Positions 1 to 64,000 of a stretch of 64,000 bases of DNA are shown here, piece by piece. The position numbers were made by a program, and so were the translations under genes. Every line of letters begins with the position of its first letter. Positions within the stretch are counted from its first letter, which is position 1. The notes beneath the pieces are model-generated. The model saw nothing but the letters and a program-made list of their open reading frames with translations, had not been told where the DNA came from and ran no database searches. The stretch lies in assembly GCF_963675165.1 (NCBI RefSeq), contig NC_087386.1, positions 6,713,066-6,777,065 on the forward strand, written 5' to 3'. This stretch comes from Halichondria panicea. Taxonomy: Eukaryota > Porifera > Demospongiae > Suberitida > Halichondriidae.

Positions 1-684
1 GCCACAATGCTTGCAGATTGGCTCTTTAGTTCGGACCCCAGCCCACCCCCTCTGTTATCCAGGGCCGGCTGAAGAGGGAGACGAGACTGTGAGCCTGAGA
101 GCACGAGGGTAGTGTCTAGTCCGGGGGGAGCAGCTGGTTCTGAGAGTGTGTTCGGTGCACTACGATCCACTGTAGTCATCGCAAGAGAAGAGATCGATTC
201 AACTTTCATTACGTCATCTTTAATAGCAGTCTCCTCTCCTTCGTTTGGTGTGCCATCTTGAGGGGGGGCGGAGTCTGGTTGGCCTTTAGCCTCAAGATCT
301 TGTACAATTGTTTCATCTTCTTTCACAGGCGGAGGTTCAACCGTTTCTTGTTTGGTTTCTTTGTCAGGGGAGATTGGTGGGCTTGATTCCAGGTCCTCTA
401 CTGTCAGTTTGACCTGCTCTCCAGTGATGACTGGTGTGACAATCTTTTCCTAAGGGGAGGGGGGTGATGAGAGAACATTATTTTACTTGTAGCTATAATT
501 AACTGCAATGACCCAGCGTTAAATAGAGCATCTTTGAACGGCCATAACTTTAGTTCCGTTGGTGCAACAACATTAATTGGGACCCAGCGTTAAACACCAG
601 CTCCAGCAACACTTACTGTGACAGTACTTGCTGACACTGGTTGTGATTGTCTCTGCTGACCATCACTCCTCTCTTGAGGATGAA
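1..684 (-). CDS. 3' exons of an unidentified acidic, proline-rich protein (partial)
   Basis: Two minus-strand exons, 684-617 and 449 running off the left edge, joined by consensus sites (CACAG acceptor, GTAAGT donor, TTAG acceptor) with matching phase. The left exon is open for about 149 codons. The product is rich in Glu, Asp, Pro, Ser and Thr (for example ITGEQVKLTVEDLESSPP) with no domain I can recognise, so it is probably disordered. A further upstream exon is possible within 951-1107: a GTGAGT donor there gives the right phase, but it has no ATG and lies only 156 bp from the end of QTRT1. Coding is supported by the long open frame and splice phase; function is unknown. Confidence 0.5.
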
Positions 685-686
685 CT

Positions 687-800
687 GTGTGTGTGGTATG
701 TGTGTGTGGTGTGTGTGTGGTGTGTATGTGTGTGTGTGTGTGTGGTGTGTGTGTGTGGTGTGTGTGGTATGTGTGTGTGGTGTGTGTGGGTGTAGTAGGT
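687..800. repeat. (GT)n-rich microsatellite
   Basis: Imperfect GT/GGT tract just upstream, on the minus strand, of the exon at 684-617. On that strand it reads as the CA-rich stretch ending in the CACAG splice acceptor. Cys/Val-only reading frames through it are artefacts. Confidence 0.9.
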
Positions 801-1262
801 ACTGTACAACTTCTAGTAGACTATATTATTTGCAGTCTACAAATTACTGTTGGGGCTAATAGAAGTGCAGACAGTCTATATAATTATGCACAATTCACGA
901 TCATGCAAGTGAACACATAATACCAGATGATGAGAACACTAACTCACTTCTAACAGATCTCGAATTCCCACAACCCATTGCTGTCAATACAGAGCATGCA
1001 GAAGATCCAACACTGTTACTAAGAGTAACCAGCTTCAGTGTGTGGGGGGGTACTACAGTCCATCCTTTATGGCAGTCATTAATAACCTCAGGGCAGAGTG
1101 TATTCAATCAAGATATTAATGGATTCATTTACACACACATACCAAACATCACACAATAACAAGTTTCATGGGGGAACAAATTCATGACAAGACAGAGGAA
1201 TGCAGACAATTCAAATAATTATGCAAAAATAAATAAAACTGATTCATAAGTCCTGTAAGCTG

Positions 1263-3192
1263 CTAGGGAGACTCAAGCAAATGAATGTTAACAGAGTCTA
1301 GAGCGTTCACTACCCACTGCTCATATGCTCCATCAGGGTACAGCTGAATCATGAACTCTCGGACAAATGTTGGGAACCTGCCCTCCATTATGCTCAGACG
1401 AAGGTCACGCATCATCGACAACTGCAGGGGGGGGAAAATAATAATTAAATTACATAATTACAGAGATTTTGCAGTGAACATGGCAGCAAAAAGGGCAAGT
1501 TGTGTTCGTCGCTCGTCATTACATCTATTTATTTATTGTACCTAGAGATAATGATAAATACAGTGGATTGCAGTGCACTTGCACAGAAATTGCCATTTGT
1601 CGGACGTGTGTGTGTGTGTGTGTGTGTAGACCCACCCACTCACCATATAGCACACATTATGCAGAGAGACAAGGTTGCAGGCCACCGTCTCCTTCTGTGT
1701 CATGAGGGAGTGAATGTAGGCCCTACTGTGGTTAGTGCACGCCACACAGGGGCAGTTCTTATCAATTGGCTCAAAGTCGGAAGCAAATTCCCTCTTTTTG
1801 AGGTCCACCTGACCCCACGAAACCAACGCCACACCAAAGCGCTGCAAGGACAGCGGAGTGATATATGAAATTACATGATTGCATGTACACTCACACCAGT
1901 TCTGGTTGGGTACACACAGTCGTACATGTCCGCACCTAATGCACTGCACACAACAAGATCCACTGGAAAACTGTGAGGGAAAAAGAGCAAAATTTCTAAA
2001 TTTTGTGCAAGTAAGCTAATGAAATTGTGAGATTTTAACTGCAAGCAAGTACAGTGCATACCCCACTCCCATGATGTATCGTGGCTTGTTCCTAGGCAAC
2101 AACGATGTGCAGAGTGTGACAATCCTCCAGAATGAGTCCTTGGCCTCCCCTCCACTGAGACCCCCCACAGCGTAACCAGGGAGATCCCGTGCAACCATCG
2201 CTATACAGGGGGGGTAGCGAGGAAGAAAGAGTACAAAATCTAACTAGATGCGCTAAAAAAAGTTATACCTTCGACACACTTTCTTCTGAGGTCTTCTTGC
2301 AGACCCCCCTGGATTATTCCAAACAGGTTCTGAGCCTGAGGGCGTGTGTGAGCTCCCATACACCTGTCCAGCCAGCGCACAGATCGCCACATGGCCTCCT
2401 CCACACGTGCTCCAGTGGTTTTTACGTGCACCACGTCATCTAATTGCATGATGATGTCAGCTCCGATGGTGTTCTGTATCTGAATGGAGTGCTCGGGAGT
2501 GAGTAGCATCATACTGTCATCATGGGGGGACTGGAAGCGAACACCTTCCTGTCATGGGGGGGGGGGGTATTGTCATGGGGGGGGTATTGTAGTTGGCTAG
2601 CATTAGTATTGTACTAGTACATGTTACCTCGGTGATCTCAGCTAACTTGAGCAACGAGACCATTTGGAAACCGCCGCTATCCTAAAGAGATGGGAATATA
2701 TAAACGCATGAATAATATAATTATTGTTGAGAACAATTACACAGTCAGTTACAGACACTGACTCACAGTGAGCAGACCTCGGTCCCAACTCATGAACTTG
2801 TGCAGTCCACCAACTTTCTCCATAACCTCACAGCCCTGTAACAGAGCATCGATTATAAACAAATGGTATCTAATTATAGTCATTCATTCCGTGCTATGGA
2901 TAAGTGCAACCAGTACGCGCACACACACAGGACAACTGCTCACAGGCCTGTTCCCCAGATGGTAAGTATTTCCTAGCATGATCTGACAGTCAAGATGGAC
3001 CAACTGTTGAGAAGTGATTCCTTTCAATGTTCCCTGTGTACCTACTGGCATGAATACTGGTGTGTCCACAGTGTGATGGGGTAGAGTCATCGAGGCCACT
3101 CTAGCTTTAGACACTGGGCATTCAGCTAGGATCTTGAATGTGAGCGCACCTTTCATCATGGCTTGAGTACTCTCCTCTGTGCAGGTAGCCAT
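1263..3192 (-). CDS. QTRT1: Queuine tRNA-ribosyltransferase catalytic subunit 1
   Basis: Eight exons: 3192-2944, 2835-2767, 2681-2628, 2548-2269, 2200-2062, 1970-1895, 1841-1644, 1421-1263. All phases agree and give 407 aa, the usual length. The enzyme swaps guanine-34 for queuine in the anticodon of tRNAs with GUN anticodons, working with QTRT2. Family signatures visible: GNTYHLG near the N terminus, [10 protein letters not shown] (base-binding Asp), [20 protein letters not shown], the nucleophile Asp in [14 protein letters not shown], and the zinc site [15 protein letters not shown]. The ATG is first in frame after an upstream stop-rich gap and opens directly onto a short divergent promoter shared with TTC16. 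No defects seen. Confidence 0.93.
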
Positions 3193-3306
3193 CTTATTAC
3201 ACGTGGTTTAGCGCATGCGCAAGGAAATGATCCGCAGAAGTTCTACTGCGCATGCTTGAAACCACATGTATTGTCATAGTGATAGAGGGGGCGTGAACTA
3301 GAAAAC
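3193..3306. promoter_or_regulatory. Bidirectional promoter QTRT1/TTC16 with NRF-1-like palindrome
   Basis: Only 114 bp separate the two divergent start codons. The gap holds GCGCATGCGC at 3211-3220 and a related CTGCGCATGC about 30 bp further on. This matches the NRF-1 consensus YGCGCAYGCGCR. A promoter role is inferred from position and motif. Confidence 0.55.
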
Positions 3307-6300
3307 ATGTCAGCAAGCAGTCTTCACAGCCATGTTTCTGCGGATACTAGCAGCCACAAAGAGTTGTCCTACTCTCACATTATGAGTGAGAAGATATCAC
3401 AGATGTAAGTTACAGTGTACATTAGGCCATAGCATGTCCTGTAGGTGCTACAACACAACACTTTACTCCACCATAGGCTGACCGAGGCTCAGACACTGTG
3501 TGATAATGGAGAATGCAATAAAGCTATTGCTAAACTGAGTCGAGCCATTGTACTTCAACCTTTGAACTCTGAACTATTTGAGAAACGAGCTGAAGTATAT
3601 GTAATCATCCGAAACTATGACTTGGCCATTGCCAACTTCCAAAAAGTTCTATCTCTAAGAATAAAAGACGATAACATATTCGATCGTATTGGACAAGTGT
3701 ACTGGGTGCGTGGGGAGGAACTGTATGCTGAGGGGAGATACAGACAAGCTCTGGAGGTGTATGAGCAGGTGGCAGTGTACAGGCCCGAGGATAGGAACAT
3801 CGTCAAGAGGAAGTGAGGGCACACACAATGTTACTGCGCGAGTTGGTTTTTGCAACTGTTTTCACTTCTGAAATGCAAACCTTATTAGAGAACATGACAG
3901 TGTACACAGTGGGACTACCATTGCCTTTATACACTATTCTACACACTCGAGGTCAAGTAGTCCAGCATTTCTGCTTTTTTATTTACTGTAAAGTGAGGTG
4001 AAAAGGGTTGTAATCTTTTGTCACATCTGTCCATTTTAAAAGTTGGTGTGATAACTATATCCTTTACAGGATTTCTTGTCTGCAGTCTCTTGATCGCTAT
4101 GAGGAGTGTGTGGAGATGATCAGACAAGAGTTGGAGGCTGACCACACTAACCCTGAGCTATACATACTCAGAGCCAAACTAAAGCGCCTCTTTGGAGATG
4201 TGAGTACGCCCCTGTGATTATAGTATTTCTGATCTAAGCATGTCATGCGCCTTAGATTTTTTTAGCTACGTTTTTGTTGAAATTGCCAACTGCCCTTTAA
4301 AATATTCAGTTTTGTATAAAGTATCCTCCTTTATACAGACCTCTGCAACGTACTACGATGTGTGTAGTGCTCTGACCCTTGACCCCTGTCACTCAGTGGC
4401 TCTGGCCATGAAGGTAGAGCTGGAGGAGTTAGCACAGCAGTGCAAGAACCAGGTCAGCACATCCCATCTCTGTTTGCCTTGAAAAATTCGTTCTACAAAA
4501 AATTTTATCCGTACAATTTACGTACGTAGCTTACTAAGGTGACTGGTTGCTCTCTCCTCAGGCTGTTCATCACAGTCTGGTGGGGCGTAAGCTGGATGCT
4601 CTCAAGAAAATATCCACTGCTATAGAGACTGACCCAGCTGTTGCAGAGTACCACATATTCAGGTCTAGTGGGGTGGGTGATTAAGGCCGTATAGCGGGTT
4701 ATTTTCGGATGGTGGACATTTTCGTAGATTTCGTATTGAAGAGAATCATACGAAAACTACCGAAAATTAATGGGTCGTTCGTACGAAAATTGCCCGCTAT
4801 ACGGTATGTTATGTGCTGAGCTACGTGTAATTAATGAGGGTTTGTGCCTCTATTCAGAGGTGCCCTGTTTCGAAGGCTGAAGGATTTTCAAGCTGCAGTC
4901 GATGATTTCCTGACAGCCATGGATAAAGTGTCTCATCAGCAGGACAGTGACGTGTATGTGAATGCCTCTAAACAGTTGGTGCTCACTTATAATGACTTTG
5001 CAATGGAATGCTTTCGACAGCGGCATTTCAACGAAGCCGTACTGCTACTGAACAAGGCTATAAAGGAGGAAAAGAAAGAGAAGGGGCTGTACTTGAACAG
5101 AGGAGGTACAGAATTAAGCCTGCCAACTGCTATTAAACTTAGATTTAACGTCTGCATAATTAGGAAAATGTTCATAACAGTACAATTGATATCCCAGATT
5201 GTTTCTATCGGCTGAACGACCTCCCCTTTTCTCTGGCTGACTACCAACAGGCCCTGGAGTTGGACCCCAGTGACTGGGACGTGAGCTGTCGTATTAGCAT
5301 TGTGTACTGTGAGCTGGGGGTGGAGTGCTACAGCAGGGAACAATACTCCAAGGCTGAGGCCCACTTCACGGCAGCTATACGACACAACCCTAAAGTCAGC
5401 AGATTCTACGTATGTAGGGCAAGGTCAAAGTTCACTCAAAATGTCAGTTAATAATTTTTTGTTTGTGTGGTAGGTACATTATAATTATAATAACGTTATA
5501 ATAACGGTAAAGCTGACTGTGTGTGTGTGTCTGTTCCAGCTGTAACTGCTATCGTAGTTGCAATGCGACGAAAAGTAACAGCTTCTATAGCCACGTTCTC
5601 TTGGATTTTGATCTGTTCTAATGACTTTTTCGGTATATATCTTTCCTTTATTAAGCTGTTAGTTTTTGTAAAAAAAAATATTAACGAGGGATCACCCAGG
5701 TAGTACAAGTACTAGTAAGTCCCTCTCATTCTCGCCAATCCGGAACCCACTGCAGGAAGTGAGACTAACCTTCGACACACTAGGCCCCAGCACTCTGGCC
5801 ACCACGAGATTCTCACCACATGATGTAGGTTAACCACTCAATTGAATAAACAATCGATACAGCAGGGTATAGAACCCGGGACGACTACAGAGAGGTTCAC
5901 TAGGTCAAGTAGCTTACCCACTGGGCTAATAGCCTCGTCGAGAAATAAAGGATTAATTTATGCTTACATAATCATCATTTGCTATTAATTAAAGAGAAAG
6001 AAAAGAAAGTACATTACCTGGATTCGAACCAAGACCTCCCGCTTACTAGTCAAGCACCCTACCATTACACTAGAATGAATAACTGGTAAAGGTCGTCTTT
6101 ATTAACGCATAAAATGAGTCAAATCTACCTGTGAAACAGTATGTCACCTTTAGGTACTGAGATACTTACTACTGACGCAACATTTTTACAAATTTATAAT
6201 TTTGTCTTATTTTTCACAGAATGTATCTGGTACTAAAGAGGATCTGATAGCAGCTTTGACCCTTGACCCCAACAACGAGGAGTGCGTGTCACTGATTGCC

Positions 6301-6895
6301 CGCGCTTTACCCGGCAAAACCAACCACGATCTACTCAACAGCCCGGAGGCAGAAGCATGTAAAAAACAACTAGAAAATGACATACAGAAACAAACTGGCC
6401 ACAAGAAATATCACTCCAATCCGAACGAGTTCAGTTCAACATCTGTGGCAAAACTACTCCGTGAATTAGATTTGAAATTTGAAGTCACTGTTGATTCAAG
6501 CTCAACCATCAAAGATATTATATCTGAAGACTCTGAAATGGTTGAGTCAGAGCCACTGACCACAGTCACCACTGAGGGTACACTGGCCAGTCAAGTGGAG
6601 GAAGAGGACGAAATGGTCCCTAGAAATTGGACTGTATTATGCCACCCCCTCCCAGAGCTGACCTCTGACCCCCAGGGAGTGATGCCCGTCTTAAGAGACT
6701 GTTTGAAAGAGCACTCGTTTCATAAGAAGATCTACTACTCAAAAAAGAATGTATGTGCATGGGTACACTATACAAATACCAGCTTCAAAATAATATATTG
6801 TTTTTTTTGCCGCCATGCAGGCTACGGAGGATGTCAAAAGAGTGTTAAGAATTCCCCCTGAACTGGCTAGACCCATTAAAGTTAAACTTGAATGA
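3307..6895 (+). CDS. TTC16: Tetratricopeptide repeat protein 16
   Basis: Nine exons: 3307-3404, 3477-3812, 4070-4199, 4339-4452, 4562-4662, 4858-5105, 5198-5442, 6220-6750, 6821-6895, coding 625 aa. TPR units fill the first two thirds. The best match to vertebrate TTC16 as I recall it is around exons 6-7: RGALFRRLKDFQAAVDDFL, LVLTYNDFAMECFRQ, EAVLLLNKAIKEE, KGLYLNRG, then AEAHFTAAIRHNP. The C-terminal 180 residues are acidic and not repeat-like, as in the family. TTC16 is poorly characterised and associated with ciliated cells. It is a scaffold protein with no catalytic residues to check. CFAP77 follows 194 bp downstream on the same strand. Confidence 0.85.
4686..4806. repeat. Fold-back element, CGTATAGCGGG family (intron 5 of TTC16)
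   Basis: Short palindromic insertion: it opens with CCGTATAGCGGGTTATTTTC and closes with GAAAATTGCCCGCTATACGG. The same termini recur at 12549, 30800 and 43674, with fragments at 28873, 35519 and 37150. Non-autonomous, no coding. Confidence 0.75.
5866..6075 (-). repeat. Two tRNA-like fragments (SINE-like) in intron 7 of TTC16
   Basis: On the minus strand, around 6075-6015, TAGTGTAATGG resembles an A box and GGTTCGAATCC is a perfect B box with a 5-bp T stem. About 75 bp further along that strand (5943-5866) a second unit has TAGCCCAGTGGG (A box) and CCCGGGTTC (B-box-like). The acceptor stems do not pair well and the first unit lacks U33, so these are more likely tRNA-derived SINE heads or tRNA pseudogenes than working tRNAs. 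Confidence 0.5.
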
Positions 6896-7089
6896 CCTTT
6901 CTCTCAGCTAGCTATTTAATATTAGTAATTAATTTTAACCGCGGTGTATAAATAGACGATTTTTCTCTAACATAACTAAAAAATGAATACTAGGGGGCGG
7001 GGCTGGTTGCACTTCTTGGGGGAGGGCTGTTCAATTAACAGTCTCCATGGTAATCACATCTTGAAAATCTATAAAAGAATAGACACAAG

Positions 7090-8589
7090 ATGAGCAGGAA
7101 GGAAATGGGCGCTCTGGGATCTCAGAGGGAGTCACTATCATCCAATCCCTTACTAATGGCGGTGAGTGTGATATTGAAGTAGCTAGCTGACCAGCTCCAA
7201 CCACACACACACTCCAACTACCCCCTCCACACACACACACCCACACACTCCAACCACACACACACACACTCCAACCACCCCCTCCACACACACACTCCAA
7301 CCACCCCCTCCACACACACACACCAACCACCCCCTCCACACACACACACACACACACACACACAGTCAGAGGTGGGTAAGCCTCGGAGGAGAGGGTTCAC
7401 TCTACCCAATGCAACGTTCACATACGGCATAAGAACTGAAAATAAAGATGGTGGAGCATCAGAAGGTGAGGGTAGGAACATTTCCTAAAGAGCTTATTCA
7501 TAAAAATAATTATGGAAAAGCTATATTAATAGCTAGCTACATACAGCAACGCAATGATTATAGCTAACAGTTGTATCCTCCCTCCTCCCAGCCATGTCCA
7601 ACTGGCATGCCCACCGACCCTCGGCTGGTATCAAGAAGATACCCCAGCGTGACTTCATAGCTCTCAATAAGAGGGCTATCTGTAGTGGTCTCACCACGGC
7701 ACAGGAGCAGACCCAGTACAGGGCCACTCACAATATATGGCGCAGAGATGATACTATGACCTCCGAAAAAAACACTCCAAAGTTCAGTGAAATGACCTTT
7801 GGAATGTCTACCAGGTAAGTGTAAATAGATGACGATATGGCAATAGAGAATTTTGCTCTTGGGGAATATTACTACCTACTCAGTATTGATTTTATAATAC
7901 TAAGCTAGAGTCATAGCCCCCCCCCCCCACACACACACACACACATTATGACCTCCTCCACACACAGACCCTCCACTCCTATATTTGATCTCATGGAGAA
8001 CAAATATCAGGAGGCGTGGCTACAGGAGAGGAGAGAGTACGAACGAAAACAGAGAGAGAAGATGTTACAGAAGAAATTGCAGGACAAGAAAGTGTACGAG
8101 ACCCGGGCGTCCCTCATGAGACACTACTCAGAGCCAGTGGCCTCACCACCACTCTGGAAGATGACGCGATGGGCAGAGGTAGGGAGGGGGAGGTTGAGTA
8201 CAACCCTTCACTTCACTTGAAATGTGGAGAAAACATAAGTTAACCACTAGCTACAGTGTACACAGTGGAACCACATAATAAGGCTCTGCACACTAGTCTA
8301 TATTGTACACTTGAGGGTCAGTAGTCTGCTTTTGCTTTTCAAACTTTATTTCAAGTGAGGTGAGAAGGGTTGTATTCACTGAGGCTGTGTTCACTTACAT
8401 TGCAGCTTTGTAGTTACTTATCAACGCCCCCCCCCCCCCCCCTCAAACACACACACACAGATTGAGCCCCAGTTACAGACATTTCGCTCAGAGAAGGAAC
8501 GATCTGTGGCCTTTCATCAACATTCGTTGGATGCCACCTCGAGGGTGGGTGTGTTTGGACATGGCATTTATCAAGCAGCACAGTCTTGA
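7090..8589 (+). CDS. CFAP77: Cilia- and flagella-associated protein 77
   Basis: Five exons: 7090-7161, 7366-7465, 7592-7814, 7968-8178, 8461-8589, giving 244 aa with all phases closed. It resembles the DUF4483/CFAP77 family: VGKPRRRGFTLPNATFTYGI near residue 25, then PQRDFIALNKRAICSGLTTA followed by QYRATHNIWRRDD. The C-terminal half has a basic, Glu/Arg/Lys-rich helix that could be coiled coil. In other animals CFAP77 is a microtubule inner protein of the axonemal doublet. Three of its four acceptors (exons 2, 4, 5) are formed by the end of a (CA)n tract. Confidence 0.82.
7198..7365. repeat. CA-rich minisatellite forming an intron 3' end
   Basis: Repeats of CCAACCACCCCCTCCACACA and pure CA in intron 1 of CFAP77, ending directly in the exon 2 acceptor CACAG. 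Confidence 0.85.
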
Positions 8590-8865
8590 TAATTTTAACT
8601 CATCCCCATATAATAATAATTATAGCTAGCTTGATTACACCATCATGCTCTTATCTAATGTGTCAATTATACCACTTTTTGTGTTGTATTCTACTCAACT
8701 CAATGATAATTAAGGGGTCAAAATAACATGTGCAATAAACAGTTCGGGGACAACAAAAATAAGTGATTATGTTTTGAAAAGTAAGTAAGCCTTTACAACA
8801 GAAAAATAATTTATTACCAGTGAAGTTTAAGAAAATAATAGCTATTACTATGAAGCTTACAAGTG
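8590..8865. other. Convergent intergenic gap CFAP77 / NEK
   Basis: 276 bp between two gene ends that face each other. AT-rich, with no gene or repeat recognised. Confidence 0.5.
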
Positions 8866-8984
8866 TTAGGTGGTGGTGGTTGCCCCATGCATGCGTTGGG
8901 CCACTGCACAGACTTGGTGGATGTCTGGTCGATCATCTGGGTTAGGGTTAATACACACACCCACCAGGTCTCGGAGCTGTGTGT

Positions 8985-9045
<61 letters not shown>

Positions 9046-9964
9046 ACAAGCCTAATCTTAACAGTACAAAATGCTTTACGTTTGTTTCTAACCATGCAGA
9101 TATTAACGACACAACAACAGACCCGAGGGCTGTACCCACATCTTGGGAGTAGATGTCTCCAGGGAGAGGAGGGTAGTCGCACTTCTCAATCTTCTTACAC
9201 AGAGAGTAGAGATTCATCTTGTCCCCATAAAAGGGTGATTGGAGGGCAGCCATTTCATAGAGGAGGCAACCTAGCGACCATAGGTCAGACTTGAAGTTGT
9301 AGCCATTCTCATGGATTCTCTCTGGAGACATGTAGTACGGAGTGCCAACTGTGTGTGTGTGGGGGGGGGGGGGGAGTACTAGAGTACAGTCAAATAAAGC
9401 ATGAAATGCTAGCTGTGGGGGGAGGGGGGTAAAGAAATTCTATAGATATCCCCCAGTGGTGTGTACCGAGGGAGTGAGCTGCTGTAGTCTTGGAGCTGAA
9501 GAATCTGCCCAGACCCAGGTCCCCCAACTTGACCACAGCAGAGGCTGTCACAAACACATTGGCTGGTTTGATATCTGTATAATAATTATAGAAACGATAA
9601 TTATGATATGAACTTCTTCGTATAGTGTTGTATGTACCTTTAGTTAACATAATGTCGGTCGCTAAAACAAACTATTGGCTACAGAATGGAGGAGTTCTGT
9701 GCTGCTCCCAACAATCCCTGACCGTACTAAGCTGGTACCCTGGCTCACCTCTGTGCATGACCCTCCTGGAGTGCATGTGGTCGAGGGCACTGCACAGTTG
9801 AACAAAGTACCGCCATATTGTACGCTCGGGGATCAACTGTTTCTTTTTCTTGAAATGCTGAAGAGGGAGGGAGTGATAGTGTGTGTGTGTGTGTGTGTGG
9901 GGGGGGGCACACCTTTATCATTCTGGAGAGGTCCCCAGCATCTGCTAGCTCCAATACAATGTTT

Positions 9965-9999
<35 letters not shown>

Positions 10000-10883
10000 G
10001 GGGGGTGTGGACGTGCGTGTGTGTGGACGTGCGTGTGTGTGTACAACACAGTACGTGTCCCTCTCCACTAAGCCAGTACAGTGGCATGTATAATCTTACC
10101 TCATTATTCTCCACAAAGGAGGCCAGGTACATGATCACATTGGGGTGGTTCAGTTGCTGAGGGGAGGGGCACTCAATCACTAGCTGGTACATACACTATA
10201 GAATCATTATAACTGCCACAACATTTCTGTACTATGTAAGGGAAGCTATTCTTCAGATACAAATTTCCTCGAATACCTATTAAATGTACAGGTCTGGTAA
10301 TGGATAGTAATACTCCTACAGCCGCAAACATTCTGCCAGAGTAGCTAGTATGCCACAGTGGCTAGTATGCTATGAAGAGGTCTCACCTTCAAGAGGTCAA
10401 TCTCTTTGATGCAATCCTGCCGTGCCTTGGCATCAACCATCTCAAATATCTGTATCTTCTTGAGAGCGACCACTTGTCCATCCACCGTATTGCGAGCACG
10501 ATACACTATACTGAACTGACCCTGACCAATCTTCTTTTCAACCTGCAGCAGGGGAAATTGTATTGACTAGTTTCTCAGTACACTCCGGCTATGCATGTAT
10601 ATACGTGGGTTAAACTGGTAGGCTACAACCTATAGGGGTCTGACAGAGCTAATAACATTTGTAAATCGTGGGCGTATGTATGGAGAGGTCTATACACTGC
10701 TCTCTGTTGTCAGAGCACAGAGGGCTTGTAGTGTATCCACTGCACACGTGCCTGGAAGTGTTTGAGTGAGGTATAATACTCGGGTGTAGTGTAGGGGATA
10801 AGAGAGGGGGTGTAGGCTTGTGCAGGGGGGCTGGAGGGATCACTCGAGGGGCCACTCCCTAGTGAGACTGGAGGCTCGGCCAT
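8866..10883 (-). CDS. NEK6/7: NIMA-related serine/threonine kinase, NEK6/NEK7 type
   Basis: Eight exons: 10883-10752, 10542-10387, 10156-10100, 9966-9913, 9857-9749, 9574-9467, 9348-9140, 8976-8866, giving 311 aa, the length of NEK6. It is a kinase domain plus a short N-terminal tail, as in NEK6/7, without the long C tail of other NEKs. Motifs: IGQGQFS glycine loop, VALKK lysine, [10 protein letters not shown] catalytic loop, [10 protein letters not shown] (DLG form), activation segment [20 protein letters not shown] with the conserved serine. In mitosis NEK6/7 act below NEK9 on spindle assembly. The pre-duplication single gene is expected here. Intron 1 starts with GC rather than GT (CAG|GCACGT), the only in-phase choice. 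Confidence 0.92.
8985..9042. repeat. (GT)n microsatellite
   Basis: Nearly pure GT tract of about 50 bp in the last NEK intron, ending at the acceptor of the final exon when read on the minus strand. Confidence 0.9.
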
Positions 10884-11173
10884 GACACTATCTTTCTCTG
10901 TAGACTCTTTGTAGCTTGCTTTGATGCTTGTCCCGTGCTGTTGCTTGTTGTTGCTTTGTTTAATTAATCAAACGAATAATAATTTTATTAATTTCAATAT
11001 TACCTTAGCCCTGCAATAGCTGCTTTTCTCTTATTTAGATCTAGCTGCTGTGACGTGTGAACGTCACTATCAATGATCTTGCGGTGTACATGCGGCCCGT
11101 CAAACGCGCGCAGTTAGCTTCTGCAGATTGTTTGTCTATTAAACCACTATTATCAATGCAAACAGTCCCTTAG
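10884..11173. other. Intergenic region upstream of NEK6/7
   Basis: 290 bp with no open frame. It presumably holds the NEK6/7 promoter. A CG-rich patch (GCGGCCCGTCAAACGCGCGC with one base change) lies near 11090-11112; no repeat recognised. Confidence 0.4.
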
Positions 11174-11990
11174 CTCAAGCTGAAGAAGACAAAATTGTTT
11201 AGTTCTGGTTCAACAGGATTGAAAGACTATAATTCAAGTGACAAGCTTGATGTTTATGAACGCATCATAACAGACCCAAAAATGCCCTCTGTACGTGCTT
11301 TGTACTACAATCTTTATTTTCACCTCCCTGACCTAAAAGATAAAGTTATTTTGGACCTACCATGTGGCCTTGGAATAAAAGCTAGAGATTTCATTGAGAA
11401 CCATGGTGCAAGAAAAGTTATTGGAGTTGACATTGCAGTTGGATATTGCAAAGGAAAGGTCTACTGCTGCTGACATTGAGGATAGCCGTATTGAGTATTT
11501 TTGCCATGATGCAAAGGTGGTTAAAAAGATCTCCAAAAGCTTAGCTGATGTTTGTGTTTCAGCCCATTTGACTTGTTTTGCTGAAAACCTTGACGAGCTT
11601 GTCAAGATAGGACAGAGTATACTTCTCAATCTGAAAACCGATGGCCGTTTGGTTTTAATTGGTTGTTCACTGAACAAAGAAGATGTGCATATAATCAAAA
11701 AGAAATATGCAGCATTTGGTCAGCCGGTTACTTATCTAGATCCTTGGTGTGGAAACAAATACATGCACTCCTCGGAAATTAGTGACAAGTATTCAAGAAT
11801 TTCAGTTTGAAAGTTGTGTTTGGGAATCCGATGCTATTGTAGAAGCTTTCTTAAAGGCAGGGTTCTCTCGAGTTGAGCTGCATCCTTACAAAGTTGATCC
11901 TGATTATGATGGCAGTTATAGCCTGCCAGAGTATTTAACATTGGTAGATGGTAATTTTGTAGTTGCTATTAAGCATGCATGGATGAACCC
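11174..11990 (+). pseudogene. Class I SAM-dependent methyltransferase pseudogene
   Basis: A methyltransferase-like protein can be followed through three reading frames. The frame from about 11195 has VILDLPCGLGIKARDF (SAM-binding motif I) and KVIGVDIA (motif II). It continues in the next frame from about 11440 with LDIAKERSTAADIEDSRI, and again in the third frame from about 11800 (FESCVWESDAIVEAFLKAGF). The two shifts are abrupt with no intron-like sequence, so the gene looks dead. No ATG is seen; a TTAG acceptor at 11173 may mark a lost first exon. It is related in fold, but not closely, to the two methyltransferases at 13108 and 46979. Function unknown. Confidence 0.6.
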
Positions 11991-13107
11991 TCTGCAGGGC
12001 TTGCAAGGCTATATAACAAAAGTATCTGTTATACGCTCTCGGTTTTATTCATACACTCCTGGTTGTCTGCAAGGCAACAAAAGTAGGTTATTATACATGC
12101 CAATTTGTGCCACAAACAGATTATTGCCAATAAATTATATTGGTCCTATTTATAGTTGTAGTATATAATTATATAAGATGTACTCTTTTAGGCCCTTGAC
12201 CACAATCTACTACGGAGCTTGCAAATTTTTGTCTGTGAACACAATATACATGTAGAGGGGCGGGAATTCCATTCCAAGCAGGCGCATTAATTTGTGTAAA
12301 AGAACTGTTAACAAACCACAGCATGTGACCACATGTATTGTTCGTGGTGTGTGTGTAAAAGAACTGTTACCAAACCACAGCATGTGACCACATTTATTGT
12401 TCGTGGTGTGTGTGTGTGATTATTAGCTTATTATATGCTAGAATAATATATACACCCATGCATTTAAAATGTGGTTTGACAGTTACGTAGTATGACACAC
12501 TTATTTATACCGAAGTGATTCTGCAGGTATATAATGTATTACTAAGGAGCTTATAGCCGGATTATTTTTGAGCAGTAAAAAAATTTGACACAGTGATTTT
12601 TGTGAGAAAAATTTCGTGGAAGTCAGCTTGCCCACAAAAATGACGAATATACTTTACCCCACGAAAATTACCCGTTTTGGGTAGAGGGTGGGCTCAGGTC
12701 TCCAAAAGTGCAATAATTATAATTATCGTATAACTAGTTATTGGCATGCACTCACTCCTTGATCCCAGGCCGCACTGAAGATGGAGGGCTAGCATCAATC
12801 CCAGGCCATACTTCCTCTGAATTAGAGGCCTGTGGAGCTCACCATATGCATGCAATATGCCATCTGGCACTACATTTCATGGAAGCCAGATGTTTCATCC
12901 CAGAGGTAACGTCTGGCAAATTACACATGAGCTACTTGTGCTAGCATTGATAAGTAGTTTATGGTTAGAGGAACGTGTGAAACCAGATTTGCCAAAATAC
13001 ATTTTAACAGTTTGCGAGACATGCAGAGGTCAAATTTTTATGTATATATATACAGTATATCGTAAGGAAAAGACAATAAAAACTGTACAAGCGATTCTTA
13101 AGAAAAC
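11991..13107. other. Intergenic region with repeats
   Basis: No gene seen. It contains a 58-60 bp direct duplication (12297-12354 and 12357-12414, around CCACAGCATGTGACCACA), a CGTATAGCGGG-family fold-back relic at about 12549-12680, and a piece of the CTCGATCCCAGGCC repeat at about 12760-12840. Confidence 0.6.
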
Positions 13108-13934
13108 TTAATATTTCGTAATGATTACTATGTTAAATGTGTACACGGCTTCAATCGTATTATCTTTGTATTGCTCATCGAGCTCTTTGATCCCATCTTC
13201 AATCTCATCATCTGTGAAGCTTGACAGTGACGAATATCCTCTGTTTCTCAGGAAACTAAAACAATCTTCTTTCGCTAGCATTCGTTTCTCGTGATCAGAA
13301 ATCCACCTTGCCCTAAGCCCCTGAGATTCGACAAGTTTAACAATCTTTGGGTAGTCAACAAACTGAAACAGCTGTCGTGCCTTTTGGAACAGGAGAGGTG
13401 CAGAATCTGGCGTTGTACATAGCAACAAACAAACTCCATCCTGCGTAAGCATTCTTGCCACTCCTTCAAAAACTAAAGCCGGATCCTTGAAATGGTGGTA
13501 ACATCTGATCACTAATATTCTGCTGAAAGTTTTTCCTTTGGACTCTTTTGAGGAGAAGAACTTTTCAGCAGTAGCGAGAACTGTTTCTATGCCTTCTTTT
13601 TTCTTCGCTATTTCCAACATAGACTCGACAGGATCGACACAAATTACAGGAGCTTGTAGAGAATACTTTTTTGACAGCAGGTGACCAATTTCACCAGTTC
13701 CTCCTCCAATGTCTAATACGGTTTCAGTTGAGCTAAACTGAAGCTGTCGTGATATTACACTGATAACAGCTGAAGAAAACCCACCATATAAATTGTCATA
13801 GCAGTAGCCAATCTCGGAATAGTGGTTTATAACAAGCTGACCTGCAGACTGAAAGAAAAATCAATACATGAACAGCATCAAAAAGAACTGGGTAGATCTA
13901 CCTGCTTGCTTTGAAGTTGTTCAATGACAGCCAT
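13108..13934 (-). CDS. Class I SAM-dependent methyltransferase, substrate unknown
   Basis: Two exons, 13934-13902 (11 codons) and 13848-13108, giving 257 aa. Exon 2 carries TVLDIGGGTGEIGHLL (motif I, SAM binding), APVICVDPVESMLEIA (motif II acidic residue), and FSRILVIRCYHHFKDPALVF followed by a post-motif region typical of methyltransf_11/25 proteins. It is a paralogue of the gene at 46979 (shared GGGT motif, CYHHFKDP, CFSFLRNR, and a C terminus ending IEEGIKELDxxY or similar). The simple structure suggests a lineage-specific family, perhaps acquired from bacteria; that is inference. Confidence 0.75.
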
Positions 13935-14039
13935 AGAACCTTCTAATGTTGGGGGAATCTCTCTGTGTTACCGTTAGTTAAGAGTTACTGTTAGCTACTA
14001 TCTACTCTTGATACAAGCAGGAGTGCTGCACTCGTACTC

Positions 14040-14890
14040 CTGATACTACGGTGGCCCTATACTTGATAGTTCAAATGCCTAGTTGGTAGTTCGCAGTTGA
14101 TACTTGATAGTTCAACGGCGTAGTTGGTAGTTACATAGATTACTACTTGATAGTTCAAATGCCTAGTTGGTAGTTGGCAGTTGGCAGTTGGCAGTTGGCA
14201 GTTGGGAGTTGGCAGTTCGCAGTTGGTAGTTGGCAGTTGGTAGTTGCATACTAACTATCTATGGTAGATGGCATGCAGTTGGCAGTTGGTAGTTTGTGAC
14301 CTTTAAACTTCGCAACAAAGGGTTTCTCTTAGTGTATTATACAATGTATAAGCCCTACTTATACATTGTATAGTGGACACACGTTAGTGCCGTCTGAGGC
14401 CAGTAAACTTAAAAGACTACATCTTGTACGCCATGCAGTTAGCAAATGATATGTTGTATATAGATCTTTGCACTGCCTCTAATCTGTTAACCATAACTTT
14501 AAATGGCCTCAATAGAATCTAAGATTTGCCATGCAAAACCTGTTTCTATAATGCTCCCCCCCCCCTACCAGGAATATAGGTGCATGGGGATTAGTTACCT
14601 CCCTACCTAGATGTGTAGACTCTACATATAAAGATTAATATTGCCGTCTTAGGCCAGCTTAGCCTCGAGGCTAAGGCTAAGGCCAGCTAGATCTATTGGT
14701 GTCAGTATCATAATTTTAACTGCAGGCTAATTATTGTTGCAAAGTTTAAAGGTTACGAACTACCAACTATACCAACTCCCAACTGCCAACTGCCAACTGC
14801 GAACTACCAACTTCCAACTGCCAACTCCCAACTAGCAACTGCCAACTACCAACTATAGAGTAGCACTCAGGGCCACCGTACGATACAAGT
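14040..14890. mobile_element. Inverted-repeat (MITE-like) element with heptamer arrays
   Basis: The ends mirror each other: ACGGTGGCCCT near 14047 and AGGGCCACCGT near 14869. Inside each end is an array of GTTGGTA/GTTGGCA heptamers (14085-14295), and the reverse complement CCAACTG/CCAACTA at 14760-14860. The inner borders also match (GACCTTTAAACTT versus AAGTTTAAAGGTT). The core has a local hairpin around 14340-14372. No coding sequence: a non-autonomous DNA element or long hairpin. Confidence 0.7.
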
Positions 14891-14929
14891 GATACCCAAA
14901 GTTTTTATAGTGCTGCGGTCACGTGGTAT

Positions 14930-15055
14930 AAGTCAGATATGCCACACCTACTCGGAGGATATGCACCCTATATATGATATATCCTCCGCTCCGCCTCGGA
15001 GTAACCACGGTAGCGGAGGATATATGGGTGCATATCCTCTTCTTAGGTGTGATAT
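14930..15055. repeat. Imperfect palindrome, arms about 50 bp
   Basis: CACACCTACTCGGAGGATAT, then GCACCC...ATATCCTCCGCT on the left, pairs with AGCGGAGGATATATGGGTGC, then ATATCC...AGGTGTG on the right, around a loop of about 20 bp. It could fold into a long hairpin 200 bp upstream of the M16 peptidase start. Confidence 0.75.
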
Positions 15056-15260
15056 CCTATACTTGTGACCACCAATGAATTGTGCGCGTAGAAAATAATG
15101 AGAGCCTGCGGCCTGGTCTCGAGGCTAGGCTCGACCTAGCGTCTCTGGTGAACTGACGACCTTTCCCTGTTCCAGTCAAACAACCACGTGGCTGTGGGCG
15201 TACCCTATTTAGCCTTCTAGTTCTAGCTCTGAACACGAATTTACATGTAAATAAGTTGCC

Positions 15261-18200
15261 ATGGCCTATACTGAAGTGTCCCGCTGTGTGGTGAGTGGAG
15301 TGGAGGTGAGGAAGCTGAGGTCTACCAGGACAGGCCTGACTGTGTGTCTGGCTCAAGTGGAGGGGCCTCTGGTCAACGGATACTTCTGTCTTGGTGATTT
15401 GCTATTTTATAGTGATGTACTGCTAATTGTATCATGTCAATTATTGTTATATCGTACAGCTTACCTAAATAGGGGACGTATGTAATTTAACATTTCCAGT
15501 GTGTACAGTAACCATGGTAATACTCTCCTGTAGCAACGGAAGCGCACGATCACGACGGCCTCCCTCACACTCTAGAACATCTCGTCTTCATGGGCAGTGA
15601 AGATTATCCTTATAAGGTAATACCCTAACATTAACACAATGTTGGGACACACTACATGTATTAGTAGGTAGTTCTACTACCATTGCTCGATATCCCCCCC
15701 CTCCCAGGGTGTGCTGGATATGCTGAGTAATCGTTGCCTAGCCCAAGGCACTAATGCTTGGACAGACGTGGACCACACCTGTTACACTGTCACCACGGCT
15801 GGCAGTGAGGGGTTCCTCAATCTCCTCCCCATCTACCTCGACCACATCCTCTACCCAACACTCACTGTGCGTTAGGGAGACAATCTCTGTATTTAAATTG
15901 TACGCTAATATAAAATAATTATAATGCAGTTTTAAGTAGCATAAAATATACAAATTATGAGCATAATAATACTAGGTTGCATTGATGATACTATTGTACA
16001 CCCCTCCACACACACACACACCACACCCCCGCCCACACACACACACACACCCGCCCACACACAGGATTCAGCGTATGTGACGGAGGTCCACCATGTCAAC
16101 GGCCAGGGGGAGGATGCCGGGGTGGTCTACTGTGAGATGCAGGCTCGTGAGAACACTCCAGAAAGCCTCTCAATCTTCCAGCTCTATCAGGACATGTATC
16201 CAGGGAGGTGTGGCTACAAGTCAGAAACAGGAGGACTAATGAAAAACTTACGAGAAAGTACCTCTAATAAAAAAGTAAGATTTATTCGGTTTTGTTTTTT
16301 GAGCTTCAGATTTTGCTTTTAGGTACGAGACTACCACCACTCCTACTATCGTCATGACAACATGTGCCTCATAGTAACAGGTCAAGTGGACCCAGACAAA
16401 CTGTTCAAAACTCTTCAACCATTTGAAGACAAGATAGTCAGCAAAGTAAGTCCACTGACCTAGACAACTATAATTATTTTGTAATAATCACAACGCCCCC
16501 CCACAGGGCCCCCTACCAGCAATGGCTCGTCCCTGGCAGTCTTCCGTACCCCCACTCACTGACACGGTTACGAGGGATATCCCCTTCCCCACAGCGGAGA
16601 TGGAGGATGGTATTGTGAGGGTGTGTGTGCGTGGACCCTGCGCCCTGGACCGCTACGCTATGGCAGCTGCGGGTGTTGTCATGGAGTACCTCTCAGACAC
16701 ACCAGTGGCTCCAATACAACGAGACCTTGTTGAAGTGAGTTAGACTACACCTACCTTTGTCACAGGTATTTGATCTAAACAGCGTTGATAGAGCATCTTT
16801 GAACAGCCATAACTTTTGTTGGTCCAATAATGTTGATTTTCTGATTTTTCTACAAAATACCATGTGTATTTTTCCAAAAATAAGAAATTAGGCCTGTTTC
16901 AAATTTGAGATTTCCGCATCCATCTGAAAGAGCTCCTTCTAAGCTTTCAAAAAATTTGGACCATTAGAACTCAAGCTAGTTACAGAGCTGATTCTGGTGA
17001 CCAGTTACTCCCACACACACCCATACGCTTAGATTGAGGACCCATTTTGCTCTGATGTTGAACAAATTATTGTCGAGAATCGTGAAGTGTTGTTGGGCTT
17101 CACGCTACAGGGAGTGCCTGTAGACAAGCTGGACGTCGCTCCGAAAAAGTAACAATACTAGTTGAATAATATTACTCTAGATTGTATACTCTTGTATACT
17201 CTTGTATACTCAGGGTCCTGGACGTCCTTGAGGGGATTGCCAATGGAAAAGAGGCTATAGATGAGGAAAGAATGACTGCCATTATCAAGAGACAAATACT
17301 GAACATCCACAATCAAGTACGCTCACTAACGACTATACGTATGTTCGTGTCCTTTAACCTTTGTATCGTGCAGGTGGAGGAGGTTCCACATGAGTTCTTT
17401 GCGTTCACTATTATTGGAGACTTTCTGTTTGGGGATTCCCCTGGGGATTTCCCCTCGTACCTGAACCAGGAGCCGAGACTGAGACAGCTGCTCAGTGAAC
17501 CACCCTCCTTCTGGACGGCCCTGGTAGGGAAGTACTTCATCGAGAGACCTCACGTCATTGTAAGTGGAGTGAACTTGTTTTATATGCTACTAGTGTGCAT
17601 CCATTATACAGTAGAACCTCGATTATCCGGACACCTTGGTTCCAGAAGCAGGCCGGATAAGTGAATATGCCGGATAATCAAATAGATAAACCACGCCTTG
17701 ATCCACCCACTTTATTGATAAACAGCAGTGCCACATGGTTGTCTGCGCATGCGCAGAAGATAAGCAGGCATGTATCCATGGTAACAGCTGCAACGCGCAT
17801 GCGCGTTTGAGGGACACGCCCATTTTCTGATCTGATAACAAGAAAACTGCCAAGCCGGATAATCGAGGTTCCGGATAATGGAGGGCCGGATAATCGAGGT
17901 TCTACTGTAAAAAGAATTGTACCATTGGAGTGTTTGTAGAGTTACTAGCTGTACATGTAGCTAGTAGCCCCACCCACCACACACTCACAGTGACTAGTAG
18001 CCCCACCCACTCACAGTGACTAGTAGCCCCACACACTCACAGTGGCTAGTAGCCCCACACACCACACACTCACAGTGACTAGTAGCCCCACACACCACAC
18101 ACTCACAGTGACTAGTAGCCCCACCCACTCACAGTGACTAGTAGCTCCACACACCACACACTCACAGTGACTAGTAGCCCCACCCACCACACACTCACAG

Positions 18201-21200
18201 TGACTAGTAGCCCCACACACCACACACTCACAGTGACTAGTAGCCCCACACACCACACACTCACAGTGACTAGTAGCCCCACCCACTCACAGTGACTAGT
18301 AGCTCCACACACCACACACTCACAGTGACTAGTAGCCCCACACACTCACAGTGACTAGTAGCCCCACACACCACACACTCACAGTGACTAGTAGCCCCAC
18401 ACACCACACACCACACACTCACAGTGACTAGTAGCCCCACCCACCACACACTCACAGTGACTAGTAGCCCCACACACTCACAGTGACTAGTAGCCCCACA
18501 CACCACACACTCACAGTGACTAGTAGCCCCACACACCACACACTCACAGTGACTAGTAGCCCCACACACTCACAGTACATGACTATATGACCGACCCCTA
18601 TATGCTGTTTTTGTATTAAAATGTTCATAGTAAAAATGTATTGCTTCATTCCGTGTCATCGTGCAGGTGTGTGGTCGACCTGATTCTGAGTTGGCAGTCT
18701 CTATACAGGCCCAGGAGGCCAGTCGAGTGGCAGAGCGTGTGCAGCAGTGGGGGGAGGGAGGGCTGAAGGAGAGAGCACGCATTGTTGAGGAGGCATGTCA
18801 ACAAAATGAGGTATGTTACTCTAGCTTGAGTCAATAGTCATCAATGTGTAATGCTTCTCCTAGGCGCATCTTTTAGAATAGTCTCTCCCCCACACTCACA
18901 CACTCACACACACACACACACACACACATACACAGATCCCCGCCCCCACTTCACTGACGAGCTCCCTGAGTGTCCCTGGTATAGAGTCTATTGTGTTCCA
19001 CCCTCTCAGTGTGGCAGCCAACTACATGACGTCAGACCAGCTGCCCCCCTGTGTGGGAATGGCCGTGGAGAAACTACCGTTCGTGTTTCAACTCAACCAA
19101 ATCCACTCAGGATTTGTGCAGGTAACTAAATACACAGTGCTGCCAGTGAATAGAGCATCTTTGAACACAACAGCCATAACTTTAGTTCCGTTGGTCCAAT
19201 AACGTTAGATTTTCTGAAAGCTTAGAGAGAGGCCTTTCAGATGATGTGTTAAAAAGTTTTTTGGTCTATTTTGACAAAATACCATGAGCTATAATAATTT
19301 ATGGGAAAATTATGGCTCGTTCCAAATTTGAGATTTCAACATACCACCTAAACGAGCTCCTTTTAAGCTTTTATAAAATCGATCACCAGAACTGAGCCGA
19401 TCGACTTGTATTCTGATTCAATAAGTATTGATCATCTCACGGCAACCTTCCAGCTAACAGCCATTCTGGACACAGCCGCTCTCTCTCAAGAAGAGAGGCT
19501 CTACCTACCACTCTATCAGGAGCTGCTCTTTGAGTCTCCTCTGCTCAGGAAGGGAGGTAAGTGATCTGTCACTCTATAAAGAAAGGCCTATTAATTAGTG
19601 TGCTCTGATTCATGGGATAGCCTTCCCAGACCACCTACATGTAGCTATCTTCAACAGGCCATAACTTGGGGCCAAAAACACATCTGTATAAAATAATTAT
19701 TATTATGTCCCTCCCCCCCTCCCCATCCCCTCCCCCCCCATCCCCTCCCCCCCATCCCCCCATCCCCTCCCCCAGAGTTGCTCCCCTACGAGGCTGTGGT
19801 GAACCAGTTGAATGCAGACACAGTTCAGTTCAGTGCCGGGCTGGGTCTGGATGGAGGCCGCTTTAAGACAGGGAAGTACTCTCAAGCTCTGTTCATATCT
19901 ATCAAGGTAGGATTGTTATTGCAATCAATCCCCACTATCCCCATTGGCCGTGTCACGTGATTATCACATGATGTACAGGTAGAGGTGGACAAGTACAGTA
20001 CCGGTGTCCAATGGTTGAAGGACATCCTTTACAACGTTCAGTTCTCTACTGAGAGAGTGGGTGTGGTCACTAGTAAGATGCTCAACGACGTCCCGAGGTA
20101 AACTGACTATTGATGAATATGCCCACTCCACTCCTCACACACCCACACACAGACTGAAGCGTAAGGGTAATCATGTGACCCGCACCCTCCACCAGTCCCT
20201 CCTCTACACTGCCTCGGCTAACGCTAACCTCACTAATATGTCCACTCAGCATTCCTTCCTCACTGCACTCAAGGAGCGCTCCGGTGGGGAGGTGTTGGGG
20301 GACATTACCCGGCTAAGAGACAAGCTTGTGTCACCAAATAACCTCCGAGTTGTCATGGGAACAGATGTAAACAGACTGAGTGATCCATTGGAGCCATGGA
20401 AAGACTTCACTGCCCAGCCAAGGTTAGATATCATACCATATAGCGGGTTAGCCTCCTTCACCGGCCTTCATAGAAAAGAAGGCCTGTTATCGACTGCTTG
20501 CGCATGCGCAAAATTATTGGATAGTTTTTCCCGTAAAATTTCCTATAATTTATCAGAGAAAATATCCTAAAGTCATACACAGAGCTATATAGCTAGCTAG
20601 CTAGAGACATAGCTGTGTAGGTTTGTTGTACAGCTATTTTCTTCTGCAGTAGCAGTAGTATAGTAGACTTTCACCAAAGTTAGTGTTAAATGGGCGTGGC
20701 CTGTCCATATAGGCTCTTGTCAGCTTTCACTCTGTTCAGACGATTGTCATCCACACTGTTGCAGGCTGTGAGTCTTTTGTTAACATAGCAGGCTAAAGGT
20801 AGCTATCAGAGAATGCTATCCGATGGGCTAGAAACCTTCAATCGAACTTTCTATCTACTTCCTTCAATCCACTTCCGTTCGTTGTGATGTCATAGTTTTA
20901 CTGAGCATATACGATGTTATCCAAAGCCCCCAGATACCGGGGGGATATTAGCGCATGCGCAAGCAGTCGATACCAGGCCCACTTCCCTAAGTGAAGTGGG
21001 AAGTGCGGCCTGGGATCGAGGCTAATAGCAGGTATAGTTAGTGAGTATAAACTTGCAGAAAAACGGTTAGAGAGGCTCTCACACACACACCCACATCCCA
21101 CACACCACCCACACAGCTCAGTGCCTCCTGCTAGTATGCCCTCCATCTCCCACACACCACACACACCCACACAGCTCAGTGCCTCCTGCTAGTATGCCCT

Positions 21201-22814
21201 CCATCTCACACACACCCACACAGCTCAGTGCCTCCTGCTAGTATGCCCTCCATCTCCCACACACCACACACACCCACACAGCTCAGTGCCTCCTGCTAGT
21301 ATGCCCTCCATCTCCCACACACCACACACACACCCACACAGCTCAGTGCCTCCTGCTAGTATGCCCTCCATCTCTCCGTCTAAGCAGTTCCTAAAGGATG
21401 ACTGTATTGGCCGAGCTGTGGTTGCCGGGGTAACAGGGGTGGAGTCCAACTTCCTCATACAGAGCACCGAGGGTGTTGACTGCTTCACTCATCCCGACTA
21501 CCCAGCTATACTTGTATTCATGGAATATCTTTGTGCCCTCGAGGTACAGAGGGGGGGGGTTTCAAGAAAGTATCATAATTATACTGTTTTACTGTGGGTG
21601 TTTTAATTTGGCAATTTGGTGGATTTTACCAAAGATAGCTTTATTAACTGCCATATTAATCCACCTGACACAACGTTATTGCTGTAGTAGCCACGCCTAA
21701 GTCAGTTCAAATGGCTCATTCGCCAATTTTTCCCGATTATACAAAATTCCATTTTTATGCATGGGGAGTCCCTGTGTCTATAATTATTGTATGTTCCTGT
21801 GATTGTCTCTGTTCCATTCTGCCAGGGTCCCATGTGGCGTCAGATACGTGGAATGGGGCTCTCTTATCACTACAGTATGTCCGCTAGCCCAGAGAGCGGT
21901 AAATTGACCTTTGTACTCTACAAGTCTTCTCAACTCGTGCGGGCATACGAAGTTGCCATGGAGATTATGGTACGTCCTACATACGTACAGTTTATGTAAA
22001 CTCAAACATTACAGCACATGTTTTTCATTGGCTTAATTGTGCATTCCTGTTACTTAGTCTTTACTGCCTAATCTGCCTCTCTGCCTGTTTGTGTGTAGGG
22101 TGGTTTTGTGAGTGGCAGTACATTGTTTGAGATGGGTGAGCTAGAGGCTGCTATCAGTGGCGTCATCTATGAGACCATACAACGAGAGAAGACGGTGTCC
22201 AGCTGTGAGCAAGAGGCCACACTCAACTATATCAAGCAGTTGGAGCAATCGTACAACAAGTGAGCTAGTTCACACCAGCACACTATAGATTGTAGTGCAC
22301 TAGCAACGGAGTATTTCCACACAGTAAAACCATTTTCTCAAGTATGAAGATTTTTTTAGCCTGTAACTTGTAGCTAGTAGTATTGATGGCATATGATGTA
22401 TGATGTGATATTATTATAGTAGCGTAATATTCTCCCCCCCCCCCCCCCTCTAGGAAGCTGCTCTCTCTTGTGGCCAAGGTGACGGTGGACGACTTGAAGA
22501 GAGTGGGCGGGGCTTACTTTACTCGGCTGTTTGACCATGCCCACACCACTACGGCTGTGTGCTGCAACCCCAGTAAGGTCACAGAGGTCAAGGAGGGACT
22601 GGAGAAGTGAGAGCAGCACAGTGTGTGTGTTGTGTAGTGCCCGAGGGCTCTTGTGGTTTAGGAAGTGTTTGTACAAAACATCAACACTAATTGTGTTGCT
22701 TACCTACCCCCTATTACCATACTGTGTTGCCATGGTATTAACCCCTTCCCCTCGTGCAGGTGCGGACTAAACGTGGAGTGCTTATCAAACCTTTCTAAAC
22801 TATCAGCTATTTAA
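15261..22814 (+). CDS. M16 family zinc metallopeptidase (C05D11.1/Sdd3-like)
   Basis: Twenty exons: 15261-15393, 15534-15616, 15708-15866, 16065-16274, 16323-16445, 16507-16734, 17033-17148, 17214-17316, 17374-17559, 18667-18810, 18936-19121, 19454-19556, 19776-19906, 19979-20097, 20153-20422, 21342-21543, 21826-21969, 22099-22259, 22454-22606, 22760-22814. Phases close to 1,002 aa, the length of the M16C proteins C. elegans C05D11.1 and yeast Sdd3. The inverted zinc motif HxxEH is in exon 2 (LPHTLEHLVFMGSEDYPYK), followed by NAWTDVDHTCYTVTTAGSEG. The distal glutamate region is GVVYCEMQARENT. The second, non-catalytic half fills exons 10-20. Probably a soluble intracellular peptidase; substrate unknown. 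Vertebrates appear to lack this subfamily. Confidence 0.88.
16788..17000. repeat. Fold-back repeat, CCATAACTT family
   Basis: Copy in intron 6 of the M16 gene. Left arm GAGCATCTTTGAACAGCCAT then GTTGGTCCAATAATGTTGAT; right arm AGCTCCTTCTAAGCTTTCA ending near TAGTTACAGAGCTGATTCT. The two arms are diverged inverted copies of each other. Confidence 0.8.
17609..17907. mobile_element. Pogo/Tigger-like MITE
   Basis: 299 bp flanked by TA on both sides. The terminal inverted repeats are identical over 22 bp, beginning CAGTAGAACCTCGATTATCC, and internal copies of TTATCCGG recur. The termini resemble the CAGTNGAACCTCG ends of pogo/Tigger/jerky-group DNA transposons. It contains two GCGCATGCGC palindromes and has no transposase: a non-autonomous copy in intron 9 of the M16 gene, with intact ends. 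Confidence 0.85.
17958..18575. repeat. Minisatellite in intron 9 of the M16 gene
   Basis: More than 20 copies of a unit around CACAGTGACTAGTAGCCCCA with variable CACACCACACACT spacers. Two spacer lengths alternate. All reading frames through it are repeat artefacts. Confidence 0.95.
19149..19420. repeat. Fold-back repeat, CCATAACTT family
   Basis: Fuller copy in intron 11 of the M16 gene: GAGCATCTTTGAACACAACA, CCATAACTTTAGTTCCGTTG, GAAAGCTTAGAGAGAGGCCT, then the inverted right arm GAGCTCCTTTTAAGCTTT. The centre carries ACCATGAGCTATAATAATTT. Confidence 0.85.
20436..21035. mobile_element. Inverted-repeat element, CTCGATCCCAGGCC family
   Basis: Lies in intron 15 of the M16 gene. The left end, TATAGCGGGTTAGCCTCCTT, mirrors the right end, GATCGAGGCTAATAGCAGGT. 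Inside, TATCGACTGCTTGCGCATGC at about 20488 pairs with GCATGCGCAAGCAGTCGATA at about 20956. No coding. Related short pieces lie at 12760, 46192 and 49747. Confidence 0.6.
21088..21372. repeat. Minisatellite carrying a repeated splice acceptor
   Basis: Five tandem units of about 52-58 bp, each containing CACCCACACAG followed by CTCAGTGCCTCCTGCTAGTA and TGCCCTCCATCTC. The last unit runs into exon 16, whose acceptor is the final CACACAG at 21341. The array has therefore copied the 3' splice site and first 36 bp of that exon. Confidence 0.85.
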
Positions 22815-22986
22815 CTGTATAATAATTATTAGCAATAATGATTTATTTGGAACTGATTTGTAATCATTTGTATGACAAGAGGGCGTAATTATTGCATGCA
22901 TTGACAATTTACACTGTTAGTGTATAATATCCAATCATATAAAATTATTGAATTTATGTTGAATCTTGCAAGACTGCATATGATGG
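22815..22986. other. Convergent 3' gap
   Basis: 172 bp AT-rich spacer between the stop codons of the M16 gene and the epimerase/glycosyltransferase gene. It presumably holds both polyadenylation signals. Confidence 0.5.
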
Positions 22987-24989
22987 TTACTTGTGCAGTA
23001 TAAACACTCCTTGTGGTGACACCTGTCTCCTTAGAAACCTGCTGGTTAGGGGGTAACCCGTGAACACACACTCAAAGAAATGCTTGTGCACGGCTATATT
23101 CACAGCTGGCATGTTACAGTTCAAGTGAGGAGGGGTGGTGTTAAGATAAGCGACAACTCTAGTCAATACCGTCAGCATGAGGTCCCTAGAGCCTCCAATA
23201 ACACCAGCATTGTATACAGTGTTCATCTGTGTCAGTGTGTGTAGGCCTCGCTCCACAGAATAATCACTAAAGCAGTTAGTGAGACGTTCGTGCATCCATG
23301 GCATGGTTTCCATGCTCGGGAAGATGTCGATATCTGTTCCAATGTATAACCATTCTCCCAGTAAATGCATGAGCTTGAAAGGGTCCATTTGAAATTCAAC
23401 ATCTGATACATCAGTTAGGAGTACATGGCGAATGTCCGAATGGTGTTCCAGATACTTGAGGTAGGAGTAGAAACGAGCATCATTGGTACTACGTCCCTTT
23501 AGAGAGGGCACATACTCGAAGCTCACCCCGGGATGGTTCTGGGTTAGTTTGTGCTGGAACTCCGGGCCTAAACCATCATGGAATATCACTGCAGACATGT
23601 CTAGTCTCACTACACTCTTGTACCAGTCACTGATGTACGAGAAACGGTTTGGTTGCTTGTGTGTTCCCCTCTGGGCATCTACCTCGCTGGTGAAGTATGA
23701 GGTGAGGACAACGTTTCTAGTAGCCATCTCTTGAGAGGATTCGAATGCTTTAGCCCAAGACAGTGTCTTCATCACTCCTCTACCAATGGTGTGCAGTTGA
23801 TTCTTGTCAATTTTCAATTTAGTCCAAGAATTAATTGTGTCTTGAGTCTGCACAAATTCTGCATCTAAATGTAGTTCGTTAATTTTTACTGTTAGAGGAA
23901 TGTCTTGTGTTAAACAACTACCCAGATCAAATACTTCACAGTTAGTTCTGTGAGATCTGGCAATAGCTCTGTACAATATGTCCACCACATCATTGATATA
24001 CCAACATAGCTCCAACCGACGGCTCCCTGTAGTGTGTCCATCACTGGCTAGTGTGTGGTACCAGGACAGTGCTGCATCACTCCACGGCCCATACACACCG
24101 CCCACTCTCAGTATTGTCATGGGAACACCGTACACACTGTGATACGAAGACAGTAATAGCTCAAACGTGTCTGTCCAAGTTCTGTGGAGAGCTGGTGTCT
24201 CAGTCAAGTCTGATATTAGCATCACTTCCGTGCATGGTGATCGTTTGTGTGTCAATTCCAATAATTTGACAAATTCCTCAGCTTTGTGTGAATTCTGCCG
24301 TGAGTCACTCCCCGTGTCCAGGGTAGGCACGTACACTATTACTGTATCTTCTGATAAATGCGTCATTAGTTTTCTCTCCAGTTGTGTTTCATTAGATGGG
24401 TCGATAATTTCTATGGCTACTCCGGAAGCTGCCAACTGCTCCTTCCGATACCAGATCACCCTGTCCTCTAGTCTAGTATCACTGATACTGGCAAAGCCGT
24501 ACACAGTGAGTCCGTTAGCAGTCAGGTGAGCAGCTAGTCTCGAGCCAACGAATGAGAGAGCCCCTGCGATGATGACATGACGGGGGGTCTGACTGTGGGG
24601 GGTACTGCACGAGGCCAGAGTGGGCTGACAGAGACGAGAGTGGGACGATGGGCCGACATTGGTTATTGATGGTTGGTTATCTTCAACCCCCAAGCCTGCA
24701 AGAAAACAAATAAATATGCTGACAATTTCACCACAATCACAATATAGAGTTTAGATAAATATAAATTCACGTTATAGCAAGTAGTTGAAACGCAGACATT
24801 ATACATAGAACGTTTTACTAGCTATTGCCCAAACCATGCCACCAACTCTATCTCAGATGTGATGAAAGACCAGCCCTGATTGGTTCTGTCTGTAGAGTAC
24901 TCACTGAGATGGTTGAGCTCCACCAGGACTGTGAGGCCATACAGCAAGGCCACCAGCACCAGCACACACAACACACACTTCCTTCTCAT
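22987..24989 (-). CDS. Type II membrane protein: epimerase-like domain plus putative glycosyltransferase domain
   Basis: Two exons, 24989-24905 and 24695-22987, giving 597 aa. Exon 1 encodes a basic start (MRRK) and a hydrophobic signal anchor (CVLCVLVLVALLYGLTVLV), so a Golgi-type type II topology is likely. From about residue 65 it has a Rossmann start, HVIIAGALSFVGSRLAAHL, with later VTILRVGGVYGP-like sequence of extended SDR/epimerase proteins. Where the family has YxxxK, I read His and Thr, so catalysis is doubtful. The C-terminal third looks like a nucleotide-sugar transferase: HVLLTDVSDVEFQMDPF (DxD-like) and VYNAGVIGGSRDLML. No exact family is recognised; the fusion and the absence of introns in 1.7 kb are notable. 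It is divergent from DROSHA. Confidence 0.7.
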
Positions 24990-25271
24990 CCTTTAACGTA
25001 CTCTAGCTCGTCTCCACGGCTGCAGGTACACCACTCCTCAGTGTACAAGCACCAGTACAGTGTAAAGGGGCCTGCCTTAGACTCCAGCAAGAATGGGGGT
25101 GGGGCTCGTAGCTGTGCTGAGGCCAGTGAGGGGCTTTCCCCACAGAGAAGACTGAAGCTGAATGTATATGCACATACATTTGAAGGGGTTGACCACAGTT
25201 ATACCACCACTGTGTGCCCTCTAGGCTCATGAGGTAAAGGAACTAGCTACAGTACCAGAGATACTGGATAG
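24990..25271. promoter_or_regulatory. Divergent promoter region, glycosyltransferase gene / DROSHA
   Basis: 282 bp between the two start codons. An open frame crosses it on the plus strand but has no coding support. Promoter role inferred from head-to-head arrangement only. Confidence 0.4.
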
Positions 25272-25783
25272 ATGGCCACTAGAGACAGATCATCTCGGAA
25301 CAGGTAAAATCTAACATCCCATATTTTAATAATAATAAAAGTCCAATTTCTTAACTCTATAGATCCAGAGACGGAGGGCCAAGTGATTCCCACGACCGCA
25401 AGAGACCACACCCACCATCCTCCCCTGAGAGACGCAAGTTCCATCGGCACCACTCCCCCACGAGAAAGTACTCTCGTAGGTCCGGTCACTCCCGTGGCCA
25501 TGAGGGCGACCAATCAGATCGCAGACGCAGGACGTTAACTCCGCCCACTTTGCTGTCAGTGGATGAGGTTGTTCCAAGTTTTGGGTCGGCCTCATATACT
25601 GGTAGTCATGGCAACTCGGACAACTGGAAGATGGGAGATCTTGTTATATGTTCGCTGAATGAATTGTACTACACCCAAAAGACTGTGGAAGGAGTTAGTG
25701 TGAGTGTGTGTGCGTGTGTGAGTGTGTGCGGGTGTGAGTGTGTGCGGGTGTGTGTGTGTGAGTGTGTGTGTGTGTGTGTGTGT

Positions 25784-25864
<81 letters not shown>

Positions 25865-28800
25865 TGTGTATGTGGTGATGATCTATAGCTCTCTGTGTGT
25901 TATCCATACAGATCCTTGGCCCCACCCACCAGCTAGACGAGCTCCACAAGACGTTCCGAATGTCCCTCCTCACGCCCTCACACCCTCACACCACCCCCAC
26001 ACCCACCATTGAAGCAACCTCTAATGATAACCCCACCATTACTGAAGCTGAGGTACACCAAGAGAAAGACTGTGATGGAGCCAGTCTTCTTACAGAGGAG
26101 AGTGAGGTACACCAAGAGAAGGACTGTGATGGAGCCGGTCTTCCCACAGAGGAGAGAATAGTGGATCCCAATATACCATACAATACAGTTAATGAGGTGA
26201 GTACATAACAATTATACTGAGAATATTATGCTTCATTTGTTCTCAGACCCCCTCAGTGCCTGTGTGTCCCATCTCCACTGGACCATGGTACACCTATTCC
26301 ATGAGTGTATCACCTGACACTAACTTCAAGGTAAAGTAAGATGGCTTTATATCTCCCTCTAATGTACACAGCAGGTTAGTCAGTATAATGGATAACAGCA
26401 TATAACAGACAAACTAAACAGCGGCTATGTCATGATATGTGATAGTTGTACTTATCCTCTAGACTGGACTGACCACCATCACATCTGATACTGGACGGCT
26501 GTATAAGTTCCGAGGATTCCTGCTGCTCACCCACACACCACTGCCCTCAGTAAGCATTGCTATGGCAGCTAGCTGTACAAACTGCACAAACTTGTATTCC
26601 TGGTGGTATCCAGGGCCTACCAGTGTGTCGGTTCCAACGCTACTCTGGTATTCACCAGCTGGAGCTCTCCCCCCTCACAACACAAATCGTGAGTACAACC
26701 TTTCACTCAATGCCCATAGATATTCCACTATACTTGCATTCTAAACTATGGATTTCCGAAAGTACCGTTGATCCAATGCCGAAATTTTTATTATATTCTG
26801 AAAGCTTAGAAAGAGATCTTTCAAATGATGTGTTTTAATCCAAAATTTCGTCGGGGCCATAATTTGTCATTTTTCGGCCTCGGACCATGGGCTATTATTC
26901 ATGGTATCGCCAAATTGGCAAATACTTTTATCTCTCAAATATGAACTTTGATGACACCATTTGAAAGGTCTCCTTCTAAGCTTTCAGAAAATCAGAAAAT
27001 CATTGAAATTGGATCCACGGAATTCAAGTTATGGCAGCTGAAAGAATCCCCGAACATTGGAAGGGGGTTGTAGTTACTTGAACATTGGAAGGGGGTTGTA
27101 GTTAGTTGAACATCCATAACTTTAGTCTACGCTGCTCTGTACACTATTCTACACACTAGAGGACAATTAGTCTAACATTTCTACTTCTTGCTTTTTTTAA
27201 GTGAGGTGAAAACAGTTGCACAGCAGATAAGTATAGTCATGCTGTTAGTTGAAGAGTGTATCCATCACAGGTGTTCACAATGGAGGACGTGTTGTTGTTC
27301 AACGAGTACTTGTTAATGAGGCTACTGGAACTGTACGACCTGGTCAGAGGTAACTCAGTGTAGTGGGGCATTGCTTGTCTGTGTCATCTCCACCATTTCA
27401 GAGCTGAGGCCATTGTTGGGTGAGGGAGGATTTCTGCCTCTCTTTATCAGTGACTCTGGAGGTACATAGCAACTAACCACTCCCTCTGCCTGTATGATAT
27501 ACACACGTTTGAAACCATTCCCCTCCTCCTATTCTTCCGTAGTCTCTCAGGAGGTGCTCTCAATGGCGGAGGTGTTGAAGTTTCTCCTGGATTCGTATCA
27601 ACCCCTTAGTGTTAAAGGTCAAAGTTTGAAAGGTCAACTGATTACTGACTTTAACAGGAGGCCACATTGTTTCCGTGCCGACGATACTCATCACATCAAA
27701 TCAGGCGAGGGGAAATTCAAGGTAAAGATTTAATAGTTACACTGTGTCATGTAGCTAGTGATACGTTCACTGAAGGTTCTTTCTAAACAACAGGCAATTC
27801 ATATTCTGTTCCCCTGTTGCTAGGTTGGTCACCAGTGTCGTCAATGCTCCAGAACCAAGGGCCACAAACACCAGAGGTGAGCCAGCGACTATGTGTACTA
27901 TGTGTACTGTGTGTGTGTGTACTGTGTGTGTGTGGGTGTGTGTACATGTGTGTGTGTAATATGTGTACTGTGTGGGTGTGTGTGTGTGTACTGCAGTGTT
28001 AAGAAGATCAAGACGCAGTACTACCATCTACTGAGCAAGAAGAACAGAGGGTGAGTGTAAGTTCATTGCAGTTCTCTCGGTGGTGGTTTGCCTAGTTTAA
28101 TAGCCTCCTCCCCCTCTTGGAGCAGGTGTGCGTGTGTGTGGGTGTGGGTGTGGGTGTGTGTACACTGTGACTGTATCTGTGTTACCTTATGTGCAGGAGG
28201 TTGACTAGAACTGAGCACTTTAACTTTGTTGAGCTTCGACAACAAATGGAGAGCCATGAAGCAGATACTGGGGGAACGAGGGGACAGCAGGAGGTGCTCT
28301 GGTTGCCTAGCGATGGGTTCAACAGCACAGGACTGTACACGGACATCGTACAAGTAGGTTGTCGATAATTAATATTCAATTATTATCTCTCTTAATAGCT
28401 ATAATTTATGGCAATATGCCTACACTGTTCAATTATGTAGTGTTACTTCCACACCCACACACACCACCACCCACACACCCACACCCACACACACAGCACG
28501 TGCTCCTCCTCTCCACACTGGGTCATCACCTCGTGTTTCATCGCTCCCTGGCCACTCTCCAGAAATCCCTCGGCTACACATTCACAGACCACACCCTCCT
28601 CCACCGTGCCCTTACACACCCGTCCACCACCACCCTAACTCATCAGCCAGCGGAGGATAATATTAAAACTGTCTTATCTAATTGTGGGCTACTTCAACCC
28701 GTGTACGTGGGCGGAGCAGGTCCCACTGTGGCCAAGGGGTTAAAAGGACTCATGAATTCGTTAGAAGGTGGAGATAAAGGGGTGTGGCTTGAGCATTACG

Positions 28801-31704
28801 AGCAGTTGGAGTTCCTAGGAGATGCAGTACTCGAGTATATCACAAGGTACGTTATATCCTGCCCTCATGGTAACCGTATAGCGGGAAGTATAATTGTTCA
28901 CGAATTGACAATTTTTGTGATTTTTGAGGATAGCTAGCAGCGTTTTTAGTGGACCCTTGTATATTAAACATGCATTTTCGTGGAAATGTTGGCTCTCGAC
29001 TATATTATACAGTATGTCATTGTGTGTGTGCTACCCTTACCCCCCACATACACACACGAAACATCACCCCCCCCTACATGTGTGTGTGCTACTCTTACCC
29101 CCCACATACACACACGCAACATCACCCCCCCCTACAGTATGTCATTGTGTGTGTGCTACTCTTACCCCCCACATACACACACGCAACATCACACCCCCCC
29201 TACAGTATGAGATTGTACCACATGGCTCCACCCTACTCAGTCGGTCAGCTAAACCACGAGAGACAACTGTTGATTAAGAATACTCGGCTCTGGCAGTTGG
29301 CCTCGAGGCTAGGTCTAACAGACTATATGCTCGTCAACAGGAAGGTGGAGGGTTGCCAGGAGCATGCTGGGGCTAACTGCCTGGAGGCATTACTAGGAGC
29401 AGTCTACCTTGATAGTGGAGATGTGGAACAAGTGGACCAACTGTTTGCAAGACTAGCATTCCCTGAGCAGGTGGGTGTGTGGTGTGGTGTGTGGTGTGGG
29501 CGTGTGTGTGTGGTTTGTGTGCGACTATGCATGGTATTATGTAGGAGGGTTTTGAGCGATGGACAAAGCAGAGCAAGCATCCACTAAAGGAGGAACATCC
29601 CGACGGAGACAGACATCTTGTCCAGCAAAGTGAAGAGCTGCAGGTTTGTGTGTGTGTGTTGCCAGCTTTGATGGTCCATACCATTAAATACAAATGTTAA
29701 AATTGAATCACCAAAACTCTAGTTACAGACCCAACTCTAAATACAGGGGACCCCAGTGTTAAATATAGCATCTTTGAACGGTAACTTTAGTTCTGTTGGT
29801 CCAATAATGTTGACTTTCTGAAAGCTTATAGATTTCAGGTGATGTGTTCAAAGTGTATTTTGGGGCTTTTTCCGAAAATGAAGAGCTCCTTCTAAGCTTT
29901 CAGAAAGTTACATTCTTTTTATAGAGTATTGTGGGGTTGGAGGAGAAGCTGAGGTTAGAGTTCACTCACGTCCGACTCCTGGCCCGAGCATTCACTCATT
30001 CCTCTCATCCAGACAATGACATCATCAGGTAACCTCCCTCTACAGTGCTCGCTAGCTCTATGTACAGTGTATGGACATGTACAGTGTATGGACATGCTCC
30101 ATACGTAACAGTACGTATATTAACGCTACGTCCATAATAACTGCTTTATCCATCATTTTACTTTTATCGATCACGCAGGGGTAACTACCAGAGGCTGGAG
30201 TTCCTTGGTGATGCCATTCTTCAGTTCCTCGTATCCAAGCACGTCTACCATCACTTCCCTAGTCACCACGAAGGCCACCTCACTGTACGTGCAGCATGCA
30301 GTCAAACTATATACCGTACAATAATACAGTCGATGCAATTTACTATATAAGCGTCAAAATAAGCAAAGAATAATTTAATTGTAGACATTGCGAATTGCTC
30401 TGGTTCATAACAAGCATCTGGCAAGTCTGTGCAAAGATCTTGGCTTTGATCAATACATCATCACTAGCAAGACAGAGGTGAGAATAATGACCGCCATTGC
30501 TGGAGCTAGGGAGAATGAGCTCCCCCCCTCACAGAAACTTGACCTGAGTGTGAAGCTACAGGCGGACGTGGTGGAGTCATTCCTGGCTGCCCTCACGTTA
30601 GACAAGGGACTGTCTGAAACTGAGAAATTCTTGGAGGAATATTTATTTCCGAAACTACTGGTGTGTATAATTATATATAGCTCCGTTAGTTGTGGGGCAT
30701 GTGGATTGAATGCACCAATCATGTGTACACCAGCAGATCTGTTAGTCACCCTCACATGCATGTAGTTGTGATTGCAGCTCACTCGGAAGTTTGGGCCGAA
30801 TAATTATCATAAAAAATAGCGGGTAATTTTCGTGGGATAAAAAAATTCGTTCAACTCGAAAAACGGTGGTTTTCGTGAGCAAAAATTTCGTTTAGTCTCG
30901 TGGCTGCACTGCATTCCTATGTTCCGGTAAGCCACACCTACGTTAAAATTTCGTGGAGGTCAGCTTGCCCACGAAAATAACGAATATTTTACCCCACGAA
31001 AATTACCCGCTATACGGTAATTTACTAAAAAATAGAGGTAATACCTATAGATTGAGTGTAGTGAAGTGTGGTTACTTATGTAAGCAGTCAAGCAGTTTTT
31101 GGTACGTCAGGAGTGTATCATACACTCCTGGTACAGTGTATTTACTATTTTCCTATAGTGACTGCAAAGGGCACTACGCCTAAGCTAAGTGGAGGAGGGA
31201 CCAAATATTAACAGTTTTGCACTCTGTATTTATCGCTAGTGGTTGTGGTTGTATGTTGTTTGCAGGAGACTGTGCGTGGCTCTCAAATGGTGGATGCTAA
31301 CACTAGACTGCACCAGGCGACCACCTACACATGCAAGCAACAGGGAGTATCGTTAGAGCTGCCTATATACAAGTGAGATGAGAGCATCTCTTTGCATTTT
31401 GAGTGATTTTGTGTGTGTTGCTTTATTTCAGAGTTTTGGCTCCTGGTGGAACTGCTTCAAATCCTGAATTCACTGGTAATCTGTTAATTAAATTGTTGAT
31501 TTATTGACAATTTCCTTGTGACAGTTTCCGTGTTTTTTGAGAAGAAGAAGATTGGTACCGGGACTGCGGGGAGGTGTGTGGGCGTGTGGGTGTGTGGGTG
31601 TATGTGTGTGTGTGTGTTACGTGACCCCCATTGCTTGCAGTATCAGAGAGGCTAGGAGAAGAGCTGCTGAGGAAGGTCTCAGAAGCAGTGAGTTGTTTGT
31701 ATGA
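25272..31704 (+). CDS. DROSHA: Ribonuclease III DROSHA
   Basis: Twenty-two exons: 25272-25303, 25363-25693, 25912-26196, 26247-26330, 26463-26549, 26614-26688, 27271-27349, 27402-27461, 27543-27721, 27824-27876, 27997-28050, 28197-28353, 28497-28846, 29206-29470, 29545-29643, 29925-30028, 30179-30284, 30385-30660, 31266-31372, 31432-31475, 31525-31573, 31641-31704; 979 aa. Order: Arg/Ser/His-rich N terminus; central domain with PWYTYSMSVSPDTNFK and TSDTGRLYKFRGFLLLT; RNase IIIa (EQLEFLGDAVLEY, NCLEALLGAVYL); RNase IIIb (YQRLEFLGDAILQF, DVVESFLAALTL); C-terminal dsRBD. Acidic metal-binding residues are present in both RNase domains. DROSHA with DGCR8/Pasha cuts primary microRNAs in the nucleus. 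The exon 10-11 stretch is the least certain part. It is shorter than human DROSHA, mostly at the N terminus. Confidence 0.9.
25694..25870. repeat. (GT)n microsatellite starting at a splice donor
   Basis: About 170 bp of GT/GTGAGT repeat in intron 2 of DROSHA, beginning directly at the exon 2 donor (GTTAGTGTGAGTGTG). Confidence 0.9.
26765..27050. repeat. Fold-back repeat, CCATAACTT family (subtype with CCATGG core)
   Basis: Copy in intron 6 of DROSHA. Left arm GAAAGCTTAGAAAGAGATCT; core CGGACCATGGGCTATTATTC; right arm CCTTCTAAGCTTTCAGAAAA and TTCAAGTTATGGCAGCTGAA. Followed by two copies of CATTGGAAGGGGGTTGTAGT. Confidence 0.85.
29005..29205. repeat. Minisatellite repeating a splice acceptor (intron 13 of DROSHA)
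   Basis: Units of about 70-75 bp around GTGTGTGCTACTCTTACCCC and CATACACACACGCAACATCA, each closing with CCCCCCCTACAG or similar, followed by TATG. The acceptor used for exon 14 is the last one (29205), chosen because only it opens the reading frame that continues RNase IIIa. Confidence 0.8.
29755..29925. repeat. Fold-back repeat, CCATAACTT family (shortened)
   Basis: Intron 15 of DROSHA. GCATCTTTGAACGGTAACTT through GAGCTCCTTCTAAGCTTTCA, with part of the centre missing. It ends within 20 bp of the exon 16 acceptor. Confidence 0.75.
30800..31020. repeat. Fold-back element, CGTATAGCGGG family
   Basis: Intron 18 of DROSHA. Opens with AATAGCGGGTAATTTTCGTG and closes with CACGAAAATTACCCGCTATA then CGGTAA. 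It contains GAGGTCAGCTTGCCCACGAA, shared with the copies at 12549 and 43674. Confidence 0.85.
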
Positions 31705-32138
31705 AGCCAGAACCTATCTGTATATGAAGCTATGGCAACAATCTTGCAGCCAGTTTAATAACTAACTAATGAAGCCATGAAGGCTGTGAACGCCAATTTA
31801 ATTGGAAGCTTGTGATAAATGATAAATTTAGTGTCCTGGAAGCTTGGATGGCAGGCCACAGACAAGTATGTGCATGACACACTTGATCTTTCTTGCATGT
31901 GCAGGTTTCGTGAGGATTCCTCCATCTCTCAAAGTACTCATGGAAGATTCCCACAAAACAGAACAATGAGCTAGCAATTTACCACAGCACTGCCAAGAAT
32001 TTACTTTGGCTTCACTAATAACGTGTGGGTTGGGGTTTTGTTTGCACTTACAATTTAATATTACTGTACAGTTTATGCATGTACACGTAGTGAACAAGCT
32101 ATGTGGTTTAATAGTAGCATGAGCAGCAGTCAGTAGTG
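31705..32138. other. Intergenic region DROSHA / collagen
   Basis: 434 bp between same-strand genes; AT-rich. No gene or repeat seen. It should contain the DROSHA 3' UTR and the collagen promoter. Confidence 0.5.
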
Positions 32139-35100
32139 ATGGTGATGGTGGCAGCACAGGGAAAGCAAAGAAGGCGCTACCTATCCTCCTCGCCATCCCT
32201 ACCAAGACACGGGGGCGGTGGACGGTTGCTACTGAGGCTACTAAAGCTAGGAGCTATTTGCCTGTTTCTGCAAGTATCGTGTGCAACTGCAGCTGTACTG
32301 CTGCCGTACAGTGGCGACGGCTCGGGGGATGATGATACTTTACAACCTGATGACGGGAGCGGCGACTTTGTGGGCTCTGGAGAATATGCATTCACTACAG
32401 AAACACCTTCTGCACAAACTGATGGAGAAGGTAGCTAGCTTGGGTGCATGTGCAGTGTATCTGTGTGTGTGTAAGAGGTGCAATAAACCTGGGTTAGAAA
32501 GAAAAATTATTACTACTGGAGAAAGCATTTTGGCACGCGGAGGGCGGGGCTGGGCGCTCTCTGCGCATGCGAAGTAGTGTCCTTTGTTCTATGTGAACAA
32601 TGCGCCGGCCTCTAGTGGCTAGGCTATGGTTGTTTTAGGAACACCTGATGGTAACCACACTCTTTCCTTTTGCAGGTTCTACTCCACAAACTCCCACGAA
32701 CAAACCGAAGCTGGTCTTCAAAGCTATAAACCTACTGGAGGACTTCAGTATAGGAACTGCACCCACATTCACAATAGTCTCCTTAGAGAAATACGTTAAT
32801 GAAATTTTAAGCAACTCTACTGCAGCTAGAGCCACTCTTCTTCCACCGACCTTCATGCTGACTCTCGCCTTCCGACCAGACAACAATACGGCTCTCAAAC
32901 TAGTATCATCCATGTCCGTACTGCATAATGACGATAATCCTTTATTAGCGCCTGATATTGTAACAAATTCTTCACAGCCAATTCAAAACCCAACTGACGA
33001 ATTTGCTGCTCTCCTTCTAAGTACAGCTGCCACATATCTCCATAGAGATAGATTCTACACTTTGTGGGAGGATGTGAGTAGCTCTGCACGGCATTCTCTC
33101 GTGTTCATGGTTACCAATGGCAGCATTAGCACTTGTTTAGATGGTGATTTCAGACCTGCTAATCCCGGTGTCGTTTTGTGGGAGGAGTTCAGTTTAGGGC
33201 AATCGAATGAGCAACAAATGGTACAATTCTCCAGCTATCTGCATTCAATGAATTCTCTGGTAAATGGTGTGGGCGTGTGTGTGGTGTGTGGTGTGTGAGA
33301 GTGTGATTGTATGGTGAGATTAATAATTGTTATTCTACTTCAGGGTATTCTTTGTGGCGCCAGTGTTCTTCCTCTCCATGGCAACGACCAACCTGATGCA
33401 AGCATGTGTTATTCACAACCCCACCACCAATGTCAAGAGGTGAGAGAGTGGTGTGGGTAGAACAATCATCTATTAATATATTAATTATGTTACATAATAA
33501 TCATCTGCAGGTTCCTGAAAGTGTTAAAACTGCCAACCCCTACACTAAAAGTGGTGACCCTGGTTACAATCCCTACACCTCCTATGATCCTTACAAAGTG
33601 AGCACTGAGAAGATCAACACTTGACTGTCATTACCTCGTTACCACCTTACACTCATTATCACTCCATTGTATGCTAACCCAGAGGAGGTACACAGGAGTA
33701 CCTCAACAGTAAAGTCATTGTTGCATGTGTCCGACCTCCTCTGATACTACCCCTCACACACTACCCCTCGTGCACTACCCCTCGTGTACTACCCCTCACA
33801 CATTACCCCTCGTGCACTACCCCTCGTGCACTACCCCTCGTGTACTACCCCTCGTGTACTACCCCTCACACATTACCCCTCGTGCACTACCCCTCGTGCA
33901 CTACCCCTCGTGTACTACCCCTCACACATTACCCCTCGTGCACTACCCCTCGTGTACTAACCCTCGTGTACTACCCCTCGTGCACTACCCCTCATGCACT
34001 ACCCCTCGTGCACTACCCCTCGTGTACTACCCCTCACACACTACCCCTCATGCACACACACAGCCCTGGCCAGACTTACCGTGCATTGGACCACCTGGTC
34101 CCCCTGGAGTGCAAGGCAGAGAAGGTTACATTGGACCACCTGGAACCCCAGTAAGCTGCATGCTCCACTGCACATTTACATGCATAATTATTGCACTACA
34201 CTGCACTGCAGGGTCTGCCCGGCTACCTAGGAGAGAGGGGACCTCGAGGCTTACAAGTAAGAGTTTGCAAAGCTGCTTCTTTGTATTGCTCATTTATTAG
34301 TATGTATGTTAACTCTGTGTAGGGACCTCGTGGTGAAGTGGGTGGACCAGGTCCCAAGGGTGGACAAGGCTACACAGGTCCCCCCGGCTTCTATGGACAA
34401 GTGGGAGAACCCGGAGACATTGGTCCTAAGGTAGACAGTTCAATTTGTCTTCTATGTACAATCTTAATCATTTGTCGCAGGGTGATGCTGGCTATATGGG
34501 TATTGGTGGGCTGAAGGGACCGAGGGGGCCCACAGGAGACCCGGGGGATGAGGGACCAGCCGGTAGGAACGGAAAGCATGGCAAAGATGTGAGTAGAGAG
34601 AGTGTGGGGGAGGGGGTCATTTGTTTGTATAATCATTGCTCTTTCTTGAACTATTATTGAACGAAGCATGTATCTCATTTACCGTATGCAGGGCAGCAAA
34701 GGTTTCAGAGGTGGAAGAGGTCCTAGGGGAATTGATGTGAGTACATGTGCTGCTATTATACTGATAATACATTTTATATCTGCAGGGCAGGAAAGGTGGT
34801 GTTGGTAAGAAGGGAGAGCCTGGGGTCAAAGGTTGGAAGGTGAGGTGGCAGCATACACCGTGACTGTATGTATATATGCTGTGATGATGTGTGTTGGTTA
34901 TATAGGGATTGAGAGGACCACCTGGTGTCATTGGAGCCAAGGGAGTCACTGTGAGTACATTCAGACCTTATTCTCACTAGTGGTGTAGAGTGGCGCTGAA
35001 GGAATGTGTCTATCAACCTCTGGCTGGTCAATGCCATTAAGTTGTATATGTGCTAATCGTTGGATCCCAGTATCAGGTTTTGTATGATAGTTTACAGGAC

Positions 35101-35893
35101 CTGTCTCCTCCTAATAGGGTCACCCCGGGATGAGGGGTCCACTGGGGCCGAGGGGCCAGCAGGGTCTACAAGGTTATGAGGGTGATCCCGGTAGAGTCGG
35201 ACCAATAGGAGATCCAGTGAGTCCTGTGTGTGCTGTGTGTGCTGTGTGTGTGTGCATATAGTGTTTTGTCATATTGTGTATGACGGTCAGTGAAAGCAAT
35301 TACAATTATGATTTCTAGGGAAAGAATGGGCTGCCAGGACGACAAGGAGAGATGGGACTGTCTGGAGTACCCGTGAGTATTGTAGCTCTAGCTCAGGTTA
35401 TTTTCTTATGGTCAGAATTTTTGTATTTCCATTATAATGTGCAATTGGTTCTACGTCACCAATCTAAGCTAGCTGTAGGAATTAACATTTAGAGTACGAA
35501 GTTGGTGGGTTCATACACCAACGAAAATTGCCTGCTATACGGTAACACCTTGCTGGCTGCAGGGAGCTGTTGGTGAGCCAGGCCCAGTGGGTAGGCCTGG
35601 ACCGAAGGGAGAGAAAGGAGTGGGTGGAAACAAGGGACCACCGGGACAGAAGGGCATCCAAGTGAGCAGTCTTCTATATAGCTGTAGAGTTGTGTTAATA
35701 TTGTACTCCATCCCCTCAGGGCTATCGTGGTCACCCTGGAGTGAGGGGCACTAAAGGAATGCTGGTGCGTACAGTGTTTGCAGCAGTCAGTGTTTGCATT
35801 CTACGATTTACTGTAAATATATTTTGTTACTTTATCCACAGGGTGGGACTGGCTATATGGGAGCTCCCGGCGCCAAAGGAGATAAAGGCCATC

Positions 35894-35941
<48 letters not shown>

Positions 35942-38900
35942 TATGTGTGTGTGAGTGGTGTGTGTGTGTGAGTGGTGTGTGTGTGTTGCACAAAGTAGCC
36001 TGTGTTAGTACATATGACACCTCTCTCTCCTCAGGGCTATCCCGGGATAGAGGGTCGACCAGGAGTGGACGGCATACCAGGCGATGAGGTGAGAAATGTG
36101 CTCTCTGTAACTCCATATCATTGACTCCCATACAGGGACCCCCTGGTGATGATGGACCCCCCGGGGAGGAGGGTGTGCCCGGAATACAGGTAGACCACAC
36201 CTACTTTCTCTTGTGTCCCGCTAATTACCCATTAATGACAGGGTCCCCCTGGATCACCTGGTCTCCATGGACTCAACGGTCACGGTGGACCACAGGTAAG
36301 CCTCGCTGTCTATGTAATTATATTATGTGAGTCTTGTGATAACCCCCTGCATAGGGACCCCCCGGCAAGGACAGCCCCCCCGGTCACCGTGGAGAGCCAG
36401 GACCCAAGGCAAGTAAGTGCTCTTACAATCCACCCACGTGTGTGTATGTGTGCAGTGCTTTGCTGAGTTGTTTTAATTACCCTAAGCCTATTACTAAAAT
36501 AGTTTGTCATTAATTTTTGCAAAACTTAGCTCTACCAGTATTCCTATGACATTATGATTCTTGTCAGAACGCAATTTAAGTTCGATCACAAAGTTTTACA
36601 TTTTCTGCTGATTTGGCTCATCACAATGGGTTTCCACCCACAAGTAATACAGTTACCGTTACATTACAATTGAGTGTAGAAATGTCCTGTACAAGTTCCT
36701 CGCTACACTGTCCTTATTGCCCCCCCCTCTTACCCCCCACATAGGGAGTGGCTGGTTTCCCTGGTATTCCCGGCTCTTTCGGACTACTAGTAAGTAATCA
36801 CAATCCTATAAAGAGCACTTTATTATATTGTGTGCAGGGTATCAAAGGTCAGGTTGGCTTGATTGGAGCCCCTGGACCCCCCGGGAAGCAGGTACGCTAT
36901 AGCAGCTGGTGCATGACCACATCAAAGGCATTTACTACATTCCTATCTATGCAGGGGGCGCCTGGTCTCCCGGGGCCTGTTGGTCGTAAGGGCATGGTCG
37001 GCTTGAAGGGGTTGAGAGGAGACAGAGGACCACCAGGGGGTAGTGGAGAAAAGGTACCCCCAGAGTTTTGTATACTTTATCTTTAAACAGAGAATTGCAA
37101 AGCCACAATCTACAAATAACTGGTGAATTTGAGAAACTTTATTTGGCCATTTTAAATTTCGGTAAAATTTTCCCAACACTTGACTAATTCCCCGCTATAC
37201 GGTATTAGCTAAATGTTATCGGCAATATTTTTGTGGTTTGCTGTTGCACGTACACTGCTGCAAAATACACATCTACTTGTGGTCATGGTAAGCTCTGTTG
37301 CTAACACCTAACTGTATGGTAGTTAATGATGAGGTATTGATTCCCCCCCCCCAGGGAATTCGTGGCCCTCCTGGTATGATTGGTGCTGACGGTGCAAACG
37401 GTGACCCTGTGAGTTAATTATTCGCGGTTTTTTGCTTTCTGAAAATTCTCTGTTGCTGTATAGTCTGCTGATCCTATCTCTCTGCATACATGCATAGGGT
37501 GCGAAGGGACTGGACGCCAGACAAGGACCACAGGGCCCTCGAGGTAATAAGGTATGACATCATATTGCATCACACTGATCACACTTCTGTCAGTACATGT
37601 ATAAACTCGTTACTCCCTCTAATCACAGGGGCACAAGGGACTGTCCGGTTTCAAGGGACCCTCAGGACTTCCTGGTGCCAAGGTACGAGATTGAAGTGAT
37701 TACTGTATCCACACGCCCACGCACTAACCCCCCGCCCACTCATTAACAGGGGGACTCTGGTAACACAGGTCCTGTTGGACACAAAGGCTCTAACGGGATA
37801 ATAGTAAGTACACACTTATTTGTTCACTACCTACTAAGTGACCCACCTCCCCTCCCCCAGGGCAGTAAAGGTGGTCCCGGCCTGCAAGGTTCCCCCGGAC
37901 TACCTGGACCCAGTGGAAACAGGGGGCGGGCTGGAGAGCAGGGTCCAAAAGGTCAACCAGGCCCAGTCGGAGAGAAGGGAAGACAGGGACGTGATGGCGT
38001 TGATGTGAGTCAAACTAAATAGAGCGTTTTAGCAATTTTGGTACATTGTAAAGAATGCATCATATCTCTATTGACAATTGCTTTTGAATATTGGGCCCAA
38101 TTTGACGATCGAGTAACTTTTTTACTTCGTACACTATTATCTATCGTACTACTTTAGTTTAATTAGCAGTGCCCCCCACATAGGGCCCCCCCGGAGATGA
38201 GGGACCAATAGGATCCATCGGACTCCCAGGTCCGTTGGTAAGTCATCTTCTCTTCCTTTGTTCCTCCACTGGTATGTTGTTGTAGGGCCACAAAGGACAA
38301 CCTGGTATAAACGGACGGAATGCCTTCAAGGGTCCAAAGGTCAGTTTGCAGTAACACAATATATTGAACCTTGAACTCTCCTGTACAGGGCTCCAAAGGT
38401 TCACAAGGAGAGAGAGGTTACGATGGAATAAATGCACTGAAAGTAAGCTGTCCATATTTTCAAGCAGCTATAGCTAACCATCAACCATCTTGTGCAGGGC
38501 CCTAAAGGCAATGCTGGAGTGAAGGGCGATCGTGGTGACACTGGTTTGGTGGGGGACCCAGGAGAGCCGGGAAAGAGGGGGGAACCTGGCAGGCCCGGAC
38601 TGAAGGGTGTTGTTGGTGGACCCGGGAAAAAGGGACCAAAAGGATTGCTTGGAGCTGATGTGAGTGCATATTGTAGTACTCTCAAATACCAGCGTTAAAT
38701 AGAGCATCTAGTTCTGTTAGTCCAATAACGTAAATTTTATGATTTTCTGAAAGCTTTGAGAGAGGCCTTCAGGTGATGTTTTAAAAATCAAACCTCTATT
38801 TTCAGACTGTTTTTCTCAAAAATTATTTCCGAAAATGAGAAACGTTTGCCCGTTCCAACTTTAGGATTTGAGCATACCATCTGAAAGAGCTCCTTCTAAG

Positions 38901-41645
38901 CTTTCAGAAAATCATAAAATTGTTGAATTTGGACCATCAGAACTCTAGTTACAAAGCCAATTCCATGCTAAGCTGTAGCCTAACGTGTTTGCTATTATAG
39001 GGGGTCAAAGGTCGTAAGGGCAAGGCTGCACTCAAAGGATCACGTGGGGACAAAGGTGACATTGGAGAGAGAGGGCCAAAGGGCACAGCTGGCATACCTG
39101 GACTAACCGTGAGTCATGTATGCTATCACATCAATGTACAGTACATCTAGATATAATGAGTGGCGTTGGCTTTGTAGGGTATGCAAATTATGGCCTCTTA
39201 TTTCCTAGGGCAAACGCGGGGTCAAAGGTCTAAAAGGTGATCCTGGAGATCGAGGGACAGTTGTGAGTTGACTGATACTCCGTACAGTAGCTGTGTTAGT
39301 ACTAATTGACCTTTGACCTCAGGGGGAGGAGGGCTTGCGAGGCAAACAAGGCAAGGGAGGATTAATCGGGTTTACCGTGAGTTATTAGTTGTGCAATAAT
39401 TATTATAATTATGTTCTTGTTGGTATGTAGGGTGTGCCTGGGTCTGCCGGGTTGCCGGGGGAACCAGGACCCCCTGGAGAGAAGGGACTTCTTGGAAAAT
39501 GGGGGGTGGACGGAGCCAATGGATTCGAAGGGAAAAAGGTAATTAAACATTTACTAGGACAATACTAGTAACTTCACAATACTTCATCACGTGCGAGTCA
39601 AATAATTATAATTATGTGTCTCCCAAATTGTGTTTCATTATAGGGAGAGAAAGGCAACAAAGGAGGGTTAGGTGTTCAAGGACCACCAGGACCAGCCGTG
39701 AGTTGGTAGTGTGTGTGTTGATCACATGACTATCACATGATCTAGGGTACTAAAGGTGAACTCGGTGACCCCGCCCCTCCCGGTATACCAGGTGATCCTG
39801 GGGACGAAGGTCGTCCAGGTCCAAGAGGGTTCAAAGGTCACCTAGGAAGACAGGTACATTTAGATGCAACTTTTTAAAAAAATAAAAAAAATTTATGTTG
39901 TTTTTATGATATCATCATATTACATCACTGCAGGGACCCCATGGGGAGTCAGGGGAGGTGGGCTATTATGGTCGTAAAGGTGATCCAGTAAGTTCATTAT
40001 ATCACGTGTGAGATTGCCACGTGATAATGATGTGTGTGTTGACTCCAGGGGCCGAGGGGAGGGCTCGGGCCACTGGGTCCAAAGGGTGACCCTGGATATA
40101 GCGTAAGTACCTATAGCTCTACTTCCTGTCATGTGACAAACAACCCCCACATAGGGACCTCCTGGTGTGCGCGGAGAACCTTCACCTAAGGGCGCAAAAG
40201 GATACCCAGTGAGGATACTAAACGATGTATTGTCGAATGTACAGTTCACTATATTTGCTTGTTCATACGTACAGGGTCTGGAGGGTCCGCAAGGTCAACA
40301 AGGACCCCCCGGGAAGACAGGAACAAGGGGAGACATGGGAGAACGTGGTCCGACAGGGCTGCCTGGTCCCCGTGGTAACAAGGGGGGCAGTGGCGAGCCT
40401 GGGGAGGATGGTCACCAAGGAGAGATTGGATTATCAGGTCTCAAGGGGAAGGCTGGGATCCCGGGGCCCAAGGGCCAAAAGGGCGATGACGTGAGTATAA
40501 TAATATATAATGTTGTCAATTTCTTTCTTTGCTGCCTTGTGTTGTTTTTTCGTTTATTGCTGCCTCAACAAGTTATTTATCAGCAAGAAAAAGGAATGCC
40601 TAGGGGAACGAGGCTGCGTACTGTATTATAGTTAGGCAGTCAAAACACACCTCCATCTGATGACGTGGGATTGTTGTTTGTACAGGGACGGAGAGGGTGG
40701 TCAGGTGGCAAAGGAATTAAAGGTTACAAAGGAAGAGAGGGACGTGACGGCCCTCAAGGCTCGCAAGGAATGTACGGTGCTAAAGGACGTACAGTGAGTG
40801 TGTGTGGGTGTGTGTGGGTGTGGGTGTGTGTGTGCGTGTGTGTGTGGGTGGATGTGTGTGGGTGTGGGTGTGTGTGGTTAGACTAGTATCATCTTGTCCC
40901 CCCTCAGGGTAAACCTGGACGGTTAGGATTCGATGGAGAGCCAGGATTTGTTGGATTTAGAGTGAGTTTTTATATTATTAGTACCACTAGAGTGAGACTA
41001 TTTATACTGTACGCATTGTAGGGTTACTATGGCAACAAAGGAGCCAAAGGACAAAAAGGACGCCACGGACGTGAGGTAAGACCACACATACACAACTCGT
41101 GCTTGGATTAGTGTGCTTTGAATTAATCCACCGATTGTTTTCTAGCTTAAATTTTGGAAGAGTCCACTTTGTTCTATCTTTAGCCACCACTTACTGTACA
41201 CTGGCCCCCCTGGTTTATATACCTACTGTACCCCCCACACAGGGCCCCCCTGGACCACTAGGACCCCCCGGACCTGTGACACAATACTATTCTTCTCAAT
41301 TCTCAAGCGATGAATTTCTCAACCGTCGAGCAAACAAACCAGACTTTTTCCCCAGCCTGCAAGATATCCTCAGCCAACTACTAGGCATGTCACCAGCATC
41401 ACAGAAGTCACACCCACACTCCTCACGCCCACACTCTACCTCGTACTGTCTCCCACTGTTCACACCGTCGTCATATTCAACGGGTCGCCATCGGAAGTGG
41501 CCTGCTCATAACTGCCACCATGTCCGTGTCCTCAACACCTCGGTGGAGGATGGCTTCTATTGGGTTGACCCAAACCTCGGTTGCTCCTCTGATGCTGTGC
41601 AGGTCTTCTGTCGCTTCTCTTCCAATGAAACCTGTATCTATCCAA

Positions 41646-41685
<40 letters not shown>

Positions 41686-41746
41686 TGTGGGTGTGGTGTG
41701 GGTGTGTGTGGGTGGGTGTGTGTGTGTGTGGTGTGTGTGTGTGTGT

Positions 41747-41790
<44 letters not shown>

Positions 41791-41858
41791 TGTGTGGTGT
41801 GTGTGTGTGTGGGTGGGTGTGTGTGTGTGGTGTGTGTGTGTGGTGTGTGTGTGTGGGT

Positions 41859-41902
<44 letters not shown>

Positions 41903-42819
41903 ATGTTTCGGCTTGTTTATTGATTGTACAGGTCCAAGGGCATAGGTTGACTCCACCCAGTTGGGTCAATATATCGGATGCTTCATCGCCATGGCTATCA
42001 GTGATCACTGGTCATAATGTGAGGACCCCACTATAATTATGGCGACTCATATTTATAATGAGTAATGAGAAATAACCATTGCAGTAACGTGCCTTATTAT
42101 TCACCCGCCCCCCTCTCAGATCAAGTATGGTGTGGGTGTGGTCCAACTGAACTTCCTGCGGCTATCAAGCTCAGAGGCAGTACAGGTAACTACACATGCT
42201 CAGTGCTGCCTATCAGTGTAGCAAGGTGGCCATAGTGTTATCATGTCCCCCCTCTCCTCTCAGGAGCTCACACTAGCACGCCCCCCCGGACCACCACTGG
42301 AGGAGGGGGTGCTCCAGATGCTGGGCTATGATAAGCAGCTTGTAGAGAGACCGCCTCATCACATGTCATGTCAGGTGAGTATGTGCATTAGATAGTACAG
42401 TTTGTTGCAGACTATACAAGTGATATTTGACTGATTACTATAATCGGCTCTGTAACTAGAGTTCTGATTGTCCAAATTCAACGGATTTTCTGAAAGCTCT
42501 TAGAAATATATGCTACATTATATTGTGTGTCAGACTGACTTTTTATGCTACTGTATATTTTCTGCAGGACAATGACAGAATGTTGGACCCCCCTCAGGGC
42601 AATGACACCACGTTAGACCCCCCTCTCTCCTCACAAGGACCACTGTGCTATCTCCGCTACACACTCGACACTTCTATATCCACTAGTAGCTTAGAAATTG
42701 AGCAGTTGCCTGTCATAGACGTATTACCATGGTTACCACTGTGTGAGCATGTGACTTGTGAGCTAAGAGTAGGGCCGTTGTGTTTTAGAGAAGACTCTAG
42801 ATTGTTTGGAGGTGGATAA
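32139..42819 (+). CDS. Fibrillar collagen alpha chain
   Basis: Fifty exons by my count, about 1,666 aa. Exon 1 (32139-32430): signal sequence with a basic 30-residue lead ([17 protein letters not shown]) and an acidic Ser-Gly-Asp-rich stretch (SGDGSGDDD). Exon 2 (32676-33259): TSPN/laminin-G-like domain. Exons 3-4: 33344-33439, 33511-33597. The helix starts in 34064-34150 and runs to 41243. The 40 purely collagenous exons between are 45, 54, 99, 108, 144, 162 or 216 bp, each beginning with an intact Gly codon. Helix total is about 1,011 residues (337 Gly-X-Y), as in other fibrillar chains. The last exons (41243-41647, 41932-42018, 42120-42185, 42264-42374, 42568-42819) encode the COLFI propeptide: [47 protein letters not shown]. 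The exon at 36355-36408 uses a GC donor and has Ser in one Gly position. Confidence 0.92.
33735..34055. repeat. Minisatellite in collagen intron 4
   Basis: About 22 copies of a 14-bp unit, CTACCCCTCGTGCA and variants (CTACCCCTCACACA). Open frames through it are artefacts. Confidence 0.95.
35896..35992. repeat. (GT)n microsatellite at a collagen splice donor
   Basis: Begins directly after the exon ending at 35895, so the donor GTGTGTGTG is itself the first repeat unit. Confidence 0.9.
38690..38962. repeat. Fold-back repeat, CCATAACTT family
   Basis: Collagen intron: TTAAATAGAGCATCTAGTTC, GAAAGCTTTGAGAGAGGCCT, then GAGCTCCTTCTAAGCTTTCA and AGAACTCTAGTTACAAAGCC. Confidence 0.85.
40794..40880. 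repeat. GTGTGG-rich microsatellite
   Basis: Runs from the donor of the collagen exon ending at 40793. GT/GTGTGGGT repeat. Confidence 0.85.
41648..41902. repeat. (GT)n/(GGT)n microsatellite, about 255 bp
   Basis: Longest such tract in the window. It starts at the donor of the first COLFI exon and ends about 30 bp before the next exon. Confidence 0.92.
42436..42512. repeat. Fold-back repeat fragment, CCATAACTT family
   Basis: GGCTCTGTAACTAGAGTTCT through GGATTTTCTGAAAGCTCTTA, the right arm in reverse orientation only. It lies in the last collagen intron. Confidence 0.7.
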
Positions 42820-43309
42820 GGTTGTGCGTTGTGTTTTCGTTCTGTTTTGTCAGCACGTTTTTATGTAGCGTATGTGGATCAAATCTCACTACTTTATATT
42901 TATGGTTAGAAGTACACTCTAAATCTATGGGGCCGGTGTCAATATGGACGACTATTGTCTAATATAAGACACCCTGCGATATAAAAGGTAAAATTCGGCA
43001 TGGGAATAAAATGTAGGTTGAGTGGGCGTTTATTAATTTTTAAAAAGTTACAAACAAGTGGTTAAGTACGATAGATGAGTTAATTATATTTACACACTAG
43101 TTAGTAAGTAGGTGGTTAAGTATGCCCATCCAGTTAGTCTGCACATGCACAATAAGCCATCTGCCTAAATCCGAGGGAGAAATCTAATCAACCAGAGTAG
43201 TACAATAATAATTACAGACAATCACAATAAATGATTCCATTTGTACACACGGTCAACAATGTACTATAAAACAAAGCTAGTCCTAGAGAGAGTGTCTCAT
43301 GAGTGTCCT
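42820..43309. other. Convergent intergenic gap collagen / PSMB7
   Basis: 490 bp between the two stop codons. AT-rich, with no gene. Two related stretches (AGTGGTTAAGTACGATAGAT and GGTGGTTAAGTATGCCCATC) suggest a short local duplication. Confidence 0.45.
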
Positions 43310-46079
43310 CTAACAACAAGTCTCCATGCTCTCAACGCTGCTCACAGACTGTGACACCACCTCAAACCTCCGCACACATGGAGTACCAATGATGGCAGTG
43401 GTCCCTTGTCTGTAGCGATAGTCTCCTGTCCTCGGACCCTTGGCTACAATCTCCTCATAGCCTCTCAAGTAATCTGTCTTGTCTGCTGTCACCACGCACA
43501 GGTCCACATTGCTACCAGAGCCCTGTACACAAGCAAAGAGAAGGGACAATAAATAATTCAGAAAAGAAAGGGAGAGAGTGGACAGTGGGGAAAAAATTAT
43601 ACTACATGATAAATAAATAAAAAAAAACCCAATTTGGTTTGAATTTAAAATCATCCATGTGTACATTGAAACATTACCGTATAGCGGGTAATTTTTGTGG
43701 GGTATTTGTGGGTAAGTGACCTCCACGAAATTTTAACGCAGGCGTGGCTTACCGGAACGTATGAATGCAGTGCAGGCAACGAGACTAAACGAAATTGTTA
43801 CTCACGAAAACCATCGTTTTCGAATTTTTTACCCCACGAAAATTACCCGCTATACGGTAATTATGGATTCTTACTGTGTGTAGCTTACCAAATCGTTGAG
43901 GATGCCAGCAGTGATTGCATTCCTAACCAGAGTCATGGCCTCGTCCCTCTGAGAGGATAATGGGGGGAGGGGTTATATTCAGTGAGGGTGGGGTTATTCT
44001 CACCTCCATATTTGGTTTGTATTGATCTTCAAAAGTCGCCATAGCAGCCAGCGATCCAGAACCTGTAACACAATAAAGTGTTTTTTGTAGTGTATCCTAA
44101 TTAGAGGGGCTTACCCATCGACACATAGGGCAGCTTGTCAGTGCTCCCGTGAGCATGCACAGTGAATAGACTGGGGCCAGTGATGTCATAGCCACCCAGG
44201 ACCAGGTAGGCCCCGATCTGACCACTATATCTGCAGAATAATAATCAATATTCTTCATGAAACGTGTACTTGTATAAGAGAATAACATAACTAGAGCACT
44301 TAAGTGCAAATCCTCGGCTGGTGACATGATTGTAAAGAAACCAGTGGAGTGATATAATGCTGTGCATGTAGTGATGTATGACTGAAGCTGTCTAGCACAG
44401 CAACTCAGGAGCAATAAAACTAAACCAGACTAGAGGCATGCTGTGAGAACAGAGTTTTAGTGATACACGAGGCATGCACAGTGGGCTATGATCACAGTAA
44501 GGATGCCTGGAGTCTCAGAGAAGTATGATATGACTCCTGGGGTCCTGGAGTCAGCAAGTCACAATTCTAGCTTTCTATTGTAGTGACCCTTTTCCACTGT
44601 TTTTGGTATGGGATCACTTTAGCTGTAAATACGGAGGGTACCTCGAATAAAGGCCGCGTGTAGTTAGCTAGCTGCCAACGTGCAAGTTCAAGCTTCTTAG
44701 TTTTTGCTCGCTTTTATTCGACAACAAAGCTCTAACATCGAAATCTACTATTGTTAAAACTAGTGAAGGCTATCCATGCTATAAACGCAGTGCTGTGGCA
44801 GCCAGGTGAGCAGACCCAGATATTACAAACAGACAAACAGACAAACCAAACGACTACTATACCCGTGGCCGCCCACGCGCACCTCGGGTAATAACCATTA
44901 TTCTACACTATGAAACGTACCTGTATAAGTATTGCTTGAGCATCTTCAAAGCCGTGGCTACACGTGGCTATAGGGGAGAGGTGAAGGTGAAGGTGAGGGT
45001 GAAGGTGAGGGTGAGGGGTGAGGGTGAGGGTTAATTAGCATGGCCTGTCACTTACTGCTCTCCCTGTGGTCAGTTTGTGTAACTCAATCTGAGCAGAGAT
45101 GAAGTTAGTGGTGAACTCTGTGTCTGCAGCCGTACCAGCTCCACAACAACTGCACATAACCATGACAACCACATAACCATGACAACAGCGGAAAGTGAGG
45201 AGCAATACTTACAATATGTTTTTTGCGATGAAGTGAATTTTTTCACAATTTTTGTCAGCAACCACGGTTCCCTCTGTGGCCCTAGTGTCAGCACCCAACA
45301 CAACTCCGTCCTACAAGTGAGGGGGGGTGGGCTGGATTACCATATTACATACGAGTGGGGGGAGGGTGTGGGCCGGATTACCATATTACATACGAGTGGG
45401 GGGAGGGTGTGGGCCGGATTACCATATTACATACAAGTGGGGGGAGGGTATGGGCCAGATTAGCCTCTTACATACGAGTGGGGGGAGGGTGTGGGCCGGA
45501 TTACCATATTAGATACGAGTGGGGGGAGGGTGTGGGCCGGATTAGCCTCTTACATACGAGTGGGGGGAGGGTGTGGGCCGGATTAGCCTCTTACTAACTA
45601 CCCACCTTGAACACACAGCCAGCGATGGTGGTCCCAGTCTTGACTGGCTTGGGGAAGGTCACTCCAGAGCGTCTCAGTCCTTCATTCCTGGAGGGTGGTC
45701 ATGTGCATACTTATTAACGTGCACACGTGTGTCCTGTCACACCAAATTCTTGGGTCTATATTTTTCGAAAAATGTGGACCCCCTGGAACATATTTACTGA
45801 CAAATATATTCCACTTGCACAGAAGGAGCCATGGGTTACTGGCAAGTTGCAGTCATGAAGCTAGTACGTACATATAGAAGTCACTAGAATGATGGGGGGT
45901 TCAAAGTTTGCTGGGGGTCGTAAAATTTGTTCTGGGGGTCCGGGTTAACGTGACAGTCCCCGTAAAATTAATATAAAGTTACTCTAGATAATGGGGGCAC
46001 AAAAAAATGCATTCTACCTTTTACAGAGATCAAAGTTGAATCCTCCAGTAGGGAGTTGAGTCACCACGACACCAGACAT
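43310..46079 (-). CDS. PSMB7: 20S proteasome subunit beta type-7 (beta2)
   Basis: Nine exons: 46079-46018, 45687-45606, 45310-45213, 45149-45056, 44967-44921, 44230-44115, 44062-44004, 43948-43889, 43522-43310, giving 276 aa (human 277). The propeptide ([13 protein letters not shown]) is cut before the catalytic Thr in [20 protein letters not shown]; the Asp and Lys of the active site ([15 protein letters not shown]) are present. Then [35 protein letters not shown] and [19 protein letters not shown]. Beta2 carries the trypsin-like activity of the core particle. The final 20 residues (rich in Ser, Val) differ from vertebrate tails. The 690-bp intron 5 and the minisatellite in intron 2 are the main oddities. 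Confidence 0.94.
43674..43860. repeat. Fold-back element, CGTATAGCGGG family (most complete copy)
   Basis: 187 bp in the last PSMB7 intron: begins TTACCGTATAGCGGGTAATT and ends AATTACCCGCTATACGGTAA, an 18-20 bp near-perfect terminal inverted repeat, with subterminal matches (CACGAAA/TTTCGTG). Confidence 0.9.
45315..45600. repeat. Minisatellite in PSMB7 intron 2
   Basis: About seven units of 41 bp around GAGTGGGGGGAGGGTGTGGG and CCGGATTACCATATTACATA; some units carry TTAGCCTCTTACATAC instead. Confidence 0.92.
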
Positions 46080-46460
46080 GGCTCATATACAGGTCTTTCT
46101 CTTACGTATAAAACACACGTGTGGACACTCAGCAATTATTCTATATACAGCACACCAAGAGGAGGTCAAAGTTTATTCGCTTTGATGAACACTAGCCTCG
46201 ATCCCAGCCCTTCTATTTGAGAGCGGCCTGGAATCGAGGCTACTTGAACACACGTAATCTAATGCCCCACCCCCCTACCGGGGATAGGTGTGTACCAATT
46301 ACATGATCTAATACCCCACCCTTTGGACAGCATGTTATGTGGGGGTTATGTGGGGATTAGACCTGTATCACACTATAGCTTTCTTCATGGTTTCACTAGT
46401 CAATTATTTAAAGTACAGAAAATCACTTATAAATATATCCATTATAACCATACTTTAATT
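46080..46460. other. Intergenic region upstream of PSMB7, with a small hairpin
   Basis: No gene. At 46192-46241, TAGCCTCGATCCCAG and CTGGAATCGAGGCTA form a 15-bp stem around a 20-bp loop, a minimal copy of the CTCGATCCCAGGCC family. The first 100 bp probably hold the PSMB7 promoter. Confidence 0.5.
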
Positions 46461-46666
46461 TATAAAAGGTTAGCCCTGAAGGCAAAGATATGGCCAGCAA
46501 CATTTCTATTATAGATTGTGTATGAAGCGGCTACATCATATAGTTTATCCAAGTAGATGATGCATGCAGTGACACAACATTTTTGCATGCAGTATATCAC
46601 CAAAGATACGATGGTGATACAGTGCAAGCTGCTTACGAGTTCACCATAGCTACTATAACGAAGTAG
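46461..46666 (+). pseudogene. Collapsed tandem copy of the methyltransferase at 46979
   Basis: 46461-46592 repeats the 5' flank 46843-46984 of the intact gene (shared GAAGCGGCTACATCATATAG and GCAGTGACACAACATTT). It then jumps straight to 46602-46666, which repeats the last 65 bp of the coding region (47637-47701) with one visible difference. The whole middle of the gene is missing. It looks like a tandem duplicate reduced by an internal deletion, and recent given the near identity. Confidence 0.85.
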
Positions 46667-46978
46667 CTACATGTATATAGTATCTGGTATTCATATTGTT
46701 GAACTGTTTATTCATGCGCATATACTGATGATCTGTGTAAAACACCTTGGAATTCAGCTCTGCATGGTCACTGACAGAAGGCTGTGATGTGGTAATTAAT
46801 GTAACATGCATGCATAACTAATTAACTACGCCTCGAGGCATAATTAAAAGGTTATAGCCCTGAAGTCAAAGATAATTATGGCCAGCAACATTTCAAAGGT
46901 ATATTATAGATTGTGCATGAAGCGGCTACATCATATAGTTTATCCAAGTATAGATGCATGCAGTGACACAACATTTGC

Positions 46979-47701
46979 ATGCAGGGTGATAATGCAGAGC
47001 ACTATAAGAGAGTGAGCTCCTGCTATGACAGCATGTACTCTGACAACCTAGCAGCTAAAGTGAGCATCATAAACCGTCAGCTGCAGTTCACCTCTGGTGA
47101 CACTGTCCTAGACATTGGAGGAGGGACGGCAGGAATGAGTCAGCGGCTGTGGAAAACGCACAATCTCAAGGCACCTGTACTTTGTGTGGACCCATCGGAT
47201 GCGATGCTGCAAATAGCCCGAGGGAAGATGGGAGTGGAGACGATTAAGGCGACAGCTGAAGAGTTCTTTGTAAATTATTCCGACAGAAAAGTTTTCAGCA
47301 AGATTCTTATGATTAGTTGTTACCACCACTTCAAAGATCCTGGCTTGGTGTTTGAGGGCGTTGCTAGGCTACTATCTGATGATGGTGTTTGTTTGGTGAC
47401 TCACGCTGAATATGAACCTCTTTTGTTCTCACGACTAGGAAAGCTACTGGATATTGACTACAGCCAGATTGCTAAGCATGCTGAAGCTAATGGTCTCAAA
47501 GCTCAAATAACGTCTGATAGTGAAGTGCGGGAAGTAACTAAAGAGTCGTGCTTCAGTTTTCTGAGAAATCGTATGTTCTCCATTCTCAATGAATTCACAG
47601 ATAGTGAGATAGAAGAAGGAATTAAAGAACTGGACCAAAGATACGATGGTGATACAGTACAAGCTGCTTACGAGTTCACCATAGCTACTATAACGAAGTA
47701 G
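46979..47701 (+). CDS. Class I SAM-dependent methyltransferase, substrate unknown
   Basis: Single open frame of 240 aa from ATG. Motif I: TVLDIGGGTAGMSQRLW; motif II: APVLCVDPSDAMLQIA; then ILMISCYHHFKDPGLVFEG and the family C terminus CFSFLRNR...FTDSEIEEGIKELDQRY. It is a paralogue of the gene at 13108, about 33 kb away on the other strand. A GCAG at 46981-46984 could also be an acceptor from a small upstream exon, as in that paralogue, so the true start is uncertain by a few codons. Substrate unknown; the fold covers small-molecule and lipid methyltransferases. Confidence 0.75.
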   Translation: MQGDNAEHYKRVSSCYDSMYSDNLAAKVSIINRQLQFTSGDTVLDIGGGTAGMSQRLWKTHNLKAPVLCVDPSDAMLQIARGKMGVETIKATAEEFFVNYSDRKVFSKILMISCYHHFKDPGLVFEGVARLLSDDGVCLVTHAEYEPLLFSRLGKLLDIDYSQIAKHAEANGLKAQITSDSEVREVTKESCFSFLRNRMFSILNEFTDSEIEEGIKELDQRYDGDTVQAAYEFTIATITK

Positions 47702-48424
47702 TAGTATCATTCTGCCATTCTGGTATATATTATTATTGTTTTGTATTTGGTAACTTTTATTCATGAGAGCAACCCAACATACTGTATTGCTAGCCCTGGT
47801 TAGGATGAATGACATTCCAATCAGATATTCATACTTGATTTACCTCACCACAATTTCAATTTGGTGTGGCTACTCTCGGGGTATCGCCGCAGAATATGTC
47901 CATCATCATGACAGCAGTATGGGGGGTGGGGGTGGTCCCATCATCAGAGTTGCAGAAAACTCCTGATGAAAATCCAAGACATCCCAAACATGCCAACATT
48001 GTATTTGGAGCTGGATTTTATTGAGTGTGTGCATGCATGTATATAGACAAACTGTCGCTCCATGCAGGTCACGGGTTCAAGCTGGCTCCAGTGGTGGGTA
48101 AGATACCGACTGAGTTGGCCCTGGACCTGCCTCCATCTTATGACCTGGACTGGATAGATTAGCAAATATTCATCAAAGCTGTGAGATGTGGTTAATGTTA
48201 CGTGTGAAAAAAGTTGCTGTGGTCTGGTACATAAACAATGGTTGCGGTATTATCCCATAATGCATATACTGCTTTTACAACATGTGAAATAATTATATTG
48301 TGCTCATCTTTATCCACAGCTCTGATCTGAAGCTCTATACATTGCACTCCACCAGACAGATAACAGAACTGAAAATTAATTTAGTATCATCATGACGTTC
48401 AATGATGTTCGCGACACAGGGCCG

Positions 48425-48750
48425 AGTTTAATCAATATTTTTCAGCTGCCATAACTTGAATCCAAAGTCAAAAATTTTTGGATTTTCTGAATGCTTGGAA
48501 AAATACCTTTCAAATGGTGTCATCAAAGTTCATATTTGAGAGATAAAAATATTTGCCGATTGGGCCGTACCATGGATTATATATATAGCCCATGGTCCGA
48601 GGCCAAAAAATGACAAATTACGGCCCGGACGAAATTTTGGATTGAAACACATCATTTGAAAGGTATTTTTCTGAGCTTTTAGAAAATCATGACATTTTTG
48701 ACATTGGATCAACTGTACTCAAGTTATGGCTATTGAAAGATGTTCAACTA
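48425..48750. repeat. Fold-back repeat, CCATAACTT family (full CCATGG-core copy)
   Basis: Left end TTTCAGCTGCCATAACTTGA, right end TCAAGTTATGGCTATTGAAA: near-mirror termini. Core GTACCATGGATTATATATAG followed by CCCATGGTCC. Both arms include CTTTCAAATG and a TTTTCTGAA/TTTAGAAAA pair. No coding. Confidence 0.9.
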
Positions 48751-48771
48751 CACCCCCACCCCCCTCCGTTT

Positions 48772-48985
48772 AATCAATATCTTTCAGCTGCCATAACTTG
48801 AATTCTGTGGATCCAAAGTCAAAAATTTTTGGATTTTCTGAATGCTTGGAAAAATACCTTTCAAATAGTGTCATCAAAGTTCATATTTGAGAGATAAAAA
48901 TATTTGCCGATTTGGCCGTACCATGGATTATATAGCCCATGGTCCGGGGCTGTTGAAAGATGTTCAACTACACCCCCACCCCCTC
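48772..48985. repeat. Fold-back repeat, CCATAACTT family (second tandem copy)
   Basis: Near-identical left arm and core to the copy at 48425 (ATACCTTTCAAATAGTGTCA), but the right arm is deleted between the core and GTTGAAAGATGTTCAACTAC. Both copies are followed by CACCCCCACCCC, so this is a segmental tandem duplication. Confidence 0.85.
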
Positions 48986-49379
48986 CGTTTAATTGGGTGG
49001 ATTATCTTTTAGTGTCCTTGTTTCAATCACTCTCGAAAGTTTCCAGTATAGCATGTTGACACAGTGATCCTTGTGTTTGCATGAGCATGCATTTATTCGC
49101 TTGTAAGTACAGTATACCCATACCCAAAACCAACTGTGAGCTAAATTAGTAATAATGTCGTATATATAATATGTACTTTGCTTTATCGGGGTTCAGTGTA
49201 TATAACTTTAGTACCATTGTGATGACAATTATATTATCAAAGCATGATCTAGACATAATGTATAGGGACGTCACAGTTTATTGAAGTATATCGCTGTATT
49301 ATAAGAATTTTGCGTTTCTTACTAAGTTTTGCCTACGAGTGTTTTAATATATTATTATACCAACCAGCAAAAAAACCGG

Positions 49380-49660
49380 AACTACTACTGCATGTTGTAA
49401 GCTGCCTAATGAGACAGTAGGGCTGCTACCTAAAGCATAAAAAAACTACTGGCCAGTAGCCTCCTGCTTTGCAGTAGGATAAGGAACTAAGGAACTACTA
49501 CCACTGTAGTAGGGTTTCTGACTTTCAAATGAAAGACAGTAGGTAGGGCTGCCACCTAGCTAATGAAAGGTGCCACCTAATGAAAGGCACCAGGGCTCCT
49601 GCTGACTATCACAATGAAAGACAGTAGGAAGTGAGTGACCAGTTTCCCGACCACCCCCCA
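49380..49660. repeat. Local direct and inverted repeats
   Basis: GACAGTAGGGCTGCTACCTA, GACAGTAGGTAGGGCTGCCA and GAAAGACAGTAGG recur together with CCTGCTTTGCAGTAGG hairpins. Origin unknown. Confidence 0.5.
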
Positions 49661-49814
49661 CTACAGCTCCGGAGCCCCGGTTTATAACCCACACGCTACA
49701 TGGGTGAACTGCAACAAGTCAATAACGTAGGAGGAAGGGGATCTTTTAGCCTCGATCCTAGGCCGCACTGAAGATGAGGCCAGGAGCACATTACTTTGAC
49801 AAGTGCATAAAGCT

Positions 49815-50477
49815 ATGGAATTCTCTTTTCTGACTGCCTGTACAGCTGTAATCACGGTCCTAATCACACTGGTAATAATCAGATACTTTTACCTCGTCTC
49901 CATATGTGGAAACAGCCGTACAGGAGTCAAACAAACCCGTCCCTCGAGCACCATGATTGTGCTCGGGTCTGGTGGCCACACTTCAGAGATGATGACACTT
50001 TTGAGTGGAATGGACTTGAGTCACTACACTCCCAGGACCTATGTGGTTGCCAATAGCGATACCATGAGTGCCGATAAGCTGAACAAGTTCGAGGAAGACA
50101 TTGGGAAAAGTGAAGAAGTTCGCGTTCACCTCATACCTAGAGCACGAGAAGTGAAGCAGTTGTATCTAACCAGTGTGTTCTCAACTCTCTACGCTACACT
50201 CGCCACACTACCCGTTGTCCTGGAGACCAGACCTGACCTGCTACTATGTAACGGACCTGGTACTTGTATTCCGATAGCATTTTGGACATATCTACTCAAG
50301 TTTCTGCTGCTCAAAGACGTCAAGATGATCTATGTTGAGAGTATATGTCGAGTGGAGAAGCTCTCGTTGTCCGGACTGTTACTGTACTACCTGTATATGG
50401 CAGACCATGTGATTGTACAGTGGCCCACACTTCACAAACAATATCCCAGAACTCAGTACTTGGGGAGAATTGTGTGA
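49815..50477 (+). CDS. ALG14: UDP-N-acetylglucosamine transferase subunit ALG14
   Basis: Intronless, 220 aa. N-terminal hydrophobic anchor (FLTACTAVITVLITLVIIRYFY) and then the family signature MIVLGSGGHTSEMMTLL, TYVVANSDTMSADK, RAREVKQLYLTSVFSTLYAT, PDLLLCNGPGTCIPIAFWTY, KMIYVESICRVEKLSLSG and a C terminus ending YLGRIV. ALG14 anchors the catalytic ALG13 to the ER membrane; the pair adds the second GlcNAc of the lipid-linked N-glycan precursor. I start at the ATG at 49815. The gene converges on METAP1 with 111 bp between stops. Confidence 0.93.
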   Translation: MEFSFLTACTAVITVLITLVIIRYFYLVSICGNSRTGVKQTRPSSTMIVLGSGGHTSEMMTLLSGMDLSHYTPRTYVVANSDTMSADKLNKFEEDIGKSEEVRVHLIPRAREVKQLYLTSVFSTLYATLATLPVVLETRPDLLLCNGPGTCIPIAFWTYLLKFLLLKDVKMIYVESICRVEKLSLSGLLLYYLYMADHVIVQWPTLHKQYPRTQYLGRIV

Positions 50478-50588
50478 CAATAACATTTAATGTTGTCATT
50501 TAATATTAAATTTTGATTCGACAATACATGTATATAAGTAAGTCAACAGAGGAACACACACAGAGAGAGAGTATGGCTGCATGGCTGG

Positions 50589-52319
50589 CTAGGGAGTCAG
50601 GAAGTGTGGCTTGCCCTCTGCTTCAGTTCGTTGAGTGAGGATCTCACAACCTGTCTCAGTTACCAGTAGAGTGTGTTCAAACTGTGCAGACCTCTTGCCA
50701 TCCTGTACACGTGTGTGTGTGTGTGGGTGGTGGGGGGGGGGGGGGGGGGGTAAATCACTGAGCTATTTGCTAAAGAGATTATAGATACACTAAGTACAAG
50801 AGACTTGATACATCATACAGTTAAAGTAATTTTTAGAGAGTGTTTAAAAATACACCAACACAAATAATAGATATTGCCCACTCACCACGGTAGCTGCAGT
50901 CCAGTTGTCAGGCCAGGTGACATCTCTCCAAGTGCCTGAGGGGTTAAGAGTGGGTACTGGTTGGATTACACCACACAGGCACTACCTTCACTGATCATTG
51001 GCTCTATGGTGAACGTGTGCCCTGGCTTCATGACACCCACGGCCTTGTTCTCTGCATGTACAGGGAAACAGAACCAGTACTGTATACACTGCTAATAAAG
51101 ATGGCACAGAATAACTACTATCAAGGTAACCATGACTCGGAATAATTAAGAGAAAGTGGGAAAGAAATGAAGAGTTGGAGATATTTCACAGTGTTACTGA
51201 ACATCGGCCGGCACTGGTTGTGCTCTGACTTACTTGAATAGTGAGGGACATTAGGCAGAGCATGGAAGATCCTGTGAGAGAGACAGTGAGCACAGTAACA
51301 CGTCCACACACACACACGCCCACACCACTCACTGGTTGATGCCGTGGCCGCAGTATGTCCTCACTACAGAGAATCCGTTGGTTTGGGCGTGTTTCTGTAT
51401 CTCATTGCCAATGTTGCGATACTTTTCTCCCGGGTGAACTGGAAGGAGGGGGAGGGGGTCACTACTAGCACAACACACACATGTGCGGGAGGGGGTCACA
51501 ACACACACATGTGTGGGAGGGGGTCACTACTAGCACAACACACACATGTGGGGGAGGGGGTCACAACACACACATGCGTACTGTATACAGGATGGGATTT
51601 AAAAGTTCACACGCACAGAAACAGAAAAACATACAAAACTTTGCTCTCTTGCAAAGCTATAATCAAAAATGCTTTGCTAATTCTGACAGCTGTGAGCTCA
51701 CCGATGGCTATCCCCTTCATCATGCACTCATGTGCTGTCTGCACAAGCTTCTTGTTAGCATCGTCCACCTCCCCCACAAAGAATGTCTCGTTAAGGTCGC
51801 CGTGGAAACCATTGTGATAGACTGTGATATCAACTAAAGAGAAGAATTTAAAATATGTGATTAGACACAACGAGGGAGCTCCTGTAATTAGTGTGTTACT
51901 AGTACCGTTGCAAATGTCTCCGTTGACCAACTCTCTACCATCAGGTATACCGTGGCATATCACCTCATTTACAGATCTGTGTGGGTGTATATGTGTGTGG
52001 GTGTGTGTGGTGTATGGGGAGGGGGTTGTGTGTGTGGTGTGTGGGGAGGGGGGTTGTGTGTGTGGTGTGTGGGAAAGATGTATGAGCAGGAAACACACAG
52101 GTACAGCCTAAGGCACCACTAGTAGAGTTCACAGATATCCTTATTAGGACATGATAGTTCTCCTTACGTGCAGCATGATTTGGGGAAGTTGTAATAGTTG
52201 AGGGGAGATGGATAGCAGTCTCTCTCTATACACGCCTCGTGCACCAGTCTGTCCACTTCATCAGTAGTCACTCCGGGGCGAACAGCACGGCCAGCAATAT
52301 CCAGTACCTCTCGACCAAG

Positions 52320-52368
<49 letters not shown>

Positions 52369-52394
52369 AGGGTGTGTGTGTGTGTGTTGTGTGG

Positions 52395-52433
<39 letters not shown>

Positions 52434-52454
52434 GTGTGTGTGTGTGTTGTGTGG

Positions 52455-52494
<40 letters not shown>

Positions 52495-52500
52495 GTGTGG

Positions 52501-52531
<31 letters not shown>

Positions 52532-53849
52532 TGTGGAGGGGGAGGGGGTTTGTTTTTGTACTAATAGTGAAAGCATGATTGATAACACTCAATTGATGGT
52601 GAAAGTTGCTTGTTTTGACACACACCGTCGCTAACTGTTCCTTGAAAGCAGCATTTGTTATCAATACACACAGACACTCACTCTGCAAGCTATTCTCATC
52701 TCTTTGATCTCGTCCGGAGATAGCTGTTGAATGGACAATGACTTCTTAGCCTCCCTCTCACTAGTGGGCACGCCTGCACACACACAGAAGCACACATACT
52801 AACATAGGCACGAGAATGTATGAACACCTCTTACCAGTGTCTGAATAGTCTGGTTTGCCGATATGCTCTGGGATTACTCGAGGAGGACTCTGCAGAATAC
52901 ACGAGGAATGGGAATACATTTCAGTTTGAACATACTAGAGTTGGCTCTGTAACTAGAGTTCTGATGGTCCAAATTAAACGATTTTTTTATTTTCTGAAAG
53001 CTTAGAAGGAGCCCGTTCAGATGGTATGCTCAAATCCCATTTTTGGAAAGGACAATAATTTCCCATTTTCGGATAAAGACCGTGGGCTATATATAGTTCA
53101 TGGTATTTTGTCAAAAACAGGCCGAAAATAGACTTTTGATTTTAACACATCATATGAAAGGCCTCTCTCTAAACTTTCAGAAAATCATCAATTTAACGTT
53201 TTTGGGCCAACGAAACTAAAGTTATGGCCGTTCAAAGATGCTCTATTTAAGCATACAACTCACGAGTGGATAAGGACGCAGTGGCCCAGAGAAGGTGAAG
53301 CCAGGCCAGGGATTGTACGTGCTGGGTTTGGATGGGGTTTTCTTCTTGTGTACAGCTTTGTGTTCTTTCCAGTAGTTTTTGAAGCACTCCTGTGAGGCAG
53401 ATTACAGTAATGGGCTAGCTATGTGAATCATTATTGTAATTACATTAACATGTAGAAGTACGCAATGAATACAAGACCACTAACGAGGCAGTACCCACTA
53501 CGAGGAAGTACCCTACGAGGAAGTACCCTACGAGGAAGTACCCTACGAGGAAGCTAGAGCACAATATATCAGAGACAACGTCTTATATAAACATTATGTA
53601 CCAAACACGACACCACTTCAAGCTACAAGCAATGTTCAATCTAGTGCATTAGCATGCACTAATATAGTTGATAAAAATACACAGATTTAGAAGTAAGTGT
53701 CTCATGGTCTGATTGTGTGAGGTCCTCACTTGGTTACAGAAGTATGACCCCTCGAGTCCTTGCTTGACACAGGTGGGGCACTGAAGGGTGGCCTTGTTGG
53801 TGCAGCCCAGGGTCGTGCACAGCTGCACTGGACCATCCAGAGCTGCCAT
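50589..53849 (-). CDS. METAP1: Methionine aminopeptidase 1
   Basis: Twelve exons: 53849-53730, 53389-53264, 52889-52835, 52773-52682, 52319-52168, 51976-51906, 51833-51702, 51438-51333, 51271-51234, 51051-50986, 50935-50886, 50702-50589, giving 373 aa. N-terminal zinc-finger region ([31 protein letters not shown]) as in type 1 eukaryotic enzymes. Catalytic part: [39 protein letters not shown] (two metal-binding Asp), YCGHGI (His), TIEPMI and [10 protein letters not shown] (two Glu). It removes the initiator Met from nascent chains at the ribosome. The start is shared through a 189-bp divergent promoter with RPL34. Confidence 0.95.
52321..52550. repeat. (GT)n microsatellite forming a METAP1 acceptor
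   Basis: About 220 bp of GT with GGAGGGTGTG interruptions. On the minus strand it reads (CA)n and supplies the CACAG acceptor of METAP1 exon 5. Confidence 0.92.
52935..53255. repeat. Fold-back repeat, CCATAACTT family
   Basis: In METAP1 intron 2, inverted relative to most copies: GGCTCTGTAACTAGAGTTCT, GAAAGCTTAGAAGGAGCCCG, core ATATAGTTCATGGTATTTTG, GAAAGGCCTCTCTCTAAACT, and the end CTAAAGTTATGGCCGTTCAA then AGATGCTC. The most complete copy of this subtype. Confidence 0.9.
53500..53556. repeat. 15-bp tandem repeat
   Basis: About four copies of GAGGAAGTACCCTAC in METAP1 intron 1. Confidence 0.9.
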
Positions 53850-54038
53850 TGTTTATACGATATGAGCTGCTGAAGCTAGCTTGTTGAACTACATGTGACT
53901 ATATAGTGCGCATGCGCGGTGGGGAGAGTTCTTTCTCTATGTAGTTGTGTGTACAGTCAAGGTAAGTCCATGTGGTTGTGTATCTATTCCAATCCTGCAC
54001 TGACTATCAATGTAAGTATATATGATATTGTTCTATAG
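53850..54038. promoter_or_regulatory. Bidirectional promoter METAP1/RPL34 with NRF-1-like site
   Basis: 189 bp between start codons. TGCGCATGCGCG at 53907-53918 fits the NRF-1 consensus exactly. A non-coding first exon of RPL34 probably ends at 53960 (CAAG|GTAAGT) and splices to TTCTATAG just before the ATG. Confidence 0.6.
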
Positions 54039-54858
54039 ATGGTGAACCGATTGACATACCGTAGGAGGCTGTCCTATAACACCAAGTCCAACAAAACTAG
54101 GGTGTAAGTGAAGTCATGTTATTCTATATTAAAAGCAGACATTTACTGTACCAGTCAAGTCTATTTCTAATACACACACAACTTGTACTAAAGTACCTAG
54201 TTACTAAGTAACTGCCCCCCCCCTGCAGGTCAAAGACTCCGGGGGGTCGGCTGGTGTACCTGTACGTCAAGAAGAAGGGCACACCCCCCAAGTGTGGGGA
54301 CTGCAAGGGCAAGCTGAGTGGGGTGAGTGGGCGTCATCACTGAGCACACTTCGTAGCAAACTCAATAAGACACTTCAATGATATGATAGCAGCTAATTGA
54401 ATAGTAACCTACTTTGAAATTTAATTAATAGCCTAAGCTTTGATATAGCTGTAATATTTGTACAGCAAAGTCAGTCAGTAAGACACTTTATTGGTAGTTG
54501 TGTAATGACTGAAGTTTAAGTAGTACCCTAATGTATGGTAAGTCATCCACCCCTCCCCCTCCTCCCAGCTTCCTGCAGTGAGGCCTATTAAGTTGAAGAA
54601 CCTCTCCCGACCCAAGAAGACCGTGTCCAGGGCGTACGGAGGCTCCAGGTGTCATCAATGCCTCAGGCAGAGGTGCAGCTAGTAATTAAACGTTCATTAT
54701 TGTGATCTCCCTGTTTCCATAGCTACCTGTGCATGCTCGTAACCTTACACATGCTTTAACCTTGCTCTGTTTCTCCCTCTGATAGGATCATCAGAGCTTT
54801 CCTTATTGAGGAGCAGAAGATTGTGGTCAGAGCACTCAAGGCACAAGCTACCAAATGA
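54039..54858 (+). CDS. RPL34: 60S ribosomal protein L34 (eL34)
   Basis: Four coding exons: 54039-54103, 54229-54322, 54569-54672, 54786-54858, giving 111 aa. Sequence is typical eL34: [36 protein letters not shown], the two CxxC pairs in [12 protein letters not shown] and [19 protein letters not shown], and a basic C terminus ending KAQATK. Structural protein of the large ribosomal subunit. No start or splice ambiguity. Confidence 0.97.
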
Positions 54859-55086
54859 ACTAACCCTACATAGAAACTGTTTTATGTTTGCTCTGTGGTT
54901 TCTGCTTACAATGTCAGATTTGATTAATTATGACAATCACTTTTGTCGTCATTCCATGCAGTTAAACTAAATACTGAGCTTTATATAAAACTACACGCGA
55001 TTGGATTGTATGAAGAGATAATTGTTTGATTAACATTCAGGACGTACAAAATAACATTGAGCTATAGCGAGAGGAGGGTTTAGAGT

Positions 55087-57456
55087 TCAGAGTTCATCTT
55101 TCTTTGATGCTCTGATGTGCTCTATCAGTCCAACGTATTGTTCTTGTGTGGCTTGACTCAACTGTGTGTGTGTGTGTGGGGGGGGGGGGCAAAGGTCAAT
55201 CAATACCAGTCAATTATATATTAACGCACTTCACTGCCTTTTTTCATGGCTGAGAGCACCTCCTCCAACAGAGAAGTGCTGAGTCGGCAATGTATCTTCC
55301 ATAGGAGTCGGCACAAGTGGAGCAACACTGTCTCACTAGCCTAGAGGGGGGAGGGGATAATGCAATCAACACTGAACAGTTCTAAGACATTCCCTCCCAC
55401 ACACAACACATACGTACAGACGAGATCACATTATTAGTCATAGGGGGACGGTTAATTAATGACATGGATTTAAATTGTACACAAAATGAAATTATGACTG
55501 TAGTCTAGTTAAACTCCCTCTCCTCCTCACACATACGTACTGTAGTCTAGTTAAACTCCCTCTCCTCCTCACACATTACTGTAGTCTAGTTAAACTCCCT
55601 CTCCTCCTCACACATAGTCTAGTTAAACTCCCTCTCCTCCTCACACATTACTGTAGTCTAGTTAAACTCCCTCTCCTCCTCACACATACATACGTACTAA
55701 GACAATGTCTAGAGCCAGTTACCTGACAACAAGGCATCCAAAACTGCCTCAACATGACCTGGAGAGTGGCCACCTTCAGCTCTTGCTGGCAGGTCACATG
55801 ATGCACGAGTATGTGGAGGAACACGTCCGGCATCTGTGTTCCCTCAGTGCTGCTAGTGAAGGCTCTAGCAATCGTAGGGAGCAGGAAAATAAATGATTTC
55901 AGTTCTTTTTTCTCGAGTAAGTGGACAGCGTACATACAAGTGATGTACATCGCCGAGGTGTGCTTTGTGAGATACTTGATGAAGTTCTGTGAGGGTGTGT
56001 GCGGTGGGTGTTCCTCGCCCAGCTGACGATAGAGCACTCGTAAACTATTCTCAGCCATCAGTGAGAGGAGATCCGGAATGAAGCGAATCAGCAGATCTGT
56101 GTCCTAGAGGAGGGAGGGGGGCAAGTATGGGAACTATATTATAATTATATGTTCACTTACAAATTTATCTTCGTAGTATTCTTTGCTGTCTATTAGTCTA
56201 AGTGACTTGAGCCCCAACAAAAGCAGTCGCACCAAACACTCTAAATCATTGCTCTCCTGCATGTGGAGAATGGACACCATCTTTAACTATGAGTACAGAG
56301 GACTGCAACTGCTCACTCACTCTTGGTAACTGGGACTGCTCGAATAGTTGCAATATATTCTGTAGTATGCTCTTGCAGAGTGTGTGGAGTGTGTATGGGT
56401 CTCTCAGGAGCATCGACACATCTCTGTAGGGGGGGTAAAAAAGTTCTAAGCAACGAGACTTGAACTTCTAGCAATAATTGATCCACTTGTAGCTCTATCA
56501 AAGACCTTCTAAATGCACATTTTAGCTGTGAATTTGGTTACTTAAGTTATGGGCAAAAATGCTTCTACTACCAAGGATTACAGCACAGCACTCCCTCACC
56601 CCAGTATGTCATCTCCCTGCTCTTGTTCCTCTATGAAGCTGTACAACTCTCTAGTCTTCTTAGCGTCCACTCCTCCCACACGCACACACGCATCCAGACA
56701 CCACGCAAACTTCCGACATCGATCCAGCTCACACAACTTGCTCTCTTTCTCGTGCAAGGTCATCAGAAGGTCCGCACGCAATGTACAATAATGACTAATC
56801 TGCGTACGAAGAAACAGTGTTCGTAGAAACTGCAGCAGTGTTGTGTAGAGAGTGGGGGAATTCCCTAACATCGATACAAGCTCTTGAATGACAGCATTTT
56901 GTCGTCGTGACCGCGGTAAAATTGACAGAAAAGATACCGAATTTTTAGATTTATCTTCAACACCAAATAACAGATTTTCTTTGTCTGAGATGTACTGATC
57001 TAACAGCGGACTAACGGCCTCCCCAAACAGGCCCTGATTGGTTGACCATATCTGCTGCTTCACGCCGAGCGGACAGGAATTATATAACTCTACATTTTCT
57101 GAGAGTGGCCGAAGATATTTTTCATCGATAATGGGCAACTTTTGCATGATTTGCAAACACACTGAACGAAGTTGTGCATCTCCTCCAATGTAGCGGAAAC
57201 ATCGATCGAGTAATTTCGTTAGTGCTCTATCCTCCAGATTGTCAACTTTAGACAGTAGCTTTTCCTGCATTTTCTGAAACAGACTAGTGTGTATCTGAGC
57301 ACGTGTGATGCCATGTAGGTCCAGTATAGGGAGAGCAGGGTTCATGGAGGATATACCCACTTTGTTCTGTGTCTGTACTTTTGTGATGGAGTCAAATGCA
57401 TCCTCGTTGTTCTTGAAGATACCAGTGATGTACTCTGCACCCGTATTGTCAGACAT
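55087..57456 (-). CDS. NELFB: Negative elongation factor B (COBRA1)
   Basis: Six exons: 57456-56600, 56423-56321, 56256-56161, 56103-55723, 55340-55230, 55161-55087, giving 540 aa (human about 580). Matches as I recall the family: NPALPILDLHGITRAQIH, VKQQIWSTNQGLFGEAVSPL, LYTTLLQFLRTLFLRTQISH followed by YCTLRADLLM, KFAWCLDACVR, DVSMLLRDPYTLHTL, and a shorter C terminus (QATQEQYVGLIEHIRASK). NELF with DSIF holds RNA polymerase II in promoter-proximal pausing. I start at the ATG at 57454-57456; the open frame continues upstream only through the poly(A) tail of an inserted LINE. The exon 3 acceptor (CATGCAG) was chosen by similarity over an alternative 27 bp upstream. Confidence 0.9.
55499..55690. 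repeat. Minisatellite in NELFB intron 4
   Basis: Five units of about 30-43 bp with TACTGTAGTCTAGTTAAACT and CCCTCTCCTCCTCACACAT. It starts about 30 bp beyond the exon 4 donor. Confidence 0.92.
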
Positions 57457-57543
57457 GATGCAGCAGCTACATAGACTAAATGTAGACTCGAGACTAAATG
57501 AGCAAAGATATATCAGATTCAGAATAAAAATCCTACTTTCTTT

Positions 57544-57546
<3 letters not shown>

Positions 57547-57581
<35 letters not shown>

Positions 57582-58968
57582 CTTTATAATGTTTGATGCA
57601 GAGGAAGCATACAGGATATGACAAGGTAGCTAAATGAAGCTAATAATGAAGTCAGTCCATAACCAAAAAGTAAAGGTGCAGGTGCAGTTCTACTTAAGTG
57701 AAAAAAAGAAAAAAGGAAAAAAAAAAATGTTAACTTATTGCTATAATTTTGACAGGGATAATTTAAAAGCAGATGGGCTAGGGCTACTGATAACATTTAG
57801 GGGAAGGGAATTCCAAATGGGGATTACGCTTACAAAAAAGGAATGTCTATGGGCTAGGGTTTTAACATATGGTTTAAAAATAATTTGATTATGAGGGTGA
57901 CGGGGGGAAGGGCGAGGATGGAGGGTGAAAACATTGGGAGATATTATAGATAAATTGTTAAGTATATTAAAGCAGACTTTCAGTTTTTGGTTTTTCCTTC
58001 GAGATGACAGAGGTTTCCAGTTTAAGGAGGCAAGCAGGTCAGGGTATTCTGCCCTCCACTGCTTCGTTACAATTTTCCCTGCAAATTTTTGGACGCTTTC
58101 CAGTTTTTTTATATCTGTGTGGTGATGAGGGTCCCAGACTGCACCGCAATAGTCTAACTTAGGCAGAACAGCCGTGCGGTAGATCTGGTTCCTGATCTGA
58201 GGTGGTGATTTATGGAACTTGCGATGGATGAAGCCAAGATGTTGTTTGGCCTTCTTGCAGGTGTTGTGTATGTGACATGCCCATTTTAGATCATTATTGA
58301 TAGTAACACCAAGGTACTTTACAGTATCACATGGGGAGATCCGATGGTTGTTTATATCTATATTCATTGGGATAGTGCGTGTAGAGCGAGTTATTGTAAG
58401 CAGTTTGGTCTTGGAGTGGTTTGCTGTGAGGCCGTGAGATTGCATCCAGGAGTTTATTTCATTGACATCTCCCTGTAGGTCCTGAGTTTCAATTGTCGAG
58501 TTTATGGGCTTGTAGAGAAGGATATCGTCTGCGTATAGAATGAGTTTGGCATTGGTGGACAGGTTGATGTTAGCAATTGAGTTCATGAAAATGTTGAATA
58601 ATAGCGGTCCTAAGATTGACCCTTGTGGGACACCTGAGGTCACTGCAACAGGGTCTGACATAGTTCCCTCCAGGACTACCCTTTGCTCTCTGTTGGTAAG
58701 ATAGTCTTTTGTCCAATGCAGTAGGTTGCCACAAATGCCTACGGCTTGGAGAGAGGATATGATCTGTGGGTGGGGTACTGAGTCAAATGCTTTCTTGACG
58801 TCAAAGAACACAGTTGCCACTTGGTGATCATTTTCTAGAAGTTTGTGCCAGTCGTTAGTGACAGATAGGAGGGCTTCTTGAGTTGAAGATTTTGGTCTGA
58901 AGCCAAACTGGCAGTTTGACAGGAGCTTGTTTGAGTATAAGAACTTTGAGATTCTCTTGTTTTCTATT
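57547..58968 (-). mobile_element. 5'-truncated non-LTR retrotransposon (LINE, CR1/L2/jockey-like)
   Basis: Minus-strand reverse transcriptase from about 58966 to a stop at 57741, uninterrupted for roughly 400 codons. Motifs: NCQFGFRPKSSTQEALL (domain 2 region), VFFDVKKAFDSVPH, SGVPQGSILGPLLFNIFMN, LILYADDILLY (catalytic YADD), SKTKLLTI, VKYLGVTINNDLKW. Endonuclease and N-terminal parts are missing: typical 5' truncation. A 155-bp 3' UTR with A-rich patches is followed by a poly(A) tail of nearly 40 nt (57547-57585). The open frame and tail suggest a young insertion. Target-site duplication not resolved. Confidence 0.9.
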
Positions 58969-59135
58969 TAAAGAGCATCCCATTGTTCAGGGAAATTCCC
59001 TAATATGCTAATCATGTTTTGGAATAGGTACAAGAAGGGGATCCCCTCACATTGTACGACCATTCATGATCCACGGCCACACGATCGATCACTTTCTGCC
59101 GCAGCGTGTGTTGAGATCCAGCTAGCTAGCCGGCC
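58969..59135. promoter_or_regulatory. BAG6 side of the NELFB/BAG6 promoter gap
   Basis: 167 bp between the truncated LINE end and the BAG6 ATG. Without the LINE, NELFB and BAG6 start codons would be about 260 bp apart, so this is likely half of a former bidirectional promoter. Confidence 0.45.
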
Positions 59136-62100
59136 ATGAAGGTGACTGTGAAGACCATAGATGCCCAGAGCATTCAGTTGGACGTGGAGCCAGATGTGAG
59201 TGCGCTAGTGTACATATTATATAAGTATAAAAGGGGTGGTATTTGTACTGACCTCCCTCCACTGCCATGTAGCTGACTGTGAATGAGCTCAAGATTGCTA
59301 TTTTGGAGAAATTGGTAAGAATTGTCCCTAATGCTGCATTACTATGCATACTCTGTGATGATTTGTGCAGGACGCTGTGGGAAAGCAAATACGACTGATT
59401 TGGCGAGGGAAGGTACTCAATGACGACAAGAAGTTGAGCGAATATGGTACGTATATATGTTGCTGACTCAGCAATTATAACCTCTGTGTATCGTGTAGCT
59501 CATTATTGTCACTATATAACTTTACTCTGATTAATGCCCACCATTACAGCAAGTGACGAACTCATGCTCCACCTGGTGTACAGACCACCCCCCAGGGAGG
59601 ATGGTGAGCACACACACACACTGTGGGGGGTATAGGTTATGCTTCATTAGGATTTAGCATTAAATAGAGCATCTTTGAACGACCATCACTTTAGTTCTGT
59701 AGGTCCAATAACGATAGAGGCCTTTCAGATGATGTGTTAAAATCAAAATTCTATTTATACTATAGCCCATTGTCTTTAGGAAAATGGAAAATAATAGCCC
59801 ATGACAAATTTGAGATTCCATTTGAAAGAGCTCCTTCTAAGCTTTCATCGTTGAATTGGATCATCAGAACTCTAGTTACAGAGCCAACTCTAGTATTTCA
59901 ACTCAGCGTTAAATGCTTTAAATGGCCCTAAATTGCAGTTCTATTGGTGTGGGGTGATCTAGGTTACCGTATGCTGGTTGACCCTACATGCCACGAGTAG
60001 CTTGCTTTCATTACTGTGGTTACTCACATGTAATTAAGTGGTTGATTCTAGTTGTAACATCGGTTGTCTTTCATTGTATCACTTTCATTCTTTATGTTAG
60101 CTGATTACCCCTCAGGCACTAATGAGGGGGCGGAGCCTGATGGGGCCACACCCCCTCCCCCTCCTCGGGTAATTGACCACACCCACGAAGTCATGTTCGT
60201 ACAAGGTGACTCTGCAGACATTCCAGCCAGTATCACAGAAATCACTCAGGTACGTGCGTGGGCGTACATCACGTGTTTTCATAGTAAAACTTCAAATATT
60301 TGTTAGTCACAGTCTGGATAATTACAATTTTGATTGTGTTCTGTAGCTCGCTGATAGCTGTATTATCAGGTGGTGTGCTTTAATCTTTAATTATCTGTGT
60401 ACATATTTTGCAACCATGAGTAGCGTGAGGATATGTGTTTGTCTCCTCCCCCCAGGGGCTGGTGGACAGAGTGCTGGGTTCACTCAATGCTCAGGGTGCA
60501 CGAGGCACCGTCACTGCCACTGCATCGTCTATTGTAAGCCACACCCCCTTTTGTGTGTAGTCCCTCATGCTTCCCTCATACAGGATTCAACCGGACGTAG
60601 GGAGACTGCACAAGTGTCCGCTTCCACTAGGGAGGCTAAACCAACACTTCCTATCGCTGATCCCACACCCCCCACACCATCACAGCCGCCCCCACAACCA
60701 CCCCCTGCAGCGGAGGCCACACAGACAGCTGAGGCCACACCCCCAGCAGAGGCCACACAGACAGCTGAGGCCACACCCCCAGCAGACCCCCCACCCACTG
60801 AAGAGGAGGACAAGGAAAAAGAGGCACGGGAACAGCGGGAGATGATACAAGAATATAAAACACAGAAGAATATTCGAAGTCATGTGAAAGATGCTTATCG
60901 TACTCTTCAGCATGCTGATAGGGTGTTGCTAAGATATAAGGTTGGTCCAGTGTAACCACCCACTCATCTGTTATCACTCCCCTCCCCCTCCACCCACTCC
61001 ACACCCTTTCGTCTGTTAGAAAGCGTCGGCTCGTGCAGATGGTCAGACTGTGGATCCGGACGAGGATATTGAGACAATTCATGACGTCAATCGTGTGCTT
61101 GCTTACAACAACGGAACAACAAGGTGTGTGTGTGGGTGTGTGGGTGGATGTGTGTGTGTGTGTGTGGGGTGTGTTGTACACTGTACATGTAGTTATCTTT
61201 TAGCAGCCATAACTTTGGTCCAATGTCGTGCACTTTCTGAAATCTTTGAAATAGACCTTTCAAATGATACTGCCCATGGTCCAAGGCCGAATTATTATGA
61301 CCCCCGACAACATTTTGGATTTAAAGACATCGTTTGAAATGTGTCTTTCTAAGCTTTCAGAAAATCAGAAAATCATAAATTGGATCAAGTTATGGCGACT
61401 GAAAGAGTCCCTAAACCAACAATATTAATAATTATAATAACCTCCCTCTGCTCATGGCATGCAGTGCGAGTATCTACGTGACACTGTTGAACTATCAGGA
61501 GGACCTGTTCGCACGAGCTCGCCCACTCACCCGTCACATGACTGACACCATCCAACGCAGCCAACCACACCAAGTCAGTCCAACAATATAATGAGGTCAT
61601 AATCATGTGTGTACCCCCCGCCCCCGCATACTTTACATGACATGCACCGTCAGTCATGTAGTACTTGTAGGGAGTTTGTATTTATAGTGTCAGATTAAGA
61701 TAGTAGTTTTAAGGAACTGTTTTGTAATTATGTGCGTGACCCCGCCCACCACACACACCACACAGGAGCTGGAGGCTTGGAAAGAGGCCCAGATTGCTCA
61801 GACTGTACGAGAGTTCAACTATTACATGGGCCATGCTGCTGTCTCTCTGTCACGCCTTCATGTCAACATGTTTGCCCCTCCCCCACGAGTCATCGTCTCC
61901 ACACCCCCCAAGACCACAGAGATGAGGGGGATCATGTCACAGATGAGGTCCATGCATGCTGCACCCCGTCCCCCCTCCGGTAAGTGAGCGTGGTTTGGTG
62001 GGCATCTCATAATAATTTAGCAAAGTAAAAAAAAAGAATTATTTTGCATTGTTAATTTTTGTTTCATTCACTTGTTCTTTATTTCCTCCAGGCTATGTGA

Positions 62101-63346
62101 TTGAGATTACGCATAACGATGAGAGTGGGCAGGAGCGGACCACTCGAGCACGACTAGACACTGGGGGTCGTCCAGGGGGTCTCTTTGGTGGCCTCGGTGG
62201 TGGTGGTGGTGGTGGTATGGGACTTGGCGGAATGGGGATGGGGCTTGGTGGAATGGGAATGGGAATGGGAATGGGAGGTGGTCTGGCCGAGCTGCTACGG
62301 CAACGAGTGGAGCGTGACGAACAAGAGGAGGAAGAAAAGAAAGAAACAGATACTGGCACGGAGGGAGCGAAACCAATGGAGACAGAACCAAGCATGCCCA
62401 GTACGTCTAAAAATGGCAGCAAACGAGAATCAGAGGAGGAGCATATGGATACTAGCACACCCCCTGCCAAGAAGCCGTCCATTGACCCCGATGAATCCCA
62501 GCCAAAGCCAACAGCTGCTACTAGTGGGTCGACCTCTGACCCCTCTGCTGGTAAGTCACATGCACAATAATAATAATAGTTCAGTATAGCCTCGTTCCTA
62601 TAATAAAGCGGATAGGCAAACAATATTGAAGTCCATAAGCATACAGCTCTGTTATCCTTGTGCCCCTACCGTCTGCAGGAGAGGGGGACAAGTGATGACT
62701 CAGCACGTACGGCCGCACAGAAAGCTATAGAACTATTGACAATTGAATTAACTCTTAAATTGATTTCCTATTGTAATGCTACATGTATTGTGTGCAATAA
62801 CCATTTCTAATTAATGTGTGGTTGAGTTGTGATGTGATGTGCTATTGTAAGGAAAAGTTGAACACTTCACAGCTTCTGGAGGGGGAGCTGATAAATCTGA
62901 ACCTGCCAAGTCCGAGGGTGGCGATGATAAAGAGGGCGTGGCCACAGAGGATGAAGAGGGCGTGGCCACGGAGGGAGAGGAACGAGAGCTAACGCAGATA
63001 GAGAAGGACATATCAGAATATCTGGCACGACTGGTTGCTCATATTGTGGCTGGGACTCCAATGCTGCCGCCAAGCATGAGGGGGGAGGCAGGTCAGTGGG
63101 TGTGGTCAACTGAGGGGGGTGGTTTTATCTCCTTTTTATCTGCTTTAATTAGGTGAGGCCTCTGGAGGTGATAAAAAAGAAGAGAATGATGAGAAAGAGC
63201 TGACGTTTGCGCAGAGATTTGCCGGACCACCAGGTACAAAGGTTAAAATTCGGCAGCCTCCCCAGCGTCCAATGTTCCCGGGTATGGCTCCTATGGAAGG
63301 ACCTTCCATCACTATTGACAACCCAGGGGACGGCGCTGAGCCAGAG
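59136..63346 (+). CDS. BAG6: BAG6/Scythe-like ubiquitin-like chaperone factor (5' part, continues beyond window)
   Basis: Thirteen exons seen: 59136-59195, 59273-59314, 59371-59446, 59550-59603, 60101-60249, 60456-60533, 60584-60940, 61020-61123, 61465-61573, 61766-61979, 62092-62550, 62852-63091, 63153-63346 (712 codons, open). N-terminal ubiquitin-like domain (KVTVKTIDAQSIQLDVEPDL, QIRLIWRG, VLNDDKKLSEY). Then Pro/Ala-rich repeats (EATQTAEATPPA), a segment resembling the human region before TPPR (HAAVSLSRLHVNMFAPPPR) and a Gly/Met-rich run. BAG6 shields hydrophobic chains and feeds tail-anchored proteins to GET/TRC40 or to the proteasome. The C-terminal BAG-like domain is outside the window. 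After exon 11 an alternative acceptor (62678) leads to an early stop at 62693-62695. Confidence 0.82.
59655..59890. repeat. Fold-back repeat, CCATAACTT family
   Basis: BAG6 intron 4: TTAAATAGAGCATCTTTGAA, GTAGGTCCAATAACGATAGA, GAGCTCCTTCTAAGCTTTCA, AGAACTCTAGTTACAGAGCC. Confidence 0.85.
61200..61412. repeat. Fold-back repeat, CCATAACTT family (CCATGG-core, shortened)
   Basis: BAG6 intron 8: AGCAGCCATAACTTTGGTCC, CTGCCCATGGTCCAAGGCCG, CTTTCTAAGCTTTCAGAAAA, ATCAAGTTATGGCGACTGAA. Confidence 0.85.
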
Positions 63347-63394
63347 GTCAGTAGTAGACTATGAACTTTTGTAACATTGTTTGTTCTCTCTGTT

Positions 63395-63674
63395 AAGCTC
63401 CCGCGAGTGGGCTGAATACGCCAGCGATAGTCTTAGGCTCCCGCGAGTGGGCTGAATACGCCAGCGATAGTCTTAGGCTCCCGCGAGTGGGCTAAATACG
63501 CCAGCGATAGTCTTAGGCTCCCGCGAGTGGGCTAAATACGCCAGCGATAGTCTTAGGCTCCCTCGAGTGGGCTGAATACGCCAGCGATAGTCTTAGGCTC
63601 CCGCGAGTGGGCTAAATACGCCAGCGATAGTCTTAAGCTCCCGCGAGTGGGCTGAATGCGCCAGCGAAAGTCTT
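63395..63674. repeat. 40-bp minisatellite, seven copies
   Basis: Unit: AAGCTCCCGCGAGTGGGCTG plus AATACGCCAGCGATAGTCTT, with single-base variants (GCTGAATACG/GCTAAATACG). GC-richer than its surroundings; lies after the last visible BAG6 exon. Confidence 0.95.
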
Positions 63675-63692
63675 AATCAATGATTTTGGGAA

Positions 63693-64000
63693 TCTTTCAG
63701 CTGCCATAACTTATTTTGTGGATCGAAAGTCAAAAATGTTATGGTTTTTTGAAAGCTTAGAAAGAGACCTTTCAAATGGTACCATCAAAGTTGATATTCG
63801 AGAGTTAAAAGTATTTTCTAATTTAGCCGTACCATGGATTATAGCCCATGGTCCGAGGCCGAAAAATGACAAATTAGGGCCGCAACGAAATTTTGGATTG
63901 AATCACATCATTTGAAAGGAATTTTTCTAAGCTTTCAGAAAATCCTAAAATATTTGACATTGGATCAACTGTACTCAAGTTATGGCTGTTGAAAGACACC
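63693..64000. repeat. Fold-back repeat, CCATAACTT family (CCATGG-core), reaches the window end
   Basis: TTTCAGCTGCCATAACTTAT, GAAAGCTTAGAAAGAGACCT, core CCATGGATTATAGCCCATGG, then CTAAGCTTTCAGAAAATCCT and TCAAGTTATGGCTGTTGAAA at the right end. Nearly the whole element is present. Confidence 0.9.

Follow-up and report, generated by a model that had tools for sequence, protein, structure and literature searches.

Linkage of genes from the human MHC-paralogous regions on chromosome C10 of the sponge Halichondria panicea

In 2014, Suurvali et al. reportedly described in J Immunol the proto-MHC of placozoans; the title points to an MHC-related region outside the bilaterians. Here we put the proto-MHC question, already raised in amphioxus and placozoans, to a sponge genome assembled at chromosome scale. 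Judged by the title of the placozoan paper, both cases concern MHC-related genes of a non-bilaterian, but here the animal is a sponge and the linkage extends over a whole chromosome.

PMC10751288 places rxr, notch, pbx, brd, psmb5,6,7-like and c3-like genes in a primordial immune complex at 0R. The sponge resembles this complex in carrying PSMB7 and its best BET/BRD match on the same chromosome, C10; it differs in that PSMB5 and PSMB6 lie off C10. The Notch NOD profile has no match anywhere in the sponge genome. In PMC6193309, a reconstructed pre-1R chromosome 9 stands behind all four human MHC regions. The sponge data share with it the idea of one ancestral chromosome behind the four regions, whereas that chromosome is a pre-duplication reconstruction and 4 of 10 in-region probe genes are elsewhere in the sponge. 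Our results bear on the dispute between one ancestral chromosome (PMC6193309) and several (PMC8302630) behind the four MHC regions.

Chromosome-scale linkages common to demosponges, cnidarians and bilaterians, in any gene order and many of them one-to-one, are reported by Schultz et al. 2023 (PMC10232365). The linkage on C10 is like these BCnS ancestral linkage groups in being chromosome-scale irrespective of gene order; the difference is that the main text of that paper mentions the MHC 0 times.

Genes of the window

The window (the whole stretch of 64,000 nucleotides that was analyzed) carries the genes that an earlier note had listed from the sequence. That list holds, and the observation on the window is real. 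Most of the identifications are borne out by profile or PDB matches. QTRT1, the catalytic subunit of tRNA-guanine transglycosylase, lies at 1266..3207 on the minus strand (TGT profile 1.6e-18, PDB QTRT1 3.8e-60). CFAP77, at 7384..8590 on the plus strand, is supported by its open reading frames and by a PDB CFAP77 match (1.0e-49), and the NEK6/NEK7 kinase at 8951..10967 (minus) matches PDB NEK7 at 2.1e-134, with NEK1 and NEK2 far lower. A fibrillar collagen occupies 32118..42819 (plus; COLFI 9.4e-18 and Gly-X-Y exons), and PSMB7, the proteasome beta-2 subunit, is found at 43313..45310 (minus; Pr_beta_C 2.1e-6, PDB PSMB7 2.7e-41). Further right are ALG14 (49800..50477, plus; Alg14 profile 5.5e-64, and homologues, with no named sponge among the best 120 of 2251), METAP1 (50969..53852, minus; Peptidase_M24 3e-7, PDB METAP1 1.2e-46), and NELFB (55224..57639, minus; COBRA1 profile 6.4e-66). 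BAG6 runs on the plus strand over 59130..64000 and continues beyond the window into L019. Its start near 59,130 was read by eye from ubiquitin-like exons, and its PF12057 match at 61,688-61,984 (1.7e-7) scores 31.5 bits, above the cut-off of 25 bits. The continuation was also read by eye, and its pieces in L019 gave no convincing Pfam or PDB match.

TTC16 (3445..6890, plus), for which only TPR profiles matched, and RPL34 (54212..54855, plus, three exons) were identified by reading their translations against the human proteins. One gene absent from the earlier list is DROSHA, at about 25-31.4 kb (25355..31373, plus; PDB DROSHA 7.1e-19, RNase III domain 1.9e-8).

We take the human positions of these genes to be 19p13.2 for QTRT1, 9q34.11 for TTC16, 9q34.13 for CFAP77, 9q33.3 and 1q31.3 for NEK6 and NEK7, 9q33.3 for PSMB7, 1p21.3 for ALG14, 9q34.3 for NELFB, and 6p21.33 for BAG6. 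DROSHA (presumably 5p13.3), METAP1 (presumably 4q23) and RPL34 (presumably 4q25) are the 3 genes out of 11 with human copies outside the MHC-paralogous regions. Taking these positions, 8 of the 11 window genes that have a named human orthologue map to the four regions, and 5 of the 11 to 9q33-34 alone. The count leaves out the collagen (because of its clade), three methyltransferases, a peptidase, an epimerase, a LINE, and a repetitive gene near the left edge. Perhaps 11% of human genes lie in the four regions, a share that grows if any paralogue counts, and at an assumed background of 11% the binomial P for 8/11 is 2.6e-6.

Chromosome C10 and the proteasome genes

C10 is 7.0 Mb long, 5.3% of the genome, and the window lies near one of its ends. 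DAXX (PF20920, 1.8e-22), XPR1, TMCO1 and NCS1 are found at most 60 kb from the window. Seven of 15 flank genes fall in the MHC-paralogous regions if identifications beyond the tool-confirmed ones are included, and the other 8 elsewhere; with tool-confirmed identities only, the count is 4/15, which is not significant (P 0.07-0.54). A joined STX6/TMCO1/RAPGEF1/WDR47 query against the PDB gave WD-repeat proteins in all 60 rows listed, so no identification was drawn from it.

Nine further marker genes, which we picked for their human location and for which the prediction list was written after the results, were located in the genome. Six of them are on C10 (BET/BRD2-4, SLC44, PTPA, RPL7A, STXBP and SKIC2), with a binomial P of 1.7e-6 given C10's share of the genome. 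The other three are VPS45 (C14), GTF2H4 (C5, a weak match) and SMARCA2/4 (C4). PSMA5 is on C13 and not on C10, although its human copy is in the named regions; with it added, 6/10 in-region probes against 1/17 control genes are on C10 (Fisher P 0.0042). The framework gene BRD has its best BET match genome-wide at C10:6078643 (4.0e-26), and the only other BET match in the genome, on C7, is weaker (2.1e-5). A short STXBP-like fragment is also present on C4 (5.4e-4). SNU13, whose human position we take to be 22q13, is located on C10. The DZF probe (ILF2/ILF3/ZFR) gave just two matches, both below threshold (one on C5, one on C7), and was excluded from the counts; random 6 kb samples (one each from C6, C8, C12 and C13, two from C10), meant as an unbiased control, contained too few identifiable genes for a count.

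The earlier note had proposed that the window shares its linkage with the human MHC paralogon, and six of nine new markers on C10 against one of 17 controls support that part. It had also proposed a specially retained block of 62 kb. The markers are spread over C10 at 0.79, 0.84, 1.29, 2.96, 3.16, 6.08 and 6.66-6.79 Mb, and therefore the block is not specially retained. What we observe is linkage at the scale of the chromosome with shuffled order, and an excess on one sponge chromosome of genes from regions of human chromosomes 1, 6, 9 and 19 (at the positions assumed above).

The proteasome genes behave differently. PSMB8/9 are paralogues of PSMB5/6, and the earlier note had let PSMB7 stand for PSMB8/9 at 6p21.3. 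That argument fails because PSMB5 (C9), PSMB6 (C3) and PSMB7 (C10) occupy three chromosomes, the first two being identified by reading against known sequences; the substitution was rejected once they had been placed. Linked psmb5, psmb6 and psmb7, as in a proto-MHC, are thus not what the sponge has. The proto-MHC question thereby separates into two parts. One concerns a linkage group that is old and mixed in function; the other concerns where PSMB5/6 belong, since in the sponge they lie elsewhere.

Origin of the linkage

Most likely the linkage is an ordinary case of conserved macrosynteny, going back to an ancestral linkage group of animals from which much of the MHC paralogon later came. As a piece of C10, the window very probably descends largely from one such group and has persisted passively; we infer both that the linkage is shared by descent and that it was kept passively. 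C10 would descend in large part from a single ancestral group, from which, through genome duplications in vertebrates and subsequent fusions, the core at 9q33-34 and portions of 6p21, 1p13-21, 1q24-25 and 19p13 would have arisen. Gene moves between chromosomes would be rare and order within a chromosome freely shuffled, and linkage would persist for that reason, so that selection for an immune cluster would not be needed. Such an effect is to be expected from known sponge macrosynteny, and our surprise is therefore moderate.

These results suggest that part of the MHC-paralogon neighbourhood is as old as the sponge-human split; PSMB5 and PSMB6, two proteasome genes at the heart of the immune story, are not in it. 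More tentatively, BRD, BAG6, DAXX, SKIC2, SLC44, PSMB7, XPR1, TMCO1 and the 9q34 genes may have been together on one chromosome before the sponge split, without PSMB5/PSMB6, and the trio behind the immunoproteasome may have been joined there only after it.

Alternatively, two or more ancestral linkage groups may have fused on C10, with the human MHC regions mixed as well, such that the shared part is to some extent a product of fusion rather than a single proto-MHC group. We regard this as possible without favoring it; it refines the main reading and is compatible with it. METAP1 and RPL34, both presumably on human 4q, sit together in the window, and the probe misses fall on C4, C5, C13 and C14. 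With VPS45, GTF2H4, SMARCA2/4 and PSMA5 off C10, the human MHC-paralogous regions have the look of mosaics. This agrees with PMC8302630, where the hypothesized proto-MHC chromosome is split among Pvc5, 11, 13, 14, 15, 17 and 18. Against fusion, PMC6193309 traces the four MHC regions back to a single pre-1R chromosome, and the C10 markers are not confined to one part of the chromosome.

It is quite improbable that the pattern comes from chance and selective naming, by which gene-rich human regions and multi-copy families would make many random windows look alike. The breadth of the four regions, the 3/11 window and 8/15 flank genes outside them, and the non-significant tool-confirmed flank count all go in that direction, but the window count still has P 1.2e-3 at an assumed background of 25%, and the contrast between probes and controls on C10 also stands against it. 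Least likely of all is a tight proto-MHC block that selection holds together because its genes share roles in stress, ubiquitin and the proteasome, a reading suggested by the title of the placozoan paper: BAG6, DAXX, PSMB7 and NELFB do lie within about 120 kb, but other markers of the group lie megabases off along C10, eleven identified proteasome genes (PSMB5, PSMB6 and nine more) are on other chromosomes, and the window also holds a collagen, ALG14, RPL34, TTC16, CFAP77 and a LINE.

The collagen and minor observations

The earlier note had counted the collagen as a representative of COL5/COL11. Over 45 residues of the C-propeptide, the scores against five human sequences are 136 for COL1A1, 132 for COL24A1, 131 for COL11A2, 122 for COL5A1, and 121 for COL27A1, a range that leads to no clade assignment, and the claim is not supported. 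C10 has two further loci with COLFI matches, and another such gene lies on C9.

Of the three methyltransferases in the window, two were identified by Pfam, whereas the third, at 11.2-12 kb, was recognized only by eye; a homologue search gave no named sponge among the matches. CIAPIN1 was considered for the 11.2-12 kb gene and dropped, as the upstream exon reads (by eye only) as a methyltransferase; Pfam had no match for window:11379-11807. An M16-like peptidase was seen by eye only, with no Pfam match for the one piece tried. There are also an epimerase-like gene (2.5e-5), a LINE reverse transcriptase, and, at the left end, an unnamed repetitive gene. The relatives of VPS33B fit a sponge, and hence a non-bilaterian: among the named ones, two demosponges rank best, Geodia barretti (56%) and then Dysidea avara (43%), followed by molluscs (40%), with the glass sponge Oopsacas minuta lower, at 34%.

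Gene content of the window and its flanks

Profile and PDB matches confirm nine of the genes that the earlier note had listed in the window (QTRT1, NEK6/7, CFAP77, PSMB7, METAP1, ALG14, NELFB, BAG6 and a fibrillar collagen), and two others, which we take to be TTC16 and RPL34, were named by reading their translations against the human proteins. A PDB match adds DROSHA, absent from that list. The human copies lie inside the four MHC-paralogous regions for QTRT1 (19p13.2), TTC16 (9q34.11), CFAP77 (9q34.13), NEK6 (9q33.3), PSMB7 (9q33.3), NELFB (9q34.3), ALG14 (1p21.3) and BAG6 (6p21.33), and outside them for DROSHA (5p13.3), METAP1 (4q23) and RPL34 (4q25). By these positions, and counting neither the collagen nor genes lacking a clear human orthologue, 8 of 11 window genes have a human copy inside the regions. 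The binomial probability of this count depends on the fraction of human genes assumed to lie inside them, being 2.6e-6 for a background of 11%, 2.8e-5 for 15%, 2.4e-4 for 20% and 1.2e-3 for 25%.

Much of the remaining window consists of three methyltransferase-like genes (11174-11960, 13111-13860 and 46967-47701), an M16-like peptidase, an epimerase-like gene and a LINE-type reverse transcriptase ORF found by Pfam between NELFB and BAG6 (57744-58967). The peptidase and one of the methyltransferases were identified by eye only. The methyltransferase-like gene at 46967-47701 has 14 protein-database matches at E up to 1e-10, itself included, the next best being at 58-60% identity. A second LINE-type reverse transcriptase ORF was seen by eye in the flank (L027:4845-6236), and a short tandem repeat (63397-63652; unit about 40 bases) lies just beyond the final BAG6 exon recognised in the window.

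In the flanks, 100 kb on each side (pieces L009-L028) and limited to ORFs passing a simple coding score, human names were assigned to 15 genes. For seven of them the human copy is inside the regions: XPR1 (1q25.3), DAXX (6p21.32), WDR47 (1p13.3), STX6/10 (1q25.3/19p13), TMCO1 (1q24.1), NCS1 (9q34.11) and RAPGEF1 (9q34.13). For the other eight it is outside: NUCB, CDK1, NUDT21, FBXO45, DYNC1H1, REV1, IFRD and GCAT. This count, which includes presumptive names, gives P = 5.6e-4 at an 11% background and 0.057 at 25%; with only the four in-region names confirmed by tools (DAXX, XPR1, NCS1, and TMCO1, whose match was under the Pfam cut-off and which a separate search confirmed), P ranges from 0.07 to 0.54 and the flanks are not significant alone. 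The other three are presumed: WDR47, with only generic WD-repeat matches; STX6/10, with best PDB matches to syntaxin-6 (at only 0.093) and syntaxin-8 (0.098); and RAPGEF1 for a RasGEF whose top PDB match is another guanine nucleotide-releasing protein. Among the outside genes, Pfam backs NUDT21 and, at family level, REV1 (Y-family polymerase) and CDK1 (protein kinase); NUCB, FBXO45, DYNC1H1, IFRD and GCAT are presumptive names. Ambiguous or unnamed genes were left out of the count: SCYL-like, TTC24-like, Kir channel, T-box, two JmjC, Tudor, PDZ, glutaredoxin-like and cystine-knot genes, death-domain and ankyrin pieces, two large repeated ORFs, a gene closing L019 and further ORFs without a name. 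Two minus-strand ORFs of about 4.1 kb (L010:4001-8137 and L011:2483-6622) closely resemble each other over the 220 N-terminal residues compared; both begin with a signal-like stretch and have many potential N-glycosylation sites. On either side of the DAXX region lies a JmjC-like gene that ends in RDEL (L009:5951-9006 and L016:1238-2410, by eye), and the two are similar.

Chromosome-scale markers

The genome comprises 131.5 Mb in 39 contigs. The chromosome carrying the window, C10, is 6,998,024 bases long (5.3% of genome bases); the window (C10:6713066-6777065) stops about 221 kb short of an end of this chromosome. As probes we used Pfam families with known human gene locations, the same search often yielding both predicted genes and controls. 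Families were picked for the human location of their genes, the prediction list was put in writing only after the results, and the controls were named by reading against known sequences; all twelve families searched are accounted for.

BET/BRD2-4, SLC44, PTPA, RPL7A, STXBP1-3 and SKIC2 lie on C10 as predicted, with all four SLC44 matches and all four PTPA matches found there. Three genes predicted for C10 lie elsewhere: VPS45 on C14, SMARCA2/4 on C4 and GTF2H4, a weak match, on C5. The weak Sec1 match seen on C4 comes from a short fragment resembling STXBP. Genome-wide DZF and Notch searches yielded nothing usable, and their predicted genes stand outside the nine. Thus 6 of 9 located markers are on C10 (P = 1.7e-6 against its share of bases).

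The 17 control genes, all with human copies outside the regions, occupy 18 loci; SNU13 alone is on C10. The others are VPS33B and RPS12 (C2), SCFD1 (C15), MTREX (C4), NHP2 (C9), RPL30 (C15, second copy C9), PSMB2 (C12), PSMA7 and PSMB5 (C9), PSMB6 (C3), PSMB3 (C14), PSMA6 and PSMA3 (C15), PSMA1 and PSMA2 (C11) and PSMA4 (C7); PSMB1 and PSMB4 were not identified. If PSMA5 is counted (human 1p13.3; here C13), which was not chosen beforehand, 6 of 10 compares with 1 of 18 control loci (P = 0.0033) or 1 of 17 control genes (Fisher's test, P = 0.0042). The pieces read of the two RPL30 loci (G000:C15:3891716-3892690 and G000:C9:2074781-2075360; L064-L067) encode the same protein in two exons each. 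VPS33B is intronless; among 120 relatives listed, the closest named are two demosponges, Geodia barretti at 56% identity followed by Dysidea avara at 43%, with molluscs at 40% and the glass sponge Oopsacas minuta at 34%. On this ranking the source is most probably a demosponge.

What the linkage means

The earlier note had proposed that the window retains a proto-MHC block. Linkage shared with the human MHC regions is indeed seen, but it is a property of C10 and not of the 62 kb window, because the markers are spread along the chromosome (0.79, 0.84, 1.29, 2.96, 3.16, 6.08 and 6.66-6.79 Mb). This spread is the pattern of the macrosynteny conserved among demosponges, cnidarians and bilaterians, as described in PMC10232365. 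Such linkage would persist passively, exchange between chromosomes being rare and shuffling within them free. We infer that passive persistence accounts for the linkage on C10, and that selection for an immune cluster is not required.

A placozoan proto-MHC was reportedly published by Suurvali et al. in 2014. No sponge proto-MHC or MHC paralogon appeared in the literature searched; because that search rests on titles and abstract openings, with subscription papers mostly outside it, this absence is weak evidence of novelty. One reconstruction treats the hypothesised proto-MHC chromosome as an artefact, split among seven proto-vertebrate chromosomes (PMC8302630), and another derives all four regions from a single pre-1R chromosome (PMC6193309). 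The sponge is intermediate between the two: of the ten in-region probe genes that were located, six are on C10 and the remaining four on other chromosomes.

Collagen and proteasome genes

Two members of the proposed block do not bear the weight placed on them. The window collagen had been taken to represent COL5/COL11, and the short exon used does not discriminate between clades. The COLFI probe also matches C10 at two further loci (near 5.20 and 5.22 Mb) and C9 at one locus, with weaker matches on C2, C5, C9, C11, C13 and C14. PSMB7 had been made to stand for PSMB8/9. These are paralogues of PSMB5/6, however, and PSMB5, PSMB6 and PSMB7 are on three chromosomes here (C9, C3 and C10). The complex proposed to predate genome duplication includes psmb5,6,7-like genes, according to PMC10751288, whereas the sponge trio is unlinked; either the trio came together later or its linkage was lost in the sponge.

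A tandem array of exons judged by eye to be PSMA7-like lies on C9 (G000:C9:1081963-1149146; L002-L007). Several first-exon matches of nearly equal strength occur there within 67 kb, interspersed with Kelch-like ORFs. One 20S subunit may thus have expanded in tandem in this sponge.
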